Made by a program: the position numbers and the translations under genes
The notes under the pieces: generated by a model
The model's database searches: none
Told to the model about the DNA's origin: nothing
Seen by the model: only the letters and a program-made list of their open reading frames with translations
Source of the DNA: Symbiodinium sp. CCMP2592
Lineage: Eukaryota > Sar > Dinophyceae > Suessiales > Symbiodiniaceae
Reading direction: 5' to 3'
Assembly: GCA_905221615.1 (NCBI GenBank)
Contig: CAJNDT010004546.1
Location: 241,501-305,500, forward strand
DNA: 64,000 nucleotides
Shown: in pieces, positions 1-64,000 of the stretch
Position numbering within the stretch: position 1 is the stretch's first letter
Layout of the letters: every line of letters begins with the position of its first letter

Positions 1-779
1 CCTTGGCGCTAGTTCCCGGACCGGGCCACTCCAGCGTGCTGCACCTCTCGTCGAACCTCAAGGAGCGCACATTCCGCGACACCCACTGAAGCTTCCTCCG
101 AACCGGGCTGACACGAAGCACTAGGTGTTCGGGTTTAGGGTTTAGGATCTCCTAAACCCCAATCCTTCCGCACTAGGCTGACTTGTGAAATGCACGGGAT
201 GTTTGGAGGCAACCCCGAGGTCGGCGCAGCATCACGGCACAATACACGGACTGCTGCCTCACGCGACGGCCTCATGATCCACTCTCGGCATCTGAGCCAC
301 TCAATCGTCCTACAGCTCGCAGGCACCAAGAACGGAGCATTCTGCGACGTGCTCAAGTGCGCGGTTGAAGGGCGAGCAGCGCCAATCTGATCCCAGATCC
401 TGCAGTGTAGCCATCCGCAACATGCGCGGCGCTTGGGGCAGCTTTGGGTCGTAGGCAGCCGGCGACCAGGTGCTGGCAATTCGAGAACCTGAGACGGGGT
501 TTAGGGTTTATGGGTCTCTCTGCTCAGTTTAATTATTCAACTGGTCCCGCGCGCAGCCGAGCGACGAGCAGATGTAGTAGCACATCGCTCCTCCGACACT
601 TAACAGATTCCTCTGTAGAGCAGCCCTTCTGCTGACTTGAGCTTGTGACCGCCCTAGAACCTTAACCCTAAGCCCTTCTGGTGACTTGAGCCGCTGTCCT
701 GGATTGCTGGGGTGCACTGTTTCACCATGCAGGCGCAAGGACTCGGCGAACGACAGGGTCTCCTGAAGAGCCAAGGCTG
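1..779. other. non-coding, no gene recognised
   Basis: Short ORFs here carry no domain I recognise. The stretch contains isolated TTTAGGG/CCCTAAA heptamers (near 135-160, 500 and 660) but no long coding frame. Confidence 0.5.
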
Positions 780-1125
780 GGTTTAGGGCGCTTCGTGTTT
801 GAGGTTTAGGGCTCTTCGGGATTTAGGAGGGTTTAGGTTTTAGGGTTTGAGGGTTTGGGATGGTTTAGGGTTTAGGATTTAGGGTTTCGGGTCAATCCTC
901 TCCCCAAAAATGAGAGACGAAGGCGGAGAGCGGCGCAAATTCTCCCTGCTCGACCACGTCGGCAAAAGCTACCTTAGCTCAAGTTCAGAGCCTCTGAGTC
1001 GGTTCGGGCCGTTCATTAAGGTTTAGGGTTTAAGGATTTGGGTTTATGGTTTAGGGTTTAAGGTCTTTGGTTGTGGGTTTAGGGTTTAGGATTTAAGGTT
1101 TTGGGTTTAGGGTTTAGGCAGGTGC
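780..1125. repeat. interstitial TTTAGGG telomere-like repeats
   Basis: Degenerate runs of the plant/dinoflagellate-type heptamer TTTAGGG fill 780-890 and 1018-1125. Variants such as TTTAAGG and TTTAGGA are common. The array is imperfect and interrupted by unique sequence, so it is interstitial rather than a chromosome end. Further short runs occur near 1470, 1860-1945, 3690-3770, 4200-4300 and in many introns further right. Confidence 0.8.
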
Positions 1126-1644
1126 GATCAAGCCGCGCCGCTCCGTAGAACGACGACCGTCCCCGGCTGCTTGAGCAACTTCTTGTTCCGACGTGCATTC
1201 GTTTCCCCGAGCTTCTTCCCTCGGAGCTTTTCCGGGATCACCTCCTGCATGGGCAGAGACGCCCACACAGGCGGTCTTCGTGGATTCTGATATGAGCACT
1301 TACATAAATCTTGAAACCTCGGCAGATACCGTCAGCAAGGTTTGCTGCCAACTCTCAGGCTGTGCTGTCCTGCAAGGATCGCCGTCCGTGCTTGGTGGTT
1401 GTTCTCCAGTGTCGGTGCCGTTCCTGTCCGAAGTCGTCCCGTCTCCCCGTCCCCCAAAGCTTTTCGGGCTTAGGGTTTAGGGCCTTTCTCCACAACTTGC
1501 TCTCAAGCTGCGCAGGGCCATGGGAATCAGCCAAGGATCATTCTCCTGCTTCCAATAATCAACTCGCTGCTCACCACCGTCGCCTCAGTCATTCGGGTCC
1601 AGGCATTTCGCATCTGTCCTTCTGGGAAGGCCTTTTTGGCGATG

Positions 1645-1747
1645 TGGGAGTTTCCGAAAACAGAGGACCCTAATATGGTACCCTAAATAGAAGGATCCTT
1701 ATTATGAGGACCATAAAGTAAGGTCCCCTAATTTTTGGAAACTCCCA
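1645..1747. mobile_element. MITE-like element with terminal inverted repeats
   Basis: A segment of about 103 bp has near-perfect terminal inverted repeats. The left end, TGGGAGTTTCCGAAAA (1645-1660), mirrors TTTTGGAAACTCCCA (1733-1747), with one extra base in the left arm. The interior is AT-rich and itself partly palindromic (AGGACC and GGTCC blocks). It has no coding capacity. Size and structure fit a miniature inverted-repeat transposable element; no clear target-site duplication was identified. Confidence 0.6.
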
Positions 1748-1947
1748 TGTGCTTGACAGCTTGACCTCGCCAAACACCGAGCACCCTGCGAAGGATGCCC
1801 TGCAGGACCAGCTTGTCCTGACTTCTCGCAGTTTGGGGCATCTTGAGAGCGGCTTCTTAATTAGGGTTAGTTAGGGTTTAAGGGTTTAGAGTTTCAGGAT
1901 TTAGGGTTGTTGGGGGTTTAGGGTTTAAGGGTTTAGGGTTGTCTTGA

Positions 1948-2695
1948 GACTGGCTTCTGAATCTGTTTGCTGAGTTCATGAGCCCCGAGAAGTGTACACT
2001 TTTGGCGTTATAGTGGGTAATATTATCCCAAAAAGTGTAAAGTGTATCCACTCAGCTATCAAGCAATCAATGCAGATGCTTCAACAAATAAGTCGCCGCA
2101 TCATCTAGTTCAGCCAAGCTTCCACGGGAACTCCTCCAAGCTTGGTTCCTTTCCGACATTGGAGGGAGCCTATCTCAAAGATACTCTGGAAGCTGTCGTC
2201 ATCGTGCGCAGAGTCGAGAGATTTCGAGATCTTCTCGACATCCTCCTCCGTGAGATCTACAATCCGCTCTTCGCCTAACAAGATGGCAAAAAGAGGCAGC
2301 GAAGGAAGACCCTCTAGCACCCCTAAATGAACACCGAGCTGCATGTAGTGGCCACCTCGGCTGTGATAGATTCACTTTCACGGCACTTCTCAACTGCTGG
2401 CTAGTGCCTGGGGCTTGGGCGATGATGAGCTCCGGTGTGACATCGTACATGTTTTTCCGGCCAGTTCCACGGGCGGTGGGGCCCTGAAGCCACTCTTTGT
2501 TATCCTCGCTGACTCAGAGCGATAGAAAGCGGAAGCTTGGCTCGTGAAATTTCAGCAGCTCCTCCACCAAGCGGAGCAGGTCATCCAAGCGAATGCCTTT
2601 CGGGACCTTCAGACGGCAGGAAGCGAAAAGACGGAGTGAATCGTGACGGGCCCACCGTGCGAAAGAGTGCACTCCCTCCCCTCGAAGCTTGCGAT
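1948..2695. other. non-coding, no gene recognised
   Basis: Small overlapping ORFs on both strands show no recognisable domain or consistent frame. A gene fragment cannot be excluded. Confidence 0.4.
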
Positions 2696-2699
2696 GGAA

Positions 2700-3590
2700 G
2701 AGCCTAGCGTATCATATTATACCATGCAACATTATATCAGATCATACGATCTCACATTACAATACATTTTGTCATACCCTATACCTAACTGTACTGTATG
2801 ATGTCATGTCTTTGTATACTCTGTCATACCATACAACTTACTATACCATACTACTGACTATACCCAATAACTTACTATACCACATAATTTACTAAACCAT
2901 ATAGCTTACTATACCATGTAATTTACTAAACCGAATAATTTACTATACCATAGACGTTACTATAACATATAATTTACTATATCATATAATTAAATATACC
3001 GTATAATTTACTATACCATACAATGTACTCTACCATATAATTTACTACAGCATGTACTTTAGTATGCCAAATAACTTACTATACCATATACTGCACTCTA
3101 CCATGAAACTTACTAGACCATGTAACTTACTATACCATTTAACTTACTATACCATATACTTTGCTGTACCATATAGTTACTTTATCGTATAAGTTGCTAT
3201 ACCATATAGTTTGCCATACCATATACTTTACCATACCATATACTTTACCATACCATATACTTTACTATACCATGTAACTTACTATACCATGTAACTTACT
3301 ATACCATTTAACTTACTATACCATATACTTCATGTACTATACCTTATACTTTACTATACCAAATACTTTACTATACGAGATAATTTACTATACCATATAA
3401 TTTACTAAACTATATAGTATACTATACCATGTACTTTATGAAACCATATAACTTACTATACCATATACTTTACTATACCATAAAACTTACTATACCATAT
3501 AATTTACTATACCATACCATTTACTATACCATATACTTTGCTGTACCATACAATATCAGACAATTTACTATACCATATTACATCATACTT
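2700..3590. repeat. AT-rich satellite, unit about 17-18 bp
   Basis: About 890 bp of diverged tandem copies of a 17-18 bp unit with core ACTATACCATATAATTT and variants (ACCATGTAACTTACTAT, ACCATATACTTTACTAT). Translations are only runs of Tyr, Ile, Leu and Thr. The composition is sharply more AT-rich than the flanks. Confidence 0.85.
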
Positions 3591-3769
3591 CGAGGATCCC
3601 AAGCCCAGCCTCCGCCGGCGTCGCCTCCGTCTGGAACGCCGCGGAGCTGGAGCTTTCTGGGCCGCAACCGCCGCCTCTCCCAGGCTCTCTTTAGGCTTTA
3701 GGCTTTAGGCTTGTGAGAGGGCTTAGGATTTAGTGTTTAGGGTTTAGGGTGTAGGGTTTAGGGTTTATC

Positions 3770-3945
3770 ATGTATAGTACTGGAATATGATATGATACGA
3801 TAACTGTATGATATGACATGATATGAGATGGTATGAGATGATATGATGTGATATGATGTGGTGCGATATGGTGCCATAAGATATGACACACTATATTAAG
3901 ATAGGATATGGTATGGTACCATATGATATGACATCTTCTGAAATT
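3770..3945. repeat. TGATATGA-type simple repeat
   Basis: A low-complexity tract of overlapping TGATATGA, GATATGAC and GATGTGA units. It resembles a relative of the AT satellite just to its left and is separated from it by a short telomere-like stretch. Confidence 0.6.
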
Positions 3946-5069
3946 AGACACTATACTTTACTCGACAAACGTAGCACGATATCGCATACCCCCACCTAAC
4001 CTGATCTACCCTCTTTACTCTAGCCCAAAAAGTCTTGAAATGCAAACCCTAAACCCTTAAACCCCTTAAGCGCTACATCCGAAACCCCAAACCCTCAACC
4101 CCAAGTAAAATGTGTTACAATTTCCCTTGCCACACTCCGGAAGCTCCTGAAAAAGTCTTCTCCGCAGGGTGGCTTTCGGCGGCCTGGCTCTCCGGAAGCG
4201 CTGCTTCGGGTTTAGGGTTTCGGGCTTGGGGGCTTCAATTTAGGGCTAGGGCTTAGGGGGTTTAGGGCTTACAGGGTTTGGGGTTTAGGGTTTGGGGGGA
4301 GACTTTGAGCTGAGGCTGGGTGTCGCCTCACCAGCAGAGTCTCTAAGCGCATCTTGCTTGCACGCCGACATTCCCAAAGATCTCCAGCCAGCCATTTGCA
4401 ACTCTTGCCAAGACGAACAAACGCACCACCACGACTCCAACCGACAAAGTGCAAAAGGACAAGACCAGCACTTGTCGCAAGGAGCTGAAACGTCCAGGAG
4501 ATGTTCCGGCCAGGGACAGCAGAACGTTTCAAAAGGAGTGCGCTGCTCAGGACATGAACTGAAAGGGAAGCACACTCAAATCACGGGCGAAGCCATACCA
4601 GCTTCAATAGGTGTTGGTCAGCAGTCTCGGAACGTCGTTGGGCATGGCAAAGACTGCAAAGTTGCAGGTCTGCTAGCAACCCCTGCATCACGCCTGCACC
4701 GAGCGTGCCGTGAGATGGTGGCGCTGCTGCAGAGAAAAGTCGCCCAGCATCTTTCTACTCGCCTGCCAGGCGGAGCTTGACAGCCCTTAGGAATTAATGA
4801 ATATAATAATAATCGTAACAATATTAATCAAAATAATTATAGCAATAATATTAAATGAACAAAAGCAGGGTTGACGAGGTCCGGGCACAAGTCCATCCAA
4901 GCTGACCCGCCTGCATCATGTCTTCGACATGACGCACCTCTCGCAACACAGACTGTAACATCTCCAAGAGAGCGAGCTTCTCATGGGAAGTACAATCTGT
5001 CAGGTCTCTCACTGCGGAAGCACCATAGCAAACATCACAAACTCCCTATTTGCAAGCTGCTGCCCCTCA

Positions 5070-5535
5070 TCACCCAAAATCACCCTAAAACCTAAACCCT
5101 AAACCTAAAACCTAAACCCTAAACCTAAAACCTAAACCCTAAACCTAAAACCCTATTCCCCAAACCCTAAACCCTTTCTTCTTGTGGTCTGCAGCACCCA
5201 AGCCCTGGCCTGTCCCCTGCAAACCGACAAGTCTCGGGAGATCACGGCCAGGTCGCCTGCGGGCAGAAGGCTCGGAAGCCTGTTGTTTCGGGTCTAGGGT
5301 TGGGTTGAGGGTTTGGGGTCGAGGGTTGAGGGTTTAGGATTTAGGATTTAGGGTGTAGGGTTTAGGGTCGAGGGTTGAGGGTGTCGGGTTTAGGGTCGAG
5401 GGTGTCGGGTTTAGGATTGAAGGTTTTTTTCGGTGTGGGGTTTGGGGTTGAAGGTTTAGGGTGTGGGATTTAGGGTGTCGGGTTTAGGGTTTAGGGTTGA
5501 AGGTTTAGGGTGTGGGGTTTTGGGCTGGGGGGCTT
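5070..5535. repeat. CCCTAAA block then TTTAGGG-like block
   Basis: CCCTAAA and CCTAAAA repeats run at about 5075-5175. They are followed by the opposite orientation (GGGTTTAGG, GGGTTGAGG, GGGTGTCGG variants) at 5285-5530. The head-to-head arrangement with about 100 bp of unique sequence between looks like a degenerate interstitial telomeric palindrome. Confidence 0.65.
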
Positions 5536-7550
5536 GTCAGCAGGTGACGGGAGCGAAACTGAGCAAGACAAGACACCCACTTGACTCTGAGCGTTGGTTG
5601 AATGCAATTTTGGCAACCCCACCCTAAACCCTAAACCACACCGTAGAAAGAAATGGACGTTTGCTCAACGGAGCTTTTTAGAAGAGAGGCGCAGAGAAAA
5701 GAGAGAAATTGCTCTGAGAGTCTAGGGCTTGGTGTTTAGGGGGCGACACTTCGCCCTGAGTCTTCCAGGCCCAAAGTCTTGAGTTGAGGCTGTCGGATTG
5801 ACGAATTGCTTAAGGTTCCATGATTCTCCAAGGCGAAACTACTAGGTTTTTGTGGGCAGGTTCTGAAATGTCATGCACCTGGTGTCGTTGGACGATGCAT
5901 AAATCTCGCGCAGTCTGCTGGCTCTTCTTGCTCTCTCCCGGACCACCAGACACCCTAAACCCCTACACCCTAAACCCTAAATCCTAAAAATCCTAAGCCC
6001 CCTTCACAAGCCTAAAGCCTAAAGCCTAAAGAGTAAGAGCACCGAACCTCGGAGGCGATCTTCTGCGCTGCGCCTGCAGGTGAGCAGATGCTTCGCGAGA
6101 GATTGGAGCTTCACACCTGCTTGCAACGGCGAGGTAGAGGAGAACTTCTGGACATCCAAAATGGTGCTGTTTGAAATTCTGAGATTGGTGCGAGTGCAGC
6201 GACCGCTGGTCGGATGCCGGAGCCTTTTCATGCACTTCGCAAGAAGTTTTGATGCTTGTGCTGGGCAAAAAAACGTTGAAAACACAAGACTACGCCCCGA
6301 AAAAAACGCATCAGGCATGCAGACACCGACAAGTAGGCACGAGTCGGGGCAGGCACTGCTTCTTCGGCAAGCGCCGGCATTCCAGGTAAGCAGTCCTCCC
6401 GACAGTTGCAAACGAACGAAAGGACACTAAAGCTCCCAGAAAAAAAACACACACCGTTGGCAACTTGGCTGCAAGACCTCCAAGGCAGGCTGCCCCAGTG
6501 CCCGTGCCATGTTGCTCAAGCGCTAATCCAAGATACTAGTCAACCATAATGGGCTCATGTTTATCAGCGATTCTGACGCTCGAAGGACTGATGGCTGATT
6601 TGGCAGGCTTTAGTGGGCAGTTGCTGGCTCCAGCTTGTTGGACGCTCCACAATCCACTACAGCACTGCGAGACTGAAGAAGTCATGAGGCAATTCCAGGA
6701 ACAGTCATAGTTTGCAGCGGCACGACAACAACAAAAGACCACGATAGAACGTCTCAAGTGTAAGAAGTGCAGAGCACAGGCGGAGCCTGGGAGGATGTTT
6801 ACTTGAATCATACGGTAACAATCCCAATGCTTTGTCATGGGCTCAGACGACACCGATGGCCCAAAGTGGCTAAACAGTCGGCAGCGCCTAGAGCCACTGT
6901 TGGACTGAAGCTGAACAAAGTGCAGTGATGCTTTGCCGTTGAATGCCGTTGACCTATATTGCTCAAGGCAACTGTGGTTCGTGAAGGAGTCCTGCCACAA
7001 AAGTGGCCAAAGTGCAGTCGGAGCTCACATAAGCAACTGCCAACTTTCACCAGCTTCCGGAACACCTTCGCCGACTGAAATGCCCCCATGCATGCCAAGA
7101 GCCAACTGCAAATCCGCCGAGCAGTGGGCATAGTCTGCTTGAAGGCTGTAGTCACATTGCAACAGTGGCAAGACTCAGTTGCCCTTTTTGGGACTGTGCT
7201 TGATTGCAGTCCGTCTGCGAGTCTGATGTCGAATCTGGAAGGCCGCATCCGCCGACTTTGTCACACCAGTGCAACCTCCAGAAAATCAGACTCAGCCGCT
7301 CTCCCCTTAACTTAAACTCCAAGCCAAAAATGCTGAATGACCAGCTGCGGTCGCTGCCGGTCAAGCAGTGCTCACAACGGACAGGCGTTGCCGTTCGAAG
7401 AGAACACGGACCAAAGCTCACGTGTCCAGTCAGAGCCACTGAACTATACAAGGGGCTGCGCAGTCAAAGCAACATGACGTGCCTAAGGCGTACGAAGCAT
7501 CCTGCCTTATACTGCACAAAGCAAATGATGCCTTTACATCTCCAAGTCAT
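5536..7550. other. non-coding, no gene recognised
   Basis: Overlapping ORFs of 60-150 codons on both strands have no recognisable motif and none is favoured by composition. A spliced minus-strand gene with short exons cannot be excluded. Confidence 0.35.
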
Positions 7551-7556
7551 CAAACA

Positions 7557-8824
7557 TCAATCCTCCCGTTGTTCTGCATCAGAGCTCTTCTTGCCCTCTG
7601 CTCGATGTTGAAGGAGGGTCCGGCCAACCCTGTCGCGATAGGTTCCGGCTGTGGATGGGCGTCGAGGTGGCGGCGTCGGTGTCAAAGTCATTTCGGCTTC
7701 AGCCACATCCAGGTTCTTCTGCAAATCCAATCGCAAACGAGAGTTCAGCTTCTCGAAGTGGTCGCTCCTGTTCAGCCACATCTCCTTCTCGGCTTCCAGG
7801 AATTTCACAAACCTCTGATGCCTGGCTTCTTGCTCCCCAAGGGCACTCAACTTATCACAACAAAGTTGCCGCAACTCGCAGTTGTCGGATACAGCTGCAT
7901 GGCAAACTTCCTGTTCTTTCGCAAGGTCACCCTTGAGCTTTGCGACTTCCGAGTCTTTCGCTTCCAAAGCGGCCTCCGTTTTGCCACGCAGCTCAGCCAG
8001 CTCCGCACTTGTGGAGTTTTGGCACTTTTGCAGGTCTTGGAACTGATCTTCTTTCTCCCGCAACTGCGCTTGCAGCCACTGCAGCTCTTGCTCCTTCGCA
8101 GACATCTTCTGCAGAGACGCATCCAGCCTCACTTGCAAGTCAGACACTTCCCGCTGAAGAGACTTCTGCTGCTGTTCGGCGCGTGCGGCCTCGGCAGCTT
8201 TCTTATCAAAGTCTTTGTTCAACTGGACCAACTCCGCCTCCTTGGCTGGAAGCTGACTTCGCAAGATGTTCAGCTCTTGGTCCATCGTGTCACACAAGTG
8301 CTCTTTCGCACTAGTCTTCTTCAATGATGCTTCCAGCCTCTTTTGCAGGTCAGCTATTTCTGACTCCATCGCCTTGTGCTGCTCCGCATCAAAGAACTGC
8401 TTTTGAAGATCATCTCTCAACTTCTCAACCTGCTCTCCTCGAGTCATGGACTGCCTCCGACTTGCTTGCAGTTCTTCCTCCTTATGCTGCAACATCACGT
8501 GCGCACTGCTGAGTTGTTCACAAAGTGCCACCTTTTGCCTGGCTTCTTCCTCCTCCTCCGCTTCCTTGGCTTGCGAGGCAGAGCGAAGCTCCAAGTTCTT
8601 CGCAGCCAAGAAGCGCTCTCGATCCAGCGCACCGGACAGCTGCTTCTGCAGGAGTTGAACTTCATCAGATCTCTGTTTTGCAGAGGAGGCTTCTGAGTCC
8701 AAGTACATCTGATGCCAATACTCCACTTGTCGCAAGAGCGATGCCACTTGTTCAGCCACCACTTGCGCACTTGAGCGAGATGGTGAGGATCCTTTGATGA
8801 CTGGAAGTGAAGACACGCTGGCCA
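7557..8824 (-). CDS. long coiled-coil protein
   Basis: An intact frame of about 420 codons, starting at the first ATG (8822-8824); the frame is open slightly further upstream without an ATG. After a Ser-rich head, nearly all of it is Glu/Lys/Gln/Leu-rich heptads typical of a parallel coiled coil. There is an internal repeat: EIADLQKRLEASLKKTSAKE and EVSDLQVRLDASLQKMSAKE, about 70 residues apart. The tail is Pro/Arg-rich (TPPPRRPSTAG) and basic. Length and repeat pattern suggest a structural or scaffold protein; no specific family is recognised. The 282-codon plus-strand frame opposite it is a shadow. Confidence 0.7.
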
Positions 8825-8870
8825 TACTTGTGATGACGCTTCGAGGTGCTTCGATTTTGGCCGGGAACAA

Positions 8871-10205
8871 AATTCGGACTTGATCCCGAAAAGGGCTTCT
8901 GCGGTGCGATATGCAGCAATGCTGAACATGTCAGAGCTTGCAAGTCACAGACTTGCGCTCATAAACTGTCTCAGAAACCGTCAACCCATGGTATCCGGCA
9001 TGTGGAACCTCAAGAGATGCAAAACAAGAGTCGAATCCAGCCAACCCCGCCGGATTTCTCTTCATGGCCTTGGCTACGGCCGCATCGGCTCGGCAAAGCA
9101 CGGTGAGCCGGTGCTTCCCGGCTTCCCATATAGGGATGGCGCCAGGCCACGCAGTGCTAAGCTTGTCGGCGCCCCCTCAGAGCAGGTGGCATCGGACATC
9201 ACCATGTGGCTCCTCCAGCCTAGCCGTGGGTCAAGACGGAAGTTCTTGCCTGACCCCATCGGTTTCTGCTGAACCAAACTCGAGAGTGCCTGGGATGGCA
9301 TGAGGATGAGGAAATGTGGAGAGGGAGGAGGGTAACGGCCGACGCAGATGCAAGCGACGATGTGTCAAGGACGAGGACTGTTTGGCCATGAGGAACACGA
9401 CGACGATGCCAGCACGGCAGAACATCTTGCGGCATGTGCGCCACATTACGGCAGACCGGCAACTGTCACAAAGTGCTACCTGCCTGCCCATCACCACAGC
9501 AGCTGAGCTGAAAATACCTCCGTGGATGATGTGCTTCATTGCAGGGTGCCTCCAAGAAGGGATCAGCACGTGCCTTGACCTTGCACAAAAATGCGGTGTT
9601 TGTGCTCACATGCAGTCAGCACACAGCAGCCCAACCTGAACCCGGAGAGCACATGTCGATGCAGACTCTCTAGAGGGGCTGATGGATCCGAGGTGCCCAG
9701 GCAAGTCGGCAAGGGTCGTCCACTGCCAACGCGATGATTCATGAATCCTTGCGCCCAGCACCGGAGCGCTGCTACCCCTTTCACCAAGCCTAGCACATCC
9801 TAGCACCTGAACCCTCAAGCCTAAACCCCAAACCATGACTGTGACTGTGACGCAGGCTAACTTTGAGAACCTTGAGGATTCAGCATTCAGGTTCGGTGTT
9901 CAACACGGCCTCAGGGGAACTTGGGGACTAAGGTGAGTTTTTGAGGGTGGAGGCCGTTCCTAGCCTCTGCTTTGCGCGACGAGGATATCTCTCTGCTCCT
10001 GCCAGTAGGATGCCTTTCGAAAGGGTCTCCGCTATGTGTGCTCACAGTCTCGGCGGAATGCAAGCTTTGGGCACATCTAACTGGTTTTGATTCGGTGCGG
10101 TCCAAATTGAAATCGGTCCTTGACAACTTGCTCGAAGGACCTTTTCAGCTCCTGCGGCCGTGCAACGTCTTTGAACGACCCTCGCCTTCTGTGCCCCTGT
10201 GACCT
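8871..10205. other. non-coding, no gene recognised
   Basis: No frame here carries a recognisable domain. One minus-strand ATG frame from 8929 (MFSIAAYRTAEALFG) overlaps the upstream edge of the coiled-coil gene and might be an exon of it in a different phase, but no splice pair is convincing. Confidence 0.35.
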
Positions 10206-10209
10206 TCCA

Positions 10210-10976
10210 ATGCATTCGCGGAGCTGCGGCAGGCCCTGTGTCAGTTGTGGAAGCTCTTTTTGGGGTTTCATGCAAGCGAGACATGAGAGTTCCCTTGAAG
10301 GTTTTTCGCCTACGTTGCAACGCCCTCAGCCAGGAGAAGCAGACTTTGTCTCGAAAGGAACTTGAGGACGGTCTCGGCCCGTGTGATGCTGCATGCGTTC
10401 TTGGAGAAGTTTGAAGACAAAGTACATAGCAAGGATCAACACGCATGAATTTGCCTCATGAGAAGCCGTGCAAGAACTCTTATTGCAGAAGGGCTTCCGT
10501 ATTTCCATGTCAAGCCTTCTCAAGAGCACAAAGTCTCCTTCCCCAAGCCCTAGACTGTAGACGATTTGCTGCCAGTCTGCAGCCGTGCGCCTTGCAGAAG
10601 CCTTGAAACCTTCTAGCTCAGTTGCCCCAGGAGGTTACAGTCTAGGGCTTGGGGAAGGATACTTTGTGCTCTTGAGAAGGCTTGACATGGAAGTACGGAA
10701 GCCCTTCTGCAATAAGAGTTCTTGCACGGCTTCTCATGAGGCAAATTCATGCGTGTTGATCCTTGCTATGTACTTTGTCCTCAAACTTCTCCAAGAACGC
10801 ATGCAGCATCACACGGGCCGAGACCGTCCTCAAGTTCCTTTCGAGACAAAGTCTGCTTCTCCTGGCTGAGGGCGTTGCAACGTAGGCGAAAAACCTTCAA
10901 GGGAACTCTCATGTCTCGCTTGCATGAAACCCAAAAAAGAGCTTCCGGCCTGCCGCAGCTCCGCGAATGCATGCGC
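10210..10976. repeat. large inverted repeat with arms of about 340 bp
   Basis: The left arm (about 10210-10559) and right arm (about 10634-10976) are near-identical reverse complements, with a spacer of about 75 bp. Differences are a few substitutions and one indel of about 13 bp near 10245 (the left arm has a CTGTGTCAGTTGTGG stretch missing on the right). Both strands therefore show the same ORF, with RKPFCNKSSCTASHEANSC read from both arms. No transposase is present. It may be an inverted duplication or a foldback element. Confidence 0.85.
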
Positions 10977-10979
10977 CTG

Positions 10980-12120
10980 CTCTGGAAAACACCGTGCGCA
11001 GGAGCGGGAGACTGGGAAGTGCTTCCAGTGTTGAGTTTTCCTTCCGGAGTCGGATTCTTCTTGGGGAGTTTCCCTGCGAAGAGGCGAAGACGTAGTCTCT
11101 AAGAACATCTTGCATGCGCGACCTTCCCATTTGCAACCGTTTGCTGCGAAGAAGCCCCACTGCTTTTGGACTTCTCGCAATCCCGAACCCTCCGATTTCG
11201 CGTCGACTTTGTCGATGTAGTGTAAAGAAAAACCCGACGCAGCAGCTTCTGAAGGGTTGGAAGGAGAGAGTCAAACAGCGTCCTACGGACGGAACAGCAG
11301 CTTAACGTCTTGCACGCTCTTTGACTTTCCCCTGTGCTTTACGAAGATTTAGGAGCTCCTCCGGCCCTGGTGACTCCACAAGCGCCCTGACTTTCCCCAA
11401 TTGAGCGGCACTCGGGGCCTGTGCAGGGCGACGCCAGACCAGAAACCAAAAACGGTCGGTTGTTTTGCAATCACTTCATTGACAGAGTCGCCAATGAAAG
11501 TAGTGCCCCGCTGCCGCTAGACATTGCAAAAGCATCTTATCAGTTGGTGACAGGGTAAAACCAATCATCCGACGCGATGCCACTTGCACCTCGAGACAGC
11601 CCTGGAGCGCAGATCCCACCACCTCGTGCCCCACCCGTGCGTGCGCTCCAGACGCCGACGTTTGCTCTGCTCTTGATGAAGCTTCCGCTGAGCGAACCAC
11701 TCGTATTTCTTTCGGACACAGTCGTCAAAAGCTTTGGAAAGAAACAAAGGCATAAACTACGACAGCTACTTTTTGTAAATATACAAATGCAGTCTTTGTC
11801 CCGTTTTGCTGTCAAGGTATTGGCAGAGGAAACTAGGTATGACAAGGACTTCTGATTGTTTTGGCGTGGACTTCAAATGGCACTTTATTGTCAGGAAGAA
11901 CTCTGTACTCGCCAGAGTCAAGGACTTTTGACGCCCAGTCGTCGGGGGTCAGACGTTGACGCTTCTCAGGGCGCTCTTCGGCTATGTGCCAAGTCTAACG
12001 CGGGCTGATTGCTGCTGTCCTCTGTAAACCTATTGCGAAGATGCCCTTGCAACTGCATGTTGCCAAGAACTACACGCCAAGCTGTTGTAGCGGCAGAAGC
12101 CATACTACTGTTGGTACGTG
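10980..12120. other. non-coding, no gene recognised
   Basis: Nothing here is convincing. A minus-strand frame around 11570-11750 (AFDDCVRKKYEWFAQRKLHQ) is coding-like in composition but unsupported. Confidence 0.35.
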
Positions 12121-12125
12121 AGTCT

Positions 12126-12420
12126 CGACGATCTGTGTTGCAAACGTCGAAACGGCAAAGAAGCTCTTCAGGGTAGAATTTCGCGACGAAAGCGCTAAAA
12201 AAACAGCCTCTTCGACGATCTGTGTTAGATTTCGCGACAAAATCGCTAAGAAAAACGGCCTCTTGGACGATCTGTGTAGAAAAACTCGAAACTGCCAAGA
12301 AGCTCTTCGGGGTTCGATTTCGCGACAAAATCGCTGAAAAACTGCCTCTTCGACGATCTGTGTTGAAAATTTTGAAACGACAAAGGAGCTCTTCGGGTTG
12401 AATTTCGCGAAAAAACTCCA
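12126..12420. repeat. tandem repeat of about 85-95 bp
   Basis: Three to four diverged copies of a unit containing TTCGACGATCTGTGTTGAAA, AGAAGCTCTTCGGGTT and ATTTCGCGACAAAATCGCT. Blocks start near 12128, 12210 (partial), 12263 and 12348. One copy has lost its middle part. No ORF is conserved across units. Confidence 0.7.
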
Positions 12421-12520
12421 AAACGGCTTCTAGGCTTATGGGGGTTTTTGTTTGGAGGTCAAAAAAACACTCCAAATCGCACCAAAAAACTACCAAAAAC
12501 TACCTCTTCGACGATATCAG

Positions 12521-14500
12521 TTTTTTTTGTTTTTTTGTTTGGGTGTTTCAATGTTCCAAAAATGACTCAGTATGATTGATTCAATATTGATTCATGATGA
12601 TCCAATAACGACTCAAGAAAGAAGCAATAATGCCACAATCATGTTGGAATGATGGCTACTGGCTGAGCAAGGCAATGCTAGCGCTCTTTCCCCCAGATTT
12701 CTTCAAATGGATTGATCGCATCTGTGCACTAAAGCACAACTAAGAGCCCCGCTGTGAAACTGCGTTTGACCAGCGCTGGCATCTGTCGCTGGTCCTGCGC
12801 CCGTTGCATGCCCCGCTTGACTTGAAAACTTGAATGCTGTAGCGTGCTGAAAGGAATGTGAGCATTGAACTGCTAACCGCTAATCCTGGAAGTCAAGCAA
12901 GGCCGCAGCTCAAAAAACGTCAGTGACTGCTGTTGCTACCTCAGCCGAGAAGCTCACACAACAAGGTAGGATTCAAGTTCGCAGCGCTCAAACTCCGGCG
13001 CTGCTGAGGCGCACGCATGCAAGTTACACATCGTCAGTCTTTTGTGGCAGCGTGAACCCGTAGCAATCTGCCCTGCGAGCAGGGCGACGGCAAAAACCCC
13101 TGAGCCGAAAAGTCATGGAAACCAGGTGCTGGGCTTGGATGTGACTCGATTGACTTCATTGTCTTCGTCTTCCTTCAAACGGCTCAGTGGGAAATGAAAG
13201 CTCAATTCCGCTTCAGCTTTGATTGCCTATTTCATGAGGTGCAAGAGGTGCAAACGTGGACACTCAACAGTTCAGACTTCGTCATCGCCCTTCTGCACAC
13301 ACGCAGGCAACAAGAGCGAAATTTGCGTCAAAGTTCCGAGCGCGGAGCCTTCTTAAGGTCATCCACCTGACGTCTCGCACCAAAAGCACGGAGAACCACT
13401 CATATACACAGAAACGCACTGCCCCAATCGATTGAGTGGAGCTAAGGTCGCGGCGTTGGCCAAGGCTCCTTTCACTTGGAATGCATTGCCCGTCGGCTCA
13501 AAATCCTTGCCGCCATCGAACTTCGTTCGTGGCTCGGGAACTTTTCGCAGAGATTCGAACAAGATCAACCGTCCGTCTTGGAGAATGCACAGCTTTCAAC
13601 ATGGACATGATATGAAATGCACAACCGGTATCCTCCGTCGGCCCGGCCTTGAGCTGTTTGTCCTGCAAATCGACGGTCATCGCTGCAAACATGAACTGAC
13701 AGCATCCTTGCAAGGACTTCGAACCGCCTCCCGAAGTCCGTGCGCCCACGATTCAGCTACTGAATGCTACTGATGCAGTCAACGATTGCTTGCGCTCCAG
13801 TCCTTGCGGATCAGCTCCCGCACCCAGACGACAGATGACCTGGAGGTCCTGCCTGCAGAACGCCAAAGGTTCGTGTCCCATAAGCTCAAGATGACTTCAC
13901 GCATGCAGACATCGACATTCAAAGAGTTGCGAAACGAATTATTACAGCCACTCCGACGCGGGTGACCGATAAGCTAGTTGAGCCTCCGTCGCAGATTCGT
14001 TGGTACCGTTCCACGGCGCGGGTCTGATACGTGCAAGCGACTGGCGCAACTGTGCAGAGTATCAGAAGGCACTTGAGGACAAGCCGCCTGTGCATAACCA
14101 CAGGCAATCTTGCCCACCATTCATCTCATCGATGTGTCGTTCTTCCACAAACGCGCCAAACATATTGACGCAGAAGGAAACTTTGTCTTGAAACAATTTC
14201 CAAGACACTCTTGAGAGCAGCTTGATTGTCTCCGTGTCCGACGTATCAAGGGTGTATTCGTCCAGAGCATCACCAAAACTGCTGCGCTGAAACCGTTGTT
14301 CAACCTCTTAACACAAGAAGGTGATCAGACAGCTTGTCTGTTGTTTTGGAGGCTCGTTGCTATCTGCAACTTCAGCTTCCCAGGCGCTTCAAATAAACAA
14401 AAACCCCTGGAACAGGAACAGCCTGGCTTTGCAGGCTGCAACGGCAGACTTCCCCATGGCTTCAACATAATATGTATGGACACCTGGCACTTTTTTCGTC
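12521..14500. other. non-coding, no gene recognised
   Basis: Mixed unique sequence with many short frames. No domains, tandem repeats or splice-consistent exons were recognised. Confidence 0.35.
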
Positions 14501-14505
14501 TGTAG

Positions 14506-15370
14506 TTTTTTGGCGTCTGCGGGCCTCGGTGGCTGCAGCTGCAGCGCTCGGTCCCAGTAAACAATTAAACCAACAAACACACACAAAACAGCGGTGAAAC
14601 GAAGGACTTATCTAGTGGAGGAGGTTACGTGCTAGCTGCGGCGCGGACTTAGTCAGCAGGAGCCGTTCAGCGTAAGAAAAAAGCCTCGCTCTCAGCGACC
14701 TCGAGCTAAAGCAGCAGTGGGCCGTCGCCCAAAGCCGCCCAAGACAACGAGCGGAGCCCAGTGCAAAGCTCCGGCAGCCGTTCTAGTCCCGGCGGACAAC
14801 GGACTGCCCTCGTGTCAAGTTTTAGCGGGGTCGTGCACACGAAAGTCCAAAAGTCCATGGGATGGTGCGGGCAGAGGTCAATGGACTTAGTGCTGGCAAA
14901 CAACCACTCGCTGAGTGCACCCAAAAACACTGCGGTCGCGGTGGGCATATGACGGCCCCCTCCTCCTGTGCATGCTGCATGTTCCAACTGCGACCCTGAA
15001 AGGCATCGCTGCGCGGCCTGGCAAGCGAAGTCACTGATGTCGCTAGCCACCGGCCGGGGCATGGCAAGGGGCTGAAGGCCATAGCGCGGCAAATCTCCAG
15101 CTCACGCCGAAAGACACGGCCAGGGTCATTGAAAGCCTCTTCGCACAAGGAATAAAGGAAACGGCTCTTATGTTCGTCATAGGCCTCTCGTAGTTGGCAG
15201 ACGTTGTACCTTTGATGAGGCTTAGGAGGAGGGTGCAGATCCGGTATAAGTCGGAGCAAAATAAAGATCTCAGGCAAGCCCGCACCAAGGCCGCCCATGT
15301 CCAGAAGTCCTTCACTCCGCCAGATGTCATACATTTTCTCCCAAGATATGCTCATCTGGGAGGTCGCCAC
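14506..15370 (-). mobile_element. retroposon-like element with oligo(A) end, copy 1
   Basis: The minus-strand 3' end is an A6 tract (14506-14511, read as T on plus) after GACGCC. The roughly 310 bp tail (14512-14820) is clearly homologous to 17530-17840: shared blocks include AACAGCGGTGAAAC, CTAGCTGCGGCGC and GGGCCGTCGCCCA. The ORF upstream of this tail is related to the ORF upstream of the second tail, so the two loci are copies of one element family. Confidence 0.65.
14822..15370 (-). CDS. small ORF of the oligo(A)-tailed element family
   Basis: A 182-codon frame beginning MATSQMSISWEKMYDIWR. The central segment (LIPDLHPPP, then LREAYDEHKSRFLYSLCEE) matches the pattern of the ORF at 17931-18224 (LMPHLHEPD, then LKQLYDEGQYQLLYLLRE). 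Both start MAT and both sit directly upstream of the same repeated tail. The family is unknown. Only the first half aligns with the sister ORF, so the C-terminal half may be out of frame. Confidence 0.45.
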   Translation of the reverse strand: MATSQMSISWEKMYDIWRSEGLLDMGGLGAGLPEIFILLRLIPDLHPPPKPHQRYNVCQLREAYDEHKSRFLYSLCEEAFNDPGRVFRRELEICRAMAFSPLPCPGRWLATSVTSLARPRSDAFQGRSWNMQHAQEEGAVICPPRPQCFWVHSASGCLPALSPLTSARTIPWTFGLSCARPR

Positions 15371-15387
15371 AGACCGAGCTGTTGTGG

Positions 15388-15540
15388 TTTTTTTTGGCGT
15401 GGGCGGGCCTCAAAGCAGCACTCGGTCCCTACAAGAAGCCTTGCTAGCAAGACCCAACAAGACAAAGCGGTGAAAGAAGCTGCGATGTGCGGGCTTAGCT
15501 AGCATAGATCGTTCAGCCATCGGCCCGTGGCTTCATATGT
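15388..15540 (-). mobile_element. truncated copy of the oligo(A)-tailed element
   Basis: A third copy of the tail only. A T8 tract on plus (15388-15395) is followed by GGCGTGGGCGGGCCTC and ACTCGGTCCCTACAA, then GCGGTGAAA, matching the start of the tails at 14512 and 17530. It ends at the minisatellite. This looks like a 5'-truncated insertion of the same family. Confidence 0.55.
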
Positions 15541-15544
15541 TATG

Positions 15545-15945
15545 ACTCATGTTCGCTCACTGGCCCCCCTCTCCGTCAAGCATGGAGTGCGCAATGGCCA
15601 CATTACATATGGCCCTGCTCACCGTAAACCTTGGTGAGCGCAATGGCCGAATGTTCACTTGCCCTGCCCTCGTAAAGCCTGGAGAGTGCAATGGCCGTAA
15701 TACACAAGGCCCTGCTCACCGTAAACCATGGTGAGCGCAATGGCCAAAGGTAATCCGCCCACTGGCCCCGCCCTCCGGAAAGCATGGAGTGCGCAATGGC
15801 CACATTACACAAGGCCCAGCTCACCCGCGGCGCAATGGCCGAATGTTCATATTCCCTGCCCTCCGTAAAGCCTGGAGAGCGCGATGGCCGCAAGACATAA
15901 GGACCTGCTCACCGCAAACCATGGTGGGCGCAATGACCCAGGGCT
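15545..15945. repeat. minisatellite, unit about 50-55 bp
   Basis: About eight diverged units built on GCGCAATGGCC followed by either ACACAAGGCCCTGCTCACC or TTCCCTGCCCTCCGTAAAGC. Alternating half-units (AAACCATGGTGAGCGCAATG and AAGCATGGAGTGCGCAATGG) suggest a higher-order dimer. Confidence 0.75.
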
Positions 15946-15949
15946 TATG

Positions 15950-17147
15950 CCTGCCCTGCCACAACCTGTCGCGACTCGCCGTAAGGAAAGCGAAAAAGAA
16001 CGAAACTGCAACGAGCCCCAGGAAAACCCCTTACCAAGCACAGCACTCGGACAGAGACTTCGTTTTGCTTCACTCCACACGCAGTTCCGGTCTTGAGCCA
16101 CGTCGGCACAAAGTCTTGCAGCAAACTGAGGCGTAAACTGACCTAAAGGTGGTTCGGAGCTCTAAACACTTCCCAAGGGCCAAAGAGCACCCAGGTACTA
16201 CTAAAACTCCCTCAGGCACGTCCGAAAAGGAGGAAAACTTACAGGACGTACGGCAACAAAGCGAAAAGAGTCCCTTACACTCCAAGTGCCAGGAAACTAG
16301 CCGTGAACTGTTCTGGTTTCCACAAACTTAAAAGAGTTGAGCCGGACGCCCACCATATCCTCCAAAGAAGGATGTTCGTTTACACCCCCTCTGCGTTCGG
16401 GTCACCCATCCTTCTTCACAGAAGCTTGAAGCTTGGAAGGCTCCCGAGCACAGAAACTGCATGTCCTGCGAGCAAGCGGAGTCGTTGAGCGAATGCTTGG
16501 ACAATCACGTTTCACGTGATAGCAAACGCGCTTGGCAGTAGGGAAAAGCACAAGCCACCCGTCTGGCTTAACCAGGCAGCGGGCGTACAGATAACGACCA
16601 ACCCCTAGGAAGACGCATCCTGTCACGACCCTGCGGCGGTCAAGATCAGCAGCTTTTCAATGGAGAGAGGACAGAAGCCATGCATCCTTGAAAGCCTGGA
16701 GACCGTAGTGGTCCATGTGGAGGCAAAAGGCTGCGAAGAGGCAATTAACTCTAAGCTTTCCAGAACTCCCAACACAGAAGTTCGGGGAAGTGCCAGTGCC
16801 AAGTGTCCCGAAGCACAAGACGCATAGAATGCTTGTGAGAGCCATAAAAGTGCAAACATCCACCGAAACCGCAACCCTGGCAGGCCTTCCAAACCACGTC
16901 TGTTGCTTTCACCTTGGTTCCAAGCCCTCCAAAATCTTCCGGAGCGTGGTGTGCAGCTTACAATTTCGGTTTGCTCCGGGGTCACGGCAAGCGACTTGGG
17001 AAAAACACTGGACTAAAATTCTGATCTGGTGCCTCATGTCGCCATCTGCTGCGTGTAGGGCCCTTGAATGGTATTTTCCGAGTCCTCGCGCCCTCAACGC
17101 CACGATTGTGCCCCTGATGGCCTGGAAACCACACGTTGGCGTCGCCT
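15950..17147. other. non-coding, no gene recognised
   Basis: Short overlapping frames only. A plus-strand frame of 232 codons (16715-17413) overlaps several similar-sized minus frames, has no domain and runs through the inverted repeat at 17148-17241, so it is not called. Confidence 0.35.
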
Positions 17148-17241
17148 CGAAACCACACGTTTGTGTGGCCGTGTTGCAGCCTCGCTGGCTAGTTTTCGCA
17201 AGGAAAAATCGCATTTGTGGCCCACAAACGTGTGGTTTTCG
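17148..17241. repeat. inverted repeat, 23-bp arms
   Basis: CGAAACCACACGTTTGTGTG (from 17148) and CACAAACGTGTGGTTTTCG (to 17241) are complementary over about 22 bases with one or two mismatches, separated by about 48 bp. A further direct half-copy (GGAAACCACACGTTGGCGTC) lies just upstream at about 17123. A strong RNA or cruciform hairpin is possible; the role is unknown. Confidence 0.6.
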
Positions 17242-17930
17242 AACATTATTGGGGACGGCGTGCTCCGCACGTCCGCCTTGCATTGTCGGGATGAGACGCC
17301 CGGGGTGCTCGGATACAGAGCAACTGCGGGTCGCTGCTTGGCTCAGAGCTTTTGCCCTGCCCTTGCCATTCGGCCACGGGCGTGAGTCCGCGCTGGCGGC
17401 CGTGTGTTCGTAGATTTGCCATAGCCACACTCCCGAAGCATCTTGCGGCACCGATAGTCCTCTGGGCTACTGTACAGGCCATATCGGTGCTCTTTGGAGC
17501 CCTACCGTCTGCTGCCACCCGTTTTTTTTGTTGGCGTGAGCGGGCCTCGTCGACTACAGCTGTAGCACTCGGTCCCTACAAACAGACAAACCAACAAACA
17601 AACGAAAACAGCGGTGAAACACGGCGGCTAATTAACAGAGGTCGACAACTAGCTGCGGCGCACAGGCTTTGCCGGTGTTGGCCGTTCAGCACAAGCTACG
17701 ATGCCTCAGCGACCGATCAACAACAACCGTGGGCCGTCGCCCAGAGCTGTCCAAGACCATCGGTGGAGCCCAAGTCAAAGCTCCGGCCGCCGTTCTAGTT
17801 CCGTCGAACAACGGACAGCCGGAAAATCCACAAGTCCACAGCCGACAACCATTGGCGGGTGCCAGAAAAAGACCTTTCGACGTATGTCGAATGTCATGGA
17901 CAGTGGAATTGACCGAACGGACCCAATTCC

Positions 17931-18224
17931 CTACCGGGCACGCTCCCAAGTCGAAGGGGGCCATTGATAGTTGGCGTTGCATGTCGCTGCCACTGGTCGG
18001 GAATGAGATTCCCGGAGGAGGTACAGCAGTTGATATTGGCCCTCATCATACAATTGCTTGAGGCGGAAAAAACCGTACTGGAGCGTGTCAACGTCAGGCT
18101 CATGAAGATGCGGCATGAGCTCCTCGGTAATGAGCGGGAGCTGAATACCGGGTCCAATGCCACCTTGCTCGATGAAAGTCTGAGCCGCTGCTCTCCAGTC
18201 GTCCTGTCCCCAAGGGGTGGCCAA
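17931..18224 (-). CDS. small MAT-start ORF of the helicase element
   Basis: 97 codons, ATG at 18222-18224, beginning MATPWGQDDWRAAAQ. It shares the LHEPD / LYDEGQYQLLYLLRE pattern with the ORF at 14822-15370. It lies between the end of the larger frame-broken ORF and the repeated tail. Function unknown. It may be a separate protein or the detached C-terminus of the polyprotein. Confidence 0.45.
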   Translation of the reverse strand: MATPWGQDDWRAAAQTFIEQGGIGPGIQLPLITEELMPHLHEPDVDTLQYGFFRLKQLYDEGQYQLLYLLRESHSRPVAATCNANYQWPPSTWERAR

Positions 18225-18339
18225 GCCGGTACCGTGGCCGGCTACCGTCGGGCATAGCAGCCTGATTGGACTCTTGTGCCACCAAGTGGTGGATTAGGAC
18301 TTGGGCCCTGCAGTCGCTTGCATCGAAGAGGGCAAAGCG

Positions 18340-21300
18340 CTACAGGCGTGCTGGGAAGTAGAAGTCCATTTTCCGAGGGCCGCGCAACCAGAACACGACA
18401 ACATGACTGAGCTCCCAACCGGAGGTGGTGGCAGCTGTGCGAAGGCGAGACAAAGCGGCATGCAAGAGCCCAGCAGACTGGATTGGGAGCGCAGGCTGTG
18501 CTTGCAAACCCAGAGAGGAATCATCTAACGGAAGCAGAAGTCGGAAGGTGCCTTTGTAGACACCTGGGTACGAAAACATCTGAGGATCGAAATCCCCGCG
18601 TCTAGCTGGGAGAAGTCCACGGTGGAAGCCTTCCATCATGCGGGCAGCGATTGCGATTTGGGGCTGGCCTACAAGAGAGGCCGGCACCTCTGCCTTGATT
18701 CTAATCTCCACGAACCGCGAGCCGTTGTGCTCAACGGGCGCGACCTTTGCGAGCTGAAGGAGGGAAGCCGCATCAGGCTCGTCGGTCAGGGCCCTAATTA
18801 AGTAGAACACCAGCTGTACCGGGAGCAAGACACCGCAATGAAGAAGAGGGGTACCCTGCTGCGGATCAGTGCTCGAGTTCCCCCCTGCCGTGGGTCGCTG
18901 GGTGTTGGAGCCGGCGCCACGGTGGCGTTTGCCTGTCGCAGTGGGCCATCTTCTCGGTGCGAGGGACATTTGGATGAGGCTACCGTCACGCACGGGTGAC
19001 TTGATGCCTGCCTTGGCATTCGGGAGCGAGAAGCGGAGTCCATCCAGTTCATCCAGGAGCAACCACCACCAAATTTCCGGACGCGCCAACTCATACCACG
19101 ATAAATCAAAGACTCGGCCCTCGGGCAACCGCAGCACCGGGTCGCAGAATTGGGCCAGCGCTACGGACACTGCCAACAGGGGTGTGAGGCACACCCGGAA
19201 AGCCTCACTGGCCGTACAGTGTCGCAGCATGAGAGCACGATCGGCAAAGTCGACAACCCGCGCTCCAAAGTTCTGAGGGCTGATCTTGACTTCGCATGCC
19301 GGTAAGGAGCGGGGAAGCGACAGAAGGGAGAGACAGTCCGTCCCGCTGGGGAGAAGATCCCGTAGCGCCAGCGCACTAGCCGGGCCTTCGAGAAGCTGCT
19401 GCCTCCCGCCCTTGGCCTGGTAACGGCGAAGGATCTCGTGCTGTTCTGCAAAGTCATCCTCCTCCTCAGGCGGAACACTTTTGCTGGGAATGGTGTCAAC
19501 CCCGGGCACCAGGCGGTTTGGCGGGATGTCGACGGCGTCTAGCAGTGCTGCCACTCGCTGGCTCCACGCAGTGTCAGGGCCTTGGGGACTGAGGCGGCAC
19601 AGCTTTGGCTGCGAAGCTCTGCCGTCAAGCCAGGATCCTCTTTAGTCGGCTCGCCATCTGCCGGGTCGGGCGATGCAAACCCATCTTTATCATAGAGAGC
19701 ACGGGGCAGACCTGTGGTGGCGACCGACGGGAGAAGGGCGTCAGGTAAATCGGATTGATGCAGTAGCGTCGACACAAGGTGTTGGAGCCGTCCCAGCAAC
19801 ATCTTGTCGACTGTGCCAGAAGCAACCGCATATAGGTAAAACACCCCTGGAACCGAGGAGACCAAAAGCCCCGCGGCGTCATTTTGACCCCGGCACACAG
19901 TTGTCTGCGTATCCACCGTGATATGCGCCCCGATTGAAGACCGGTGATGCGGGGAACGGAAGGCGCTGTAGGCTCGTTTTGGTGGCTTCAAGCCCACCCC
20001 CTTGTGTGCACGGAGGCGGTGGAGGCTGAAGCGAGGTGGGTTAGTGAACTCCAGCAACCCAAAAACGGGATTTTTGGTGTCGAGCACCGGGTAAAACGGG
20101 CGTACTCGTATGGGCTGCCCGGTAGGACCGCTATGCTCAAACTCCGTGCCGCGCAAGAGCAACTGCACGGGGAAGCCAGGCAGGCCGCAAGCAGCAACCA
20201 GTGCACAGGCACCACAGAGTGGGGGGGTGCTGTTAACCGACCACTGCTGGTAGAATTCACGGGCCGTGTCACAGTCCTCGCGCGGCGGGTGCTGCGACCC
20301 CAGGCGCAAGCCCGTAGGTTCGATAAAGAGCCTCCCAGCTGATGAAGGTCTTGTGAAGCAATGCGTGGAGCTCCAGGGCCGCGATGATGCCCCACCAATG
20401 GGACGGAGACGGGTCAATGAACACTCCCAATTCATTGCGATGACCGAAAAAGAATTCGAAAAGCTTTTGTGCCTGCGCTTCGGTAGTTAGCGATCCCGGT
20501 GGGGGGAGCTGTGGCAGCCGTTGCGAGACGAAATCTGCGAATGAAGTACCCTCGGCAACCACCCGGTGCGCAGCGCCGGTTTCTGCATTGGCCGGACGCG
20601 GGTTGATCAGGCCTAATCCGTGTTTCAAAATCTCAAAGACCTTGGTGGTTGGCGTGACAACGGTGATTTTCCGCCCAGCCTGTACCGCGATTCGATGACC
20701 GCACATATTGTAGGCTAAGGCAAGGAGAACACAAAACCACTCCACCACCAGGCCTCCCTGAGCAATGTTGGATGCCTGCTTCGGGAGCCTAACGAAGTAG
20801 ACCCCCGATTGATGCGTGCCATCAGCCGCAATCCGCTGCAAACGCCTCGAAGGCGTGTCAGCAGCCAACTCCCCAATGGTTGCCGGACAGGGTGACTTGT
20901 CAGTGGCAGGACGCAGGAGATTGGATTGCGGATATCTAATGGCAGTTATCAACATGTAGAGATCTGCGAGCAGCCGCGTAGAGGCAACCAGGGCGAGGTT
21001 CAGGCACACACCGTTGATTGGCTCTAGGCCTTCCGCTTGCAAGGCAGAATGAGCCGGAGCAAGTATTGCTCCGACTGAGGACAGGCGATTGAGGTAGCAT
21101 AGGAGCGCCTCACTGTGGGAGGAAGACTGATGGAGGAAATCCACTGCAATAGCTGATGGCGTGAGGCGTGAGGCGGCCTGGGTGTGGGCAGGGCAACCAG
21201 CCCCACCTCAGCAGGGGTATCCAAACCGAAGAGGCACTCGGAAATGGGCAGACATACCATCAAGCTGGTGCCAGGCGGACGCTCCGTCCCATGATGGGAC

Positions 21301-22070
21301 CATTGGACAGTATGAAGCGGCCCCCCAGGCGAGGTGGAGTGCACCAAACCGCGGAGCGCGTGAGCCATGCGCCCGGGAGGGTAGGGTGGCGGAGCAAGCT
21401 GAGCAAGTCCACGAATGCCGACCGGCTTCGCAGTAAGGCGCGCTGGGGTGTTGAGCTGCACATCGCCTTTACCCCCACCGGTGGGCTGCCGCGGATCTCC
21501 AGTACGGATCACGAGCTGGCAATCCGCATTGGCCAAAATGGCGGCCGATGCCGGGAGGCCCTCTTGTTGCCCTTCGTCAATGACAATGACATATGGGCGT
21601 TTTGGAGAAACTCCTTGACCTCGCTGTAGGAGCGGTATCTCAACTGAAGGGCACCCGATCCTTGCGTGAGGAGAAGCATATGCGCGCTAGTAACGGATGG
21701 AGAGGTGTGCCGCGTGTCCCGGCCTCTCGTGTCAGGCCGGTCCGTGGCGAATTCCCCTAGGCCAGCAGCAGTGTGTTCAGCCGCCTCTGTGAACGGCACA
21801 TGGTCAAAATCCGGTTCAACCATTTCAGCGTCGCCGGAGACGCGCCGAACAACAATGAGAGGTCGCAACCACCTCGGCGCATCAGCCAGAAGATTGGTGG
21901 CAATGCTGAGTGCTGTTGAGCGGTCCAGCACACGTTCTGCTCCAACACAGCATCGATGCAAACGAGTGCACACCACAATGAGAAAGTTTTGGAGGACCCC
22001 GCACAGCCCAGTATACCCAGCGAGCTGCGGTTGGTGGCCCGCGCCGCCAAGATTGCGGTGATGTGCCCGG
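18340..22070 (-). pseudogene. frame-broken SF1 (UPF1/DNA2-like) helicase polyprotein
   Basis: Reading the minus strand with four or five frame changes gives helicase motifs in the right order. Walker A is LGILGCAGSSKTFSL (near 22010), then a motif-Ia-like WTAQQHSAL. After a shift come motif II PYVIVIDEGQQEG and motif III VIRTGDPRQPTGG (21490-21590), then a motif-IV-like ITVVTPTTKVFEIL (about 20660). Frames then continue at 20435-19539 (298 codons) and 19554-18340 (404 codons), joining at single-base shifts near 20300 and 19545; this C-terminal half is not recognised. Spacing of the motifs fits superfamily 1. Each frame is long and clean, so either the copy decayed recently or the sequence contains indels. 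Introns are less likely because the breaks do not show splice sites. Confidence 0.7.
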
Positions 22071-22089
22071 AGTATATGGTCCCCCTGGG

Positions 22090-22395
22090 GCGCGCCCTAC
22101 GCGCTTCGCGCGCTTCGCGCGCCTTCGCGCGCTTCGCGCGCCTTCGCGCGCTTCGCGTGGCTTCGCGCGCTTCGCGCGGCCTCGCGCGCTTCGCGCCTCC
22201 GCGCGCCGCCGCGCGCCTTCGCGCGCTTCGCGCCGCTTCGCGCCTCTCGCGCGCCTCTGGCGCCTCTTCGCGCGCTTCGCGTGGCTTCGCGCGCTTCGCG
22301 CGGCTTCGCGCGCTTCGCGCGCTCCGCGCCGCTTCGCGCCTCTCGCGCGCCTCTGACGCCCCTCCGCGCCCGCTTCGCGCCTCTCGCCCGCCTCT
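22090..22395. repeat. CGCGCTTCG GC-rich satellite, locus 1
   Basis: About 300 bp of 9-12 bp units (CGCGCTTCG, CGCGGCTTCG, CGCGCCTCTCG), strongly GC-rich and self-complementary. Translations are Arg/Ala-rich artefacts. Similar tracts lie at 37057-37335 and 54101-54797. Confidence 0.9.
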
Positions 22396-22407
22396 GGCAC
22401 CCCTCCC

Positions 22408-22510
22408 CAGACCACCGTTCGGATCTATAAAATAGAGCCGCTTGAAGATAAGCAATATAGAGCCGCTGTTGCCAAAATAGAGCCGCAGCTTAAAAATGGA
22501 GCCGCCAGCC
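22408..22510 (-). repeat. leader plus AATAGAGCCGC repeats beside the satellite
   Basis: On the minus strand, several AATAGAGCCGC units of about 21 bp run into CTATTTTATAGATCCGA, a one-base variant and then CGGTGGTCTGGG, immediately before the satellite. The same leader and unit occur in the same order at 36950-37053, so leader plus satellite is one dispersed element present twice in opposite orientations. Confidence 0.75.
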
Positions 22511-23939
22511 GGCTTCACGAAAACCAGCAAAACAGAGGTAATACGGGGTTTGAGCCAAAACAAGCGATGAGACACGACTGCTGCATATATGCACGAATGC
22601 ATATACTTTTGTGCCGAAAAACGGCAGCAGTTTGTGCTACACAAATCGCAGATGCTCATGATTCTCGCCATTTGTGCCAGGAAACTCGTATTGAGCCACA
22701 AACTCGCTTGAGCCAACAAAACATTAGGGACATTAGGGTTTTGTATGGTATATGGATGAAACATTTTATGAAAATATAACGAATGGTAAGACAAAGCGCA
22801 CACATCACTGTGTTTGAATGCTCCGGCTTCGGGTTCAGCAGGCTGGGGGCTTTATAGGGTTTGGAGCTGAGGGTTTAGAGCTTACATGTTCAGCCTAAGC
22901 CCTAAACCCCAGACTACGAAGCCCTAAGCGCTCGAGTTAGAGAGTTCAAGGCCTTGGGCTTTTGGGTTTTGGAGCTTCAGGCTTGAGGCTTTGGAGTCTT
23001 CGAGCTTTGGGGCTGGGTGCTTCAAGCCTTCAGAGTCTGGCGGTTTACTGGGTTTGTGCATTTTGTCCTTGAGGCCTAAACCCCAAGCCGACAGTATGTT
23101 ATGCACTGCAATAAAGTTGCAACGGCTTTCGGATTTGAGGAATTCTTCGGTTGGGATTCGGGGGAGTGAGATCTTCCAACATCTTCCGACAATATTTTCG
23201 GTCGTTGAAGCCGCCTTCAGATATTATGGCCCTAAACCCTGAACTTTCAGAGCCCTGTGCCTATGACGGTTTGAGATGTCGAGCTCTGGATCGAAGGGCT
23301 CGAGTCAACACAGACACAAAGACCTGCACACTTACTTCAAACTTGACTTTCGAAGCCAAGATGTAGCACAAGCCTGTCGCCGACCTTAAAACATCCTTAA
23401 CCCCTAAACCCAAGAAAACCCAACCCCCAATCCTTGGATTGTTGCTGCTGGCTCTTCTCGATCGGCGGTGCTGGAGCATGCAACTTGGCAGCTGTGCTGT
23501 GGGGCTTTGGCAGCATTTTATGTTGACCCTAAACCTTACAACATCTCAATACACAGCCCGGCCCACAGAACACGTCGCATGCAGCGGTGAGATCTAGGTC
23601 GGCTTCGCCGAAAGAGCTTTGCAAGTCGTCCATCATCCTGCGGCAAGAAGTTTACACTCAATAATGTCATGCTTTTCCAGAAGCCCAACCCAAATGTACG
23701 AGGAAATCTTAGAACCTTAGATTCCTAAATTACCCTAAACCTGAAAAGGTCATTTCGGCTTTCGGATTTCGGGTTTAGGTCCCCAAGGGTTGGGTTGAAA
23801 ATAGCTATAGCCGTGGGGCCCGTTTCGAAACTCTAAACCCAAGCACATATACATAGCTCACTCCCCCTGGGTAAACCTGATTCAAGATGAAAGGAAAAAT
23901 GCCGACAGCCCTTATCTTCGGATTCATCTTATATAATAA
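22511..23939. other. non-coding, scattered heptamers
   Basis: AT-richer sequence with TTTAGGG/CCCTAAA fragments near 22850-22920, 23390-23425 and 23730-23840. No gene recognised; it may be the 3' flank of the spliced gene that follows. Confidence 0.4.
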
Positions 23940-26138
23940 GGTTTGAAAACCGTGCCTCCAGAGCAATCCATGCCATCGCCAGTTCGCGACTCCGCTTTCA
24001 CGGTTTCCAAAATCTGAAGTTTGCGATAGACAGCATAAGCCCAGCCTCGTCTGTGCACCGACCGACAGACTCTGGCAATCGCCCCATTGTAAGACTCATC
24101 CACGTATGTTGTGTATGTTCGCGGGTTGCCCTGTTCGACAGACCTCTGGATGCAGTGGTACATCAAATGGGCTTTGGGCAATATCGGAAGGCCAGCACGA
24201 TTGCACAGTACGATGAAGCGGTTGTAATGCATCCTAAAAAAAGTTTTAGAATTATAGGGTTCAGGGGTCAAGGTTTGGACATGTGCGGGGCCTCGGAGCC
24301 CTTCTTCGACCAGTTCGGGTCAGTTTGCCGTCGCAGCTTGTAGTGGCTTTGTAGTTCAGCTCTCATGCAGAGCAAAGAAAGTTTGTTGAGCTCTTCTTTG
24401 TCTAGCCCCACGATTGATGGCTTCCAAATGTCAGTGTCCAAAAACCTTCTCAAAGTCACTGTGATAAAGGTAGATAGCGGCCCAAAATGCCACGTGTGAA
24501 GAAGGTCAATATTCCATGTGGCAAGGCTGACACCAGGTATCCGAAGAAAAGGGCTGTCGTGCAAAACCCTTCCATGCTCACCACCAAGGTAAAACTGGCA
24601 GATAAAGGGAGTAGTCATGCTATCGAAAAGTGCAACATCAGGCATTGCAGCTGACGGCTCCAGGCGGCTGCCCTTCGGGAGGCCCAGAGCAGGGAAAGCC
24701 TTCGACAAAGTTCGGCCCCGGGTCTTTCGGCGATAAATCAAAATCCTATAGAGCTTCTGCCGCATGTCGTCGTTGGCGACGGTGACTTCCTTCTGGGACA
24801 TTGAGGGTTTAGGGTTCATTTCAGGGTTTAGGGCTTAAGGCTCCAAAGAAGTTGCTAAAAAAACCCTAACAAACTCGACCCTAAAACCGCCAGCCTTGAA
24901 GTTCTGTCTCATGTACTGGTTCATTGCAGCATCGTCAAACAGTGGATGCGGGCACGTCCTCAGAGTCCAGTTGCCCAGCACTTCAGTGAGTTGAGATTTC
25001 TTGCAGAGGCAGCACGGGCAACAGTGTTCATTGTGACTCCAGGTTCGCAGACCACAAATTTCGGCCAAGGCTGGCCAATCGGCCTTAAAATCAACCACTG
25101 CCAGCCGTAGATCTTCATGGCTAGCAGAAACATCCTCGCGGAAAGCCTCCAGGAGTGGCCAGACGGAGCACCAGCCCCTGCAGCCGCACTGGCATAGATC
25201 TGAGAGTCCTGCCAATAATCGTTCCCTTAAACCATAGACTCCCTAGAGCCCTAGACCCTATAGACCCTAAGCCCCAAGCCCTATAGAAAAGCTAGAAACA
25301 ATTTCTTGGAAAGCAAGACACTGAGCAGCCAGACGAGTCGCTGTTGTTTTGGTGCCCGGAGATTAGTAATATAAAATCCCAAGAAGTTCTCGTTCTTGCT
25401 GTACTGGACACCATCAAAGTAAACAGATATTGGCACGACACACTCGCGGGGAATCCCTTCGCTCAGGGCTTGCACTGTGACCGGGTGCTTTTCGTAGCGG
25501 TCGCCAAGATCTCTATCATTACGAAGGAACATATCCACAGCGGTTTTGCAAGGCTTTGAGGTTCCTAGGAAGTTCAAGGATTTCAGCTCCTCACGAATCA
25601 TATCCGAAGCAAGACGAACTGGGTGCTTCATGGATGTCCTGAGAACCTGGTGCTTCGGATTCATAGGAACTGTAATCCATTGTACACGAGGTTCCGGAAA
25701 TTCCTTTCGTAGGTGGCACCTTACGGATTGATGGTGTTGTTCAGGGATTTAGCCGAAATTGGGTTTGTATGAAAATTGTTCATCACCCGGATAGTAACTG
25801 GGCTTCGGGCTTTAGGGTACGGGTGCTTTTGGGGTTTGTTTCGGCGTGAGAATCAAAGGCAGCTTGAGGCACTTCAAGTGTTGGGAACCATGGATCGTAG
25901 CTTGGTCAGGCGGTAGTGCTAGATCTTCGGCGCCTGCACCTCCACTTTCGGTATGATAATAAGCCAGCAAGCAGCAGTCGGCGGCGGTGATTGAGCCTTC
26001 GGTGTATCTCTCCAGCAGAAAAGATCTAAACGTGGCACCAGATTTGTGCAGAGCAGCCCGGTCGTCTTCACGATCCCATCTGTCATCAAGACCATAGGCA
26101 GAGGCCGAAAGTTCAGCCCTTTTTCGCTTGAGCGACAT
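23940..26138 (-). CDS. spliced gene, dinoflagellate CGCRGWC-motif family
   Basis: At least five minus-strand exons form one gene. Exon 1 starts at ATG 26138 (MSLKRKRAELSASAYGLDDR, with LHKSGATFRSFLLERYTEG) and ends near 25830. Exon 2, about 25717-25330, carries PISVYFDGVQYSKNENFLGF. Exon 3, about 25205-24874, carries DLCQCGCRGWCSVWPLLEAF and HCCPCCLCKKSQL and ends at AAG before a GC donor. Exon 4, about 24797-24285, carries MPDVALFDSM and IDLLHTWHFGPL. Exon 5 begins after TTTTTTAG at 24233 and carries AHLMYHCIQRSVEQGNPRTY and YVDESYNGAIARVCRSVHRR. I recognise this order as a very high-copy dinoflagellate family of unknown function; the Cys clusters suggest metal binding and the copy number suggests a transposase-derived origin (inference). 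Introns contain heptamer runs. Exon ends are approximate. Confidence 0.7.
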
Positions 26139-26139
26139 G

Positions 26140-27377
26140 CAGCCAAGGGCGTGCCATCAGCAGCTGCATCGGCGAGGAGTGCAGTGTTGCAAGCGGTGGG
26201 TTTAGGAGTTTAGTGCCTTTGAAAGTTTTGGTTGGGATTGCGAATTTCGCTTGAGGGTTTCTGTTCGAGGTCTCATTCGGATCTAAACTCATTTTGCTAC
26301 AGTTGTGTAGTAGCACGTGATGAAAGATCCTAGTTAAGATTTCGCGAAAGCAGCTGCTACTCGGATCTCGGCCCGATACTACAGCAGTTCCAAACCATGC
26401 CGTCATGATGCATCGCACTGCCTCAGCACAGAGTTCTGCAACAACTGGCATGCGTGGATTTGCACGACTCACGAAACATGTTGCCTGGGATATCTCGTAC
26501 TCAGACCTACAGCACCACAGGCTCTTGCATCAGCTTTCTAATAGTGGCGTCAATAAGGGTCATTGCACAACACGTGGACCTAAGGGTGCAACCTGCAACT
26601 GATCTTGAACACATCTCGCTATATGGATTGTCTGCAGAAACCTCAAGCGTGGACAGTAGCATCATCTGTTTGTTCCGACACAAGATGCATCAGCGTGCGA
26701 TTGAGGATGCCGGCCTGTTGCCAAGCTCCCCAAAAGTCCCCAGCTAACTCCGATTATCGTGAGATAATAGCACCCAGCAAGCAGCAGCAGCTAGGTTCGA
26801 TCACAAGCCTTCTTCTCGTATTCCAACAGCTTGGGACCTTAAGAGCCCTAACCTTAAATCTGAGCCCCTAAGCTTAGACCCAAAGAAGAACAAAGACCAT
26901 GCCGAAGCTCCTGACACAAGCGGAATTGATTCTAATAAGGTCGGAACATGTATCAGTTGATACTGTAGGAATCTAAGCAGAATCTAGGGCAGCTGAAGAT
27001 GAAAGCTTTCAGGACCGCGGTTTTATCGGAGGCGGCCATTATCGAAACCGCGGATCGGATGCGGAAAGGTCGGGGGATACTGGGCTCCGGGTTTAAGCTT
27101 ATGGGGGACCCCGAACTATATCAAACCCTATAAAGCATAAAACCTGAAGCCAAAACCTAGAGTCCTAGAGCCTAAACCCCACAACCGGCAAGCTCAAATC
27201 TTAACTCGTATTACGTATAGCAATGCAAGGCTTAAACTCTAAACCCTAAGCCCATAACCTAACTATAAGCTCTAGCCCCAAGACTCGACCAGACTGACTA
27301 AATAGCGAGGATCCAGATTTCAGACTGCGACCGAACTGTGCAGCTAGCCTGCACCCCTTGCCACAAGCTGGAAAAGC
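26140..27377. other. non-coding, intergenic
   Basis: Small frames without domains; CCCTAAA-type fragments near 27110-27290. It lies between the gene starting at 26138 and the end of the next minus-strand gene. Confidence 0.4.
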
Positions 27378-28323
27378 CTACACTACAGACGGCAGGGATC
27401 TAGTGGAAGCGGTTCGTTTGATGCCCTTACCCTTGGCCTTAGCCTTTGGCTTGCTGGCACTCTTGAGAGCGTCTGCGGCCGAAAGTTTGGCACTCGCCAT
27501 TTGCTCAATTTGGAAGGCTGCCTCGGCCATCTTGGTGATCGGCGGCCCCAGGACAGTGACAAACTCCACCAGCTTGCCCACGTAGCCGTCGCCGTGCTCC
27601 TTCTTGATCTTTGCACTCTCCTTGGGGCTGAGGGCTGCCACCTTGAGCGATTGGAAGTCAGGGTTGTCGCAGTAGAGCTTGAGAACCTCAGTGCGAAAGT
27701 TCTTGTAGGAGGCCAGCAGGTCAGAAGCCCAAGTCCAGCCATCGGGGTTTTTTGCTTTCTCATGCATCACACGGCCGATGGCCACATCTGAGCTTTGTTC
27801 CATTGCCAGGAACTCTTTCACTTCCTTCTCTTTCTTAGGGCCTGTCTGGTCCTTCTTGGTTTTGGTTTTCGGGTTCGGAGTGTCAGAGCCGTCCGGGCCA
27901 GGACTTCCATTGCCATCGGCTTCCTCAGCCGCCTGCTTGGTTCTCTTATTGGCTCTGCCTGCTTCAACAGCATCCTTTCCAGTCTTGGTGAAGGCTGCGT
28001 TGTTGCTGCCATCCTTCCTCGGGAAGTTTGCTTGGGCTTCGGGGGACATGGTCTTGTAGAGCTCGGCGTAGCCCTTGATACCCAAAGTAGTCTCGGCAAC
28101 ATCCTTTTCAGAGACCTGGTTAAGAGGCTTCTGCATCGCATGAGCATAAGCACGTAGTGCTTGGCACACATTGACCTTCTCGGCGAGGCTGTTGGGCACA
28201 GTCTCCCTAGTTTCCACTGTGACCGTGTTGGTCCACTGCTGCTCGTTGCTCGATGAAATCAACGTCTCCACCCAAAAATAGGTCATGGCATCCAACCAAT
28301 CATTGTAGAGGGTGCAGAACTCC
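27378..28323 (-). CDS. exon of a dinoflagellate multicopy protein, C-terminal part
   Basis: The frame opens after a CGCAG acceptor at about 28324 and reads EFCTLYNDWLDAMTYFWVET before the ATG at 28295. It continues for about 315 codons to a stop near 27378. It contains AEKVNVCQALRAYAHAMQKP, GIKGYAELYKTMSPEAQANF and a Lys/Pro-rich NLS-like stretch (about residues 140-170), and ends with KPKAKAKGKGIKRTA. This is the second half of a family I recognise as abundant in dinoflagellates; function unknown. The low-complexity basic tail suggests a nuclear protein (inference). Confidence 0.6.
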
Positions 28324-28540
28324 TGCGTTCAAGACAGACACCAGGGCCCAAGTACATGGAAAACCCGAAGCCCTGAACCCACAACCCCTATCCCGAACCC
28401 TAGCTCTCTATAAAAGGCTTTAGGTTCAGGGCTTCCAGTTGATGGTTGTAGGATAGGTTAACAGAGGGGCAGCTTATATTATGTATACGTTAGGGTCTGG
28501 GGTCCACTACAAGTTTGAGGCAGGTTAGCTTTTGGGGTGT

Positions 28541-29261
28541 GGGGTCACGAAGTTGAGAAAGCTTTCGTCCTTCAAGCCCGGTCGTGAGCACATAGCAATG
28601 TAGCGATCCGCCTGCCTCACTGCTTCAGGTTGATCGGTGCCGCCGAGGATGTTGACCAACTGAAGCTTGGTAACAAACTTTCCGATTTCATCACGTCTTT
28701 TTCTGAAAGACGTAGAGGTGGTACGAGTCGTGACCATAAAGTCGAAAGACTTGGTAGCCGTCCAAGCACGTCGAAACTCGAGCTTCATCGCATCGGTGAG
28801 TACCATGTAAGCGGCACTCATGTCTGGTCGCCACTTCATGGCTCGCTTCATCTGCTGAGCATGCGAGCCACGGGCCGAAAGATCTTCCTTTTGCGTAGCC
28901 CAGAACATGATGCCTTCGGTAGAGTCGATCACCTGCTTCTTCGTCACTGCCGACACATCTAGCTTGTGGTACGAAGCAAAGTTGACGATGGCCTTTTGCA
29001 CATCTCGCACACCTTGCTCGTCTCCATCACCACCAGTAGACGTAGATGCTGGATTTGTCTGCAAAGCCGAGGAAGCACCTGCCTGGGAAGCACCATCGGC
29101 CTGCGGCTCTGCGTGGGAAGCACCATCGGCCTGCGGCTCTTCTGCCTGGGAAGCACCATCGGCCTGTGGCTCTGCCTGGGAAGCACCATTGGCCTGCTGC
29201 TCCTGAGTCTCCACCACCAGAGTTTGGGTCTCTTGCGTGGAGGGGTCTTCAGCAAGCACTA
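28541..29261 (-). CDS. exon of the same gene, with ADGASQAEPQ repeats
   Basis: The frame opens after a CCTTAG acceptor and ends at a GT donor after LKDESFLNF. The N-terminal third is an imperfect repeat QADGASQAEP (four copies, residues about 28-62), visible in DNA as an approximately 30-bp tandem repeat at 29085-29195. The rest (DVQKAIVNFASYHKLDVSAV, FRRAWTATKSFDFMVTTRTT, GGTDQPEAVRQADRY) matches the first half of the same dinoflagellate family as the next exon, so the two belong to one spliced gene. Confidence 0.6.
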
Positions 29262-29464
29262 AGGTAGGAGCATCCGAATAAGGGCAGCCATGCTACTTGA
29301 ACGGGCTAGCAAGGATCTAGGGATTGCCAGGGCGACCCGGTTTCGGGTGCTACACTGCTAAGCTTCTCCAGCTCGAGTTCCAGCATTTGCGTGGGTTGAG
29401 TCTTTTATCGATTCACACCACTGCAGATAGAGGAATAATTGGTGTTTGGCATCACGGAAACAGC

Positions 29465-29640
29465 TCAAAAGGGCTCATCGGGGGCTCATCGGGGGCTCAT
29501 CGGGGGGGTCATCGGGGGGGGTTCTGCCGGAGCTCATTGCTATAGCGTGGCTTAACATCACCGGAGTTCATCACGTCTTGTCCCTAGGCTCATCGGGGGG
29601 CTCATCGGGTGGCTCATTGGCTTGACGGGTGCACCGGAGC
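29465..29640. repeat. GCTCATCGGGG G-rich repeat
   Basis: Tandem GGGGCTCATC units with expanding G-runs (G5-G8) at 29475-29525 and again at 29590-29620, with single related GGAGCTCAT units between. G-quadruplex formation on the plus strand is plausible. It lies in a probable minus-strand intron. Confidence 0.65.
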
Positions 29641-29707
29641 TCATTTTTGACTGCTGCTTTAATAACACCGGAGATCATTGGGTTATGTTGGGTTTTGTAG
29701 ATTTAGC

Positions 29708-29840
29708 TACTTTAGATCCATTTCAGTAAAATAGATCCAATCTAGCTGATTTAGATCCAATTTAATTGATTTAGATCCAGTTTAGCTGATTTAGATCCAA
29801 TTTAGCTGTTTTAGATCCAATCTAGCTGGTTTAGATACAC
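29708..29840. repeat. 21-bp tandem repeat TTAGATCCAATTTAGCTGA
   Basis: Six diverged copies of a 21-bp unit, GATTTAGATCCAATTTAGCT and variants. Isolated TAGATCC words continue through about 31000, so the whole region to 31100 appears to derive from this unit by decay. Confidence 0.75.
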
Positions 29841-32510
29841 AGCAATAAATGGTTTGGATCCCGTATATCCTGTCTAGTTCATCTAGATCCCACGGCTCGT
29901 TGAGATCCTATTTCCTCGACTCGGCGGCAGTGCGGCGTATTGCGGATAGCAGTGCCCACGAAGCACAAGACCCGGCCAAGGATCCAATCTAGCAGCCGTA
30001 TGGTACATATTTTGCTATATAGAGCCGACATATATAGCAACTGTACTACATAAATAAGAGTAAACCCGAAATCCTGAATCCCAGCGGCGGGTTAGCTCGA
30101 ATCGATCGCTGATCGATTGGATCCCGGTGATGCAGAGCGAGCAGCATATGCTGGATAGAGCAGATCCTATATATCTGGCCTATTCTATAATTATACATAT
30201 ATATACACATATATAATAAATATGCGTATAAGTACAAACCACTGTCCTGAGAACACAGACTGCTCTAGTATATAAAGGATCTGCATCGTCGGCGGGTGGG
30301 GGCTCCTATATCTGCAATATACACCCTCTACAGCTAATTTAGATCCGATTTGAGGCTGGTTTAGATCCATCTAGCTAATTTAAATTCAATGTACCGGATA
30401 GATCCTGTAACTCACCGGTATATAGATCTATAGTATTAACCCATGGATCCTGGGAAATCCTGTCTGTACACAATATAGATCCAAAATCCCCACAATATAG
30501 ATCCCCAAACTAGCTCTTCAAATCCAATGTACCCGATGGATCCTGCAAATAGCCCCTCAAATACCATCGCTATCTAAACCATCAATATATAAAGTGTAGC
30601 GTATAAGGTACAAGAATAACACGTTCCCAAGCCTAGCTCCTCAAACCAAATCGTCATCGATCTATAAATACAGTTGGAGCATATGGGGTGGTTTGCTTGT
30701 CTGCGGGAGCTCTACGTGCTATATACTATATCGATATTAATAACTATATATCTATATATCTATCTATCGTCTATTATAAAGATGTATATAGATATATATA
30801 TGTAGCTGCTAGAACGTACCAACTCGATCGATCCTGCTTTCAACAGTTTCAGCATATGTAAAAATAGACTACTAGATCAAAAACTCACACCAATAACATA
30901 GTTCCACGTACTAAAATGGATCCCATAATACTGCTCCTCAAACCCAACATAAGATGGATCCCATACCTATATAGCTCTAATCCGCAATGTAACCAATAGA
31001 TCCTGATTGGATCCCTCTTATACCTGCCTGAAACGTGGATCCACGTATCTATCACTCGATCGTCAAAACCAAGCTACCAAACAGATCCCAAACCTAGCTT
31101 CTCTATAGCTTCCATTAATTCTTGGGGATGGGTTATCATTACCTTTATTACATATCTAAGGTACGTGCCCTGGATCCCACCGCCTGCGTGCACAGCGTGC
31201 TGCGGGCTCCGGCTGCAAGAGCTCACGACTTAAAGCAAACCACAAAAGCCTGGAGTCCTCATCTGTACATACCAGTACCTAGCACCCGGTGAAGTGGTGT
31301 TGGAAACTTCGATGGTCTAGGGACCGAAATTGAGACAAGAACTGGATCTACCTTTGGGGCAGGGTGCTATTTCGTATAGGGGTTTTGGGGTAGCTTGAAG
31401 GCCATGTGGCTGCAAGATTCAGATCCAGCTGGTTCTAAAGGGTTGGGGCTTAGGGGTTTAAAGCTTTAGTCTCCAGGGTCTCTGAGGGCACACCACACCG
31501 GCTCCTACACGGCAAGGATCAGCTGCCACTCATCAGCGGCCGGGATTCGAGCTGCCTTGGATTGGGGCATGGGTTCGAGGTTTGAGCTTCAGTACTTCTG
31601 GGGAAGCCAGAATCGAACTTCAGAGCCTGGAGACACGGAGCTATGCATCGGTTGTTTATAACGATGGAGCCTCAAAGTTTAGTGCCACACATTGCTTATA
31701 TGTGTCTATACGTATTTATACACATATATTTGTTTGTGTGCCTGTGTGTACACATGTATATGTACATATATTAGCAGAAAAGCTCTTCCCAGATCTCCTG
31801 CGGATTCAGTGCCGGACAAGCCTAAAGCGTGAAACCTTCAACCATCTTTCAAACCACTATTTCCGAACACCTGGTGAGCTCAGGATATACAGCTCCGGGT
31901 TTAGGGGTTTAGGGTTTTAGGGGTTTAGGTAAAGTTTAAGGCAACGGGTTTCAGGTTAAGGGCTAAGATGGATTTCATGATGCCCCCCAAATCAGGTTCC
32001 AGCTGCTCGCCAGCCGGCTGTAAGCGGCATCTGCTTCGTGCAAAATGCACCTGGGCAGGACCTGTGCGTGGGAATGTTCCGGGCTTGACATCATATTGGA
32101 ACTCGGGCACTGTAACAAGCTACAGATCGAATGCCCCTGCTTGTCCCGGCAATGTTGCAGTCATGTGGCTTCGATCATCAGTCCTCCTCGTCTTCGTTGT
32201 CAGGCTCCTGCGAAACCAGGACATAGATTGCTTGGTAAAGCTTAGGATTTTCGAGTTCGAGGTTTTGGGGTTAAGGCTCCAGAGTTTGGGGGTTTATCCG
32301 GGCTCCTCATCCTCATCCGCCTCTTCGGCGAGCGACTTCTCCTCGTGAGGAGCCAGGGCCCTTTGGGGCGACGGACACCTGAGCAAGGATCATGGTTTAG
32401 GATTTAGGGTTTGAGCTTTGGGGTTTAGGGGTCTAGGGTTTCAGGGTTTAAGACCTTAGCTATATGTAGGGATCAGGTTTGAGGGCTTGCGGTGCAGCAG
32501 CAGTCTGTGT
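29841..32510. other. long AT-rich intron or intergenic region
   Basis: Rich in TAGATCC, GATCCCA and TATATA words, with no sustained coding frame. Minor minus-strand acidic frames near 32190-32345 (DEDEEP-type) may be small exons. It may be one long intron between the exons at 32515-33522 and 28541-29261, since both sides belong to dinoflagellate multicopy families. Confidence 0.4.
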
Positions 32511-32514
32511 CCAT

Positions 32515-33522
32515 CTAGCAGGGGCCAGTTGTTGAAGAGGCCTTATATAGGTGTACTAACGAAAACACGAAAAGTAAAAGCAGCGAAGCCCCGAGTAAAA
32601 AGGTTACAGTAACTGAAGTAAAATAGAGCATCGTCGGTGCCGGAGGGAAAGCATCCTTCATCTGCTTGGAAAGAAGCTCCCATGACATCTTCGATGCGGC
32701 AAAGTCGTGTGTGCCATTTTGCCACATTTCGATCAAGTTGTTTCTGCACTGCTTGAAGTCCAACAGCCCTTGATTGAGGTTGAGGTGCTCATAGCAGTCA
32801 CAAAATGTCGAGCAGATGTTCATTCCTACGGTGGCCGTCATGTCGCCTTTCACCACAACCTGTAGTCGCTGCTTCCATGCCGACGACAGATTGTACCGGT
32901 CGCACCGAGCTTCCACTTTTATTATGGGCGAGCATTTGCCCTGTTTGGAGAACTTCGCCCGGATCGTCGGCAGGCAGTAGTCTGGCACAGGCTTATCCGA
33001 AGCCGGTCGAGGTGCCTTATTGGGCTTCTTAGGTACGGACATCACAGACCCACCAGCGGAAGCGAACTTCGCGAGATCGGCAGGGATCAGTGGCGGCATC
33101 CATTCGGTCCCATCGTCAAACACCACAACCACCGAGCCAGCCTCATTCAGGCTCGGTTGCCCGGAAACATCCGTGCCCTTCTTCATCTGGCGACAAGCCT
33201 TTCCTAAAGTTTCCTCCCACCATATGTCGCCCTCCTTCCGGGTGATGGCGGGCTTCTCCTTCTCGGGCTTCTGCTGGGAAGAAGCGGGCTTCTCCTTCTC
33301 GGGTTTCTTTTCCGGCGCGGACTTCTCCTTCTCGGGGTTCTTTTGCGGTGCGGACTTCTCCTTCTCGGGGTTCCTTTGCGGTGGTGCGGACTTCTCCTTC
33401 TCGGGCTTCTTTTGCGGTGGTGCGGGCTTCTCCTTCTCGGGTTCCTTTTGCGGTGGTGCGGGCTTTTCGTTCTCGGTCTTCCGCTTGAGGCTGCTGGGTC
33501 TCGACGTCTTGACAGCGGGCTA
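32515..33522 (-). CDS. exon with PEKEKSAPPQ repeats and a C-terminal hydrophobic segment
   Basis: The frame opens after TATTAG at about 33523. It reads KRKTENEKPAPPQ, then seven 9-13-residue repeats of the PEKEKSAPPQK type. Next comes EGDIWWEETLGKACRQMKKG and a conserved segment (AKFSKQGKCSPIIKVEARCD, RNNLIEMWQNGTHDFAASKM). It ends with a 25-residue hydrophobic stretch (LYFTSVTVTFLLGASLLLLF) followed by about 18 residues. The middle part matches another dinoflagellate multicopy family. The hydrophobic end could be a tail anchor or unspliced intron read-through. The repeat is visible in DNA as a 30-39 bp GC-rich tandem array (33250-33470). Confidence 0.55.
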
Positions 33523-34131
33523 ATAGACATACGGGGTAATACGGAGTAGCCAATAGACATAATAAAGACAAATAAGACCCGAAAGTAAAACTAGGATCAC
33601 TAAAAACCTTAGTTTAGGCCTCTTAGTGTTCTTTGAGGGCTTCACCTAGGGCCTTAAATTATTAAAATCTTGTATCTCGAGGAGGATCGCCGATGGCCTG
33701 CGGCTGCGGCGTCATGGAGAAAGCCACTGCACCTGGGCTCAGGGACTGAATCAGTCCGTCATCGTGGCACGGCTGGGCGGGACTTTACATGCTTTCTGAT
33801 CGGAGCAGGGGATTCATGGCTTGATCACAATGTTGGGAACGGTGCTCTAAATAAGGACAGTATGCTTGTTTTGTCCAGCATTCAGCTCTGACTTTGGCTG
33901 CAAGTGCACCCTGTTTTCGGCACTGAACGAAACAACGGCCAATGCCTATATGTGTAGCTGGCTAATAATAAGGTATCGAGAAAAAGTGGCCGACGTTGAT
34001 AGTGCACTCGCATACATTAATAGCCCCGTACTACATAAACAAACCAGGGTCCTGGCTCTTGCGAAACCGATTCCCCCCCTCCCGCTTCATTTGCACAGCG
34101 GGGGTTTGCACCCCATGTCAGAATCAAGGAA

Positions 34132-34676
34132 GATTCCATGATACCTGCCGACTCCCCGTGCTGAAGTATGCAAACGACAAACATAGAACACCACCGACCC
34201 TCAAGCTCGTAGCCGTAGGCAGGATTTTCCCACCTGTGAAGCGGGCTTCGTGTGAGCCCAATTTTGAATTGTTTCTCAGCAGCCAAGATCCCTATGACTT
34301 CGTGGGCGTGAGCGAGCAATTTGCTGCTCAGAACTGCATCGGGCAGAACTCGGAGATGAATGGCTGGATGAGCAAGGATGTCGTTCACTGCAGAGGCCAG
34401 GCCAGGCATGTCATGAAGTGACTTGGGAACATAAGTTTTCCAATAGTTCGTCGAAGCCAGCCTTCCAGATGCACGGCGGGTCTGCAGTCGTATAAGCTGT
34501 GGTCGCACTATTATTGAAGCATCCCTGCTGACTTGGGTAGGACTAGATGGCGTAGATACGGTCACATGCGGTGTTTCAGCAGTCGTCGTGCTCTCTCCAG
34601 CAGAGGACATCATGCTATCTTCGTCCCATTGCAGCAGCTCTCGTAGCCATTCGTCGTCAGAATCATCTGTTACCAT
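34132..34676 (-). CDS. GIY-YIG-like nuclease-domain exon
   Basis: Up to about 219 codons, possibly reading on to 34017. After an acidic Ser/Thr-rich head come LAHPAIHLRVLPDAVLSSKL and then a block with the GIY-YIG layout: FKIGLTRSPLHRWENPAYGY (beta-strand with conserved Arg), MESSLILTW (helix with candidate catalytic Glu) and NEAGGGESV (Asn-Gly-Gly motif), ending WFVYVVRGY. I know this layout from dinoflagellate multicopy proteins, and it resembles T5orf172-type GIY-YIG domains. The first Tyr of the motif is not obvious, so activity is uncertain. It is the last exon of the gene that starts near 36399. Confidence 0.55.
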
Positions 34677-34919
34677 TGCGGATCCGAGATTTCAAGGCTA
34701 CAGAAACAAACCTAAGGCCGCGAAGCTGTTTGCGAGGAAGCTTTCTGGTTGAAAGGATCAAGCCCTGAAAATGGAACCCGAAATCCTGAAGAGCAAACCC
34801 CCACTCATACCATGTATCATCTGCACGAGCCGAAACTTTACACCGATAATGCGTGCCCGCAACCCGAGCCCTCGAAATCAAAGACTCTTGATTGATTTTA
34901 GGGTTTAGGGTCTGGGGTT

Positions 34920-35076
34920 CGGATTGACGAAGATAGCTGAGACAGGCACTCACGGTCGGGTCGTTGCCCCCCAGCATGTCATCGAAGGCATTCATGAACC
35001 AATCGTTCTGCAGGAACGCCTCGTGTTCCTCCTGGGCTGCCAAGGCAGGTCTTACCGCTGGTTGGAAATTCGTCAA
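34920..35076 (-). CDS. short exon upstream of the GIY-YIG exon
   Basis: The frame reads QPAVRPALAAQEEHEAFLQN, WFMNAFDDMLGGNDPTVSAC and LSYLR before entering a heptamer-containing intron. It is acidic, with a helix-like pattern. It is placed in the gene because it lies between acidic exons on the same strand; splice sites were not fixed. Confidence 0.4.
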
Positions 35077-35241
35077 TATATGTGAAGGGTGCTACGGCTA
35101 TAGGTTGCGAGGCTATTTAGTAGTCAAGCCCCGCAAGAGGAGTTAACTGAGCCTGAAGACTGGGACCTCTTTTCGTTCCAAGGCCCCGAAGCACTTACCC
35201 AAACCAGCAATAAGCAGCTACACGTGCTATCCAGGTATCAG

Positions 35242-35688
35242 TCACTGGACCAACAGGCTCACATGCTTGTCTCGGCTTCTGCTTGCAGCTTGCTGCACTT
35301 CTTCGTCTGGCTGTTGGGTCGCTTGCTGTGCTTTGCTTGTTGGTGGCTTCTTTGAAACCTTGCTTGCCGGCTTGCGTAAGACAGGCTTGTTGCTACTGCT
35401 AGATCTATCTGACTCGCCACTGCTGGAGCTGCTGCTGTCGCTGCTGCTCGTGCTGGGGCTGCTTATGTCGGGGCAATCGTCATCCATGTCTTCGCCTGCA
35501 GGCTCGTTTGCGCTTTGCTCGGCTGGCTGCTGGGATTCGCTTGCGACCTGGGTGGCAGCGGGATCCTTTTGCTTCCCAGTCTTTCGTCTGCATGTCACGG
35601 TCCCGGCTTCCCGGTTGGAGTTTGTAGTCTGCTGAGAAGTCTTCTGCTTCTTCGGCTTCCCATTCCAGTGAGCCTGGGGGTTACACAT
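35242..35688 (-). CDS. Ser-rich low-complexity exon
   Basis: About 145 codons starting near KPKKQKTSQQ. It contains an acidic patch (EDMDDDCPDISS), then a run of about 25 mostly Ser residues, and a Lys/Pro-rich region (KPASKVSKKPPTSK). It looks like a disordered linker. It sits in the same minus-strand gene as the MPKKRPAA exon upstream and the GIY-YIG exon downstream (inference). Confidence 0.4.
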   Translation of the reverse strand: MCNPQAHWNGKPKKQKTSQQTTNSNREAGTVTCRRKTGKQKDPAATQVASESQQPAEQSANEPAGEDMDDDCPDISSPSTSSSDSSSSSSGESDRSSSSNKPVLRKPASKVSKKPPTSKAQQATQQPDEEVQQAASRSRDKHVSLLVQ

Positions 35689-36149
35689 GTTAAAAGTCCT
35701 TCAGTGGCCGAGAGAATTCAGTAATCTTTCGCCAACGAGCCTCAGGGACCCATTTCCTGCACCTCAAAGCTGATTGTGAATAATGTCTAAACATCGCTGA
35801 GCACCTCAATGTACACGTCGTGGCCCAACCATCTCTATCCACCTCTCGAATCTCTTCCTTCAGCTCATGGTGGTCCTCTCTCACTTGCCTTGGTATTCTA
35901 GCATATACATAAATGCATAGGTTGTTACCAGCCAACATAAGGATAGAAAACTGAGAATTTGAGTCTGTCCTCGCTCTTGAAAAGCATGAGTAGAACTTTC
36001 TTTATGATGGTATCAGGAAAATTCCAGGTGCGACTGAGGGATCGTGTCGACGAAAGAAGGCCTTGATAGAACCTCGACTCACGGACCACGGCAACAAATT
36101 ACAAAACAGTGTCCTAAATGCAGCACGATCGAGAAAACAGCACAACAAA

Positions 36150-36399
36150 ATGACGCCGAATCCGTGCTAGTGCACTTGTTCGTGAGTTTGTGCCTCTGGA
36201 TGTTCTTGATTTGTCTGGCAGACGTGTAGTTCATGTCGTGTCGTTTCTTGATGAAGGGTGCCAAACAGGAGGACAAAAGCTTAGCATCCTTGAAACCTGG
36301 CTGTCTGTGTGCCTGCACTGGCAACGGCTCCTCATCTTTCTCATCATCATCCCCATCGTCCAAGCATGCAGCTGGTCGCTTCTTCGGCATGGCTGCTAG
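36150..36399 (-). CDS. probable first exon, MPKKRPAA start
   Basis: ATG at 36399 followed by MPKKRPAACLDDGDDDEKDE, an N-terminus style common in dinoflagellate nuclear proteins. It then reads GFKDAKLLSSCLAPFIKKRH and MNYTSARQIKNIQ. The frame stays open to about 36079, but the last part is Cys-rich and probably intron. Likely start of the gene ending with the GIY-YIG exon. Confidence 0.45.
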
Positions 36400-36924
36400 C
36401 ACAGCAGTCTTACTCCTGCCTACACATGTTCTCGTGCCCTGCGGCATGCGGCCCATGCCGCAAATGTCAGCCTAGGCATTTGGTGGGCTGCTGACTGCAC
36501 TATTGCTGTGTACGACCATCGGAGAAGAAAAGTGAGCCCTTCAAGAACTCAGTCTGCACACTCTCGGGCCCTGATAAGCCTGGCCGGCAGTCGGCAGGGC
36601 AGGTGCAATTCGCATTTGCCGAATACGGGAGAGAATGCACCTGTTTCTATCTTGAATATGTCAGTGTAGACATGTATATATATATATATAAATACATATA
36701 TGCATATATCCAGAGATATATGTACGGACGAACGAGTATGTATGCAGAGAGGCATGACCCTATAAGTGGGCCAGTGTCTCTCTGTCTGTATTTTTAGGGA
36801 ACTTAAGGTTTTTTTTCCCGCAGGTTTGAGCCGACTTAGGGACTTAGGGGTTTTCTCCCGGACTTGAGCCAGTTTAGGGTTTATTTCCTCCAGCAGAATC
36901 GAAACAAGGACCATGCTCGATAAA

Positions 36925-37053
36925 AGCTATATTTTGCTCAAAGTACAGCTTTGCTGCAAAATAGAGCCGCCATGCTAAAATAGAGCCGCTGTTGCTATAA
37001 TAGAAACCCTGGATCGAGTGGATCTATTTTATAGATCCGATCGGTGGTCTGGG
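36925..37053 (+). repeat. leader with AATAGAGCCGC units, second copy
   Basis: AAAATAGAGCCGC occurs twice, followed by CTATTTTATAGATCCGA, one variant base and CGGTGGTCTGGG. This is the same leader as at 22408-22440 but in the opposite genomic orientation, and it again leads directly into the CGCGCTTCG satellite. Confidence 0.75.
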
Positions 37054-37056
37054 TCT

Positions 37057-37335
37057 GCGCGCCTTCGCGCGCTTCGCGCGGCTTCGCGCGCTTCGCGCGC
37101 TCCGCGCGCCTCCGCGCGCCTCTGCGCGCCTTCGCGGGCTTCGCGCTCTTCGCGCCGTTTCGCGCCTCTCGCGCGCCTCGCCCCTCCGCGCGCCTTCGCG
37201 CGCTTCGCGCGGCTTCGCGCCGTTCCGCGCGCCGCTCTTCGCGCGTTTCGCGCTGCTTTTTGCGCGCTTCGCGCCCTTCGCACGCCCCGCGCTTCGCGCG
37301 CTTCACACGCGCCCTTCGCGCGGGTTTCGCGCGGG
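37057..37335. repeat. CGCGCTTCG GC-rich satellite, locus 2
   Basis: About 280 bp of CGCGCTTCG / CGCGCCTTCG / CGCGCCTCC units. It ends at GGGACTTTGTGCGTGC before a short TATATATA tract. Confidence 0.9.
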
Positions 37336-37540
37336 ACTTTGTGCGTGCATATATATAGAGCCCACGTGCATGCATCCATGTGCGAAAAGTGTTGTTTCAA
37401 CGAACGTATTCTTCATGTGAAGCTGCATACTCCGAACTTGGGGCGTTTACCGAGGCTGGCCGGCTTGCAAGCACATGTTGGTCTGTATAGTCGACTCGAA
37501 GTAGTCCCGAAATCCATATGGCGCTGTGGACCTCTAAAAA

Positions 37541-37730
37541 CATTTTGAACAACAACAACTACTACTATTTTCAATTGAACGCTGCGCGAGCGTGCTCTGC
37601 GCTTTGCGGGCGCCTTTGGTCTCATGCACTCGTGAAACTGCTTCTAGCTTGCATCGCTCAGGTCTCTCTAATCAGCTCGAACTGGACATACTACTGCAAC
37701 TGCTACTGCTACAAAAAAGCTTCCTTCTCC
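37541..37730 (+). repeat. left flanking repeat (ACT)n-TTTTCAATTGAACGCTG
   Basis: A short AAC/ACT tract is followed by TATTTTCAATTGAACGCTG, then GGCTC/GCTCT, TTGCGGGCG, a CAC-rich stretch, GTGAAACTG and a second ACTGCT tract (about 37686-37720). The same order occurs in the same orientation at 53530-53825, on the far side of the 15 kb array. Confidence 0.6.
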
Positions 37731-38040
37731 GACACCTTGGTGTGAACAGACGCGTCCATCTGTGCACCTGTCTCAACAATTAGGCCGTACCTCAGAGGAA
37801 GCCGCCACCTGGAGTATCCGTCTCGTGGCGTCCCACACGGATTACTCATGTTGAAGACAGAAGGCCGTAAGGGTCATGTGCGGATGACCGCTAGTACCTG
37901 AAGCAACTTCGGTGGCGTGAGTCTTTGGGCAGCTATGATGCTGGCAATTCGCTGAAGCGCAAAGTGCTGTTTTAAGCGAGGCTAGCACGCGATTCACATT
38001 CTTCCGAAGAGATGTGCTAGGCGTCGGAAGAGTGCCGAAT
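37731..38040. other. non-coding, no gene recognised
   Basis: Unique sequence between the left flanking repeat and the first hairpin pair. Nothing recognised. Confidence 0.4.
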
Positions 38041-38047
38041 TCCCTGA

Positions 38048-38080
38048 GTCTGTGACATAAGGGATCATAGAGTCTGTGAC
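38048..38080. repeat. TGT hairpin pair 1 (array terminus)
   Basis: GTC-TGT-GAC at 38048-38056 and again at 38072-38080, 15 nt apart. Each is preceded by GA or AGA and followed by ATA. It lies just past the stop of the last ORF. Confidence 0.6.
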
Positions 38081-38092
38081 ATATTACCGCCC

Positions 38093-39673
38093 TCACTGGT
38101 CATGACCTTTTGGCCACTGCTGAGAGTATCCATGCCAGGACCACTGCTGCCACCAGTCCCAGTCGTCGTCCTGAGATGAGCGTGCCTGTCTGGCCCACTG
38201 GGACGAGGAGGATGAGGAGGGGCCATCGCGCTGCCGCTTGCCCTCTGTGTCAGCCTCCTGCATCTGTGGGCGCTTGTGAGGTGCAGCAGCAGCCAGCTTG
38301 GCCATGCGCTTGTCCTCTTCGTTCCCCTTGTCATGCTGTATCCGCATCTTCATGATGGAGTAGGCATTTTTGTCGGGTTTGACCCGGAAGACACGAGCTG
38401 GGAGTCCAGCTGATTTGGCAGTCTCATTGTAGACTGCCACTATGGTGGTGGCGATCATATTGAACTCGACCCACGAGGGGAAGTGCTGCCGAAAGGCCTT
38501 TTCGTCCCACATCTTGTTAAAGCAGGCATGGATAAGGCCATGCACTTTTGTTGGTGCGTCCAGCTCACGGTAGGCGTCACCCGCGCCTGTGGCGATGGTG
38601 ACCTTCCCATCGCTTGTGAGGACCCGCCTCACCGACATGGCGGTGTCCCATGTGAGGCCGGTTTGCGTCCTTACGGACTTGATGGCAGAGAACAGCGGCG
38701 GAACTTCTCGGAGTGCTTCCATCCTGGTAGACCAAAGGGTCTGTTGTTCCTGGTTGGTGAGGCCGCCAAGAATGACCGGAGCCACCAGGATGTTGATGGA
38801 AGCTAAGGCCCGAATCCAGTCTTGATGGGACTGGGAGCTCAGCAGCTGAGCCAGCTCCTGCCGCGTGTAACGTACTGTCAGCCGTGGAGCCGGCTGTGGG
38901 ACATAGCCGACGAGTTCCGCATTGGATTCCGGAGGCTCATATGCTGACGGGGGGCGGGAAGAGGGAGGAGGGGGCGTGTGGGAGCGCGGAGCGGCCTGGG
39001 TGGCGGGGGTTGGAGGAGAGACGGACTTGGGGGGGTGCGGAAGGATCGGGGGAACCGGAATCGCAGGAGGGGGGGCTGGTGCCGCCGATGAAGAAGAGGG
39101 CGGGGGGCATTGGGTGGCCACCATGGGCGGTGGGGCCTTAACCGGAAGCGCCGGGGCCGCCTTCGGTGTCTCTGCTTGGCCTGCTTTGAAGGCCGCCTTT
39201 TCAGCTGCTGAGGAAGTGAAAGGGCACGGGGGGGAGGGTGGCGGCTCAAAGCCGGCTGCTTTGTCTACACCTTTGGTCCTGGTACTGCTGGGGGGAAGAG
39301 GAATTTCCTGTGGGAGCTTGGGGGGAGGAGGAGGGGGGGGAGTGTGGGGGTCTGGCGTGGCACTGAGTGCTGGGTTGTGCTTCTGAGTGACAAAGTGGTT
39401 CTTAAGGCCGTGGCTAGTGCTGAATTGCACCTGCCTGTTGTGCTTGCGGCAGTGCAAGCAGCATAGCCACATGTCCCCCGAGACTTTCACTTGCCCTAAT
39501 CCTCGAGGGATAAGCTCCAGCACATCCTGCTCTGTAAGGTCTTGATTGTAGTGGTGGGTTTCACGGACCGTAGCCATGATCTCTGCAAAGGAGTTGTACT
39601 GGATGCTGTCGGCCACATAGGCTTCAATATCCTCCTGAGTGGGAGGAGGGGGAGCCGATGAGGCGGTTGCCAT
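38093..39673 (-). CDS. Pro-rich protein with a C2H2-like finger (second half of the 38-41 kb ORF)
   Basis: Begins at ATG 39673 (MATASSAPPPPTQEDIEAYV), directly after hairpin pair 2, in frame with the glycosyltransferase ORF upstream. It has one CCLHCRKHNRQVQF...H-x5-H C2H2-like finger, a Pro-rich linker of about 190 residues, then a folded-looking domain (YTRQELAQLLSSQSHQDWIR to RVFRVKPDKNAYSIMKMRIQ), and ends in a basic Trp/Ser-rich tail (DDDWDWWQQWSWHGYSQQW). It could be a nucleic-acid-binding gag-like protein. A single CGCC-TGT-GGCG hairpin lies inside at 38584-38594. It may be translated separately or as a fusion. Confidence 0.55.
   Translation of the reverse strand: MATASSAPPPPTQEDIEAYVADSIQYNSFAEIMATVRETHHYNQDLTEQDVLELIPRGLGQVKVSGDMWLCCLHCRKHNRQVQFSTSHGLKNHFVTQKHNPALSATPDPHTPPPPPPPKLPQEIPLPPSSTRTKGVDKAAGFEPPPSPPCPFTSSAAEKAAFKAGQAETPKAAPALPVKAPPPMVATQCPPPSSSSAAPAPPPAIPVPPILPHPPKSVSPPTPATQAAPRSHTPPPPSSRPPSAYEPPESNAELVGYVPQPAPRLTVRYTRQELAQLLSSQSHQDWIRALASINILVAPVILGGLTNQEQQTLWSTRMEALREVPPLFSAIKSVRTQTGLTWDTAMSVRRVLTSDGKVTIATGAGDAYRELDAPTKVHGLIHACFNKMWDEKAFRQHFPSWVEFNMIATTIVAVYNETAKSAGLPARVFRVKPDKNAYSIMKMRIQHDKGNEEDKRMAKLAAAAPHKRPQMQEADTEGKRQRDGPSSSSSSQWARQARSSQDDDWDWWQQWSWHGYSQQWPKGHDQ
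38584..38594. repeat. single TGT hairpin inside coding sequence
   Basis: CGCC-TGT-GGCG, a 4-bp stem without a close partner. It could be coincidence. Confidence 0.3.
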
Positions 39674-39709
39674 GGTCTGTGACCTAGGTGGCTGTGGTGA
39701 GCTGTGCTC
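39674..39709. repeat. TGT hairpin pair 2 (domain boundary)
   Basis: GGTC-TGT-GACC (39674-39684) and GAGC-TGT-GCTC (39699-39709), 14 nt apart. It lies exactly between the glycosyltransferase part and the MATASS start. Confidence 0.75.
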
Positions 39710-41272
39710 TTCAGGTCTGTCAGACTGGATTTCAAGGGAGATGTCAGGGAGTTGGCTCTGCAGCATGCGGTCTGTGCGTTCCTTGGTGGTTGGGTCTCCC
39801 TGAAATCCCTTCAGCCACTTCCAGCACCGGGTATATGCAACGGTCGTGTTGTTGGTAGTCACGAAGTAGTGGCCATCATTGTCGTACTTCTTGTTCTTCA
39901 CTCGCTTGTCCCAGCGCTCCGAGAACAGGTAGATGGGGCCAAATTTGGTGGAAACATTCCATCCCGGCTGAGGGGAGTGACCAAGGTCGCGACCCAAGAT
40001 CTGCCAAAGATATTTGCAGAAGGTCATGTATTCCAAGTTTGCCTTCGCTGTCATAACCTGACGGCTGAAGGCGTGCTGTATGGCTTCCCTCATCAAGGGG
40101 TGTCTGGGCTTGCCATAGATGATGCCTTGAAAAATATGATCTCCTTTGACTCCTATGGCCATGACCATGAACTCCTGTGGGAGTTGGCCAGGTGGGGAGG
40201 GTCTGTGACCCACTTCACCTGCCTTCTTTGAGTGAGCTGTGCTCCAATCTGCTGCGAGATACACGAGTACCTGTTCCCAAGGTACCACGAAGCCACATTT
40301 GATGTCGACGTAGAGGCCGCCGTGCTGGTAGTGGTAGACGTAGCGGAATACGTCTGCTCGATGAGCAGGTTGGCTGAGGCGATCCAGCAGATTGGAGCCG
40401 TACTTTCCTGCGAGTTGCCGCAGGGTAGCCCGAAGAACATCATCATCACAGAATCTGCGGGTGAAGCCAGCAAACATTTTGGCCGCGACTTGGGCCGGTT
40501 CCGGCTTTTCGTCGTGAACGTAGGTCTGGAAGAGGAGGGCTGGGACAGGGGCGGCTTCCCATTCTGGGAGATGTGTGAAGCGCATTCCCCAGGGGCCATG
40601 TCCGTATTGCATGGCTACCTCTGAAAGATCACGGACCGTTCGGCATTGTGACAGAGCCTGGGCAGCTAGCATTTCGACATGCATGTCCTGCTCGCGAGCG
40701 TTCCAACCAGCGACCACGAGGACAGGCAGTCCTGGGGTGTTGCGCATTTCCTCGATGGCTCTGGTTACAAGCGCCGGGATGACAATGTCCGCGACGTCGG
40801 GGCGGAAGTGAAGGTTCTTGGAGTTGTAGAGCCATTCTACCCCTCCTACACCAGGCATCTGGGCCAGGTCCATGATTTCTTGGTTGTGCAGGTTCTTGTC
40901 CGCAAAACCATATTGGACCCTGCCATCGATCAGGTAGTCATAATTGATTTGCTTCTCCGGGCGCAGGCTTCGGGACAGCGGAATGAAGCGAACGTTGATT
41001 TGTCCGTCGAGGTGGTTCTCCAAGATGGAGGCCACCGGCGGACTCTGCACTGCCGCTGTGAATTTGTGCGGCCCAAAGAGCCCAAATTGCCAGTGGAGGA
41101 GCTCCAAGATGGAGGGGACGCTGCCGGCAGAAATGTTGAGGGCGGCGCCTGGGCAGCTTAAGACCTGTCCCGTCAGCAGCGGGAACACTCCGTAAGTGTG
41201 TCCCCGCAGCATGTGCTGCAAGGTGCTATCGCTGAGCACCAGAAAAGGGCCCAGACTGGGAGGTTTGTCCAT
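39674..41272 (-). CDS. OCH1-like glycosyltransferase ORF
   Basis: ATG at 41272 (MDKPPSLGPFLVLSDSTLQH); the frame upstream lacks an ATG near a boundary, and hairpin pair 4 lies just 5'. Residues about 245-490 fit the glycosyltransferase sugar-binding DXD family (OCH1/Gly_transf_sug): PALLFQTYVHDE, then HRADVFRYVYHYQHGGLYVD at 304-323. The usual D-x-D reads D-I-K here (residues 323-325), so metal binding may differ. The first 240 residues contain VLSDSTL and VLVVAGWN, faintly SGNH-hydrolase-like. Hairpin pair 3 falls in a linker at residues about 343-358. Reads in frame into the zinc-finger ORF. Confidence 0.65.
40199..40244. repeat. TGT hairpin pair 3 (in ORF linker)
   Basis: GGGTC-TGT-GACCC (40199-40211) and GAGC-TGT-GCTC (40234-40244), 22 nt apart, inside the glycosyltransferase ORF. 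They are read as WSTAHS and GHRPSP. Confidence 0.75.
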
Positions 41273-41299
41273 GGTTTCAGCTGTAGCTGATGGGCCAGA

Positions 41300-41334
41300 G
41301 TCTGTGACACGCGGCCAAGTGGTGAGCTGTGCTC
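41300..41334. repeat. TGT hairpin pair 4 (5' of glycosyltransferase)
   Basis: GTC-TGT-GAC (41300-41308) and GAGC-TGT-GCTC (41324-41334), 15 nt apart, about 30 nt upstream of the ATG at 41272. Confidence 0.7.
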
Positions 41335-41693
41335 TTCGTAAAACGCAGTTTGTTACGAGAAGTAGCTTCTGCAAGGCGTGTCTGTAATGCATGTTGCGAT
41401 ACTCCTGCCGCTCTGTCCGGTACAACAGTTCGAACTGACAGCTGCGGTATACATGAAATGCTTTGCAGAGTCTCAAGACCAAGCTCGAAGCTCAAGTAAC
41501 GCTGGACGACTATAGGCAAAGAACACCAGCAGAGGGCACTCGGGCTGAGAGTTGGTGCCGTGTGGTAGCTGAGACCTCAGATCTCAGATCGCAGGTGAGA
41601 GCAAACAATGATGCAAGTAGCTGAGTGTTAGCATGCTGCAACGTCGATTTCTCTGGGCAGGGGAGCCACTCGTCGCTGACTGTGACAAGTTGG

Positions 41694-41726
41694 GTGGCTG
41701 TGCCACACCTGATCGGAGGCTGTGCC
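41694..41726. repeat. TGT hairpin pair 5 (intergenic)
   Basis: GTGGC-TGT-GCCAC (41694-41706) and GGC-TGT-GCC (41718-41726), 11 nt apart, between the stop near 41771 and the next ORF. Confidence 0.75.
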
Positions 41727-41770
41727 ACTTTCCTTGCGTGAGTCAGTGAACTGCCTATGGCCCGAAGTGC

Positions 41771-42403
41771 TCAGAAAAGTCTGTAGTAGTGGTCGTAGAG
41801 AGCACTGGATTCCTCTGCTGCTCGGCTGATGGTTGCCGTTGGCCCGTCCGGGTTACGGGGGTTCCGGAACTTCTGCACCACGACCTGTTGGCTGTGCTGA
41901 ATGTGGATGGTAAGCTCTTCGGACGCGAGATGCCACTGGGGCGTGTCAAAGGACTGGACCATGACACGTAGGCCGAGAGACATAGCTGCCCTGGCAGTGC
42001 GGTGTGGACTTACAAAGAGCTTATGCTCTACCTGGGAGAGCACTGCTGCGCACCAGGATTTGCTAACCGACGCCAGTGAGAGGGCCGTCAGCAAGTCTGG
42101 CTGCGGTATCGCTAGTCTGACATGGACGCCCTGTTGGTCATAGTCAGTGTCTTCGTACCGTTGCGCAAAGACAGCTAGGCCTTTATGTAAACGGCGAAAG
42201 GCCCAGAGGCGTGCTTGGTCCTCGATCTCGTTCCGGAGCAGCAGTATGGGAACTATAGTCCAGGGGGGTCTGTATGCAGCGATTTCAGTTGCCAGCATGT
42301 CCCTGTCCAAACCGTAGTCCGAGTAGAAATCCACAACCACCACTGCAGGAATGATGAAGGAGAGAGCGCAGCGACATGATTCGGTGCAGAGAGGGGATGA
42401 CAT
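41771..42403 (-). CDS. F-box-like repeated ORF, copy 3
   Basis: 210 codons, ATG at 42403 (MSSPLCTESCRCALSFIIPA). GVHVRLAIPQPDLLTALSLA followed by SVSKSW (Trp 117) aligns with GVHAQLGIVNLNLLQAIPLA+AVCRAW in the 170-codon ORF and MHLIYEVTQPRLKQVRRLA+TVNRVW in the 218-codon ORF. The conserved core, L-x5-LA-x-V-x-R/K-x-W, resembles the C-terminal half of an F-box. The rest is unrecognised. Flanked by hairpin pairs 5 and 6. Confidence 0.55.
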   Translation of the reverse strand: MSSPLCTESCRCALSFIIPAVVVVDFYSDYGLDRDMLATEIAAYRPPWTIVPILLLRNEIEDQARLWAFRRLHKGLAVFAQRYEDTDYDQQGVHVRLAIPQPDLLTALSLASVSKSWCAAVLSQVEHKLFVSPHRTARAAMSLGLRVMVQSFDTPQWHLASEELTIHIQHSQQVVVQKFRNPRNPDGPTATISRAAEESSALYDHYYRLF

Positions 42404-42548
42404 CCTCTATGGTTGGCAGGGCAGCTGAGAGCAACCTAGAAAAAACTGCGGAGAAACTTACTTAAAAGCGCAACAGTGAGCCGCAACGCTAAGGGGCAAC
42501 GCTGATCGGGTTTGCCTTTTCCAGAGTGGAGAAGCCCGGCTCGTCGCA

Positions 42549-42580
42549 TGGTCTGTGACCAATTGTCTGGAGGCTGTGCC
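42549..42580. repeat. TGT hairpin pair 6 (intergenic)
   Basis: TGGTC-TGT-GACCA (42549-42561) and GGC-TGT-GCC (42572-42580), 10 nt apart, at the 3' end of the 170-codon ORF. Confidence 0.8.
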
Positions 42581-42587
42581 CTTTGCC

Positions 42588-43100
42588 CTATAGAGGACGT
42601 CGCAAGACTGAGGTCGGAATGAAGTGCACCTGCTCATAGTGGACGCTGATGGCCTCTCTCGAAAGGGTGCCGGCTTGATCCGGCAGTACTTCAATGAAAA
42701 CTCCTGCTCCTTGCTTCCGCAGTTGGATGTAGGCTCTCCACACTCCTATCCAGGGTTTGCCGTCGATGAGGCGGGCAGTTTCGGAGTACCACGCACGGCA
42801 AACCGCCGCAAGCGGTATTGCTTGTAGCAGATTGAGATTGACGATGCCGAGCTGAGCATGCACTCCATTGTGGTCAATCCTGAGTGTGTCGCCGATAATG
42901 GAGTACTGCGAGAAGGGACCCGTACGAGCCCAACGTAGAAGTAGGTCACGTAGGCGATCCCGAGTGGCACGAGCTTCATCATGAAGAAGGTCCAGATCGT
43001 TCCAGTAGGAGACGGGATAGGGCGAGGCGTCGTAGGAGTCGAGTGTTAGTACCCCTGGGAGCAGGTATTTCATAGCTTGGCGCAGAGAGAGCTCGTCCAT
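42588..43100 (-). CDS. F-box-like repeated ORF, copy 2
   Basis: 170 codons, ATG at 43100 (MDELSLRQAMKYLLPGVLTL). It shares an N-terminal LLPGVLTLDSYD-like segment with copy 1 (LTPMLLSLDFYL) and the LA-x-VCRAW core (Trp 104). It is the most compact of three tandem, strongly diverged paralogs. Substrate-adaptor function is only a guess from the motif and the nearby USP-like domain. Confidence 0.55.
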   Translation of the reverse strand: MDELSLRQAMKYLLPGVLTLDSYDASPYPVSYWNDLDLLHDEARATRDRLRDLLLRWARTGPFSQYSIIGDTLRIDHNGVHAQLGIVNLNLLQAIPLAAVCRAWYSETARLIDGKPWIGVWRAYIQLRKQGAGVFIEVLPDQAGTLSREAISVHYEQVHFIPTSVLRRPL

Positions 43101-43323
43101 GGCAGTTAGGGGACGCTGGTAGCTAGCTGACAGAGACTGGCAGGCAGCAGGGGACGTGCCGAGAGGTAGCTCAAGTCAAAGTGAGCGCACTACTAACTCT
43201 GGCTGGCGCGGAGGATGCCCAGTTTTCAAGCCGAGAGCAGCTTCAAAAAGTTAGAAACCTTAATGGCTCAGTTAGGCCTGTTGCTCGGCCGTCGCACCAG
43301 CCAATGTTTCGGTTATCGGCCGT

Positions 43324-43363
43324 GGGCTGTGCCCTATAATGCCAGCAGAGGTGCGCTGTGCGC
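43324..43363. repeat. TGT hairpin pair 7 (intergenic)
   Basis: GGGC-TGT-GCCC (43324-43334) and GCGC-TGT-GCGC (43353-43363), 18 nt apart, between F-box-like copies 1 and 2. Confidence 0.75.
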
Positions 43364-43397
43364 TTCTGAGAGCTACGCTGTAGTCTTCACCTGCTGA

Positions 43398-44054
43398 TCA
43401 GTCCTGGGGCGCGTGCGCTAGCAGGTCATCGTAGCTGTCAAAGAGGAGCGCATGCCAGGCATTGAAGCCCGAGGCGCGGTAGGCAGCGGCGGGAGCTGTG
43501 CGTGCCAGAGGTGAAGTGAGGGTCTCAACCGGCAGTCGAAACGCCATCGAGACCGGGAGGCAGAAGATATCCCGGCCTTCCCGAATCGACACTGAGCCTG
43601 TCTTGCGCAGGCGTGACATCGCCACCAAAAGTTCCACTGTATTGATGCGGGCTTGACCAGAGATCATGGCTGATATGAGGTCATGCCATACTCGGTTGAC
43701 AGTGGCAAGTCGTCGAACCTGTTTTAGACGCGGCTGCGTGACCTCGTAGATAAGGTGCATGTCAGTCAGGTCCAGTGTGTCCGGCGCAGAGGGGGGGACG
43801 TAATTGATGGAGAGGGCCGGCCAGTGGTTAAAGCACTCTTGGAGAAGTTTCAGGAGACCTGTTCTGGCTGCTGTCGATCTGTCCGTACGAAACGCGTCCT
43901 CGGTTGGGGTGAGGCCTGGTCCCGTGAGGCTGGACTGGCTGCTCGAGCCGTCGATGGCTGTGTGATCCAGGTCTGTCAGCCGCAGGTAGAAGTCGAGGCT
44001 TAGAAGCATCGGCGTCAGGAAGTGGAAGATTCGCTGAACAAATGCGTCCTCCAT
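43398..44054 (-). CDS. F-box-like repeated ORF, copy 1
   Basis: 218 codons, ATG at 44054 (MEDAFVQRIFHFLTPMLLSL). The core RRLATVNRVWHDLISAM has Trp 123. Compared with copies 2 and 3 it carries an extra Ser/Thr-rich insertion (about residues 30-65). Gene order and spacing suggest tandem duplication followed by rapid divergence. Confidence 0.55.
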   Translation of the reverse strand: MEDAFVQRIFHFLTPMLLSLDFYLRLTDLDHTAIDGSSSQSSLTGPGLTPTEDAFRTDRSTAARTGLLKLLQECFNHWPALSINYVPPSAPDTLDLTDMHLIYEVTQPRLKQVRRLATVNRVWHDLISAMISGQARINTVELLVAMSRLRKTGSVSIREGRDIFCLPVSMAFRLPVETLTSPLARTAPAAAYRASGFNAWHALLFDSYDDLLAHAPQD

Positions 44055-44197
44055 CGTTGCAGGCTAGCGAATGGAGGCAGAGCCAAACTTGGGAGCCTAA
44101 AAGGACTGAAGAATGGCAGTGATTTGTTACTGCGATGCATAGAAGCACGTGTGCTGCAATTCCTGCTATAACTTTAACCGACAAGCAGAGATGGTCG

Positions 44198-44228
44198 GAG
44201 ACTGTGTCTCAGCTCAGGAGGCTGTGCC
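44198..44228. repeat. TGT hairpin pair 8 (intergenic)
   Basis: GAGAC-TGT-GTCTC (44198-44210) and GGC-TGT-GCC (44220-44228), 9 nt apart, immediately past the stop of the dioxygenase-like ORF. Confidence 0.8.
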
Positions 44229-44235
44229 ATTCGAA

Positions 44236-45195
44236 CTAATCATCTGCTGTGCCTAGCGGCAGACGAAAACCCAGCTCTGTCAGGCGCTGTTGCAGCGTTG
44301 GTGAGAAACGAGAGACGCCTCTTACCGTGTAGGCCGCCAAAACTACACGAGTATAGGTTTCCCATGGTAGAGTTGCATGCCACAGCTCATCCGCCCGAAA
44401 GAGAAGGCTGAGACCCCGTAGGTCAAAGCAACTTCCCCGGGTCATCCCCTGCTGGTGCGGGATCTCCTGGTAGTCGCAGCCGTCAGGGTCTTCGATCCAT
44501 AGGCCGCCCTGGTCGCAAATCGAAATCGGGATGAGCAGAGTGCCCAAGGCAGCATTGCGAGCATCTTTGTGCGGTGGGGACTGCACATCCACTAAGATTT
44601 CAAGCGAAGTCCACTGGTGACTTGGATGACATGAGCACACGAATGCGTTGAAGAGACGAGTGACGTTGGGATGGGAGACCGTCTCCTTGAGCAGGCCAGG
44701 GAGAACTCGGCAGTAGGCACCAACCCGAAAGCGCTGGCCACATGAAGAGCCAGCCGCACTGGGAGAGTGCTCCCATCTGTCGTGGGCCTCGAAAGGTAGG
44801 TGCTGCAGAACCTGGCGGACCGAGGACCAGATGGAGAGACAGCGAGAAGTGAGACAGTTGTTAGCTATCTGCTCTGCCTTTGGCACCATGTGTAGTAGTC
44901 CTCCGTGTGGGATGGGATTGACTAAGCAGCCTTCCTCCAACCCGGAGCAGGGCATGGTAGTCATGGACTCGAGATACTTCTCGAATTGCTGCCACTGTAG
45001 GGGTGGGAGAGCTTTGTATGCCCATGCCGTTATGTCATTTGATGGCCATGTTCCCGCTGCCGGGGGCAGGGACACGTGGGCCTCCGCACAGTACAACTTC
45101 AGCGCCGAAAGGGTGAGGTAGTCCTCCATGTAGTCTGCGAAGACCCCGGCGGGAAAGGAAATGGCCCGGATTGGGCAGTCATTTTCGCCAGCCAT
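44236..45195 (-). CDS. 2OG-Fe(II) dioxygenase-like ORF
   Basis: The ATG at 45195 gives about 319 codons (MAGENDCPIRAISFPAGVFA); the frame is open further upstream without an ATG. Residues about 150-310 have the double-stranded beta-helix signature. H209-x-D211 lies in PPHKDARN, LIPISICDQGGLWIEDPDG follows, and H273 with R283 lie in WHATLPWETYTRVV. These supply the two metal-binding His, the Asp and a 2-oxoglutarate-binding Arg. The same block, in the same order and spacing, is in the retroelement ORF at 57869-61153 (H238-x-D240, H300, R309). TET/JBP-like or other 2OG oxygenase; substrate unknown. Dinoflagellate DNA contains hydroxymethyluracil, so a DNA base is a possible but unproven target. 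Confidence 0.6.
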   Translation of the reverse strand: MAGENDCPIRAISFPAGVFADYMEDYLTLSALKLYCAEAHVSLPPAAGTWPSNDITAWAYKALPPLQWQQFEKYLESMTTMPCSGLEEGCLVNPIPHGGLLHMVPKAEQIANNCLTSRCLSIWSSVRQVLQHLPFEAHDRWEHSPSAAGSSCGQRFRVGAYCRVLPGLLKETVSHPNVTRLFNAFVCSCHPSHQWTSLEILVDVQSPPHKDARNAALGTLLIPISICDQGGLWIEDPDGCDYQEIPHQQGMTRGSCFDLRGLSLLFRADELWHATLPWETYTRVVLAAYTVRGVSRFSPTLQQRLTELGFRLPLGTADD

Positions 45196-45344
45196 GTGCG
45201 CCCGCGCAAGTGGGGAGCCAGTAGCTGAGATTAAGCTGAGCTCAAGCAAGCGGGAGCTGAAAAGTGCAGACAACTGCGCTCAAGACAGATGCACAGGTGT
45301 TTTCTCGGGCTGAGGCCAGTGCTGTAGGCAGTAGGCGTTGGAAC

Positions 45345-45379
45345 AGAGTCTGTGACTCAGGCTGATGTGGACTGTGTCC
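45345..45379. repeat. TGT hairpin pair 9 (intergenic)
   Basis: GAGTC-TGT-GACTC (45345-45357) and GGAC-TGT-GTCC (45369-45379), 11 nt apart. Confidence 0.8.
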
Positions 45380-45419
45380 TATTCCCGCGACAAATTGGTT
45401 ACAGTAACCGCGTGGCGGA

Positions 45420-45453
45420 GGCTGTGCCATATGCCGCTGAGTGGACTGTGTCC
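45420..45453. repeat. TGT hairpin pair 10 (intergenic)
   Basis: GGC-TGT-GCC (45420-45428) and GGAC-TGT-GTCC (45443-45453), 14 nt apart, just past the stop of the kinase-like ORF. With pair 9 it makes four hairpins within 110 bp. Confidence 0.75.
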
Positions 45454-45465
45454 TGCGATTGAAGC

Positions 45466-46700
45466 CTAGTCCATTTCCGCCCAAATGCCCTGCAGCTCAG
45501 TAGCCGGTGTCGAGGGCGCTGGCTCGTTCGAGCTGGCAGCCGGAGGAGGTGGTGGAGGTGGAGGGTGCTCGAGAGCATTCTCCAGCATGAGGTAGCCATC
45601 CTGGTTGCTGTACTTTTGGTACGGCAGGACCTCCGTGTACATGGTCCGGATGTGGCTGCCCATGGTCCTGAGCCTGCAAGATAGGAAGAACCTTGCGTAA
45701 GCAGCAGATTCCTCCCAGCTTCCGGAGTCCAGGGAAGCCCGTTTGGGATCTTCTGGCCCGAAGAGCCCGGATGCATTGGATTTTTGCTGCTTGGAGTAGG
45801 AGAAAACGGCGGTGGCCAGTCGGACGTTGCCGGCTTCATCATACAAGCCGGCTTGCACGGTGATCGAGGGATCGATGGCAGTCTCGTACCAGCTTCCTCC
45901 GGGAAAGGCAGATTCTGGCCATTTGGGTGGAGTGAGGCCAGCGAGATTCTCCCATTCTGCCAGCTCGACGCGAAGGTGCTTGGGGAGTTTCGGGGGCATC
46001 GGGAAACCCGACGCAGTGTCGCGCCAGCACTTGTTGCCCACGATTCTTGGCCCACGACTTCGACGGAGATCGTCTTGCTGAGCCTGTAGTAGTCGCCTCT
46101 GACGGTCCTGGTGGGTCGCTCCATAAGTTCGTGAGGAGGACGATGAAGCATTCCTCCCTGGCCAAGGGCTCCGTAGCCCAAGCTGAGAGGATAGACACTT
46201 TCCCCCGCGGTGCCGCCGAAATCGATCAGGACATAGGTGGGAGGGTCGTAGCGCACCATGATGTTGCCCATGTGGATGTCCGCGTGAACCAGTTGGCTGG
46301 AATGCACTGCGTTGAGGGCAGACCGGATGTCAGCGACGAGATTGACGACATGGTCCGTCGTCATGGAGGGGATATGAGCAGGGTACAGACGTGGCAGTAA
46401 TAGCGTTGGGCCCTGCTGCCAGAAAGCCTCGATGATGGTGTTGATGGGCGGGAATCTCGATAATCTGCTAAACTCTCTTCTGGCCATGTACTCTTCCTGA
46501 GGCCTCGTGACTTTCTTGAGCACAAAGTTTGCAGCACTGGAATTGAAGACCGCGCTGGCGTATCCCTTTGCGATCTTCACGCCTAAGAGCTCTGGTGAGA
46601 TGGCGGAAGTCACTTGGGGGTCAACCGGTCGTCGAAGTCCAGGCATATGGCTCCGACCAAGAGCCTCATGCACTCCATCAGAATATGGAGCTCGATCCAT
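45466..46700 (-). CDS. protein-kinase-like ORF with one frameshift
   Basis: ATG at 46700 (MDRAPYSDGVHEALGRSHMP). Kinase features are a Lys pair in NFVLKKVTRPQEEYMARREF (K62/K63), the catalytic loop LVHADIHMGNIMV (H139, D141, N146) and DFGG (D160). The HADIH loop is like atypical, aminoglycoside-kinase or Bud32-type kinases rather than the usual HRDLK. After about residue 210 (YYRLSKTI) the frame must shift by one base near 46070 to continue as WRDTASGFPMPPKLPKHLRV, ending with a poly-Pro stretch and a stop near 45466. The shift is decay, programmed, or an indel error. Confidence 0.6.
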
Positions 46701-46720
46701 CACAGCGTGAGTGGGAGATA

Positions 46721-46753
46721 TCGTCTGTGACGAATCCGTGCTGCACTGTGTGC
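46721..46753. repeat. TGT hairpin pair 11 (5' of kinase-like ORF)
   Basis: TCGTC-TGT-GACGA (46721-46733) and GCAC-TGT-GTGC (46743-46753), 9 nt apart, about 20 nt upstream of the kinase-like ATG. Confidence 0.8.
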
Positions 46754-46894
46754 TACCTGCCACTGGTAGCTTGAGCCCTGTGACCTAGTTGCAAAGCAGT
46801 GGAGTCAGGAGCAGGAAACAAAAAAAAACGCATGGCAATGAGTTTTGCTCGCTGGTAGCCGGCTCCGCCGACTGTGCCTAGTTCTCGGAAGAGC

Positions 46895-47146
46895 TTACGT
46901 AGCGTCCTGTTCTGGAGCCGCGTCAGTTCGTCGATGTTTAGGAGCTGGCGGTGTTGGAGGACGGGCCTTGCCAGAGGGCAAAGTGCATCGTTCAGCAGTC
47001 TGAGAGCTGGTAGAAGACGCCGAGCAAGGGTCTGTATAGAGTTGCGAGGCCTTGCGCTTGAGAATCTCGTCCAGCTGATGTACCAGATTCAGGAAATGCG
47101 GGACTTGGTCAGGGCCCGGTAGGTCCGCAAACCGTGTGAGATCCAT
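46895..47146 (-). CDS. small hypothetical ORF
   Basis: 83 codons, ATG at 47146 (MDLTRFADLPGPDQVPHFLN). It has a predicted short helix (LVHQLDEILKRKASQL), then a Pro/Ser-rich basic tail. No family recognised. It sits alone between hairpin pairs 11 and 12, like the other modules. Confidence 0.4.
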   Translation of the reverse strand: MDLTRFADLPGPDQVPHFLNLVHQLDEILKRKASQLYTDPCSASSTSSQTAERCTLPSGKARPPTPPAPKHRRTDAAPEQDAT

Positions 47147-47318
47147 AGTGCTAAGGGCTCGAGCCAGGCTGGTACGCTCAGGAAATCAAGTGGAACGAAG
47201 TGATCTGCTCACGACAGGCTCCCTGCGTTTTGCTGCGCAGCTGGAACTTTGTTGAAAGAATCAGCAGCCTTGCTAGTCACGCTGTACGTGAGTGAAGAGT
47301 GCAAGACGGATCAGAACA

Positions 47319-47352
47319 TCAGCTGTGCTGAGGAAGTTAGTGCACTGTGTGC
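47319..47352. repeat. TGT hairpin pair 12 (intergenic)
   Basis: TCAGC-TGT-GCTGA (47319-47331) and GCAC-TGT-GTGC (47342-47352), 10 nt apart, just past the stop of the 264-codon ORF. Confidence 0.8.
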
Positions 47353-47368
47353 TTCCACTAGGCCAAGC

Positions 47369-48163
47369 TCACGGGCGGCCTCGAGCCTTGCGAGCCAGTC
47401 CTCCCGGCGCCTTGCGACCCAGGCGTTCAAAGCCATCATGGGAGTCAAAGAGGGAGGCAAGGAGGGAGAGATAGGGCATGAGGTCAGAGTAGATGGCCAC
47501 CCTGAAGTCAAGGATAACGTGCGTCTTGAGCTTGTTCGGCTTGGCAGAGCAGTGCACTATTTCCTGTGCCAGCTTGGTCTTGTCGGTAGTGATATTGATC
47601 ATGGAGTCCACCACCTTCAGGAGCTTGCCGTACTCCGTCTTGTCCACGTGTTCTGGAGGGTTGCCTTTGGTCAGTTCGTGGAGGAGAACTAGGGAGACCG
47701 CGTTCGAGCATGATCCCTCGGGGTGAGGTTCTCCTTGGCGCAGCTTCTTCAAACCTCCCTGCCAGGATTTCACAGACGCAACTAATGCCTTCGAAAGCTG
47801 ATGGTCTTGAGGTAGTTTGTAAACCAATGATAGCTGGTGCTGCAGCAGGCTCATTTGGTCGTCGTGCACAAGGAAGGCTTTGGTGAGCTCTTCCGGGCTC
47901 AGCGCCTGGATGGCACCAGATTGCGCCCGGGGCTGGGTGCCTTGCCCAAACCCTTGGATCGCACCAGGTCCTTTCTGCCTCGGGACTGATTTGCGGCGAG
48001 GCTGGTCTTGCTGCCTCGGCAGGGCAGCGGCCTTGGCCGCAGGCGAGAGTGACTCGAGTGGAGGCTCTTCAGAAAAATCCATTCCCGATGCGTCCTCATT
48101 GTCTGTGCCGTTTCTGGAGCGTTTGTGCTCCGGACTCTTGACGGCGACAGGGGAAGCGGTCAT
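47369..48163 (-). CDS. LINE ORF1-like basic protein
   Basis: ATG at 48163 (MTASPVAVKSPEHKRSRNGT), about 264 codons. A basic, low-complexity head with NLS-like EHKRSRNG and RRKSVPRQKG is followed by a helical body (AFLVHDDQMSLLQHQLSLVY; VDSMINITTDKTKLAQEIVH). No zinc finger or RNA-recognition motif is evident. Its place beside the EN-RT polyprotein suggests an ORF1 or gag role, but here it lies downstream of ORF2, the reverse of the usual LINE order. Confidence 0.45.
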   Translation of the reverse strand: MTASPVAVKSPEHKRSRNGTDNEDASGMDFSEEPPLESLSPAAKAAALPRQQDQPRRKSVPRQKGPGAIQGFGQGTQPRAQSGAIQALSPEELTKAFLVHDDQMSLLQHQLSLVYKLPQDHQLSKALVASVKSWQGGLKKLRQGEPHPEGSCSNAVSLVLLHELTKGNPPEHVDKTEYGKLLKVVDSMINITTDKTKLAQEIVHCSAKPNKLKTHVILDFRVAIYSDLMPYLSLLASLFDSHDGFERLGRKAPGGLARKARGRP

Positions 48164-48387
48164 GCCGGCCGTGTAGTCGGAGCGGAAGCTATACAAAAAG
48201 AGGGCGAGCTGATTGAGAGGAAAAAGTATTGCGGTATGTGCATATCCGCGTGCGCGCATGACGCACTTGGCCTTGACGTGAGGTGGCCTATGCCAACTTT
48301 CAATTGACTATAGGCTTCTCACGCACGGGCGCCCCGCAGTGCCCTTGAGGACGAAGCTGGGCCGGAATGCATCACCTAGCGATGATG

Positions 48388-51300
48388 CTAGCGAATTCGT
48401 TGCAAGAAAAGCATGTAGACATTCCTGGAGATGGACAGGTTCAAGGCCGCTGAGGCCTTTTCCGGAAGCCTGTAGTCGTCGGAGATCCAAACCTGAGAGG
48501 CGGTATCCGCTGGGTCCTCTGGCCAAAAAGCGCGGTAGTGCCCAGAAGAAAGGGAGTCCCCAAAATGGGCAACTCCTGCTATGACCTGATAGTGACGCTG
48601 AGTGCGAGCATCACTTGAGGTCCATACAGGCACCGTGGTGCGGCCTGACCAAAGACACGGCTGAGTGTTCTTGACTCCATCCTGCCAGCGGCAAATCACA
48701 ATTGCTAGGAGTTCAGGTGACCAAACTAGCGCGCGGGAGAAGATCTGGGACTCCCACAGCCGTAAGCAAGTCGAGAGTGACAGAGGGCCAGGCGGGAGGG
48801 GAAGAAGGAGTGGGCTGACTCCCACATCTGAATCCTCAACCTCGCCATCTGTTCGACCCTGCCACTGGGTTTGTTGAAGGGAGCCGAAAGGCTTGGACTG
48901 CATATGCAGAAGCAGCTCTGAGACATCATGCTGTCTGCCGTCAAGTCGCCAGCCTGAGATGGCATGGCGAAATTCAAACAAGCCAAACAGGTTCAGTAAT
49001 CTGGGGGCTCGCTCGTCGCCTAGATGGGATAGGACGGACTGGAAAGCACCTAGGTCATACCCAAAGCTCGAGATCTGATGCAGAGCCTGGAATAGGGCAT
49101 TAGCGTAACACGAGTTGGACGTGTTAGTCAGAGCGCGTTTGTGCACTCCTTCGGGTCTAATTTCCGCTTGTCCTGAGGACTGCGGATCAGACGCCTGCTT
49201 GTCTGCCGGGGTGTGACGAGCTGTGCTCGACTGATTGGAGGCTGTGCCATTCGACCGTGGCTTAAAGAAGTGGGTCAGTGACCGTTCTTGGGGCTTGGAG
49301 GGGGGAGCAGTAACGGCTTCCTCTGCCTCCGGTTGCCCTCGCAGCCACTGTGTACTCACCTGATAAAGTACGGGGCATTGTTCCGGGTGCAGTCGACGAT
49401 CATAGACCTTGTAGCCGCAGAATGAACACGGGTGTCCCTTGGCAAGGTGAGGCGAGAAACCCTGACATATAGAGACTGCGCGCTTGTGCAGCCTTGACCA
49501 GTCCTTAGGATGCGCCTGACGGAAGTGTGACTTGACTTTAGTGTGATCGAAAGTCCAGAAGTCACACGTGAGGCACCTATGGATCAGGACCCGGGCCTCC
49601 GGCGTCTTTGAGATCACCGCTATTCGATGTTGTGGGAGTTGGGCAATGTCCTGTCGCAGCTGGGACAGGGTCCTTACCTCAGGGTGACTTGAGTGTTTGT
49701 CAGTCACGTTCAGAGTTCGAAGCTTCTGGGGTTCCGGACATGCTCCTGACAACAAGTGGTCACGTAGACCTTTCCATTGATGAAATTTGCGCATGCAAGC
49801 GGCACATTGCGGCATCCCATCCACCGCGTGGAGTTGCCGATCGAAGCTTGATGGCACAAATCGGTCAATGCTGGCTGGATGCACTCTCGACTTGTGTAAG
49901 TGTAACCCGTTTGCTGTCTCGAAGGAGGCATCGCAGAGTGTGCATGCATGTAGGGCTACAGGGTGCTCAACTGTTTCAGGGAGCTGTGACATGAAATGCA
50001 GCTTGTCCCGGATGACTTGCAGGACAGAAGGATCGGTTGTGATATCTGGGCTTCTGGCTGCACGCCGCTCAAGTTTGCGGAGTCGCTTCCTGAGCTTGAC
50101 CTGCATCGCTTGAACTGGGTCCTGTATGCTATAAAGCTGGAAGAGGTCCTTAGTGGTGATGCGGCTGGTGTGTGCTGGCAAGTTCAGCACTGATCGCACC
50201 TTGTAAGCATGCCAACTGCGTAGCTGCTTGGCCGACTCCTCGCTGAGTCCGACGTCTGAGAGGCCTGTAGTCAGTGTGCTCAGGACTGTGCTTTGCCAAA
50301 CCTTAAGTCTCGACATGGTGCTCGCGTGCCGGCGATTGTAGACAAACTGGCGGACTTGATGCAGCTTTTGCTTGGCTTCCCCAATGCGGTAATGTAAGGA
50401 CTGCAGCTCGAAGTGGTTGTAGGAGATCATAACCCCCAGGTACTTGCTACAGGAGACCCACTGGAAGGCGGGGAAAGATTTGTTGGGCCCTATGCGCCAT
50501 CCGCGAACCTGCTCGCCCTTGGAGTTGGTGATCCAGCAGCCATGTTTGTTCATCACGTTTTGAGATTCTCTTCCCGCTAACTTCACTAAGATGACGCACT
50601 TGCTAATGTTGACGCGAAGGCGGTGTTTTCGGACCTCTTCAAGTAGCGCTGCGATGAGAGCATGAATGGCCCTGAGGTCCTTGTCAGAGCGGATAGTCCG
50701 ATGAAGCGTGAGATCATCAGCATAGCCTGTCAGGAATTTCAAGACCTGCTCAGCACCGAATAGGTCAACCAGAGAGCGGAAAAGGTCACCTGTAAGGAAC
50801 GAGAAGAGCGTGGGGGCGAGCTTACATCCTTGTTTAATGCCTGCTGTGGTTTCAACAGAGGTGGAATCTCCCTGCGCGTGAAGAACATAACGAGACCCGT
50901 CATGTAGAGCCTGAACAAGGTGGACTGTGTCCTGATCGGCCCCTTCTCTCTGAAGAAGGTCAATGATCTCTTGGCGAGAGACAGTGTCAAACGCTTGGCT
51001 GAGGTCAAGAGCGAAGGTGAGGCCGCCTACTAAGGCTGGGGCCTGTGTGCCTTGTTGCAAGGCATGTCTCGTGGGGTGAGCCTGTTCTAGCAGGGATCGA
51101 GCCTCTCGCAAGTGATGCACAACGCGTTCTAGCGCGTCTGACAGCCCCCGACCTGGTAGATAAGCGAACTGTGGCATGTGCTTGAGGAACGAAAGTGTCA
51201 GTGGTTGGAGCGCTTCTCTGGCCGCTCCCGCCAGTCCCTTTGCGTCAGGTCTAAGGATGCCCAGGGGTCTCAGGTTTGCGGGTTTGTCAGAGGGCTTGCC

Positions 51301-53238
51301 CGGCTTGGGTATTAAACAGAGATCTGCGTCTACGAGGTCGGATTCTAGTCTGTCCTCGGCCTGCTTGGATGCTACGTGTTCGGAGAGGACCGGTGCAACG
51401 AGATCGCTACACAGCCTCCATACAGCCGCTGGTGCCGCTCCGTCAGGAACAGCTTTGTTCGGTTTGATGGAATGTATGTGAGCTGCTAGTTTGGGTGGCT
51501 CTAAAGCAGGGAAAGCGCCATGCATTGTCCGTAACGGAGGGTGGGCCGCAAAGACCTGATTGGCATAGTCCCTGAGGGCTGCTAGTTCCTGCGCTGGACC
51601 TAGGAGATGTCCTGTGTTGTCCTTTAGCTGAGCTCTGCGCGCGGGCTGCCAAGGCTGCAGCTTTTTGAGGGTCTGGAAGGAGATATGTTGATCACCTTCA
51701 GCTAGACACGCGTCCACCTCCGATATGAAACTCGCAATTCGATCTTTCTTTGCTTGTTTCACAGCCTGGCGATGCGCCACTTGTGCCAGCTCAGCTTCTG
51801 TTTCCGGCGGACGTGGCGTGTTCTGATTAGGAGGCTGTGCCATTGCTTTAGGTAACTCGATCAGCTGTGCTGAGGGAGTGGTATTCGCAGCCCTGTCATG
51901 GGTGCGGGCCCGCCACATGCGACGGGTTTCCGATTCCAGCGGGATCGGTCTTCTTTTAGGAGTTTTTGGGAAAAAGCGTTCTGCACCTTCCAAAAGCAAC
52001 GCATTCCATGCCTTGGGGTCCTGGCAGGTGTCGATTCTGGAAGCGATCCAGTTGTGCAGGGCCTTGGCCGTATCGTCCTCCTCCCTGACTGAGGCTTGTA
52101 GAGCTAGTGAATCATACCGGCGCGTGCTGGGTTTGTGGGACGGGAGCAGCCAGTGGTGTTGGAGGGGTACGTCAGCCTTGAGTGGGTAATGCCCTCCTTT
52201 CTTCCAGCTGCCCAACGGACAGTCCACCCAAGGGGCTGACCGTTTGGCTTTGCCTCCCGCCGTAGATTCTTTGGTTAGAATGAAGTCAATTTGCGACTCC
52301 ACGCCTCCTTGTGAGAAGGTAGCTATATGGTCACATTGCCAGGTGTTAAGGGCAACCAAACGCAGCCTGAGCAGCAGATTGAACAAGTTGGATTCGTCAG
52401 GGCGGTCCTCAGTGGGTGGCTTCACATGCGTTCCCACCAATGGAGGGCTCGGACGCAGGGAGGTGTTAAAATCGCCTGCTACAATAAGGGAGTCCCTCTT
52501 AGGCACCTGCTTGATCACCTTGGACATGACAGATAGTACCTTAGCACGGTCGTCCTTATTGGACTGGATGGTCTTGGCAGAAGACCAAGCGTGTTGGTAC
52601 ACCGCGACAACAACCAGCCGAGTACCTGCAATGTCCGCACGAGCTTCTAAGACTCTACCCGGGCTCCACTCCTTCCAGCGTAAGCTCTTGGGGACGAACT
52701 TGGGAGAGAATAGGATCATGACTCCATCAGCGCGAGTCGTGGATGGAGCTCGCGGTTCTTGCCGAGTGTTTCGCTTCGCTGCTTGTTTAGGCCGGGTGTT
52801 GGGTTTGGTAGACTCCGAGGCTGAGGAGATACAGTACCACCCAGAAACGCTGAATTCACTGGTCTCAGTCCAGTGCGTTTCCTGCAATATGAGGATGTCG
52901 CAGTGATGAGAGGCTTCAGCTGCTAGCCATGTTTTGAGTTCGCCCCATTGCTGTTGGCCTAGGTGGCCCGCGTTCCACGAAAGAACTCGAATGGATCTTT
53001 CCAACCTTCCTGCCCTGCGGGAGGCTGTGCCATATGCAGGGGAGTCAGCAGTCTGTGACTGAAGCTCTCTTCGAGTGGGTGGGGGGCGCACCCCCAGACG
53101 ATCAACCAGGGTAGGTGTCAGAACCTGCCCTCGGTATGGTACGGGCCCGTCACTACGGACTGTCCTTCTACATGCTGTCTTGAACGAATTCTTACGAAGA
53201 GATGCAAAGTTTTGTGAGTGCACTGGCAATTGCGCCAT
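48388..53238 (-). CDS. LINE polyprotein: endonuclease - reverse transcriptase - zinc fingers - USP-like protease
   Basis: 1616 codons, uninterrupted, ATG at 53238. Residues 83-355 are an APE-type endonuclease: VLSWNAGH, LQETHW, VAGDFNT, SQIDFIL and GGHYPL. Residues about 585-1010 are the reverse transcriptase: LDLSQAFD (745), GIKQGCKLAP (800) and GYADD (838-842). Four Cys/His fingers follow: CTLCDASFETANGLHLHKSR (about 1099), CAACMRKFHQWKGLRDHLL (1145), CLTCDFWTFDHTKVKSHFRQ (1222) and CSFCGYKVYDRRLHPEQC (1271). SLTHFFKP (1320-1327) is PIP-box-like. Residues 1368-1616 match the ubiquitin-specific protease (C19) fold, with Cys box NTSNSCYANALFQAL (C1377), QHDVSELL (1436), His box SGHYRAFW (H1567), WISDD (D1588) and terminal VYMLFLQR. 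The catalytic triad is intact, so deubiquitinase or related activity is plausible. Three hairpin sites lie in the linkers before EN, before RT and before USP. Confidence 0.88.
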   Translation of the reverse strand: MAQLPVHSQNFASLRKNSFKTACRRTVRSDGPVPYRGQVLTPTLVDRLGVRPPPTRRELQSQTADSPAYGTASRRAGRLERSIRVLSWNAGHLGQQQWGELKTWLAAEASHHCDILILQETHWTETSEFSVSGWYCISSASESTKPNTRPKQAAKRNTRQEPRAPSTTRADGVMILFSPKFVPKSLRWKEWSPGRVLEARADIAGTRLVVVAVYQHAWSSAKTIQSNKDDRAKVLSVMSKVIKQVPKRDSLIVAGDFNTSLRPSPPLVGTHVKPPTEDRPDESNLFNLLLRLRLVALNTWQCDHIATFSQGGVESQIDFILTKESTAGGKAKRSAPWVDCPLGSWKKGGHYPLKADVPLQHHWLLPSHKPSTRRYDSLALQASVREEDDTAKALHNWIASRIDTCQDPKAWNALLLEGAERFFPKTPKRRPIPLESETRRMWRARTHDRAANTTPSAQLIELPKAMAQPPNQNTPRPPETEAELAQVAHRQAVKQAKKDRIASFISEVDACLAEGDQHISFQTLKKLQPWQPARRAQLKDNTGHLLGPAQELAALRDYANQVFAAHPPLRTMHGAFPALEPPKLAAHIHSIKPNKAVPDGAAPAAVWRLCSDLVAPVLSEHVASKQAEDRLESDLVDADLCLIPKPGKPSDKPANLRPLGILRPDAKGLAGAAREALQPLTLSFLKHMPQFAYLPGRGLSDALERVVHHLREARSLLEQAHPTRHALQQGTQAPALVGGLTFALDLSQAFDTVSRQEIIDLLQREGADQDTVHLVQALHDGSRYVLHAQGDSTSVETTAGIKQGCKLAPTLFSFLTGDLFRSLVDLFGAEQVLKFLTGYADDLTLHRTIRSDKDLRAIHALIAALLEEVRKHRLRVNISKCVILVKLAGRESQNVMNKHGCWITNSKGEQVRGWRIGPNKSFPAFQWVSCSKYLGVMISYNHFELQSLHYRIGEAKQKLHQVRQFVYNRRHASTMSRLKVWQSTVLSTLTTGLSDVGLSEESAKQLRSWHAYKVRSVLNLPAHTSRITTKDLFQLYSIQDPVQAMQVKLRKRLRKLERRAARSPDITTDPSVLQVIRDKLHFMSQLPETVEHPVALHACTLCDASFETANGLHLHKSRVHPASIDRFVPSSFDRQLHAVDGMPQCAACMRKFHQWKGLRDHLLSGACPEPQKLRTLNVTDKHSSHPEVRTLSQLRQDIAQLPQHRIAVISKTPEARVLIHRCLTCDFWTFDHTKVKSHFRQAHPKDWSRLHKRAVSICQGFSPHLAKGHPCSFCGYKVYDRRLHPEQCPVLYQVSTQWLRGQPEAEEAVTAPPSKPQERSLTHFFKPRSNGTASNQSSTARHTPADKQASDPQSSGQAEIRPEGVHKRALTNTSNSCYANALFQALHQISSFGYDLGAFQSVLSHLGDERAPRLLNLFGLFEFRHAISGWRLDGRQHDVSELLLHMQSKPFGSLQQTQWQGRTDGEVEDSDVGVSPLLLPLPPGPLSLSTCLRLWESQIFSRALVWSPELLAIVICRWQDGVKNTQPCLWSGRTTVPVWTSSDARTQRHYQVIAGVAHFGDSLSSGHYRAFWPEDPADTASQVWISDDYRLPEKASAALNLSISRNVYMLFLQRIR
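49217..49248. repeat. TGT hairpin pair 13 (zinc finger/USP linker)
   Basis: CGAGC-TGT-GCTCG (49217-49229) and GGC-TGT-GCC (49240-49248), 10 nt apart. They are coded as SSTAR and NGTAS between the last finger and the USP-like domain. Confidence 0.8.
50922..50932. repeat. single TGT hairpin inside RT
   Basis: GGAC-TGT-GTCC coded as DTV in the RT domain, with no partner within 25 nt. It has the same stem as members of pairs 9 and 10 but may be coincidence. Confidence 0.35.
51833..51873. repeat. TGT hairpin pair 14 (EN/RT linker)
   Basis: GGC-TGT-GCC (51833-51841) and TCAGC-TGT-GCTGA (51861-51873), 19 nt apart, in the linker between endonuclease and RT. Here the coding strand reads MAQPP and SAQLI, a different frame from pair 13. 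Confidence 0.8.
53023..53061. repeat. TGT hairpin pair 15 (array 5' boundary)
   Basis: GGC-TGT-GCC (53023-53031) and CAGTC-TGT-GACTG (53049-53061), 17 nt apart. It lies just upstream of the first endonuclease motif; no further hairpin was seen beyond it. Confidence 0.8.
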
Positions 53239-53529
53239 CCGCTACTTTCGTCAAGAGACAGAAGCCTAATGACTCCCTCCACCGCGCGGAGGTGGAAACC
53301 CTACCGCCTACCCAGTGTTGCAATGTTTTAAACAGAGTCTGGGCCCAGGAATTGGGACCTGGCGGCTCAAAGCAGCTCCTGTGAGAAAAGGGAGAGGACC
53401 ATGGCGTAGAAGGAGGCACAAACCTTTACTGTTCAGAAAAGAGCCCGGTTGGGACCTCTAGCACAGCAGTTGCGCCCCAAGCCTGTTCGAAACCTCTCAT
53501 TCAGCGCGGCCGCTTGAGCACTTGTGGCG

Positions 53530-53581
53530 GCTACAACTACTACTACTACTACTACTACTACTGCTACTACTACTGCTACTG

Positions 53582-53638
<57 letters not shown>

Positions 53639-53825
53639 TTTTCAATTGAACGCTGTGCCACCGGGCTCAGCACATTGCGGGCGATTGCCGCGGTGCACGC
53701 ACTTGGTGTGAAACTGACTCGATTGACCCATATGCTCGAAGAGGCGAGCACCAGCTCCCTTGATGTCGTGCTACCTACCACTACTGCTACTGCTGCTACT
53801 ACTACAACTACTGCTACTACTACTT
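53530..53825 (+). repeat. right flanking repeat, (ACT)n-TTTTCAATTGAACGCTG
   Basis: A long ACT/ACTGCT microsatellite (about 53535-53637) is followed by TATTTTCAATTGAACGCTG, GGCTCAGC, TTGCGGGCG, GTGAAACTG and a second ACTGCT tract (53768-53823). The order and orientation match 37541-37730. Poly-Leu or poly-Tyr frames across it are artefacts. Confidence 0.7.
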
Positions 53826-54100
53826 GCGTGGGGATTTGATCTTGATGATGTTCCTTGTCGCTCACCCCACCGAGCTATGTTGGGTAATGATGTGGTTGCC
53901 CTCTACAGACTCGATCACTTTCTCTCTCTCCCACGTGTCAGCTTCACTCCCTGTGCAGGCAGATCCAGAGCTCGCTTGTTTTGCACCTTCGCGGCCAGCG
54001 ATGGATCGTCGTTTTATTAAACGGATGAGGGGATTTCATACATACATAATAAATACATACATATATAAATCACCACAGACATACATGCACATACACATGC
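53826..54100. other. non-coding
   Basis: Unique sequence ending in a CATA/ACATAC-rich stretch (54035-54095) before the satellite. No gene recognised. Confidence 0.4.
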
Positions 54101-54797
54101 GGCTTCGCGCGAAGCGAAGCGCATGCAGGCTGCTGGCGTGGCTTCGCACGTGCTTTGCGCGGCTCGCGCCGGCTTCGCGCAGCTTCACGAGAGCTGCTTT
54201 GCGTGAGTTGGCGCATGCTTCGCGCGCGCATCTGGGTATGTTTCGAACGGCTTCGCGCACCAGACGCCGGCTTTGCGCACCTGCGTGCGCGCACCTTCGC
54301 GCGCGGCTTCGCACGGCTTCACGCAGCTTCGCGCGCGGGCTGCTTCGCGTGGCTTCGTGCGTGCACCTGCGCGCACTCTGCGTGCGCACACCTGCGCGCG
54401 CGGCTTCGCGCGGGCTGCTTCGCGTAGCTTCGCGCGTGCCCCTGCGCGCGCTCGGTTTCGCGGGCTTTAGGCGGCTTCGCGCGCTTCGCGTGGCTTCGCG
54501 CGGCTTCGCGCAGGCTGCTTCGCGAGGCTTCGTGCGTGTGCGCGCGCCCGGCTTCGTGCCGCTTCGCGCGGCTTCGCGCGCTTCGCGCGGCTTCGCGCGT
54601 GCTTCGCGCGCCCGCACTTCGCGCGCGCTTCGCGCGGCTTCGCGCGCTTCGCGCGCCTCGCGCCGGCTCCCCGCGGCTTCGCGCGCCCGCTTCGCGTGGC
54701 TTCGCGCGTGCTTCGCGCGCCCGCGCTTGGCGCGCGCTTCGCGCGGCTTCGCGCGCCTCGCGCCGGCTTCGCGCGCCCGCGCTTCGCGCGCGCGGGC
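54101..54797. repeat. CGCGCTTCG GC-rich satellite, locus 3
   Basis: About 700 bp of CGCGCTTCG, CGCGGCTTCG and CGTGGCTTCG units with longer CGCGCGCC spacers. It is the largest and most diverged of the three loci and lacks the ATAGATCCGA leader. It ends at GGGCTAGTCCCGTCC. Confidence 0.9.
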
Positions 54798-54818
54798 TAG
54801 TCCCGTCCCCAGGGCGGA

Positions 54819-56691
54819 TCATTCTGTGTGCCCGACAAGGAGGCCATCTGGGCTGGCCAGCAGACCGGCGATGTGGCGACAAAAGGCTTCTCCCATAAGA
54901 GCGGCCAGGGTGTGAAACTCACTCGGAACCAGAGAGTTACTGATGCGCCAGTCACTGCAGAAAGCATCCTGCGGTTTGGCCCGCTCTGCCAACAAGCGGA
55001 GGTCTAGGACACGCTTGCGAAAAATCACATACTGCGCCGGGGTCATATCCGGGGTGGACGGAAAGCGCGGTGCCTGCGCCGCAGTCCCCACAGCCTGTAG
55101 GAAGGTAAGCACCAAATGTACTTCGGCCGCAAAGTGACATCGTGGCTGCGGCGCCGGCTGAGTGTGAGGTCGGACAGGCATGCCAAGGGCAAGTGGCACC
55201 CGTGCCACGGGCATTTTCAAAACCTGTAAGAAGACGTCAAGCGCTCCTCCCACCTTCACACAGGAAATGCTGCGCAGGGGAAATTCCCACTGGTGAACCC
55301 CTCCGGCAAGGGGCTCGGCTCCCAAGAAGGCAGGCCAGTGACTAACAAGCAAGTGGGCAGCTGTGGGGTTGAGGCGATTGTGGCGTCTCTGTGCCTTTCG
55401 CTTTGCAGGCGTGTTCCCTTTGACCCGCTGGGGGACCACTGAGTCAACAAAGACAGCAAGAAGTTGTGCGTGGCGAAAGTCCAGTTGAAGCAGCTCTGAC
55501 GGGGGGCGATTGCCGCTTTGGCGATGGGAGAACCAGCCAGTGTTCGGCTCTGCCGACGGCTCATTGGGGCAAGATAAGCCAAGCACGTATGTGCCAAAGC
55601 TGAGACACACGCAGACTGACGCGGAGGGGCGCCATGAAAGTCCGCGTTGTGTCCTGGTGCGACATCCGCCTGTGCTCCTGCCCATTGTCCTCCAGTGCGG
55701 CTCCTTGGCTGTACACATGAAAGTGCAAAAAGTCCGCGACACGTTCAAGGGACAGCTCCCCCAGGGCACGCTGGACTGGAGCAGGCAGCGGGAGGCTGAC
55801 AGGCTGGCCACCGTCGTAGCACCGGAGGCGCACCTCCTGGATAATCCAGTCCCGAATCGCTCCCGTGCACTGTGTCAAGGTGCTAGCATGTAGCCGAGCG
55901 GAGGTCGCTCACTAAATGTGGGGGAGGGCAATGAGGGCACCGAGTTCCTGCAACACGGATGTCGTGACGCGGCGTGGGTAAAGAGCGGCCATGACCTGCC
56001 CAACGGCACCGTCCACAAGTCCTCTGCTGCGGTAAAAGTGAAGAGAGTGGAAGGCCCACTCGAGTTCTTCTTCCAGGCTGCGCATGGGCAGATAGGCTCG
56101 CGCGGCGGTGACATCCACTTGTGGCGGCAACCTCGGCTCAGACCGCAGAAGCAAGTGCGCATAACTATGGCACTGGGTGCCAAACAGTTCATCAGGCACA
56201 TTATACAGCCAATGCATGCCCCCCTCACGCACGCATGGGGCAGAGCAAATGGTCGCCCGCACCGCATCAGACGGCTGCCAGGGACACAGAAAATCCTCGT
56301 GTACATGTACAATGCGTAACCGGCATGGAAGCTGCAGCAAAGCGCCGAAGACCCAATCTGGCATACCAACGGCGCCAAGCTCAATCCTGGCGAGCGGTGG
56401 GGCGTCCTTCCCTCCTGACTCAACCGGGGCGCTGCTCGGAGTTGAGCCAAGAAAGGAGCGGGGGCCCCATAGTTTATGAAGGAGGACACCAACGAGAGCC
56501 GCCGTGTAGCTACCCGCCGAGAAGCCGCGAACAACCGGGCACGCCGGAGGAACACTCACAAATGCAATACAGAGGGCGGCCAGGCAAGCCGAGTGCGGCT
56601 CCTGCAAGTGGGAGCTGCGCCACGCCCGTTGAAGCTGAGCGGCAATGGAGGCAGCCTCCGGGCCGGAAGTAGCGTACCTGACACCAAGCAT
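54819..56691 (-). pseudogene. frame-broken alpha/beta-hydrolase-like ORF
   Basis: The first frame (ATG at 56691, 259 codons, to 55912) contains VVRGFSAGSYTAALVG with a G-x-S-x-G nucleophile elbow (S58), HEDFLCPWQPSD as a possible acid region and several downstream His (GMHWLY, CHSYAH). The reading then moves to the frame at about 55878-55650 (LTQCTGAIRDWIIQEVRLRC, LGELSLERVADFLHFHVYSQ) and then to a third frame from about 55640 to 54819 (LSWRPSASVCVCLSFGTYVL to LASPDGLLVGH). Two shifts imply decay or indel error. No transposition domain is visible. It may be a cargo or host-derived domain of another element. Confidence 0.5.
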
Positions 56692-56729
56692 AGCATGGGC
56701 CAGCAGGATGACAGGCCGTGGAGAAAGTA

Positions 56730-57665
56730 ATTTTTTCGAACGCGGAAGGCTGTCGTCTACAAGCCCATCAGCACCGACCTATCCTAATTCAGTTACTGGT
56801 GGCTTAAATTATACACGGCCCTTGGGAGGTTTATGTACTACTTTCGCCCAGAATTGACGGTCCTGGCAGCGTGGCTGCACCTTGCGATAAAGGGACGTAT
56901 TGTCCATCCGTACTAGTCCGGAGGAGCTGTGTGCTGCAGCAATGCTATTAGGGTTGGGTAACTGATAGAAGCTGTGTATTTGCTCATGGGAGGGGGCAGC
57001 GTCCGAGAGTAAATGATCAATACGTTCCGCAGCCTGCGTCATGCAGGATTCGGCCCAATGTGTGCGAGGCCGGCCCGATCTATTAGGAGCCCTGATGTGT
57101 CTATACGCATGCGAAGTCATGTAGGTACACTGACTTTCTAGGGACTCAGGATGCCTATGTATGTGTCCAAATAACCGCAGTCTTTGTTGCGAGTATAGCT
57201 GGGAGGGAGTAATGACCTTACGGGATCTATAGGAAAGAGACGCAAGGTACTGGTTAGAGCATTGGGAGTCAGAAGGGTCAAGAACCCTATGATAAAATGA
57301 GGATTTGATTTTAAAAATACGCCGCAATGTTTTGTAGTGTATGGAATCAAGCTTTCGAAGCTGTGGTGACGTGAGTAGAACACTATCCATAGCGTAAGTG
57401 AGAATAGAGAGAACAATGCTCCTATATACCGTGAGTTTCCAACTCGGCGGGAGACCGGTATGGGTAAGCAACGGCCTGAGCAGCTTCGAAGCTGCGACCG
57501 CCTGAGAGATCCTATAAGAGGTATTCTTACGGTTACTGTTAGCTGGGTCTAGATAAACCCCGAGATATTTGATCTCTTCCGAGAGAGGGACCGGAGTAAG
57601 AGGGGCGTGGATGCCGCCACAATATTTACATTGGCAAACTGTTTTCACCTTCTTGTTTTGAGGTT
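56730..57665 (-). mobile_element. 5'-truncated LINE fragment
   Basis: The element begins abruptly inside the RT domain (KKVKTVCQCKYCGG, RT block D) and ends after the stop with an A-rich GAAAAAATT stretch near 56730. It is immediately adjacent to the hydrolase-like ORF, so it probably inserted there. 5' truncation is the normal outcome of target-primed reverse transcription. Confidence 0.7.
56809..57648 (-). CDS. LINE reverse transcriptase, C-terminal fragment
   Basis: About 280 codons covering the RT thumb and C-terminus: IKYLGVYLDPANSNRKNTSY, LTVYRSIVLSILTYAMDSVL, LDSIHYKTLRRIFKIKSSFY, RLRLFGHIHRHP and SGRPRTHWAESC. These are standard LINE features after the catalytic core. The fingers, palm catalytic Asp residues and endonuclease are missing. 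The composition differs from the 48-53 kb LINE (AT-richer, no hairpins), so it is a separate family. Confidence 0.8.
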   Translation of the reverse strand: MKTVCQCKYCGGIHAPLTPVPLSEEIKYLGVYLDPANSNRKNTSYRISQAVAASKLLRPLLTHTGLPPSWKLTVYRSIVLSILTYAMDSVLLTSPQLRKLDSIHYKTLRRIFKIKSSFYHRVLDPSDSQCSNQYLASLSYRSRKVITPSQLYSQQRLRLFGHIHRHPESLESQCTYMTSHAYRHIRAPNRSGRPRTHWAESCMTQAAERIDHLLSDAAPSHEQIHSFYQLPNPNSIAAAHSSSGLVRMDNTSLYRKVQPRCQDRQFWAKVVHKPPKGRV

Positions 57666-57868
57666 TGAGCCGAACGCTAAACCTTCTAAAATCGTTCCTT
57701 CAAAAGTGGACGAATATATGCCCGTCAGAGTCATATATAAAAGAGAATATAAATTCAATCATTCAGGCACTCGGACGAAGACTCTTTTCCCGGATGGTGG
57801 TGGATGTCCCCTCGTCGGAGGGAAGGCAGGCACACCTGGTGTGCGAAGCCTCGCCCCCTCTCCCTGAG

Positions 57869-60800
57869 TCACCAGGGCGTGCCTTCGCGCTTCCTCTTCG
57901 GGACACGAGGCTGAAAACTGCTTGCAGACTGCAGCGCCTTGCGAGACGCATCGAAGTCAGACTTCGACAACCACAACTGATTCAAGAGCTCAAGCGGTAG
58001 CTCACTGAAACTGACATCCAAGCGGTGTTCGGAACTGAAAGAGCTGAAATCCTGATTCGTCAGAGCATCTGCCAACTTGTTTTCGTCGCGAGGTTTCCAA
58101 GTCAAGCTGAGCCTCAAACAAGCTTTCCTTAAGAGGTGTGAGAGCTGCATGTTGATGAGCATGAGTGGCCACTTAGTCGTGGACTGCTTTCTAAGAAGCT
58201 TCTCGTTGCTCTGATTGTCTGTGGCCCCGGCAATGGCAACTGGGAGTCGCCTCCGTGAACTGTTCTCTTTAAGGTGTCCGAAGATCCACAAAGCGGCCAA
58301 CGTAGCTAACAGCTCGGCTGAAGCTGACGCCCATTGTGATTTTCCCCCTTCGTCGAAAAGGTACGGGGCATCCGCAGGCTTAACCACTATAGAGAACCAA
58401 GGCGCAACCGAAAGGTCCTGGCTAGAGTCCCAACCACCTAAGACGACATAACCATCATCGCATTTAGCGTCCGTGTGAAAGAGATGCCCTGTCTCTTCCC
58501 GTTGTCGACCCGGTGCGACCTTGAAGTTGATGTCTTTAAACGTTGCCTCCAAGTATAGCAAAGTCAAGATGACAGTGTCCGGCATTTTTGCAACATGGCT
58601 CTTCGAAGCTGCAGCTGACCAAGCATACAAGGGGGCCAAGTGTGGTTTGATCCAGTACACGACCCTGGACACGAAACCAAGTCTCCCAAGAAACTCCGCA
58701 AACTTCCTAACTGAGACGACGAAGCGCGCCTTCCGTGCCTCATCGACCCAGTTACACACCCAAGCGCCTCGGGCTTCGCTGAGGCCCACAAGCCTGGCAC
58801 CGTAGTCAAGCTCGTAGCCGATGAAGGCGACCAGTGTCTTTCCCTTGAACTTATGGTAAGCGAAAGGCACCCCTATCATTTCTTGAAGGATTAACCAAAC
58901 CAAGAAATTGATGTACATCCGCTTCCCATAAAACGTGGGATGCACGTCGTCCACATAAGCGAAGTGGTAAAAGGCGTGCTGCAGTAGGCATCGGGTGACC
59001 ACTCTGCCTATGATCCCGTACAACCTGCTCCACCAAAAGGAGGCTGGGCTAAGCCCGAACGTTCCTACTTTATTGATCCAAATCGTGTCGGACCCTTGCT
59101 CTGCCCTGCATGACATCAAGGCCCAATCGCTCTTCCGATGCAAGACCAACCTATGCGCAGCACTCACGTCCGCGGTTGCGGCCAAGGGAATCTCCTGCAT
59201 AGCACCTGATTGCCGAACTGAAAATGACATCTCTGCCGGCCCTGGAACTGCTAGCTGATTCACCAAGCGTATCTGATTGTTGACATTGACGCCGTGTGTA
59301 CCATCATGTACTGGCCGCACACTGCCATCTGGTTTGAGGATGGCTCCCATGGAAGCCACGCGGATCATGTCCTCGCTGTACTCCTCGCGCAGCGCTCCGA
59401 GCGTGGTCGGCTTCATCCGCCCAAGTTTTTCCTCTGCACGAAACTTTTCGAGGAGCTCAGCGGAGCTCAACTCGGCACTCTTATAATTTTCCCGATCAAA
59501 TTCCAACTCAGATTCATCAAGTTTCCGCCAATGACATTTCTTCTCATACACCTGCGGCAAATGCGGTATGTCACAATTGAGTCCTAGGGGTACCCCGGTA
59601 CAGAAACAATCGACTCCCTCTGTTAAAATCTGCCAGTCTGGGTCCTCAAGCCTTTCAGCCGAAAGCGACAAGGCCCTGAGCAAGAAGGGCTGCGCATCTG
59701 GGATCTCGAGCACATCGGGATTGTTCTCTGCACCAAGTAACCCTGCCCACTGCTTACGCAGGGTTTCCAACTTCTCCCCGGCGAATGGAGATGAATCGAC
59801 CTTACCTGAAAGTAGGCTCAAGCAGAAGCGACGGGGATCAGGAACATGCTCAGAAATGAAGTTCGTAAGCATCCGGTACATGGATTGTGCATGTGCAGTA
59901 GCCGCTGTGCCCAGGCGATGCCCCCGGTCCATCGGCCTCCAACGCGCCGGGGAACACAACCCAAACCCGTCTGTCATGTCAGCCTCTTGTCCTTCCCACT
60001 CAACACGAATGGGGTTTCCGCGGATCCCACATGCCTCTGGTCTGAATGGCACTGGTGGGGCTGTGTCTTCAGTGCTTAAGCCCTCGGTAGTACCCAGAAC
60101 CTCTGAAGTCTCACCATTTGATGCATCCAAGTCAAGTGGTAACTTAAACCCCAGGGTCTTAAGGTGGGCGAGGTCGGCAGCCTCGACATTGCCAAGCTTA
60201 TCGGTCATGTATGCAACCATCACCACCCGACGGCCCTTCCACGATCGCGTAGCATGGTATGATCGCCATGCATCGAAGCTTACAGGACCCTTGCAAACCT
60301 CCAAGTGAACGCCAGGTCTCTGCCCTTCTGGTGTTGTCTCCCATACATCGCCTCCTTGCTGTTCCAACCAGATTTGGCCATCTTCAAAATCCGACAACGG
60401 CACCACCATGTTCGGATAGTGCGCATTCCGGGCATCACGATGGACACCCGTCCTGACATCATCGAAGATCGCAATAGCGGATGCTTGAAAGCCCGGTGCA
60501 ACCTGCTGCAAGTACCTTGTCAGAACCTGTGTAGACTTCGGTAGCACAGTGGAATGATGCCTCAAACCGACTAAACCACCCTTGCAATATGCACCCGTTG
60601 TGAAAGCACTGCCCGGTGTAGCTGACGTCGACTCCCTAGTCGGCTCCTCGCGGGGAAGCAGGTCAAATAGCTCTAACACACGGCAACGTTCTAGCAGCCC
60701 TGGCGCTGCCAGGAGCTTCGATGCTGCACTCTCGGGATCGGCCCAGGACTTCAAAGGATGCGCGGAGGAACTACAACCTGAAAGGGAAGGAGGAACCGCC

Positions 60801-61153
60801 GAGGCCCTAGGGGAACCACAACCTGAATGGGAAGGAGGAGCAGCCGTGGCACTGCAACCTGAAGGTAAAGAACCTGAAACGCCGGGCAAGGGTAGAACCT
60901 TCGGGCGTGCACCTAACCCTTCGGGGGCCTTAACTACCTTATCAGGAATCCTTCGACTTAGAGGATTTGCACTCCCCATCTGCTTGCAGCGAGAAGTCGA
61001 TGGCTGCCACCATAAATTGACACAGCTGAAGGGGCCATCCGCGGGCCCGCGGCAAGTTCCACTTTTGCGCAGCCGGCAATTTGCCGGTGCTAGGTGCATG
61101 ACCCCCATGGGGGCACGACGCGGGCAGCGGCCCAACGTAGCGCTGATCAGCAT
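57869..61153 (-). CDS. retroelement pol: 2OG-dioxygenase-like domain, RT and RNase H
   Basis: 1094 codons, ATG at 61153; the first 70 or so residues overlap the preceding ORF in another frame. Residues about 180-340 are the dioxygenase-like block: TGVHRDARN (H238, D240), IWLEQQGG and YHATRSWKGRRVVMVAYM (H300, R309). Residues about 590-850 are RT: RPVHDGTHGVNVNN, TADVSAAHR (D662), FGLSPASFWWSR and FAYVDD (D735, D736). RNase H follows, with HTDAK (D895), SASAELLATLAALW (E947), ATDNQSNE (D979) and ENKLADALTN (D1029). No integrase or protease was found. RT of this type with RNase H is frequent in dinoflagellate retroelements of the DIRS/Ty3 side. It ends with a basic tail, KRKREG. Confidence 0.82.
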   Translation of the reverse strand: MLISATLGRCPRRAPMGVMHLAPANCRLRKSGTCRGPADGPFSCVNLWWQPSTSRCKQMGSANPLSRRIPDKVVKAPEGLGARPKVLPLPGVSGSLPSGCSATAAPPSHSGCGSPRASAVPPSLSGCSSSAHPLKSWADPESAASKLLAAPGLLERCRVLELFDLLPREEPTRESTSATPGSAFTTGAYCKGGLVGLRHHSTVLPKSTQVLTRYLQQVAPGFQASAIAIFDDVRTGVHRDARNAHYPNMVVPLSDFEDGQIWLEQQGGDVWETTPEGQRPGVHLEVCKGPVSFDAWRSYHATRSWKGRRVVMVAYMTDKLGNVEAADLAHLKTLGFKLPLDLDASNGETSEVLGTTEGLSTEDTAPPVPFRPEACGIRGNPIRVEWEGQEADMTDGFGLCSPARWRPMDRGHRLGTAATAHAQSMYRMLTNFISEHVPDPRRFCLSLLSGKVDSSPFAGEKLETLRKQWAGLLGAENNPDVLEIPDAQPFLLRALSLSAERLEDPDWQILTEGVDCFCTGVPLGLNCDIPHLPQVYEKKCHWRKLDESELEFDRENYKSAELSSAELLEKFRAEEKLGRMKPTTLGALREEYSEDMIRVASMGAILKPDGSVRPVHDGTHGVNVNNQIRLVNQLAVPGPAEMSFSVRQSGAMQEIPLAATADVSAAHRLVLHRKSDWALMSCRAEQGSDTIWINKVGTFGLSPASFWWSRLYGIIGRVVTRCLLQHAFYHFAYVDDVHPTFYGKRMYINFLVWLILQEMIGVPFAYHKFKGKTLVAFIGYELDYGARLVGLSEARGAWVCNWVDEARKARFVVSVRKFAEFLGRLGFVSRVVYWIKPHLAPLYAWSAAASKSHVAKMPDTVILTLLYLEATFKDINFKVAPGRQREETGHLFHTDAKCDDGYVVLGGWDSSQDLSVAPWFSIVVKPADAPYLFDEGGKSQWASASAELLATLAALWIFGHLKENSSRRRLPVAIAGATDNQSNEKLLRKQSTTKWPLMLINMQLSHLLRKACLRLSLTWKPRDENKLADALTNQDFSSFSSEHRLDVSFSELPLELLNQLWLSKSDFDASRKALQSASSFQPRVPKRKREGTPW

Positions 61154-61778
61154 CCAAGACCGGCAGTCCAGTGAAAGGCCGCGGCGAGTGACGAAAGAAG
61201 GGCAGATTGCTCAAGTAACGTGTTGGTTTTGCCATGTCCGCCCCGAACTCACACAAGTAATGCACAAATGTCGTGGCAGCAAAACGCGGTATGCAGTCAA
61301 GTAATTCAGGCCAAGCCCAAATGGAGCTCGGCACGAGGCCGTCAGCAGTGCGGCCCAAGTGTTCCGGCGCCTCCCACATAAAGAAATTGCCAGCCTCGGC
61401 CGCGAAAACTGTTGCTTTCAAACACTGGTCGACAAAATGATTGGCAGAAGTCACCTTCTGCATAGACGAATCCTTAAGCCATGGAAAACCTCTGGGCCAC
61501 TTATCACTGCGGAGTGGAGTGGGCCCAGGTTGCTTATGCCTCGCCCGACTAAAAGTATCATAGGGTGGCGAAATCAAGATCACGGTTCTCGGTTGTTTCA
61601 CAAGCTCAAACAACTGATCCCAAGCGTCACCACAAAACAGGTTGTTTGCATCAAACCCAAAAGCAATGAATTCTGGCTGCGACAAGCTGTTGCTGAGATG
61701 CGGTTTCCAATCAAAGCGCTCAGCAGGATCTGCAATGACATGTACCACCCTTGACGCCACAGGTTGGCCTGACGGCAA
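60942..61778 (-). CDS. C5-cytosine-methyltransferase-like ORF with altered catalytic motif
   Basis: About 278 codons plus an in-frame extension upstream to the TGA at 61824-61826. VILISPPYDTFSRARH corresponds to motif IV of DNA C5 methyltransferases (PPC...FS), but the catalytic Cys is Tyr (codon at 61560-61562). FFMWEAPEHLGRT resembles motif VI, and GADMAKPTRYLSNLPFF the conserved Lys-Pro-Thr-Arg segment. I know related domains in dinoflagellate retrotransposons. With Tyr at the catalytic position the domain is probably not a standard methyltransferase. It overlaps the pol ORF by about 210 bp, so pol expression probably needs a frameshift. Confidence 0.6.
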   Translation of the reverse strand: MPSGQPVASRVVHVIADPAERFDWKPHLSNSLSQPEFIAFGFDANNLFCGDAWDQLFELVKQPRTVILISPPYDTFSRARHKQPGPTPLRSDKWPRGFPWLKDSSMQKVTSANHFVDQCLKATVFAAEAGNFFMWEAPEHLGRTADGLVPSSIWAWPELLDCIPRFAATTFVHYLCEFGADMAKPTRYLSNLPFFRHSPRPFTGLPVLDADQRYVGPLPASCPHGGHAPSTGKLPAAQKWNLPRARGWPLQLCQFMVAAIDFSLQADGECKSSKSKDS

Positions 61779-61823
61779 CGACGGCAGCTTATGCTCCTGC
61801 GCCCCCTGCTGAGCGCAACTCTG

Positions 61824-62235
61824 TCACTTACCTGCTGTCGCAACTTCGTGCTGCGAAGCTGGGTGCTCGCCGAAACACCCTGCAACACGACACGCATGCA
61901 CACGTGCACACTTCGGATCGGTACAGCCTTGGTGGTTGTATGCATAACACAGCTGACGACCATCAGGAGTCGCTGACACAAGCGCAAGCTGTTTCCCATT
62001 TGCCAAGACAACCTGGCCCTTGCCTTTCTTGCCTTTGCCTTTCCCTGTTCCACGTCCGTTCTGATGGGGCGCGGGCGGCAGCGGAATCTCTTGCCCTTGA
62101 TTCTTATCCTTTCCTTTGCTATTGCCCTTCCGAAACTTGTTCGGTGTACCAGCTGTGTGCAAGGCCAGCGGCGTTGTAAAGTAAGCCTCTTTCAAAGATG
62201 GGTCCTCACGCACTGCTCGAAGTTCCCTCCAGGAT
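61824..62235 (-). CDS. gag C-terminal zinc-knuckle region
   Basis: A frame entered by a one-base shift near 62220: WRELRAVREDPSLKEAYFTT, a basic Gly/Lys linker (GRGTGKGKGKKGKGQ), then CYAYNHQGCTDPKCARVHAC and CFGEHPASQH, a CCCH-like double finger typical of dinoflagellate retroelement gag. It ends at TGA (61824-61826) inside GGTAAGTGA. The same frame continues in the MTase-like ORF, so a single stop codon separates gag from it. Confidence 0.65.
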
Positions 62236-63138
62236 CATTTTGAAAGCTTCAACCCTCAACTTATATTCATAACTCAAGACAATGTTCCAGGGTGGCCGGT
62301 TGAACTGTGTCTCCAGCCCAGAAGCAGTGGGCAACTTCAAATTGCCAACACGATCTCCCAAGATGTATTCAACAAACCTAGTGAAATCTTCAAGCTGAAG
62401 CCCTTGCAACCAAGCCTTTGCCTTGAACCGTGCACTCATGCAGAGCCACGCATGTGCTTCCACCTTCATCAAACGTCGGTAGCCCTCTGAGTGATGCGGC
62501 ATTTCCAACTTCTGCATTGTCTTCGTTACACGGACATGCCCGGTGGGATCAATGCTAGTCTGGAGGCTCTCCACCTGCGAATCCTTCTTTGAAGAGATGC
62601 GATCAAGCGAACTCGCGAGAGGCTCATTGCTCTCGCACTCTTCGGCCTTGGTTGCCAAGTACTCTGCACTTGGCGTCTCGCTTTCATTCATCTTTCCGTA
62701 TGCATCTGTCACCGCTTTCAACATAGCTTGGCGTTCCTGCACTTGCAAGATCCTCTTATGGCCTAACACTTTCGCCTCAGCACGTAGCTCGATTTCTTTA
62801 CTCGCATACTCCTTGGCAAGTTCCCATGCAGCTACTATAGCAGCCACCTCAACACGGCCCGCCGGCGTATCAGGATTAATCCCGAAATCACGAGCAGCTG
62901 TCCTAGCACCTTCGCGATTATCTGCGATCGCCTGGAATCGCCTACGACTCTGATGGAGCCGCGCCACCTGATATTGCGTGGCCAGTGACGCACTGGCTTC
63001 CTGTAGCACATACTGCAAGTCGGAATCCATCTTTGCCACTTCGGCTCTCTGATCTGCCTCACTGGGCAACGCCATGCTATCTGAAACAGCACTGTGCTGT
63101 GCGACTGAAACCGCACTCTCAGCGGTGGCCCATGGCAA
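62206..63138 (-). CDS. gag-like helical protein
   Basis: 310 codons (MPWATAESAVSVAQHSAVSD). It is rich in long helices (LQYVLQEASASLATQYQVAR, AWELAKEYASKEIELRAEAK), followed by PPWNIVLSYEYKLRVEAFKM near the C-terminus, a gag-like segment seen in dinoflagellate retroelements. It overlaps the zinc-knuckle frame by a few bases at its stop, consistent with a -1/+1 shift or an indel. A plus-strand frame opposite it is a shadow. Confidence 0.6.
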   Translation of the reverse strand: MPWATAESAVSVAQHSAVSDSMALPSEADQRAEVAKMDSDLQYVLQEASASLATQYQVARLHQSRRRFQAIADNREGARTAARDFGINPDTPAGRVEVAAIVAAWELAKEYASKEIELRAEAKVLGHKRILQVQERQAMLKAVTDAYGKMNESETPSAEYLATKAEECESNEPLASSLDRISSKKDSQVESLQTSIDPTGHVRVTKTMQKLEMPHHSEGYRRLMKVEAHAWLCMSARFKAKAWLQGLQLEDFTRFVEYILGDRVGNLKLPTASGLETQFNRPPWNIVLSYEYKLRVEAFKMILEGTSSSA

Positions 63139-63389
63139 CTGAAAATCACGTGGCTCCTAATGCAGAATGTGAAGAACTGCAAGCACTCAAAGCTTTCACT
63201 AAAATTCATGTAACACTCACCGTCAAGAACATGCCGACGCTCCCGCGATGCATCCTCAGCCAAACTTCCTCATGCAAGCACCTACCCACGCAGCACAGTA
63301 CAGTGAATCAGCCAAGTACATGTCGCACTTCAAACACAGCACAAGTCTATCGCAACAAACGATTTGTCACCAAGCAACAATCGTAAAGC

Positions 63390-64000
63390 TCACCCCTCAA
63401 CGCTGCTCGAGTCACTTGTGGACCCACTCTCGCTACTTGTGTCCTGATCGTCTTCGGCACCTTGATCTTCCTTCATGCGATGCTTGCAATCACGACAAAT
63501 ACGGTCAATCTGCTCCAATGCGACGCGCTCGACAAACTCGACCCTATTGCAATGATGTGGCTTAACATGGCACGGTCCATTCAAGTGTAGCCTGCGATGG
63601 CCCGTCTTACGACTGATGCTAATAAAGTATTTCGTGGCACTGCCGTCAACGGTCATTGCTTCGGCAGCCTCCTCCTCTTCACTGGCATCTGCATCATCCT
63701 GTTCAATGGCAGGCCACTTGTTGCCCAAGCAGCGTACACCTTCCACAGTCCTAAGAATGTCATGCCGCCGCCTTGCCAATGCACCTGAACCTCCACGCTC
63801 GTCTACAAATGCCTTTAGCTCTTCGAGGGCCTCACTCTCTTGATACTCGCCACCCTGGCCGGTGACAATTGCTTTGCAGACTCCGATCTGTATGCGATGA
63901 ACGACTTCCCGGGCAGTGCGCGTGTAGTCGGCTGAACCCGAACCACCGATCATCCAACGACCCAAGAAATCCCTCTGATCTTTAGACCAACCCAACACTG
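63390..64000 (-). CDS. tyrosine-recombinase-like C-terminus, partial
   Basis: The frame runs off the window edge. LGWSKDQRDFLGRWMIGGSG followed by SADYTRTAREVVHRIQ resembles the end of tyrosine recombinases (LGHW...Y-x-R), with the Tyr in ADYTRT as candidate nucleophile. It continues into an acidic linker and a Cys/His segment (HRRLHLNGPCHVKPHHC...ICRDCKHRMK) that I have seen in dinoflagellate elements, then an acidic Ser tail. The Arg and His catalytic residues would lie outside the window. Confidence 0.55.
   Translation of the reverse strand, partial: VLGWSKDQRDFLGRWMIGGSGSADYTRTAREVVHRIQIGVCKAIVTGQGGEYQESEALEELKAFVDERGGSGALARRRHDILRTVEGVRCLGNKWPAIEQDDADASEEEEAAEAMTVDGSATKYFISISRKTGHRRLHLNGPCHVKPHHCNRVEFVERVALEQIDRICRDCKHRMKEDQGAEDDQDTSSESGSTSDSSSVEG

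Follow-up and report, generated by a model that had tools for sequence, protein, structure and literature searches.

What are the small palindromes that recur along 15 kb of the window, the 64,000-nucleotide stretch of Symbiodinium sp. CCMP2592 DNA analyzed here, and what keeps them in place? Between positions 38048 and 53061 we counted 305 TGT triplets, not the roughly 235 assumed in the initial annotation. Perfect stems of at least 3 bp flank 37 of them, stems of at least 4 bp flank 23, and stems of 5 bp flank 10. The claimed excess over chance stands, as 200 first-order Markov sequences gave means of 5.45, 1.39, and 0.38 and maxima of 12, 6, and 2 for these three classes. TGT also ranks first of the 64 triloops by stemmed fraction (12.1% with at least 3 bp; next, 5.1%). 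A CTGTG core is present in 32 of the 37 stemmed sites and absent from the other 5. This restores the number first reported, 32 C-TGT-G mini-hairpins with stems of 3 to 5 bp, which read C-ACA-G on the sense strand. Thirty form 15 pairs spaced 20 to 34 nt from loop to loop, and those at 38588 and 50926 are single. The observation itself is thus confirmed, and its interpretation is partly supported, as detailed below.

The array lies within one LINE-type retrotransposon of about 15.96 kb with eight main ORFs, on the minus strand, from a 5' end near 53530 to a 3' end near 37572, with (TAG)n-type microsatellite on each side. TAG-like repeats adjoin the 5' junction at all eight loci (window included) and follow the 3' end in all 14 other copies in which that end was located (18 examined); the 3' end is A-rich in most copies. 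Since (TAG)n flanks both sides, a target-site duplication is not recognizable here. The element encodes a LINE-type reverse transcriptase (RT) with an APE/EEP endonuclease upstream of it, and its many dispersed copies share common ends. No long terminal repeats were seen in the element, whose 3' end carries an A-rich or repeat tail. At least 28 further copies with an open, full-length ORF1 occur in the same genome, making 29 places with the window copy. The initial annotation did not recognize the whole 15 kb as one LINE. A 64-nt repeat at 53620 to 53683, beyond the element's 5' boundary, is similar to the 3' terminus of a neighbor. Searches of viral contigs and genome contigs returned no relatives, and tblastn of 47 proteins and the eight window ORFs against fetched flanks found no others at 1e-8. 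Rfam gave 0 matches, and no tRNAs were found.

We then scored all 58 CTGTG of the element for complementarity outward, pair by pair, blind to palindromes. Pairs 2, 3, 4, and 5 were complementary in 38, 35, 28, and 19 cases (chance, about 14.5) and pairs 6 to 9 in 9, 18, 21, and 15. Pairs 2 and 3 were both complementary in 55% of CTGTG sites, compared with 30% for the best of 122 other pentamers. Orientation is strict: at least three pairs form at 32 of 58 CTGTG and at 0 of 10 reverse CACAG. Inside the element, 22 hairpins of at least 4 bp fall in 15.9 kb, while the surrounding 87.8 kb hold 4, none of them paired (the rest of the window contributes 3 in 48.0 kb, the fetched flanks 1 in 39.8 kb). 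The pairs are spaced along the element more evenly than random (CV, 0.61 versus 0.94; P, 0.03). An artefact of chance or composition would fit the short stems, whose stability was ordinary when 13 of the 15 pairs were folded as RNA (z, +1.1 to -2.4), but is contradicted by the Markov, pentamer, and flank controls and by the conservation described below; we find it scarcely credible.

The annotated stem variation holds in part. Loop and pairing are constant and stems differ by site; seven hairpins, however, share a fixed box, GGCACAGCCTCC (sense), preceded by AT in five, and stems are therefore not freely variable at all sites. Dimeric transcription-factor sites were considered and rejected, as there is no fixed half-site and pairs 2 to 5 use three or four pair types and are still complementary. 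A second hairpin family near 3.1 to 3.6 kb of the window (ACCAT cores) proved to be a 17-nt tandem satellite.

All ORFs and hairpin sites are given on the minus strand, from 5' to 3'. ORF1 (1,616 aa; 53238 to 48388) encodes an EEP endonuclease (residues 86 to 263) upstream of an RT (residues 643 to 937), followed by Cys/His stretches and a C-terminal UCH-type deubiquitinase domain, with Pfam matches to PF03372 (2.5e-6), PF00078 (3.3e-22), and PF00443 (1.4e-5). Among solved RTs, LINE-1 ORF2p chains score best. The Cys/His stretches appear zinc-finger-like from their residue pattern and from one weak transcription-factor match. Pair 1 (53023 to 53061) lies in the linker before the endonuclease, pair 2 (51833 to 51873) in the endonuclease-RT linker, a single hairpin (50922 to 50932) within the RT domain, and pair 3 (49217 to 49248) in the zinc finger-UCH linker. 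ORF2 (296 aa; 47369 to 48259) has no assigned function; in three gene models from Symbiodinium (P0016, P0025, and P0013) it comes after the RT. Pair 4 (47319 to 47352) follows its stop by 16 nt. Pair 5 (46721 to 46753) is 20 nt upstream of the ATG of ORF3 (45466 to 46700), which is kinase-like and broken in the window copy by a 14-bp duplication near 46036 to 46059. The extra 14 bp are missing in all 17 copies aligned across this place, and a single frame is open for 434 to 439 codons in 15 of the 17, with C1252 and C2735 having indels of their own; C1182 aligned in two pieces. Pair 6 (45420 to 45453) is 12 nt past the ORF3 stop in the frame of the other copies, and pair 7 (45346 to 45379) is in the ORF3-ORF4 gap.

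ORF4 (44236 to 45195) has an HxD...H pattern, which may point to a 2OG-oxygenase-like fold, and is fused upstream of an ORF8 homologue in P0038; pair 8 (44198 to 44228) begins 7 nt past its stop. ORF5 (43398 to 44054) has no assigned function and is followed after 34 nt by pair 9 (43324 to 43363). ORF6 (42588 to 43100) and ORF7 (41771 to 42403) are possibly paralogous to ORF5, given weak identities of 25% and 18%, respectively; pair 10 (42549 to 42580) is 7 nt past the ORF6 stop and pair 11 (41694 to 41726) 44 nt past the ORF7 stop. Pair 12 (41300 to 41334) lies 27 nt upstream of the ATG of ORF8 (1,059 aa; 38093 to 41272), which comprises a glycosyltransferase-like (DXD) domain (PF04488, 21.0 bits, below the cut-off of 23), a proline-rich linker, and a C-terminal domain. 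Within ORF8 are pair 13 (40199 to 40244, glycosyltransferase-like domain), pair 14 (39674 to 39709, linker), and the single hairpin at 38584 to 38594 (plus strand, CGCC-TGT-GGCG). Pair 15 (38048 to 38080) is 12 nt past the ORF8 stop and about 480 nt before the element's 3' end. Structure models were of low confidence (pLDDT, 40 for ORF5 to ORF7 and 43 for ORF8), and Foldseek with the ORF8 model gave no match below E 0.001.

Like L1-like, APE-type LINEs, the element has EEP and RT in one ORF, no long terminal repeats seen, and near-identical copies. It differs from typical members in its size of about 16 kb and its eight main ORFs, which include kinase-like and glycosyltransferase-like ones; in the RT protein's deubiquitinase-type domain; and in its (TAG)n flanks and its paired hairpins dispersed along the sequence. 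To our knowledge, no other LINE has dispersed paired triloop hairpins, and our literature search found none reported.

The hairpins lie, as annotated, mostly in gaps between ORFs and in interdomain linkers, read in different frames. This distribution bears on the main rival explanation, in which they are cistron-end signals for cleavage, polyadenylation, spliced-leader trans-splicing, or termination-reinitiation, enabling translation of the eight ORFs. Downstream of seven of the eight stop codons lies a hairpin, at 7 to 44 nt (for ORF3, in the frame of other copies), two further pairs are those 20 and 27 nt upstream of the ORF3 and ORF8 ATGs, and the constant CACAG ends in AG. Eight ORFs on a single eukaryotic RNA require some such expression device. 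Yet no hairpin occupies the gap between ORF1 and ORF2, and 1,035 nt pass before one is reached downstream. Of the 32 hairpins, 12 are within ORFs, including one in the RT domain, and cleavage there would sever the message. A palindrome is also unnecessary for a splice acceptor. We regard this explanation as possible, if on the unlikely side.

To examine selection, we compared 18 copies from the same genome with the window copy at all 32 hairpins, excluding ORF3 from the codon classes. Only 2 of 352 hairpin sites vary, compared with 351 of 2,562 sites in the other noncoding DNA of the element; 5,000 block permutations gave a mean of 39.4 variable sites and a minimum of 16. Counted as mismatch cells, hairpins have 2 of 5,197, other noncoding DNA 863 of 41,793, and third codon positions 1,332 of 48,789, and third codon positions inside hairpins have 0 of 496. 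The C-ACA-G core has 0 of 2,285 (31 hairpins, 38588 left out). In 10 copies, there are no changes from -4 to +6 around the loop center, and variation reaches the background level beyond. Of the two substitutions, the one at 43353 in pair 9 of copy C1252 leaves an outer G-U in place of G-C on the sense strand; the other, at 39684 in pair 14 of copy C447, breaks an outer pair. As judged from these substitution patterns, the alignments show that the hairpins are selected nucleotide structures with an invariant C-ACA-G core, under strong purifying selection in coding and noncoding DNA alike. Selection on nucleotide structure, as initially proposed, is thus borne out. In the copy alignment suggested with it, the hairpins are frozen and not decaying, and no two-sided compensatory change occurs among the 18 copies.

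The same alignments argue against mobile or recently inserted palindromes. No gaps occur at hairpin positions in the 18 copies wherever these are covered (31 hairpins, 38588 left out), the orientation is single, and no pairs occur in the surrounding 87.8 kb. Fungal mitochondrial double-hairpin elements consist of two small hairpins side by side, as in the window pairs. Those of the window differ in belonging to a nuclear retrotransposon, in being fixed in the examined copies and conserved, and in giving no sign of recent mobility. Mini-palindromes or double-hairpin elements inserted into permissive sites would suit the gap and linker positions, the paired arrangement, and the recurrence of GGCACAGCCTCC in seven places. 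An old insertion would also account for the P0002-type relatives, in which aligned hairpins are absent and the linkers of pairs 1 and 2 fall short by about 8 and up to about 20 residues. At pair 13 in ORF8, by contrast, the lengths of the aligned relatives differ by no more than one residue, so the hairpins at 40204 and 40238 arose by substitution and not by insertion. As a general explanation of these frozen hairpins, insertion is very unlikely, with an old event conceivable at pairs 1 and 2.

Diverged relatives were compared by peptide alone, a site being said to admit a hairpin when its peptide is compatible with C-ACA-G, whatever its actual codons. At the majority of aligned sites, P0001, P0036, and P0037 (48 to 59% identical) admit hairpins, in many cases with stems that differ. 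At sites with a changed peptide, the test (shifts of up to 2 columns allowed) admitted hairpins in 2 of 3, 3 of 5, and 4 of 5 cases, respectively, where one P0037 site needed a column shift and the single hairpin at 38588 accounts for two of the sites admitted in P0036 and P0037; as a control, hairpins that occur by chance in the window were admitted in 1 of 15, 1 of 16, and 1 of 10. In P0001, all 3 admissible pairs lie in the three linkers that hold window pairs, 24 to 25 nt apart. Its peptide admits pair 1, the first hairpin with another stem; at pair 3, the aligned place admits no hairpin and a pair is possible elsewhere in the same linker. At the peptide level, P0036 admits both hairpins of pair 13 with other stems and P0037 only one of the two, and both admit a pair at pair 14. 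More distant relatives admitted few aligned sites (P0038, 0 of 5; P0041, 0 of 5; P0005, 0 of 4; P0003, 1 of 4), and we take a hairpin admissible in P0043 and P0044 near the 40238 site as chance. Among 256 cores, the number with at least as many admissible pairs as CACAG was 10 for P0001, 2 for P0036, 39 for P0037, 55 for P0038, 84 for P0003, and 256 for P0041 (no pairs), so that P0001 and P0036 alone stand out by pair number. Counting ACA loops over whole peptides, with the C-G closing pair not required, was uninformative in 11 proteins (ACA ranked 3, 28, 44, 15, 18, 16, 22, 22, 31, 46, and 20 among 64 loops), and our conclusions draw on the position-specific tests alone.

The hairpins could also act at the level of DNA or cDNA, as single-stranded cDNA hairpins or cruciforms with a part in integration, in template switching, or in recombination among copies. 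In favor are the many near-identical copies and C1302, where a second element fragment lies behind a truncated one. However, the sites run along the whole length in one orientation (32 versus 0), and the alignment breaks that we saw (38648, 39191/39089, 44329, and 46050/45975) are not at hairpins, which leaves this reading improbable.

Another possible reader of the triloops is a Roquin-like host protein acting in mRNA decay or silencing. The available part of the source on Roquin CDEs describes triloop hairpins read by shape, with possible tandem use, as in UCP3, no stem sequence preference, and solved complexes with UGU and a C-G closing pair, which is the plus-strand core here (PMC6294493). 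In the element, however, the loop on the ORF strand is ACA, not YRN, with UGU only on the opposite strand; stems are 3 to 5 bp, not 6 to 8; and sites also occur in coding sequence. A mobile element is unlikely to keep a decay signal against itself, and we know of no Roquin here. We consider this explanation very unlikely.

The reading we favor, tentatively and as somewhat short of probable, is that the hairpins are binding sites for a protein, scattered along the genomic RNA and serving RNP assembly or packaging. This very large LINE with its many ORFs would thus carry cis-acting recognition sites over the length of its RNA, those in ORFs mostly in tolerant linkers. A protein, probably encoded by the element, would read the triloop atop a stem of nearly any sequence, and it may bind as a dimer or in pairs, because the sites are tandem and 20 to 34 nt apart. 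With roughly one docking point per kilobase, some sixteen in all, such binding could then assemble the 16-kb RNA into a retrotransposition particle and favor the element's own RNA. As sequence potential, one RNA carries many stem-loops with a common loop motif and variable stems. The conservation, the pairing, the peptides of the three closer relatives, the even spacing, and the presence of sites both within and outside ORFs speak for packaging. Against it are the ordinary folding stability, the few sites admitted by more distant relatives, the lack of two-sided changes among the copies, the broken outer pair at 39684, and the bias to positions just past stop codons, which packaging alone does not predict. 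Nor was a capsid or nucleocapsid protein recognized by Pfam on ORF2 to ORF8 or with the low-confidence models of ORF5 and ORF8. Packaging signals of single-stranded RNA viruses, as presented in the available text of PMC6281560, are likewise many dispersed stem-loops with a common motif on one genomic RNA, whereas the sites here are tandem pairs with short stems in a retrotransposon with no recognized capsid protein. An RNA stem-loop in a LINE has a precedent in the LINE 3' stem-loops of PMC5135761, in the part available, in contrast to the about sixteen sites over the whole RNA here. A further step, which we think unlikely, is that this LINE forms a virus-like particle, with a distributed code of some sixteen mostly tandem C-ACA-G hairpins, its stems turning over, read by an element protein to select and compact the RNA.

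LINEs of Symbiodiniaceae have been described, in the available part of PMC8045281, as highly divergent remnants; the family here, with open ORF1 at no fewer than 29 places, is by contrast young. Compensatory-mutation tests are straightforward here, since the core is invariant, the stems are interchangeable, and the near-identical copies number more than two dozen. In LINEs generally, recognition of their own RNA is attributed chiefly to the 3' end or to cis-preference. Should the virus-like-particle reading hold, we would know of no earlier packaging-signal system in a LINE, and such elements would fall between LINEs and RNA viruses. Many frozen, structured sites along a LINE offer a handle on how a large RNA may be recognized, protected, or expressed as several proteins.

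The stretch that carries the hairpins is a single mobile element encoded on the minus strand (about 53530 to 37572). The domains of ORF1, the presence of other copies and the TAG-flanked ends together identify it as a LINE, about 15.96 kb long and with eight main ORFs, inserted in a microsatellite. ORF1 combines an EEP endonuclease with a reverse transcriptase (RT) and a UCH-type domain, and the best-scoring solved RTs for it were those of LINE-1 ORF2p. Among 45 protein relatives of ORF1 and ORF8, all 8 with an organism name were from Symbiodinium, so that the host is probably Symbiodinium or close to it; gene models keep the ORF order (RT-ORF2-ORF3 in P0025, RT-ORF2 in P0016 and P0013, ORF4-ORF8 in P0038). 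ORF1 is encoded without stops at 99-100% identity in at least 29 places of the 1.098-Gb assembly, window included, a lower bound, as scoring covered 29 of the 4789 first-look candidates. TAG-like repeats adjoin the 5' end in 8 of 8 loci, again counting the window, and the 3' end, which mostly reads ...CAATTGAAAA, is followed by TAG repeats in all 14 copies where that end was found (8 of 10 and 6 of 8 copies looked at). We infer that the element targets the microsatellite.

Within the 5' leader, 130 nt (53256-53385) are unchanged in the copies covering them. A 14-bp duplication at 46036-46059 frameshifts ORF3 in the window copy and is absent from the 17 copies whose alignment covers the place. 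ORF5, ORF6 and ORF7 (41771-44054) look like weak tandem paralogues with an LAxVxRxW stretch, which we take to be F-box-like; together with the UCH domain in ORF1, such a stretch would be consistent with a ubiquitin theme. At C1302, a copy stops matching at window position 38648, beyond which lies a piece of a second copy (equivalent to window 52360-49961), suggesting tandem insertion. Immediately upstream of the element, on the far side of the TAG array, a segment of about 150 nt (53620-53770) has an end similar to the 3' end of the element (84% across 64 nt); it may be a truncated neighbour, a sister family or a SINE-like passenger that occupies the same microsatellite. Within 57289-60667, an RT-like piece (57289-57609) and a piece resembling ORF4 (60134-60667) may be relics of another, distant multi-ORF LINE.

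The initial annotation had described 32 short palindromes of the form stem-TGT-stem' between 38048 and 53061, 30 of them in 15 pairs, and our recount gave the same figures. In this interval, 37 of 305 TGT triplets have a stem of at least 3 bp (5 bp in 10 hairpins), and the core of 32 of these 37 is CTGTG, or C-ACA-G on the sense strand. When all 58 CTGTG in the element were taken, ignoring flanks, the next four pairs outward were complementary in 38, 35, 28 and 19, and the positions beyond in 9, 18, 21 and 15. None of 10 CACAG on the plus strand, the opposite orientation, had three pairs. Seven hairpins share the box GGCACAGCCTCC. Elsewhere in the window, TGT-loop hairpins showed no excess at 56-64 kb, and an apparent hairpin family at 3084-3573 proved to be a tandem satellite of 17-nt units with ACCAT cores. 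Outside the element, at 8940-8956, there is one isolated C-ACA-G hairpin with a perfect stem of 7 bp.

Eighteen of the 28 other listed copies entered the comparison; each covers 8.3-16.0 kb, their identity is 97.0-99.45%, and 7 of them cover ORF1. Only 2 of 352 sites in all 32 hairpins vary, versus 351 of 2562 noncoding and 822 of 12786 coding sites outside them; in 5000 random placements of blocks matched in length and coding status, variable sites averaged 39.4 and never numbered fewer than 16. Mismatch cells numbered 2 of 5197 in hairpins, 863 of 41793 in other noncoding and 1996 of 168543 in other coding sequence, although site counts are the safer figure because the copies share ancestry and cells are not independent. 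With ORF3 left out, mismatches at third codon positions were 0 of 496 in hairpins versus 1332 of 48789 outside, and at second positions 1 of 464 versus 188 of 48817. Counts with 31 hairpins over 10 and 18 copies gave a similar picture. Both hairpin changes hit outermost pairs, turning G-C to G-U on the sense strand at 43353 and breaking the pair at 39684.

For diverged relatives, we asked of their proteins whether any codon choice could yield a C-ACA-G hairpin; the chance rate for one of 4 bp is 0.3-1.3% of residues. At aligned sites with a changed peptide, hairpins were admitted at 2/3 (P0001), 3/5 (P0036) and 4/5 (P0037), with controls (chance window hairpins, other cores) at 1/15, 1/16 and 1/10. 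P0003, P0005, P0038 and P0041 admitted 1/4, 0/4, 0/5 and 0/5 (controls 1/19, 1/19, 0/11 and 1/15). Some peptide changes are readable as matched pairs (GHRP to EHSS, EHSS to GHSP, QSQT to QAQP). All three admissible pairs of P0001 fall in the three inter-domain linkers, spaced 25, 24 and 25 nt; at homologous places lie 2 of 4 in P0036 and 1 of 1 in P0037. These protein comparisons indirectly support a turnover of stems with pairing kept in the nearest relatives. In P0002-type relatives, the endonuclease-RT linker and the zinc finger-UCH linker could accommodate single hairpins. The linkers of these relatives at pairs 1 and 2 are shorter, so an old origin by insertion is possible at these two.

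Of the 32 hairpins along the element, 20 fall between ORFs and 12 inside ORF1 and ORF8. The ORF1 pairs sit before the endonuclease, in the endonuclease-RT linker and between the zinc fingers and the UCH domain, and a single hairpin lies within the RT. Successive pairs are separated on average by 1070 nt (CV 0.61 versus 0.94 for random, P 0.03). From ORF2 to ORF8, the next pair follows the stop codon by 16, 12, 7, 34, 7, 44 and 12 nt, where the stop of ORF3, which is broken in the window copy, was taken from the frame that other copies keep open; the nearest hairpin downstream of the ORF1 stop is 1035 nt away.

We conclude firmly that the hairpins are bound to the element, keep one orientation and are under selection as a nucleotide-level feature in which complementarity is central. 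They likely act in RNA, because their orientation follows transcription. Control of processing or translation is a serious rival, favoured by the bias to places after stop codons. Because the sites span the entire RNA, within and outside ORFs, we favour a role as protein docking sites that would serve RNP assembly or packaging. A docked protein would need to stabilise the hairpins, since folding energies are ordinary in the 13 of 15 pairs that were folded. Roquin decay elements (PMC6294493) come closest in loop and stem, but the element's sense loop and stem length do not fit. The likeness to packaging signals (PMC6281560) lies in layout. LINEs of Symbiodiniaceae were reported as highly divergent in one comparison (PMC8045281); the family of this element is young within its own genome.
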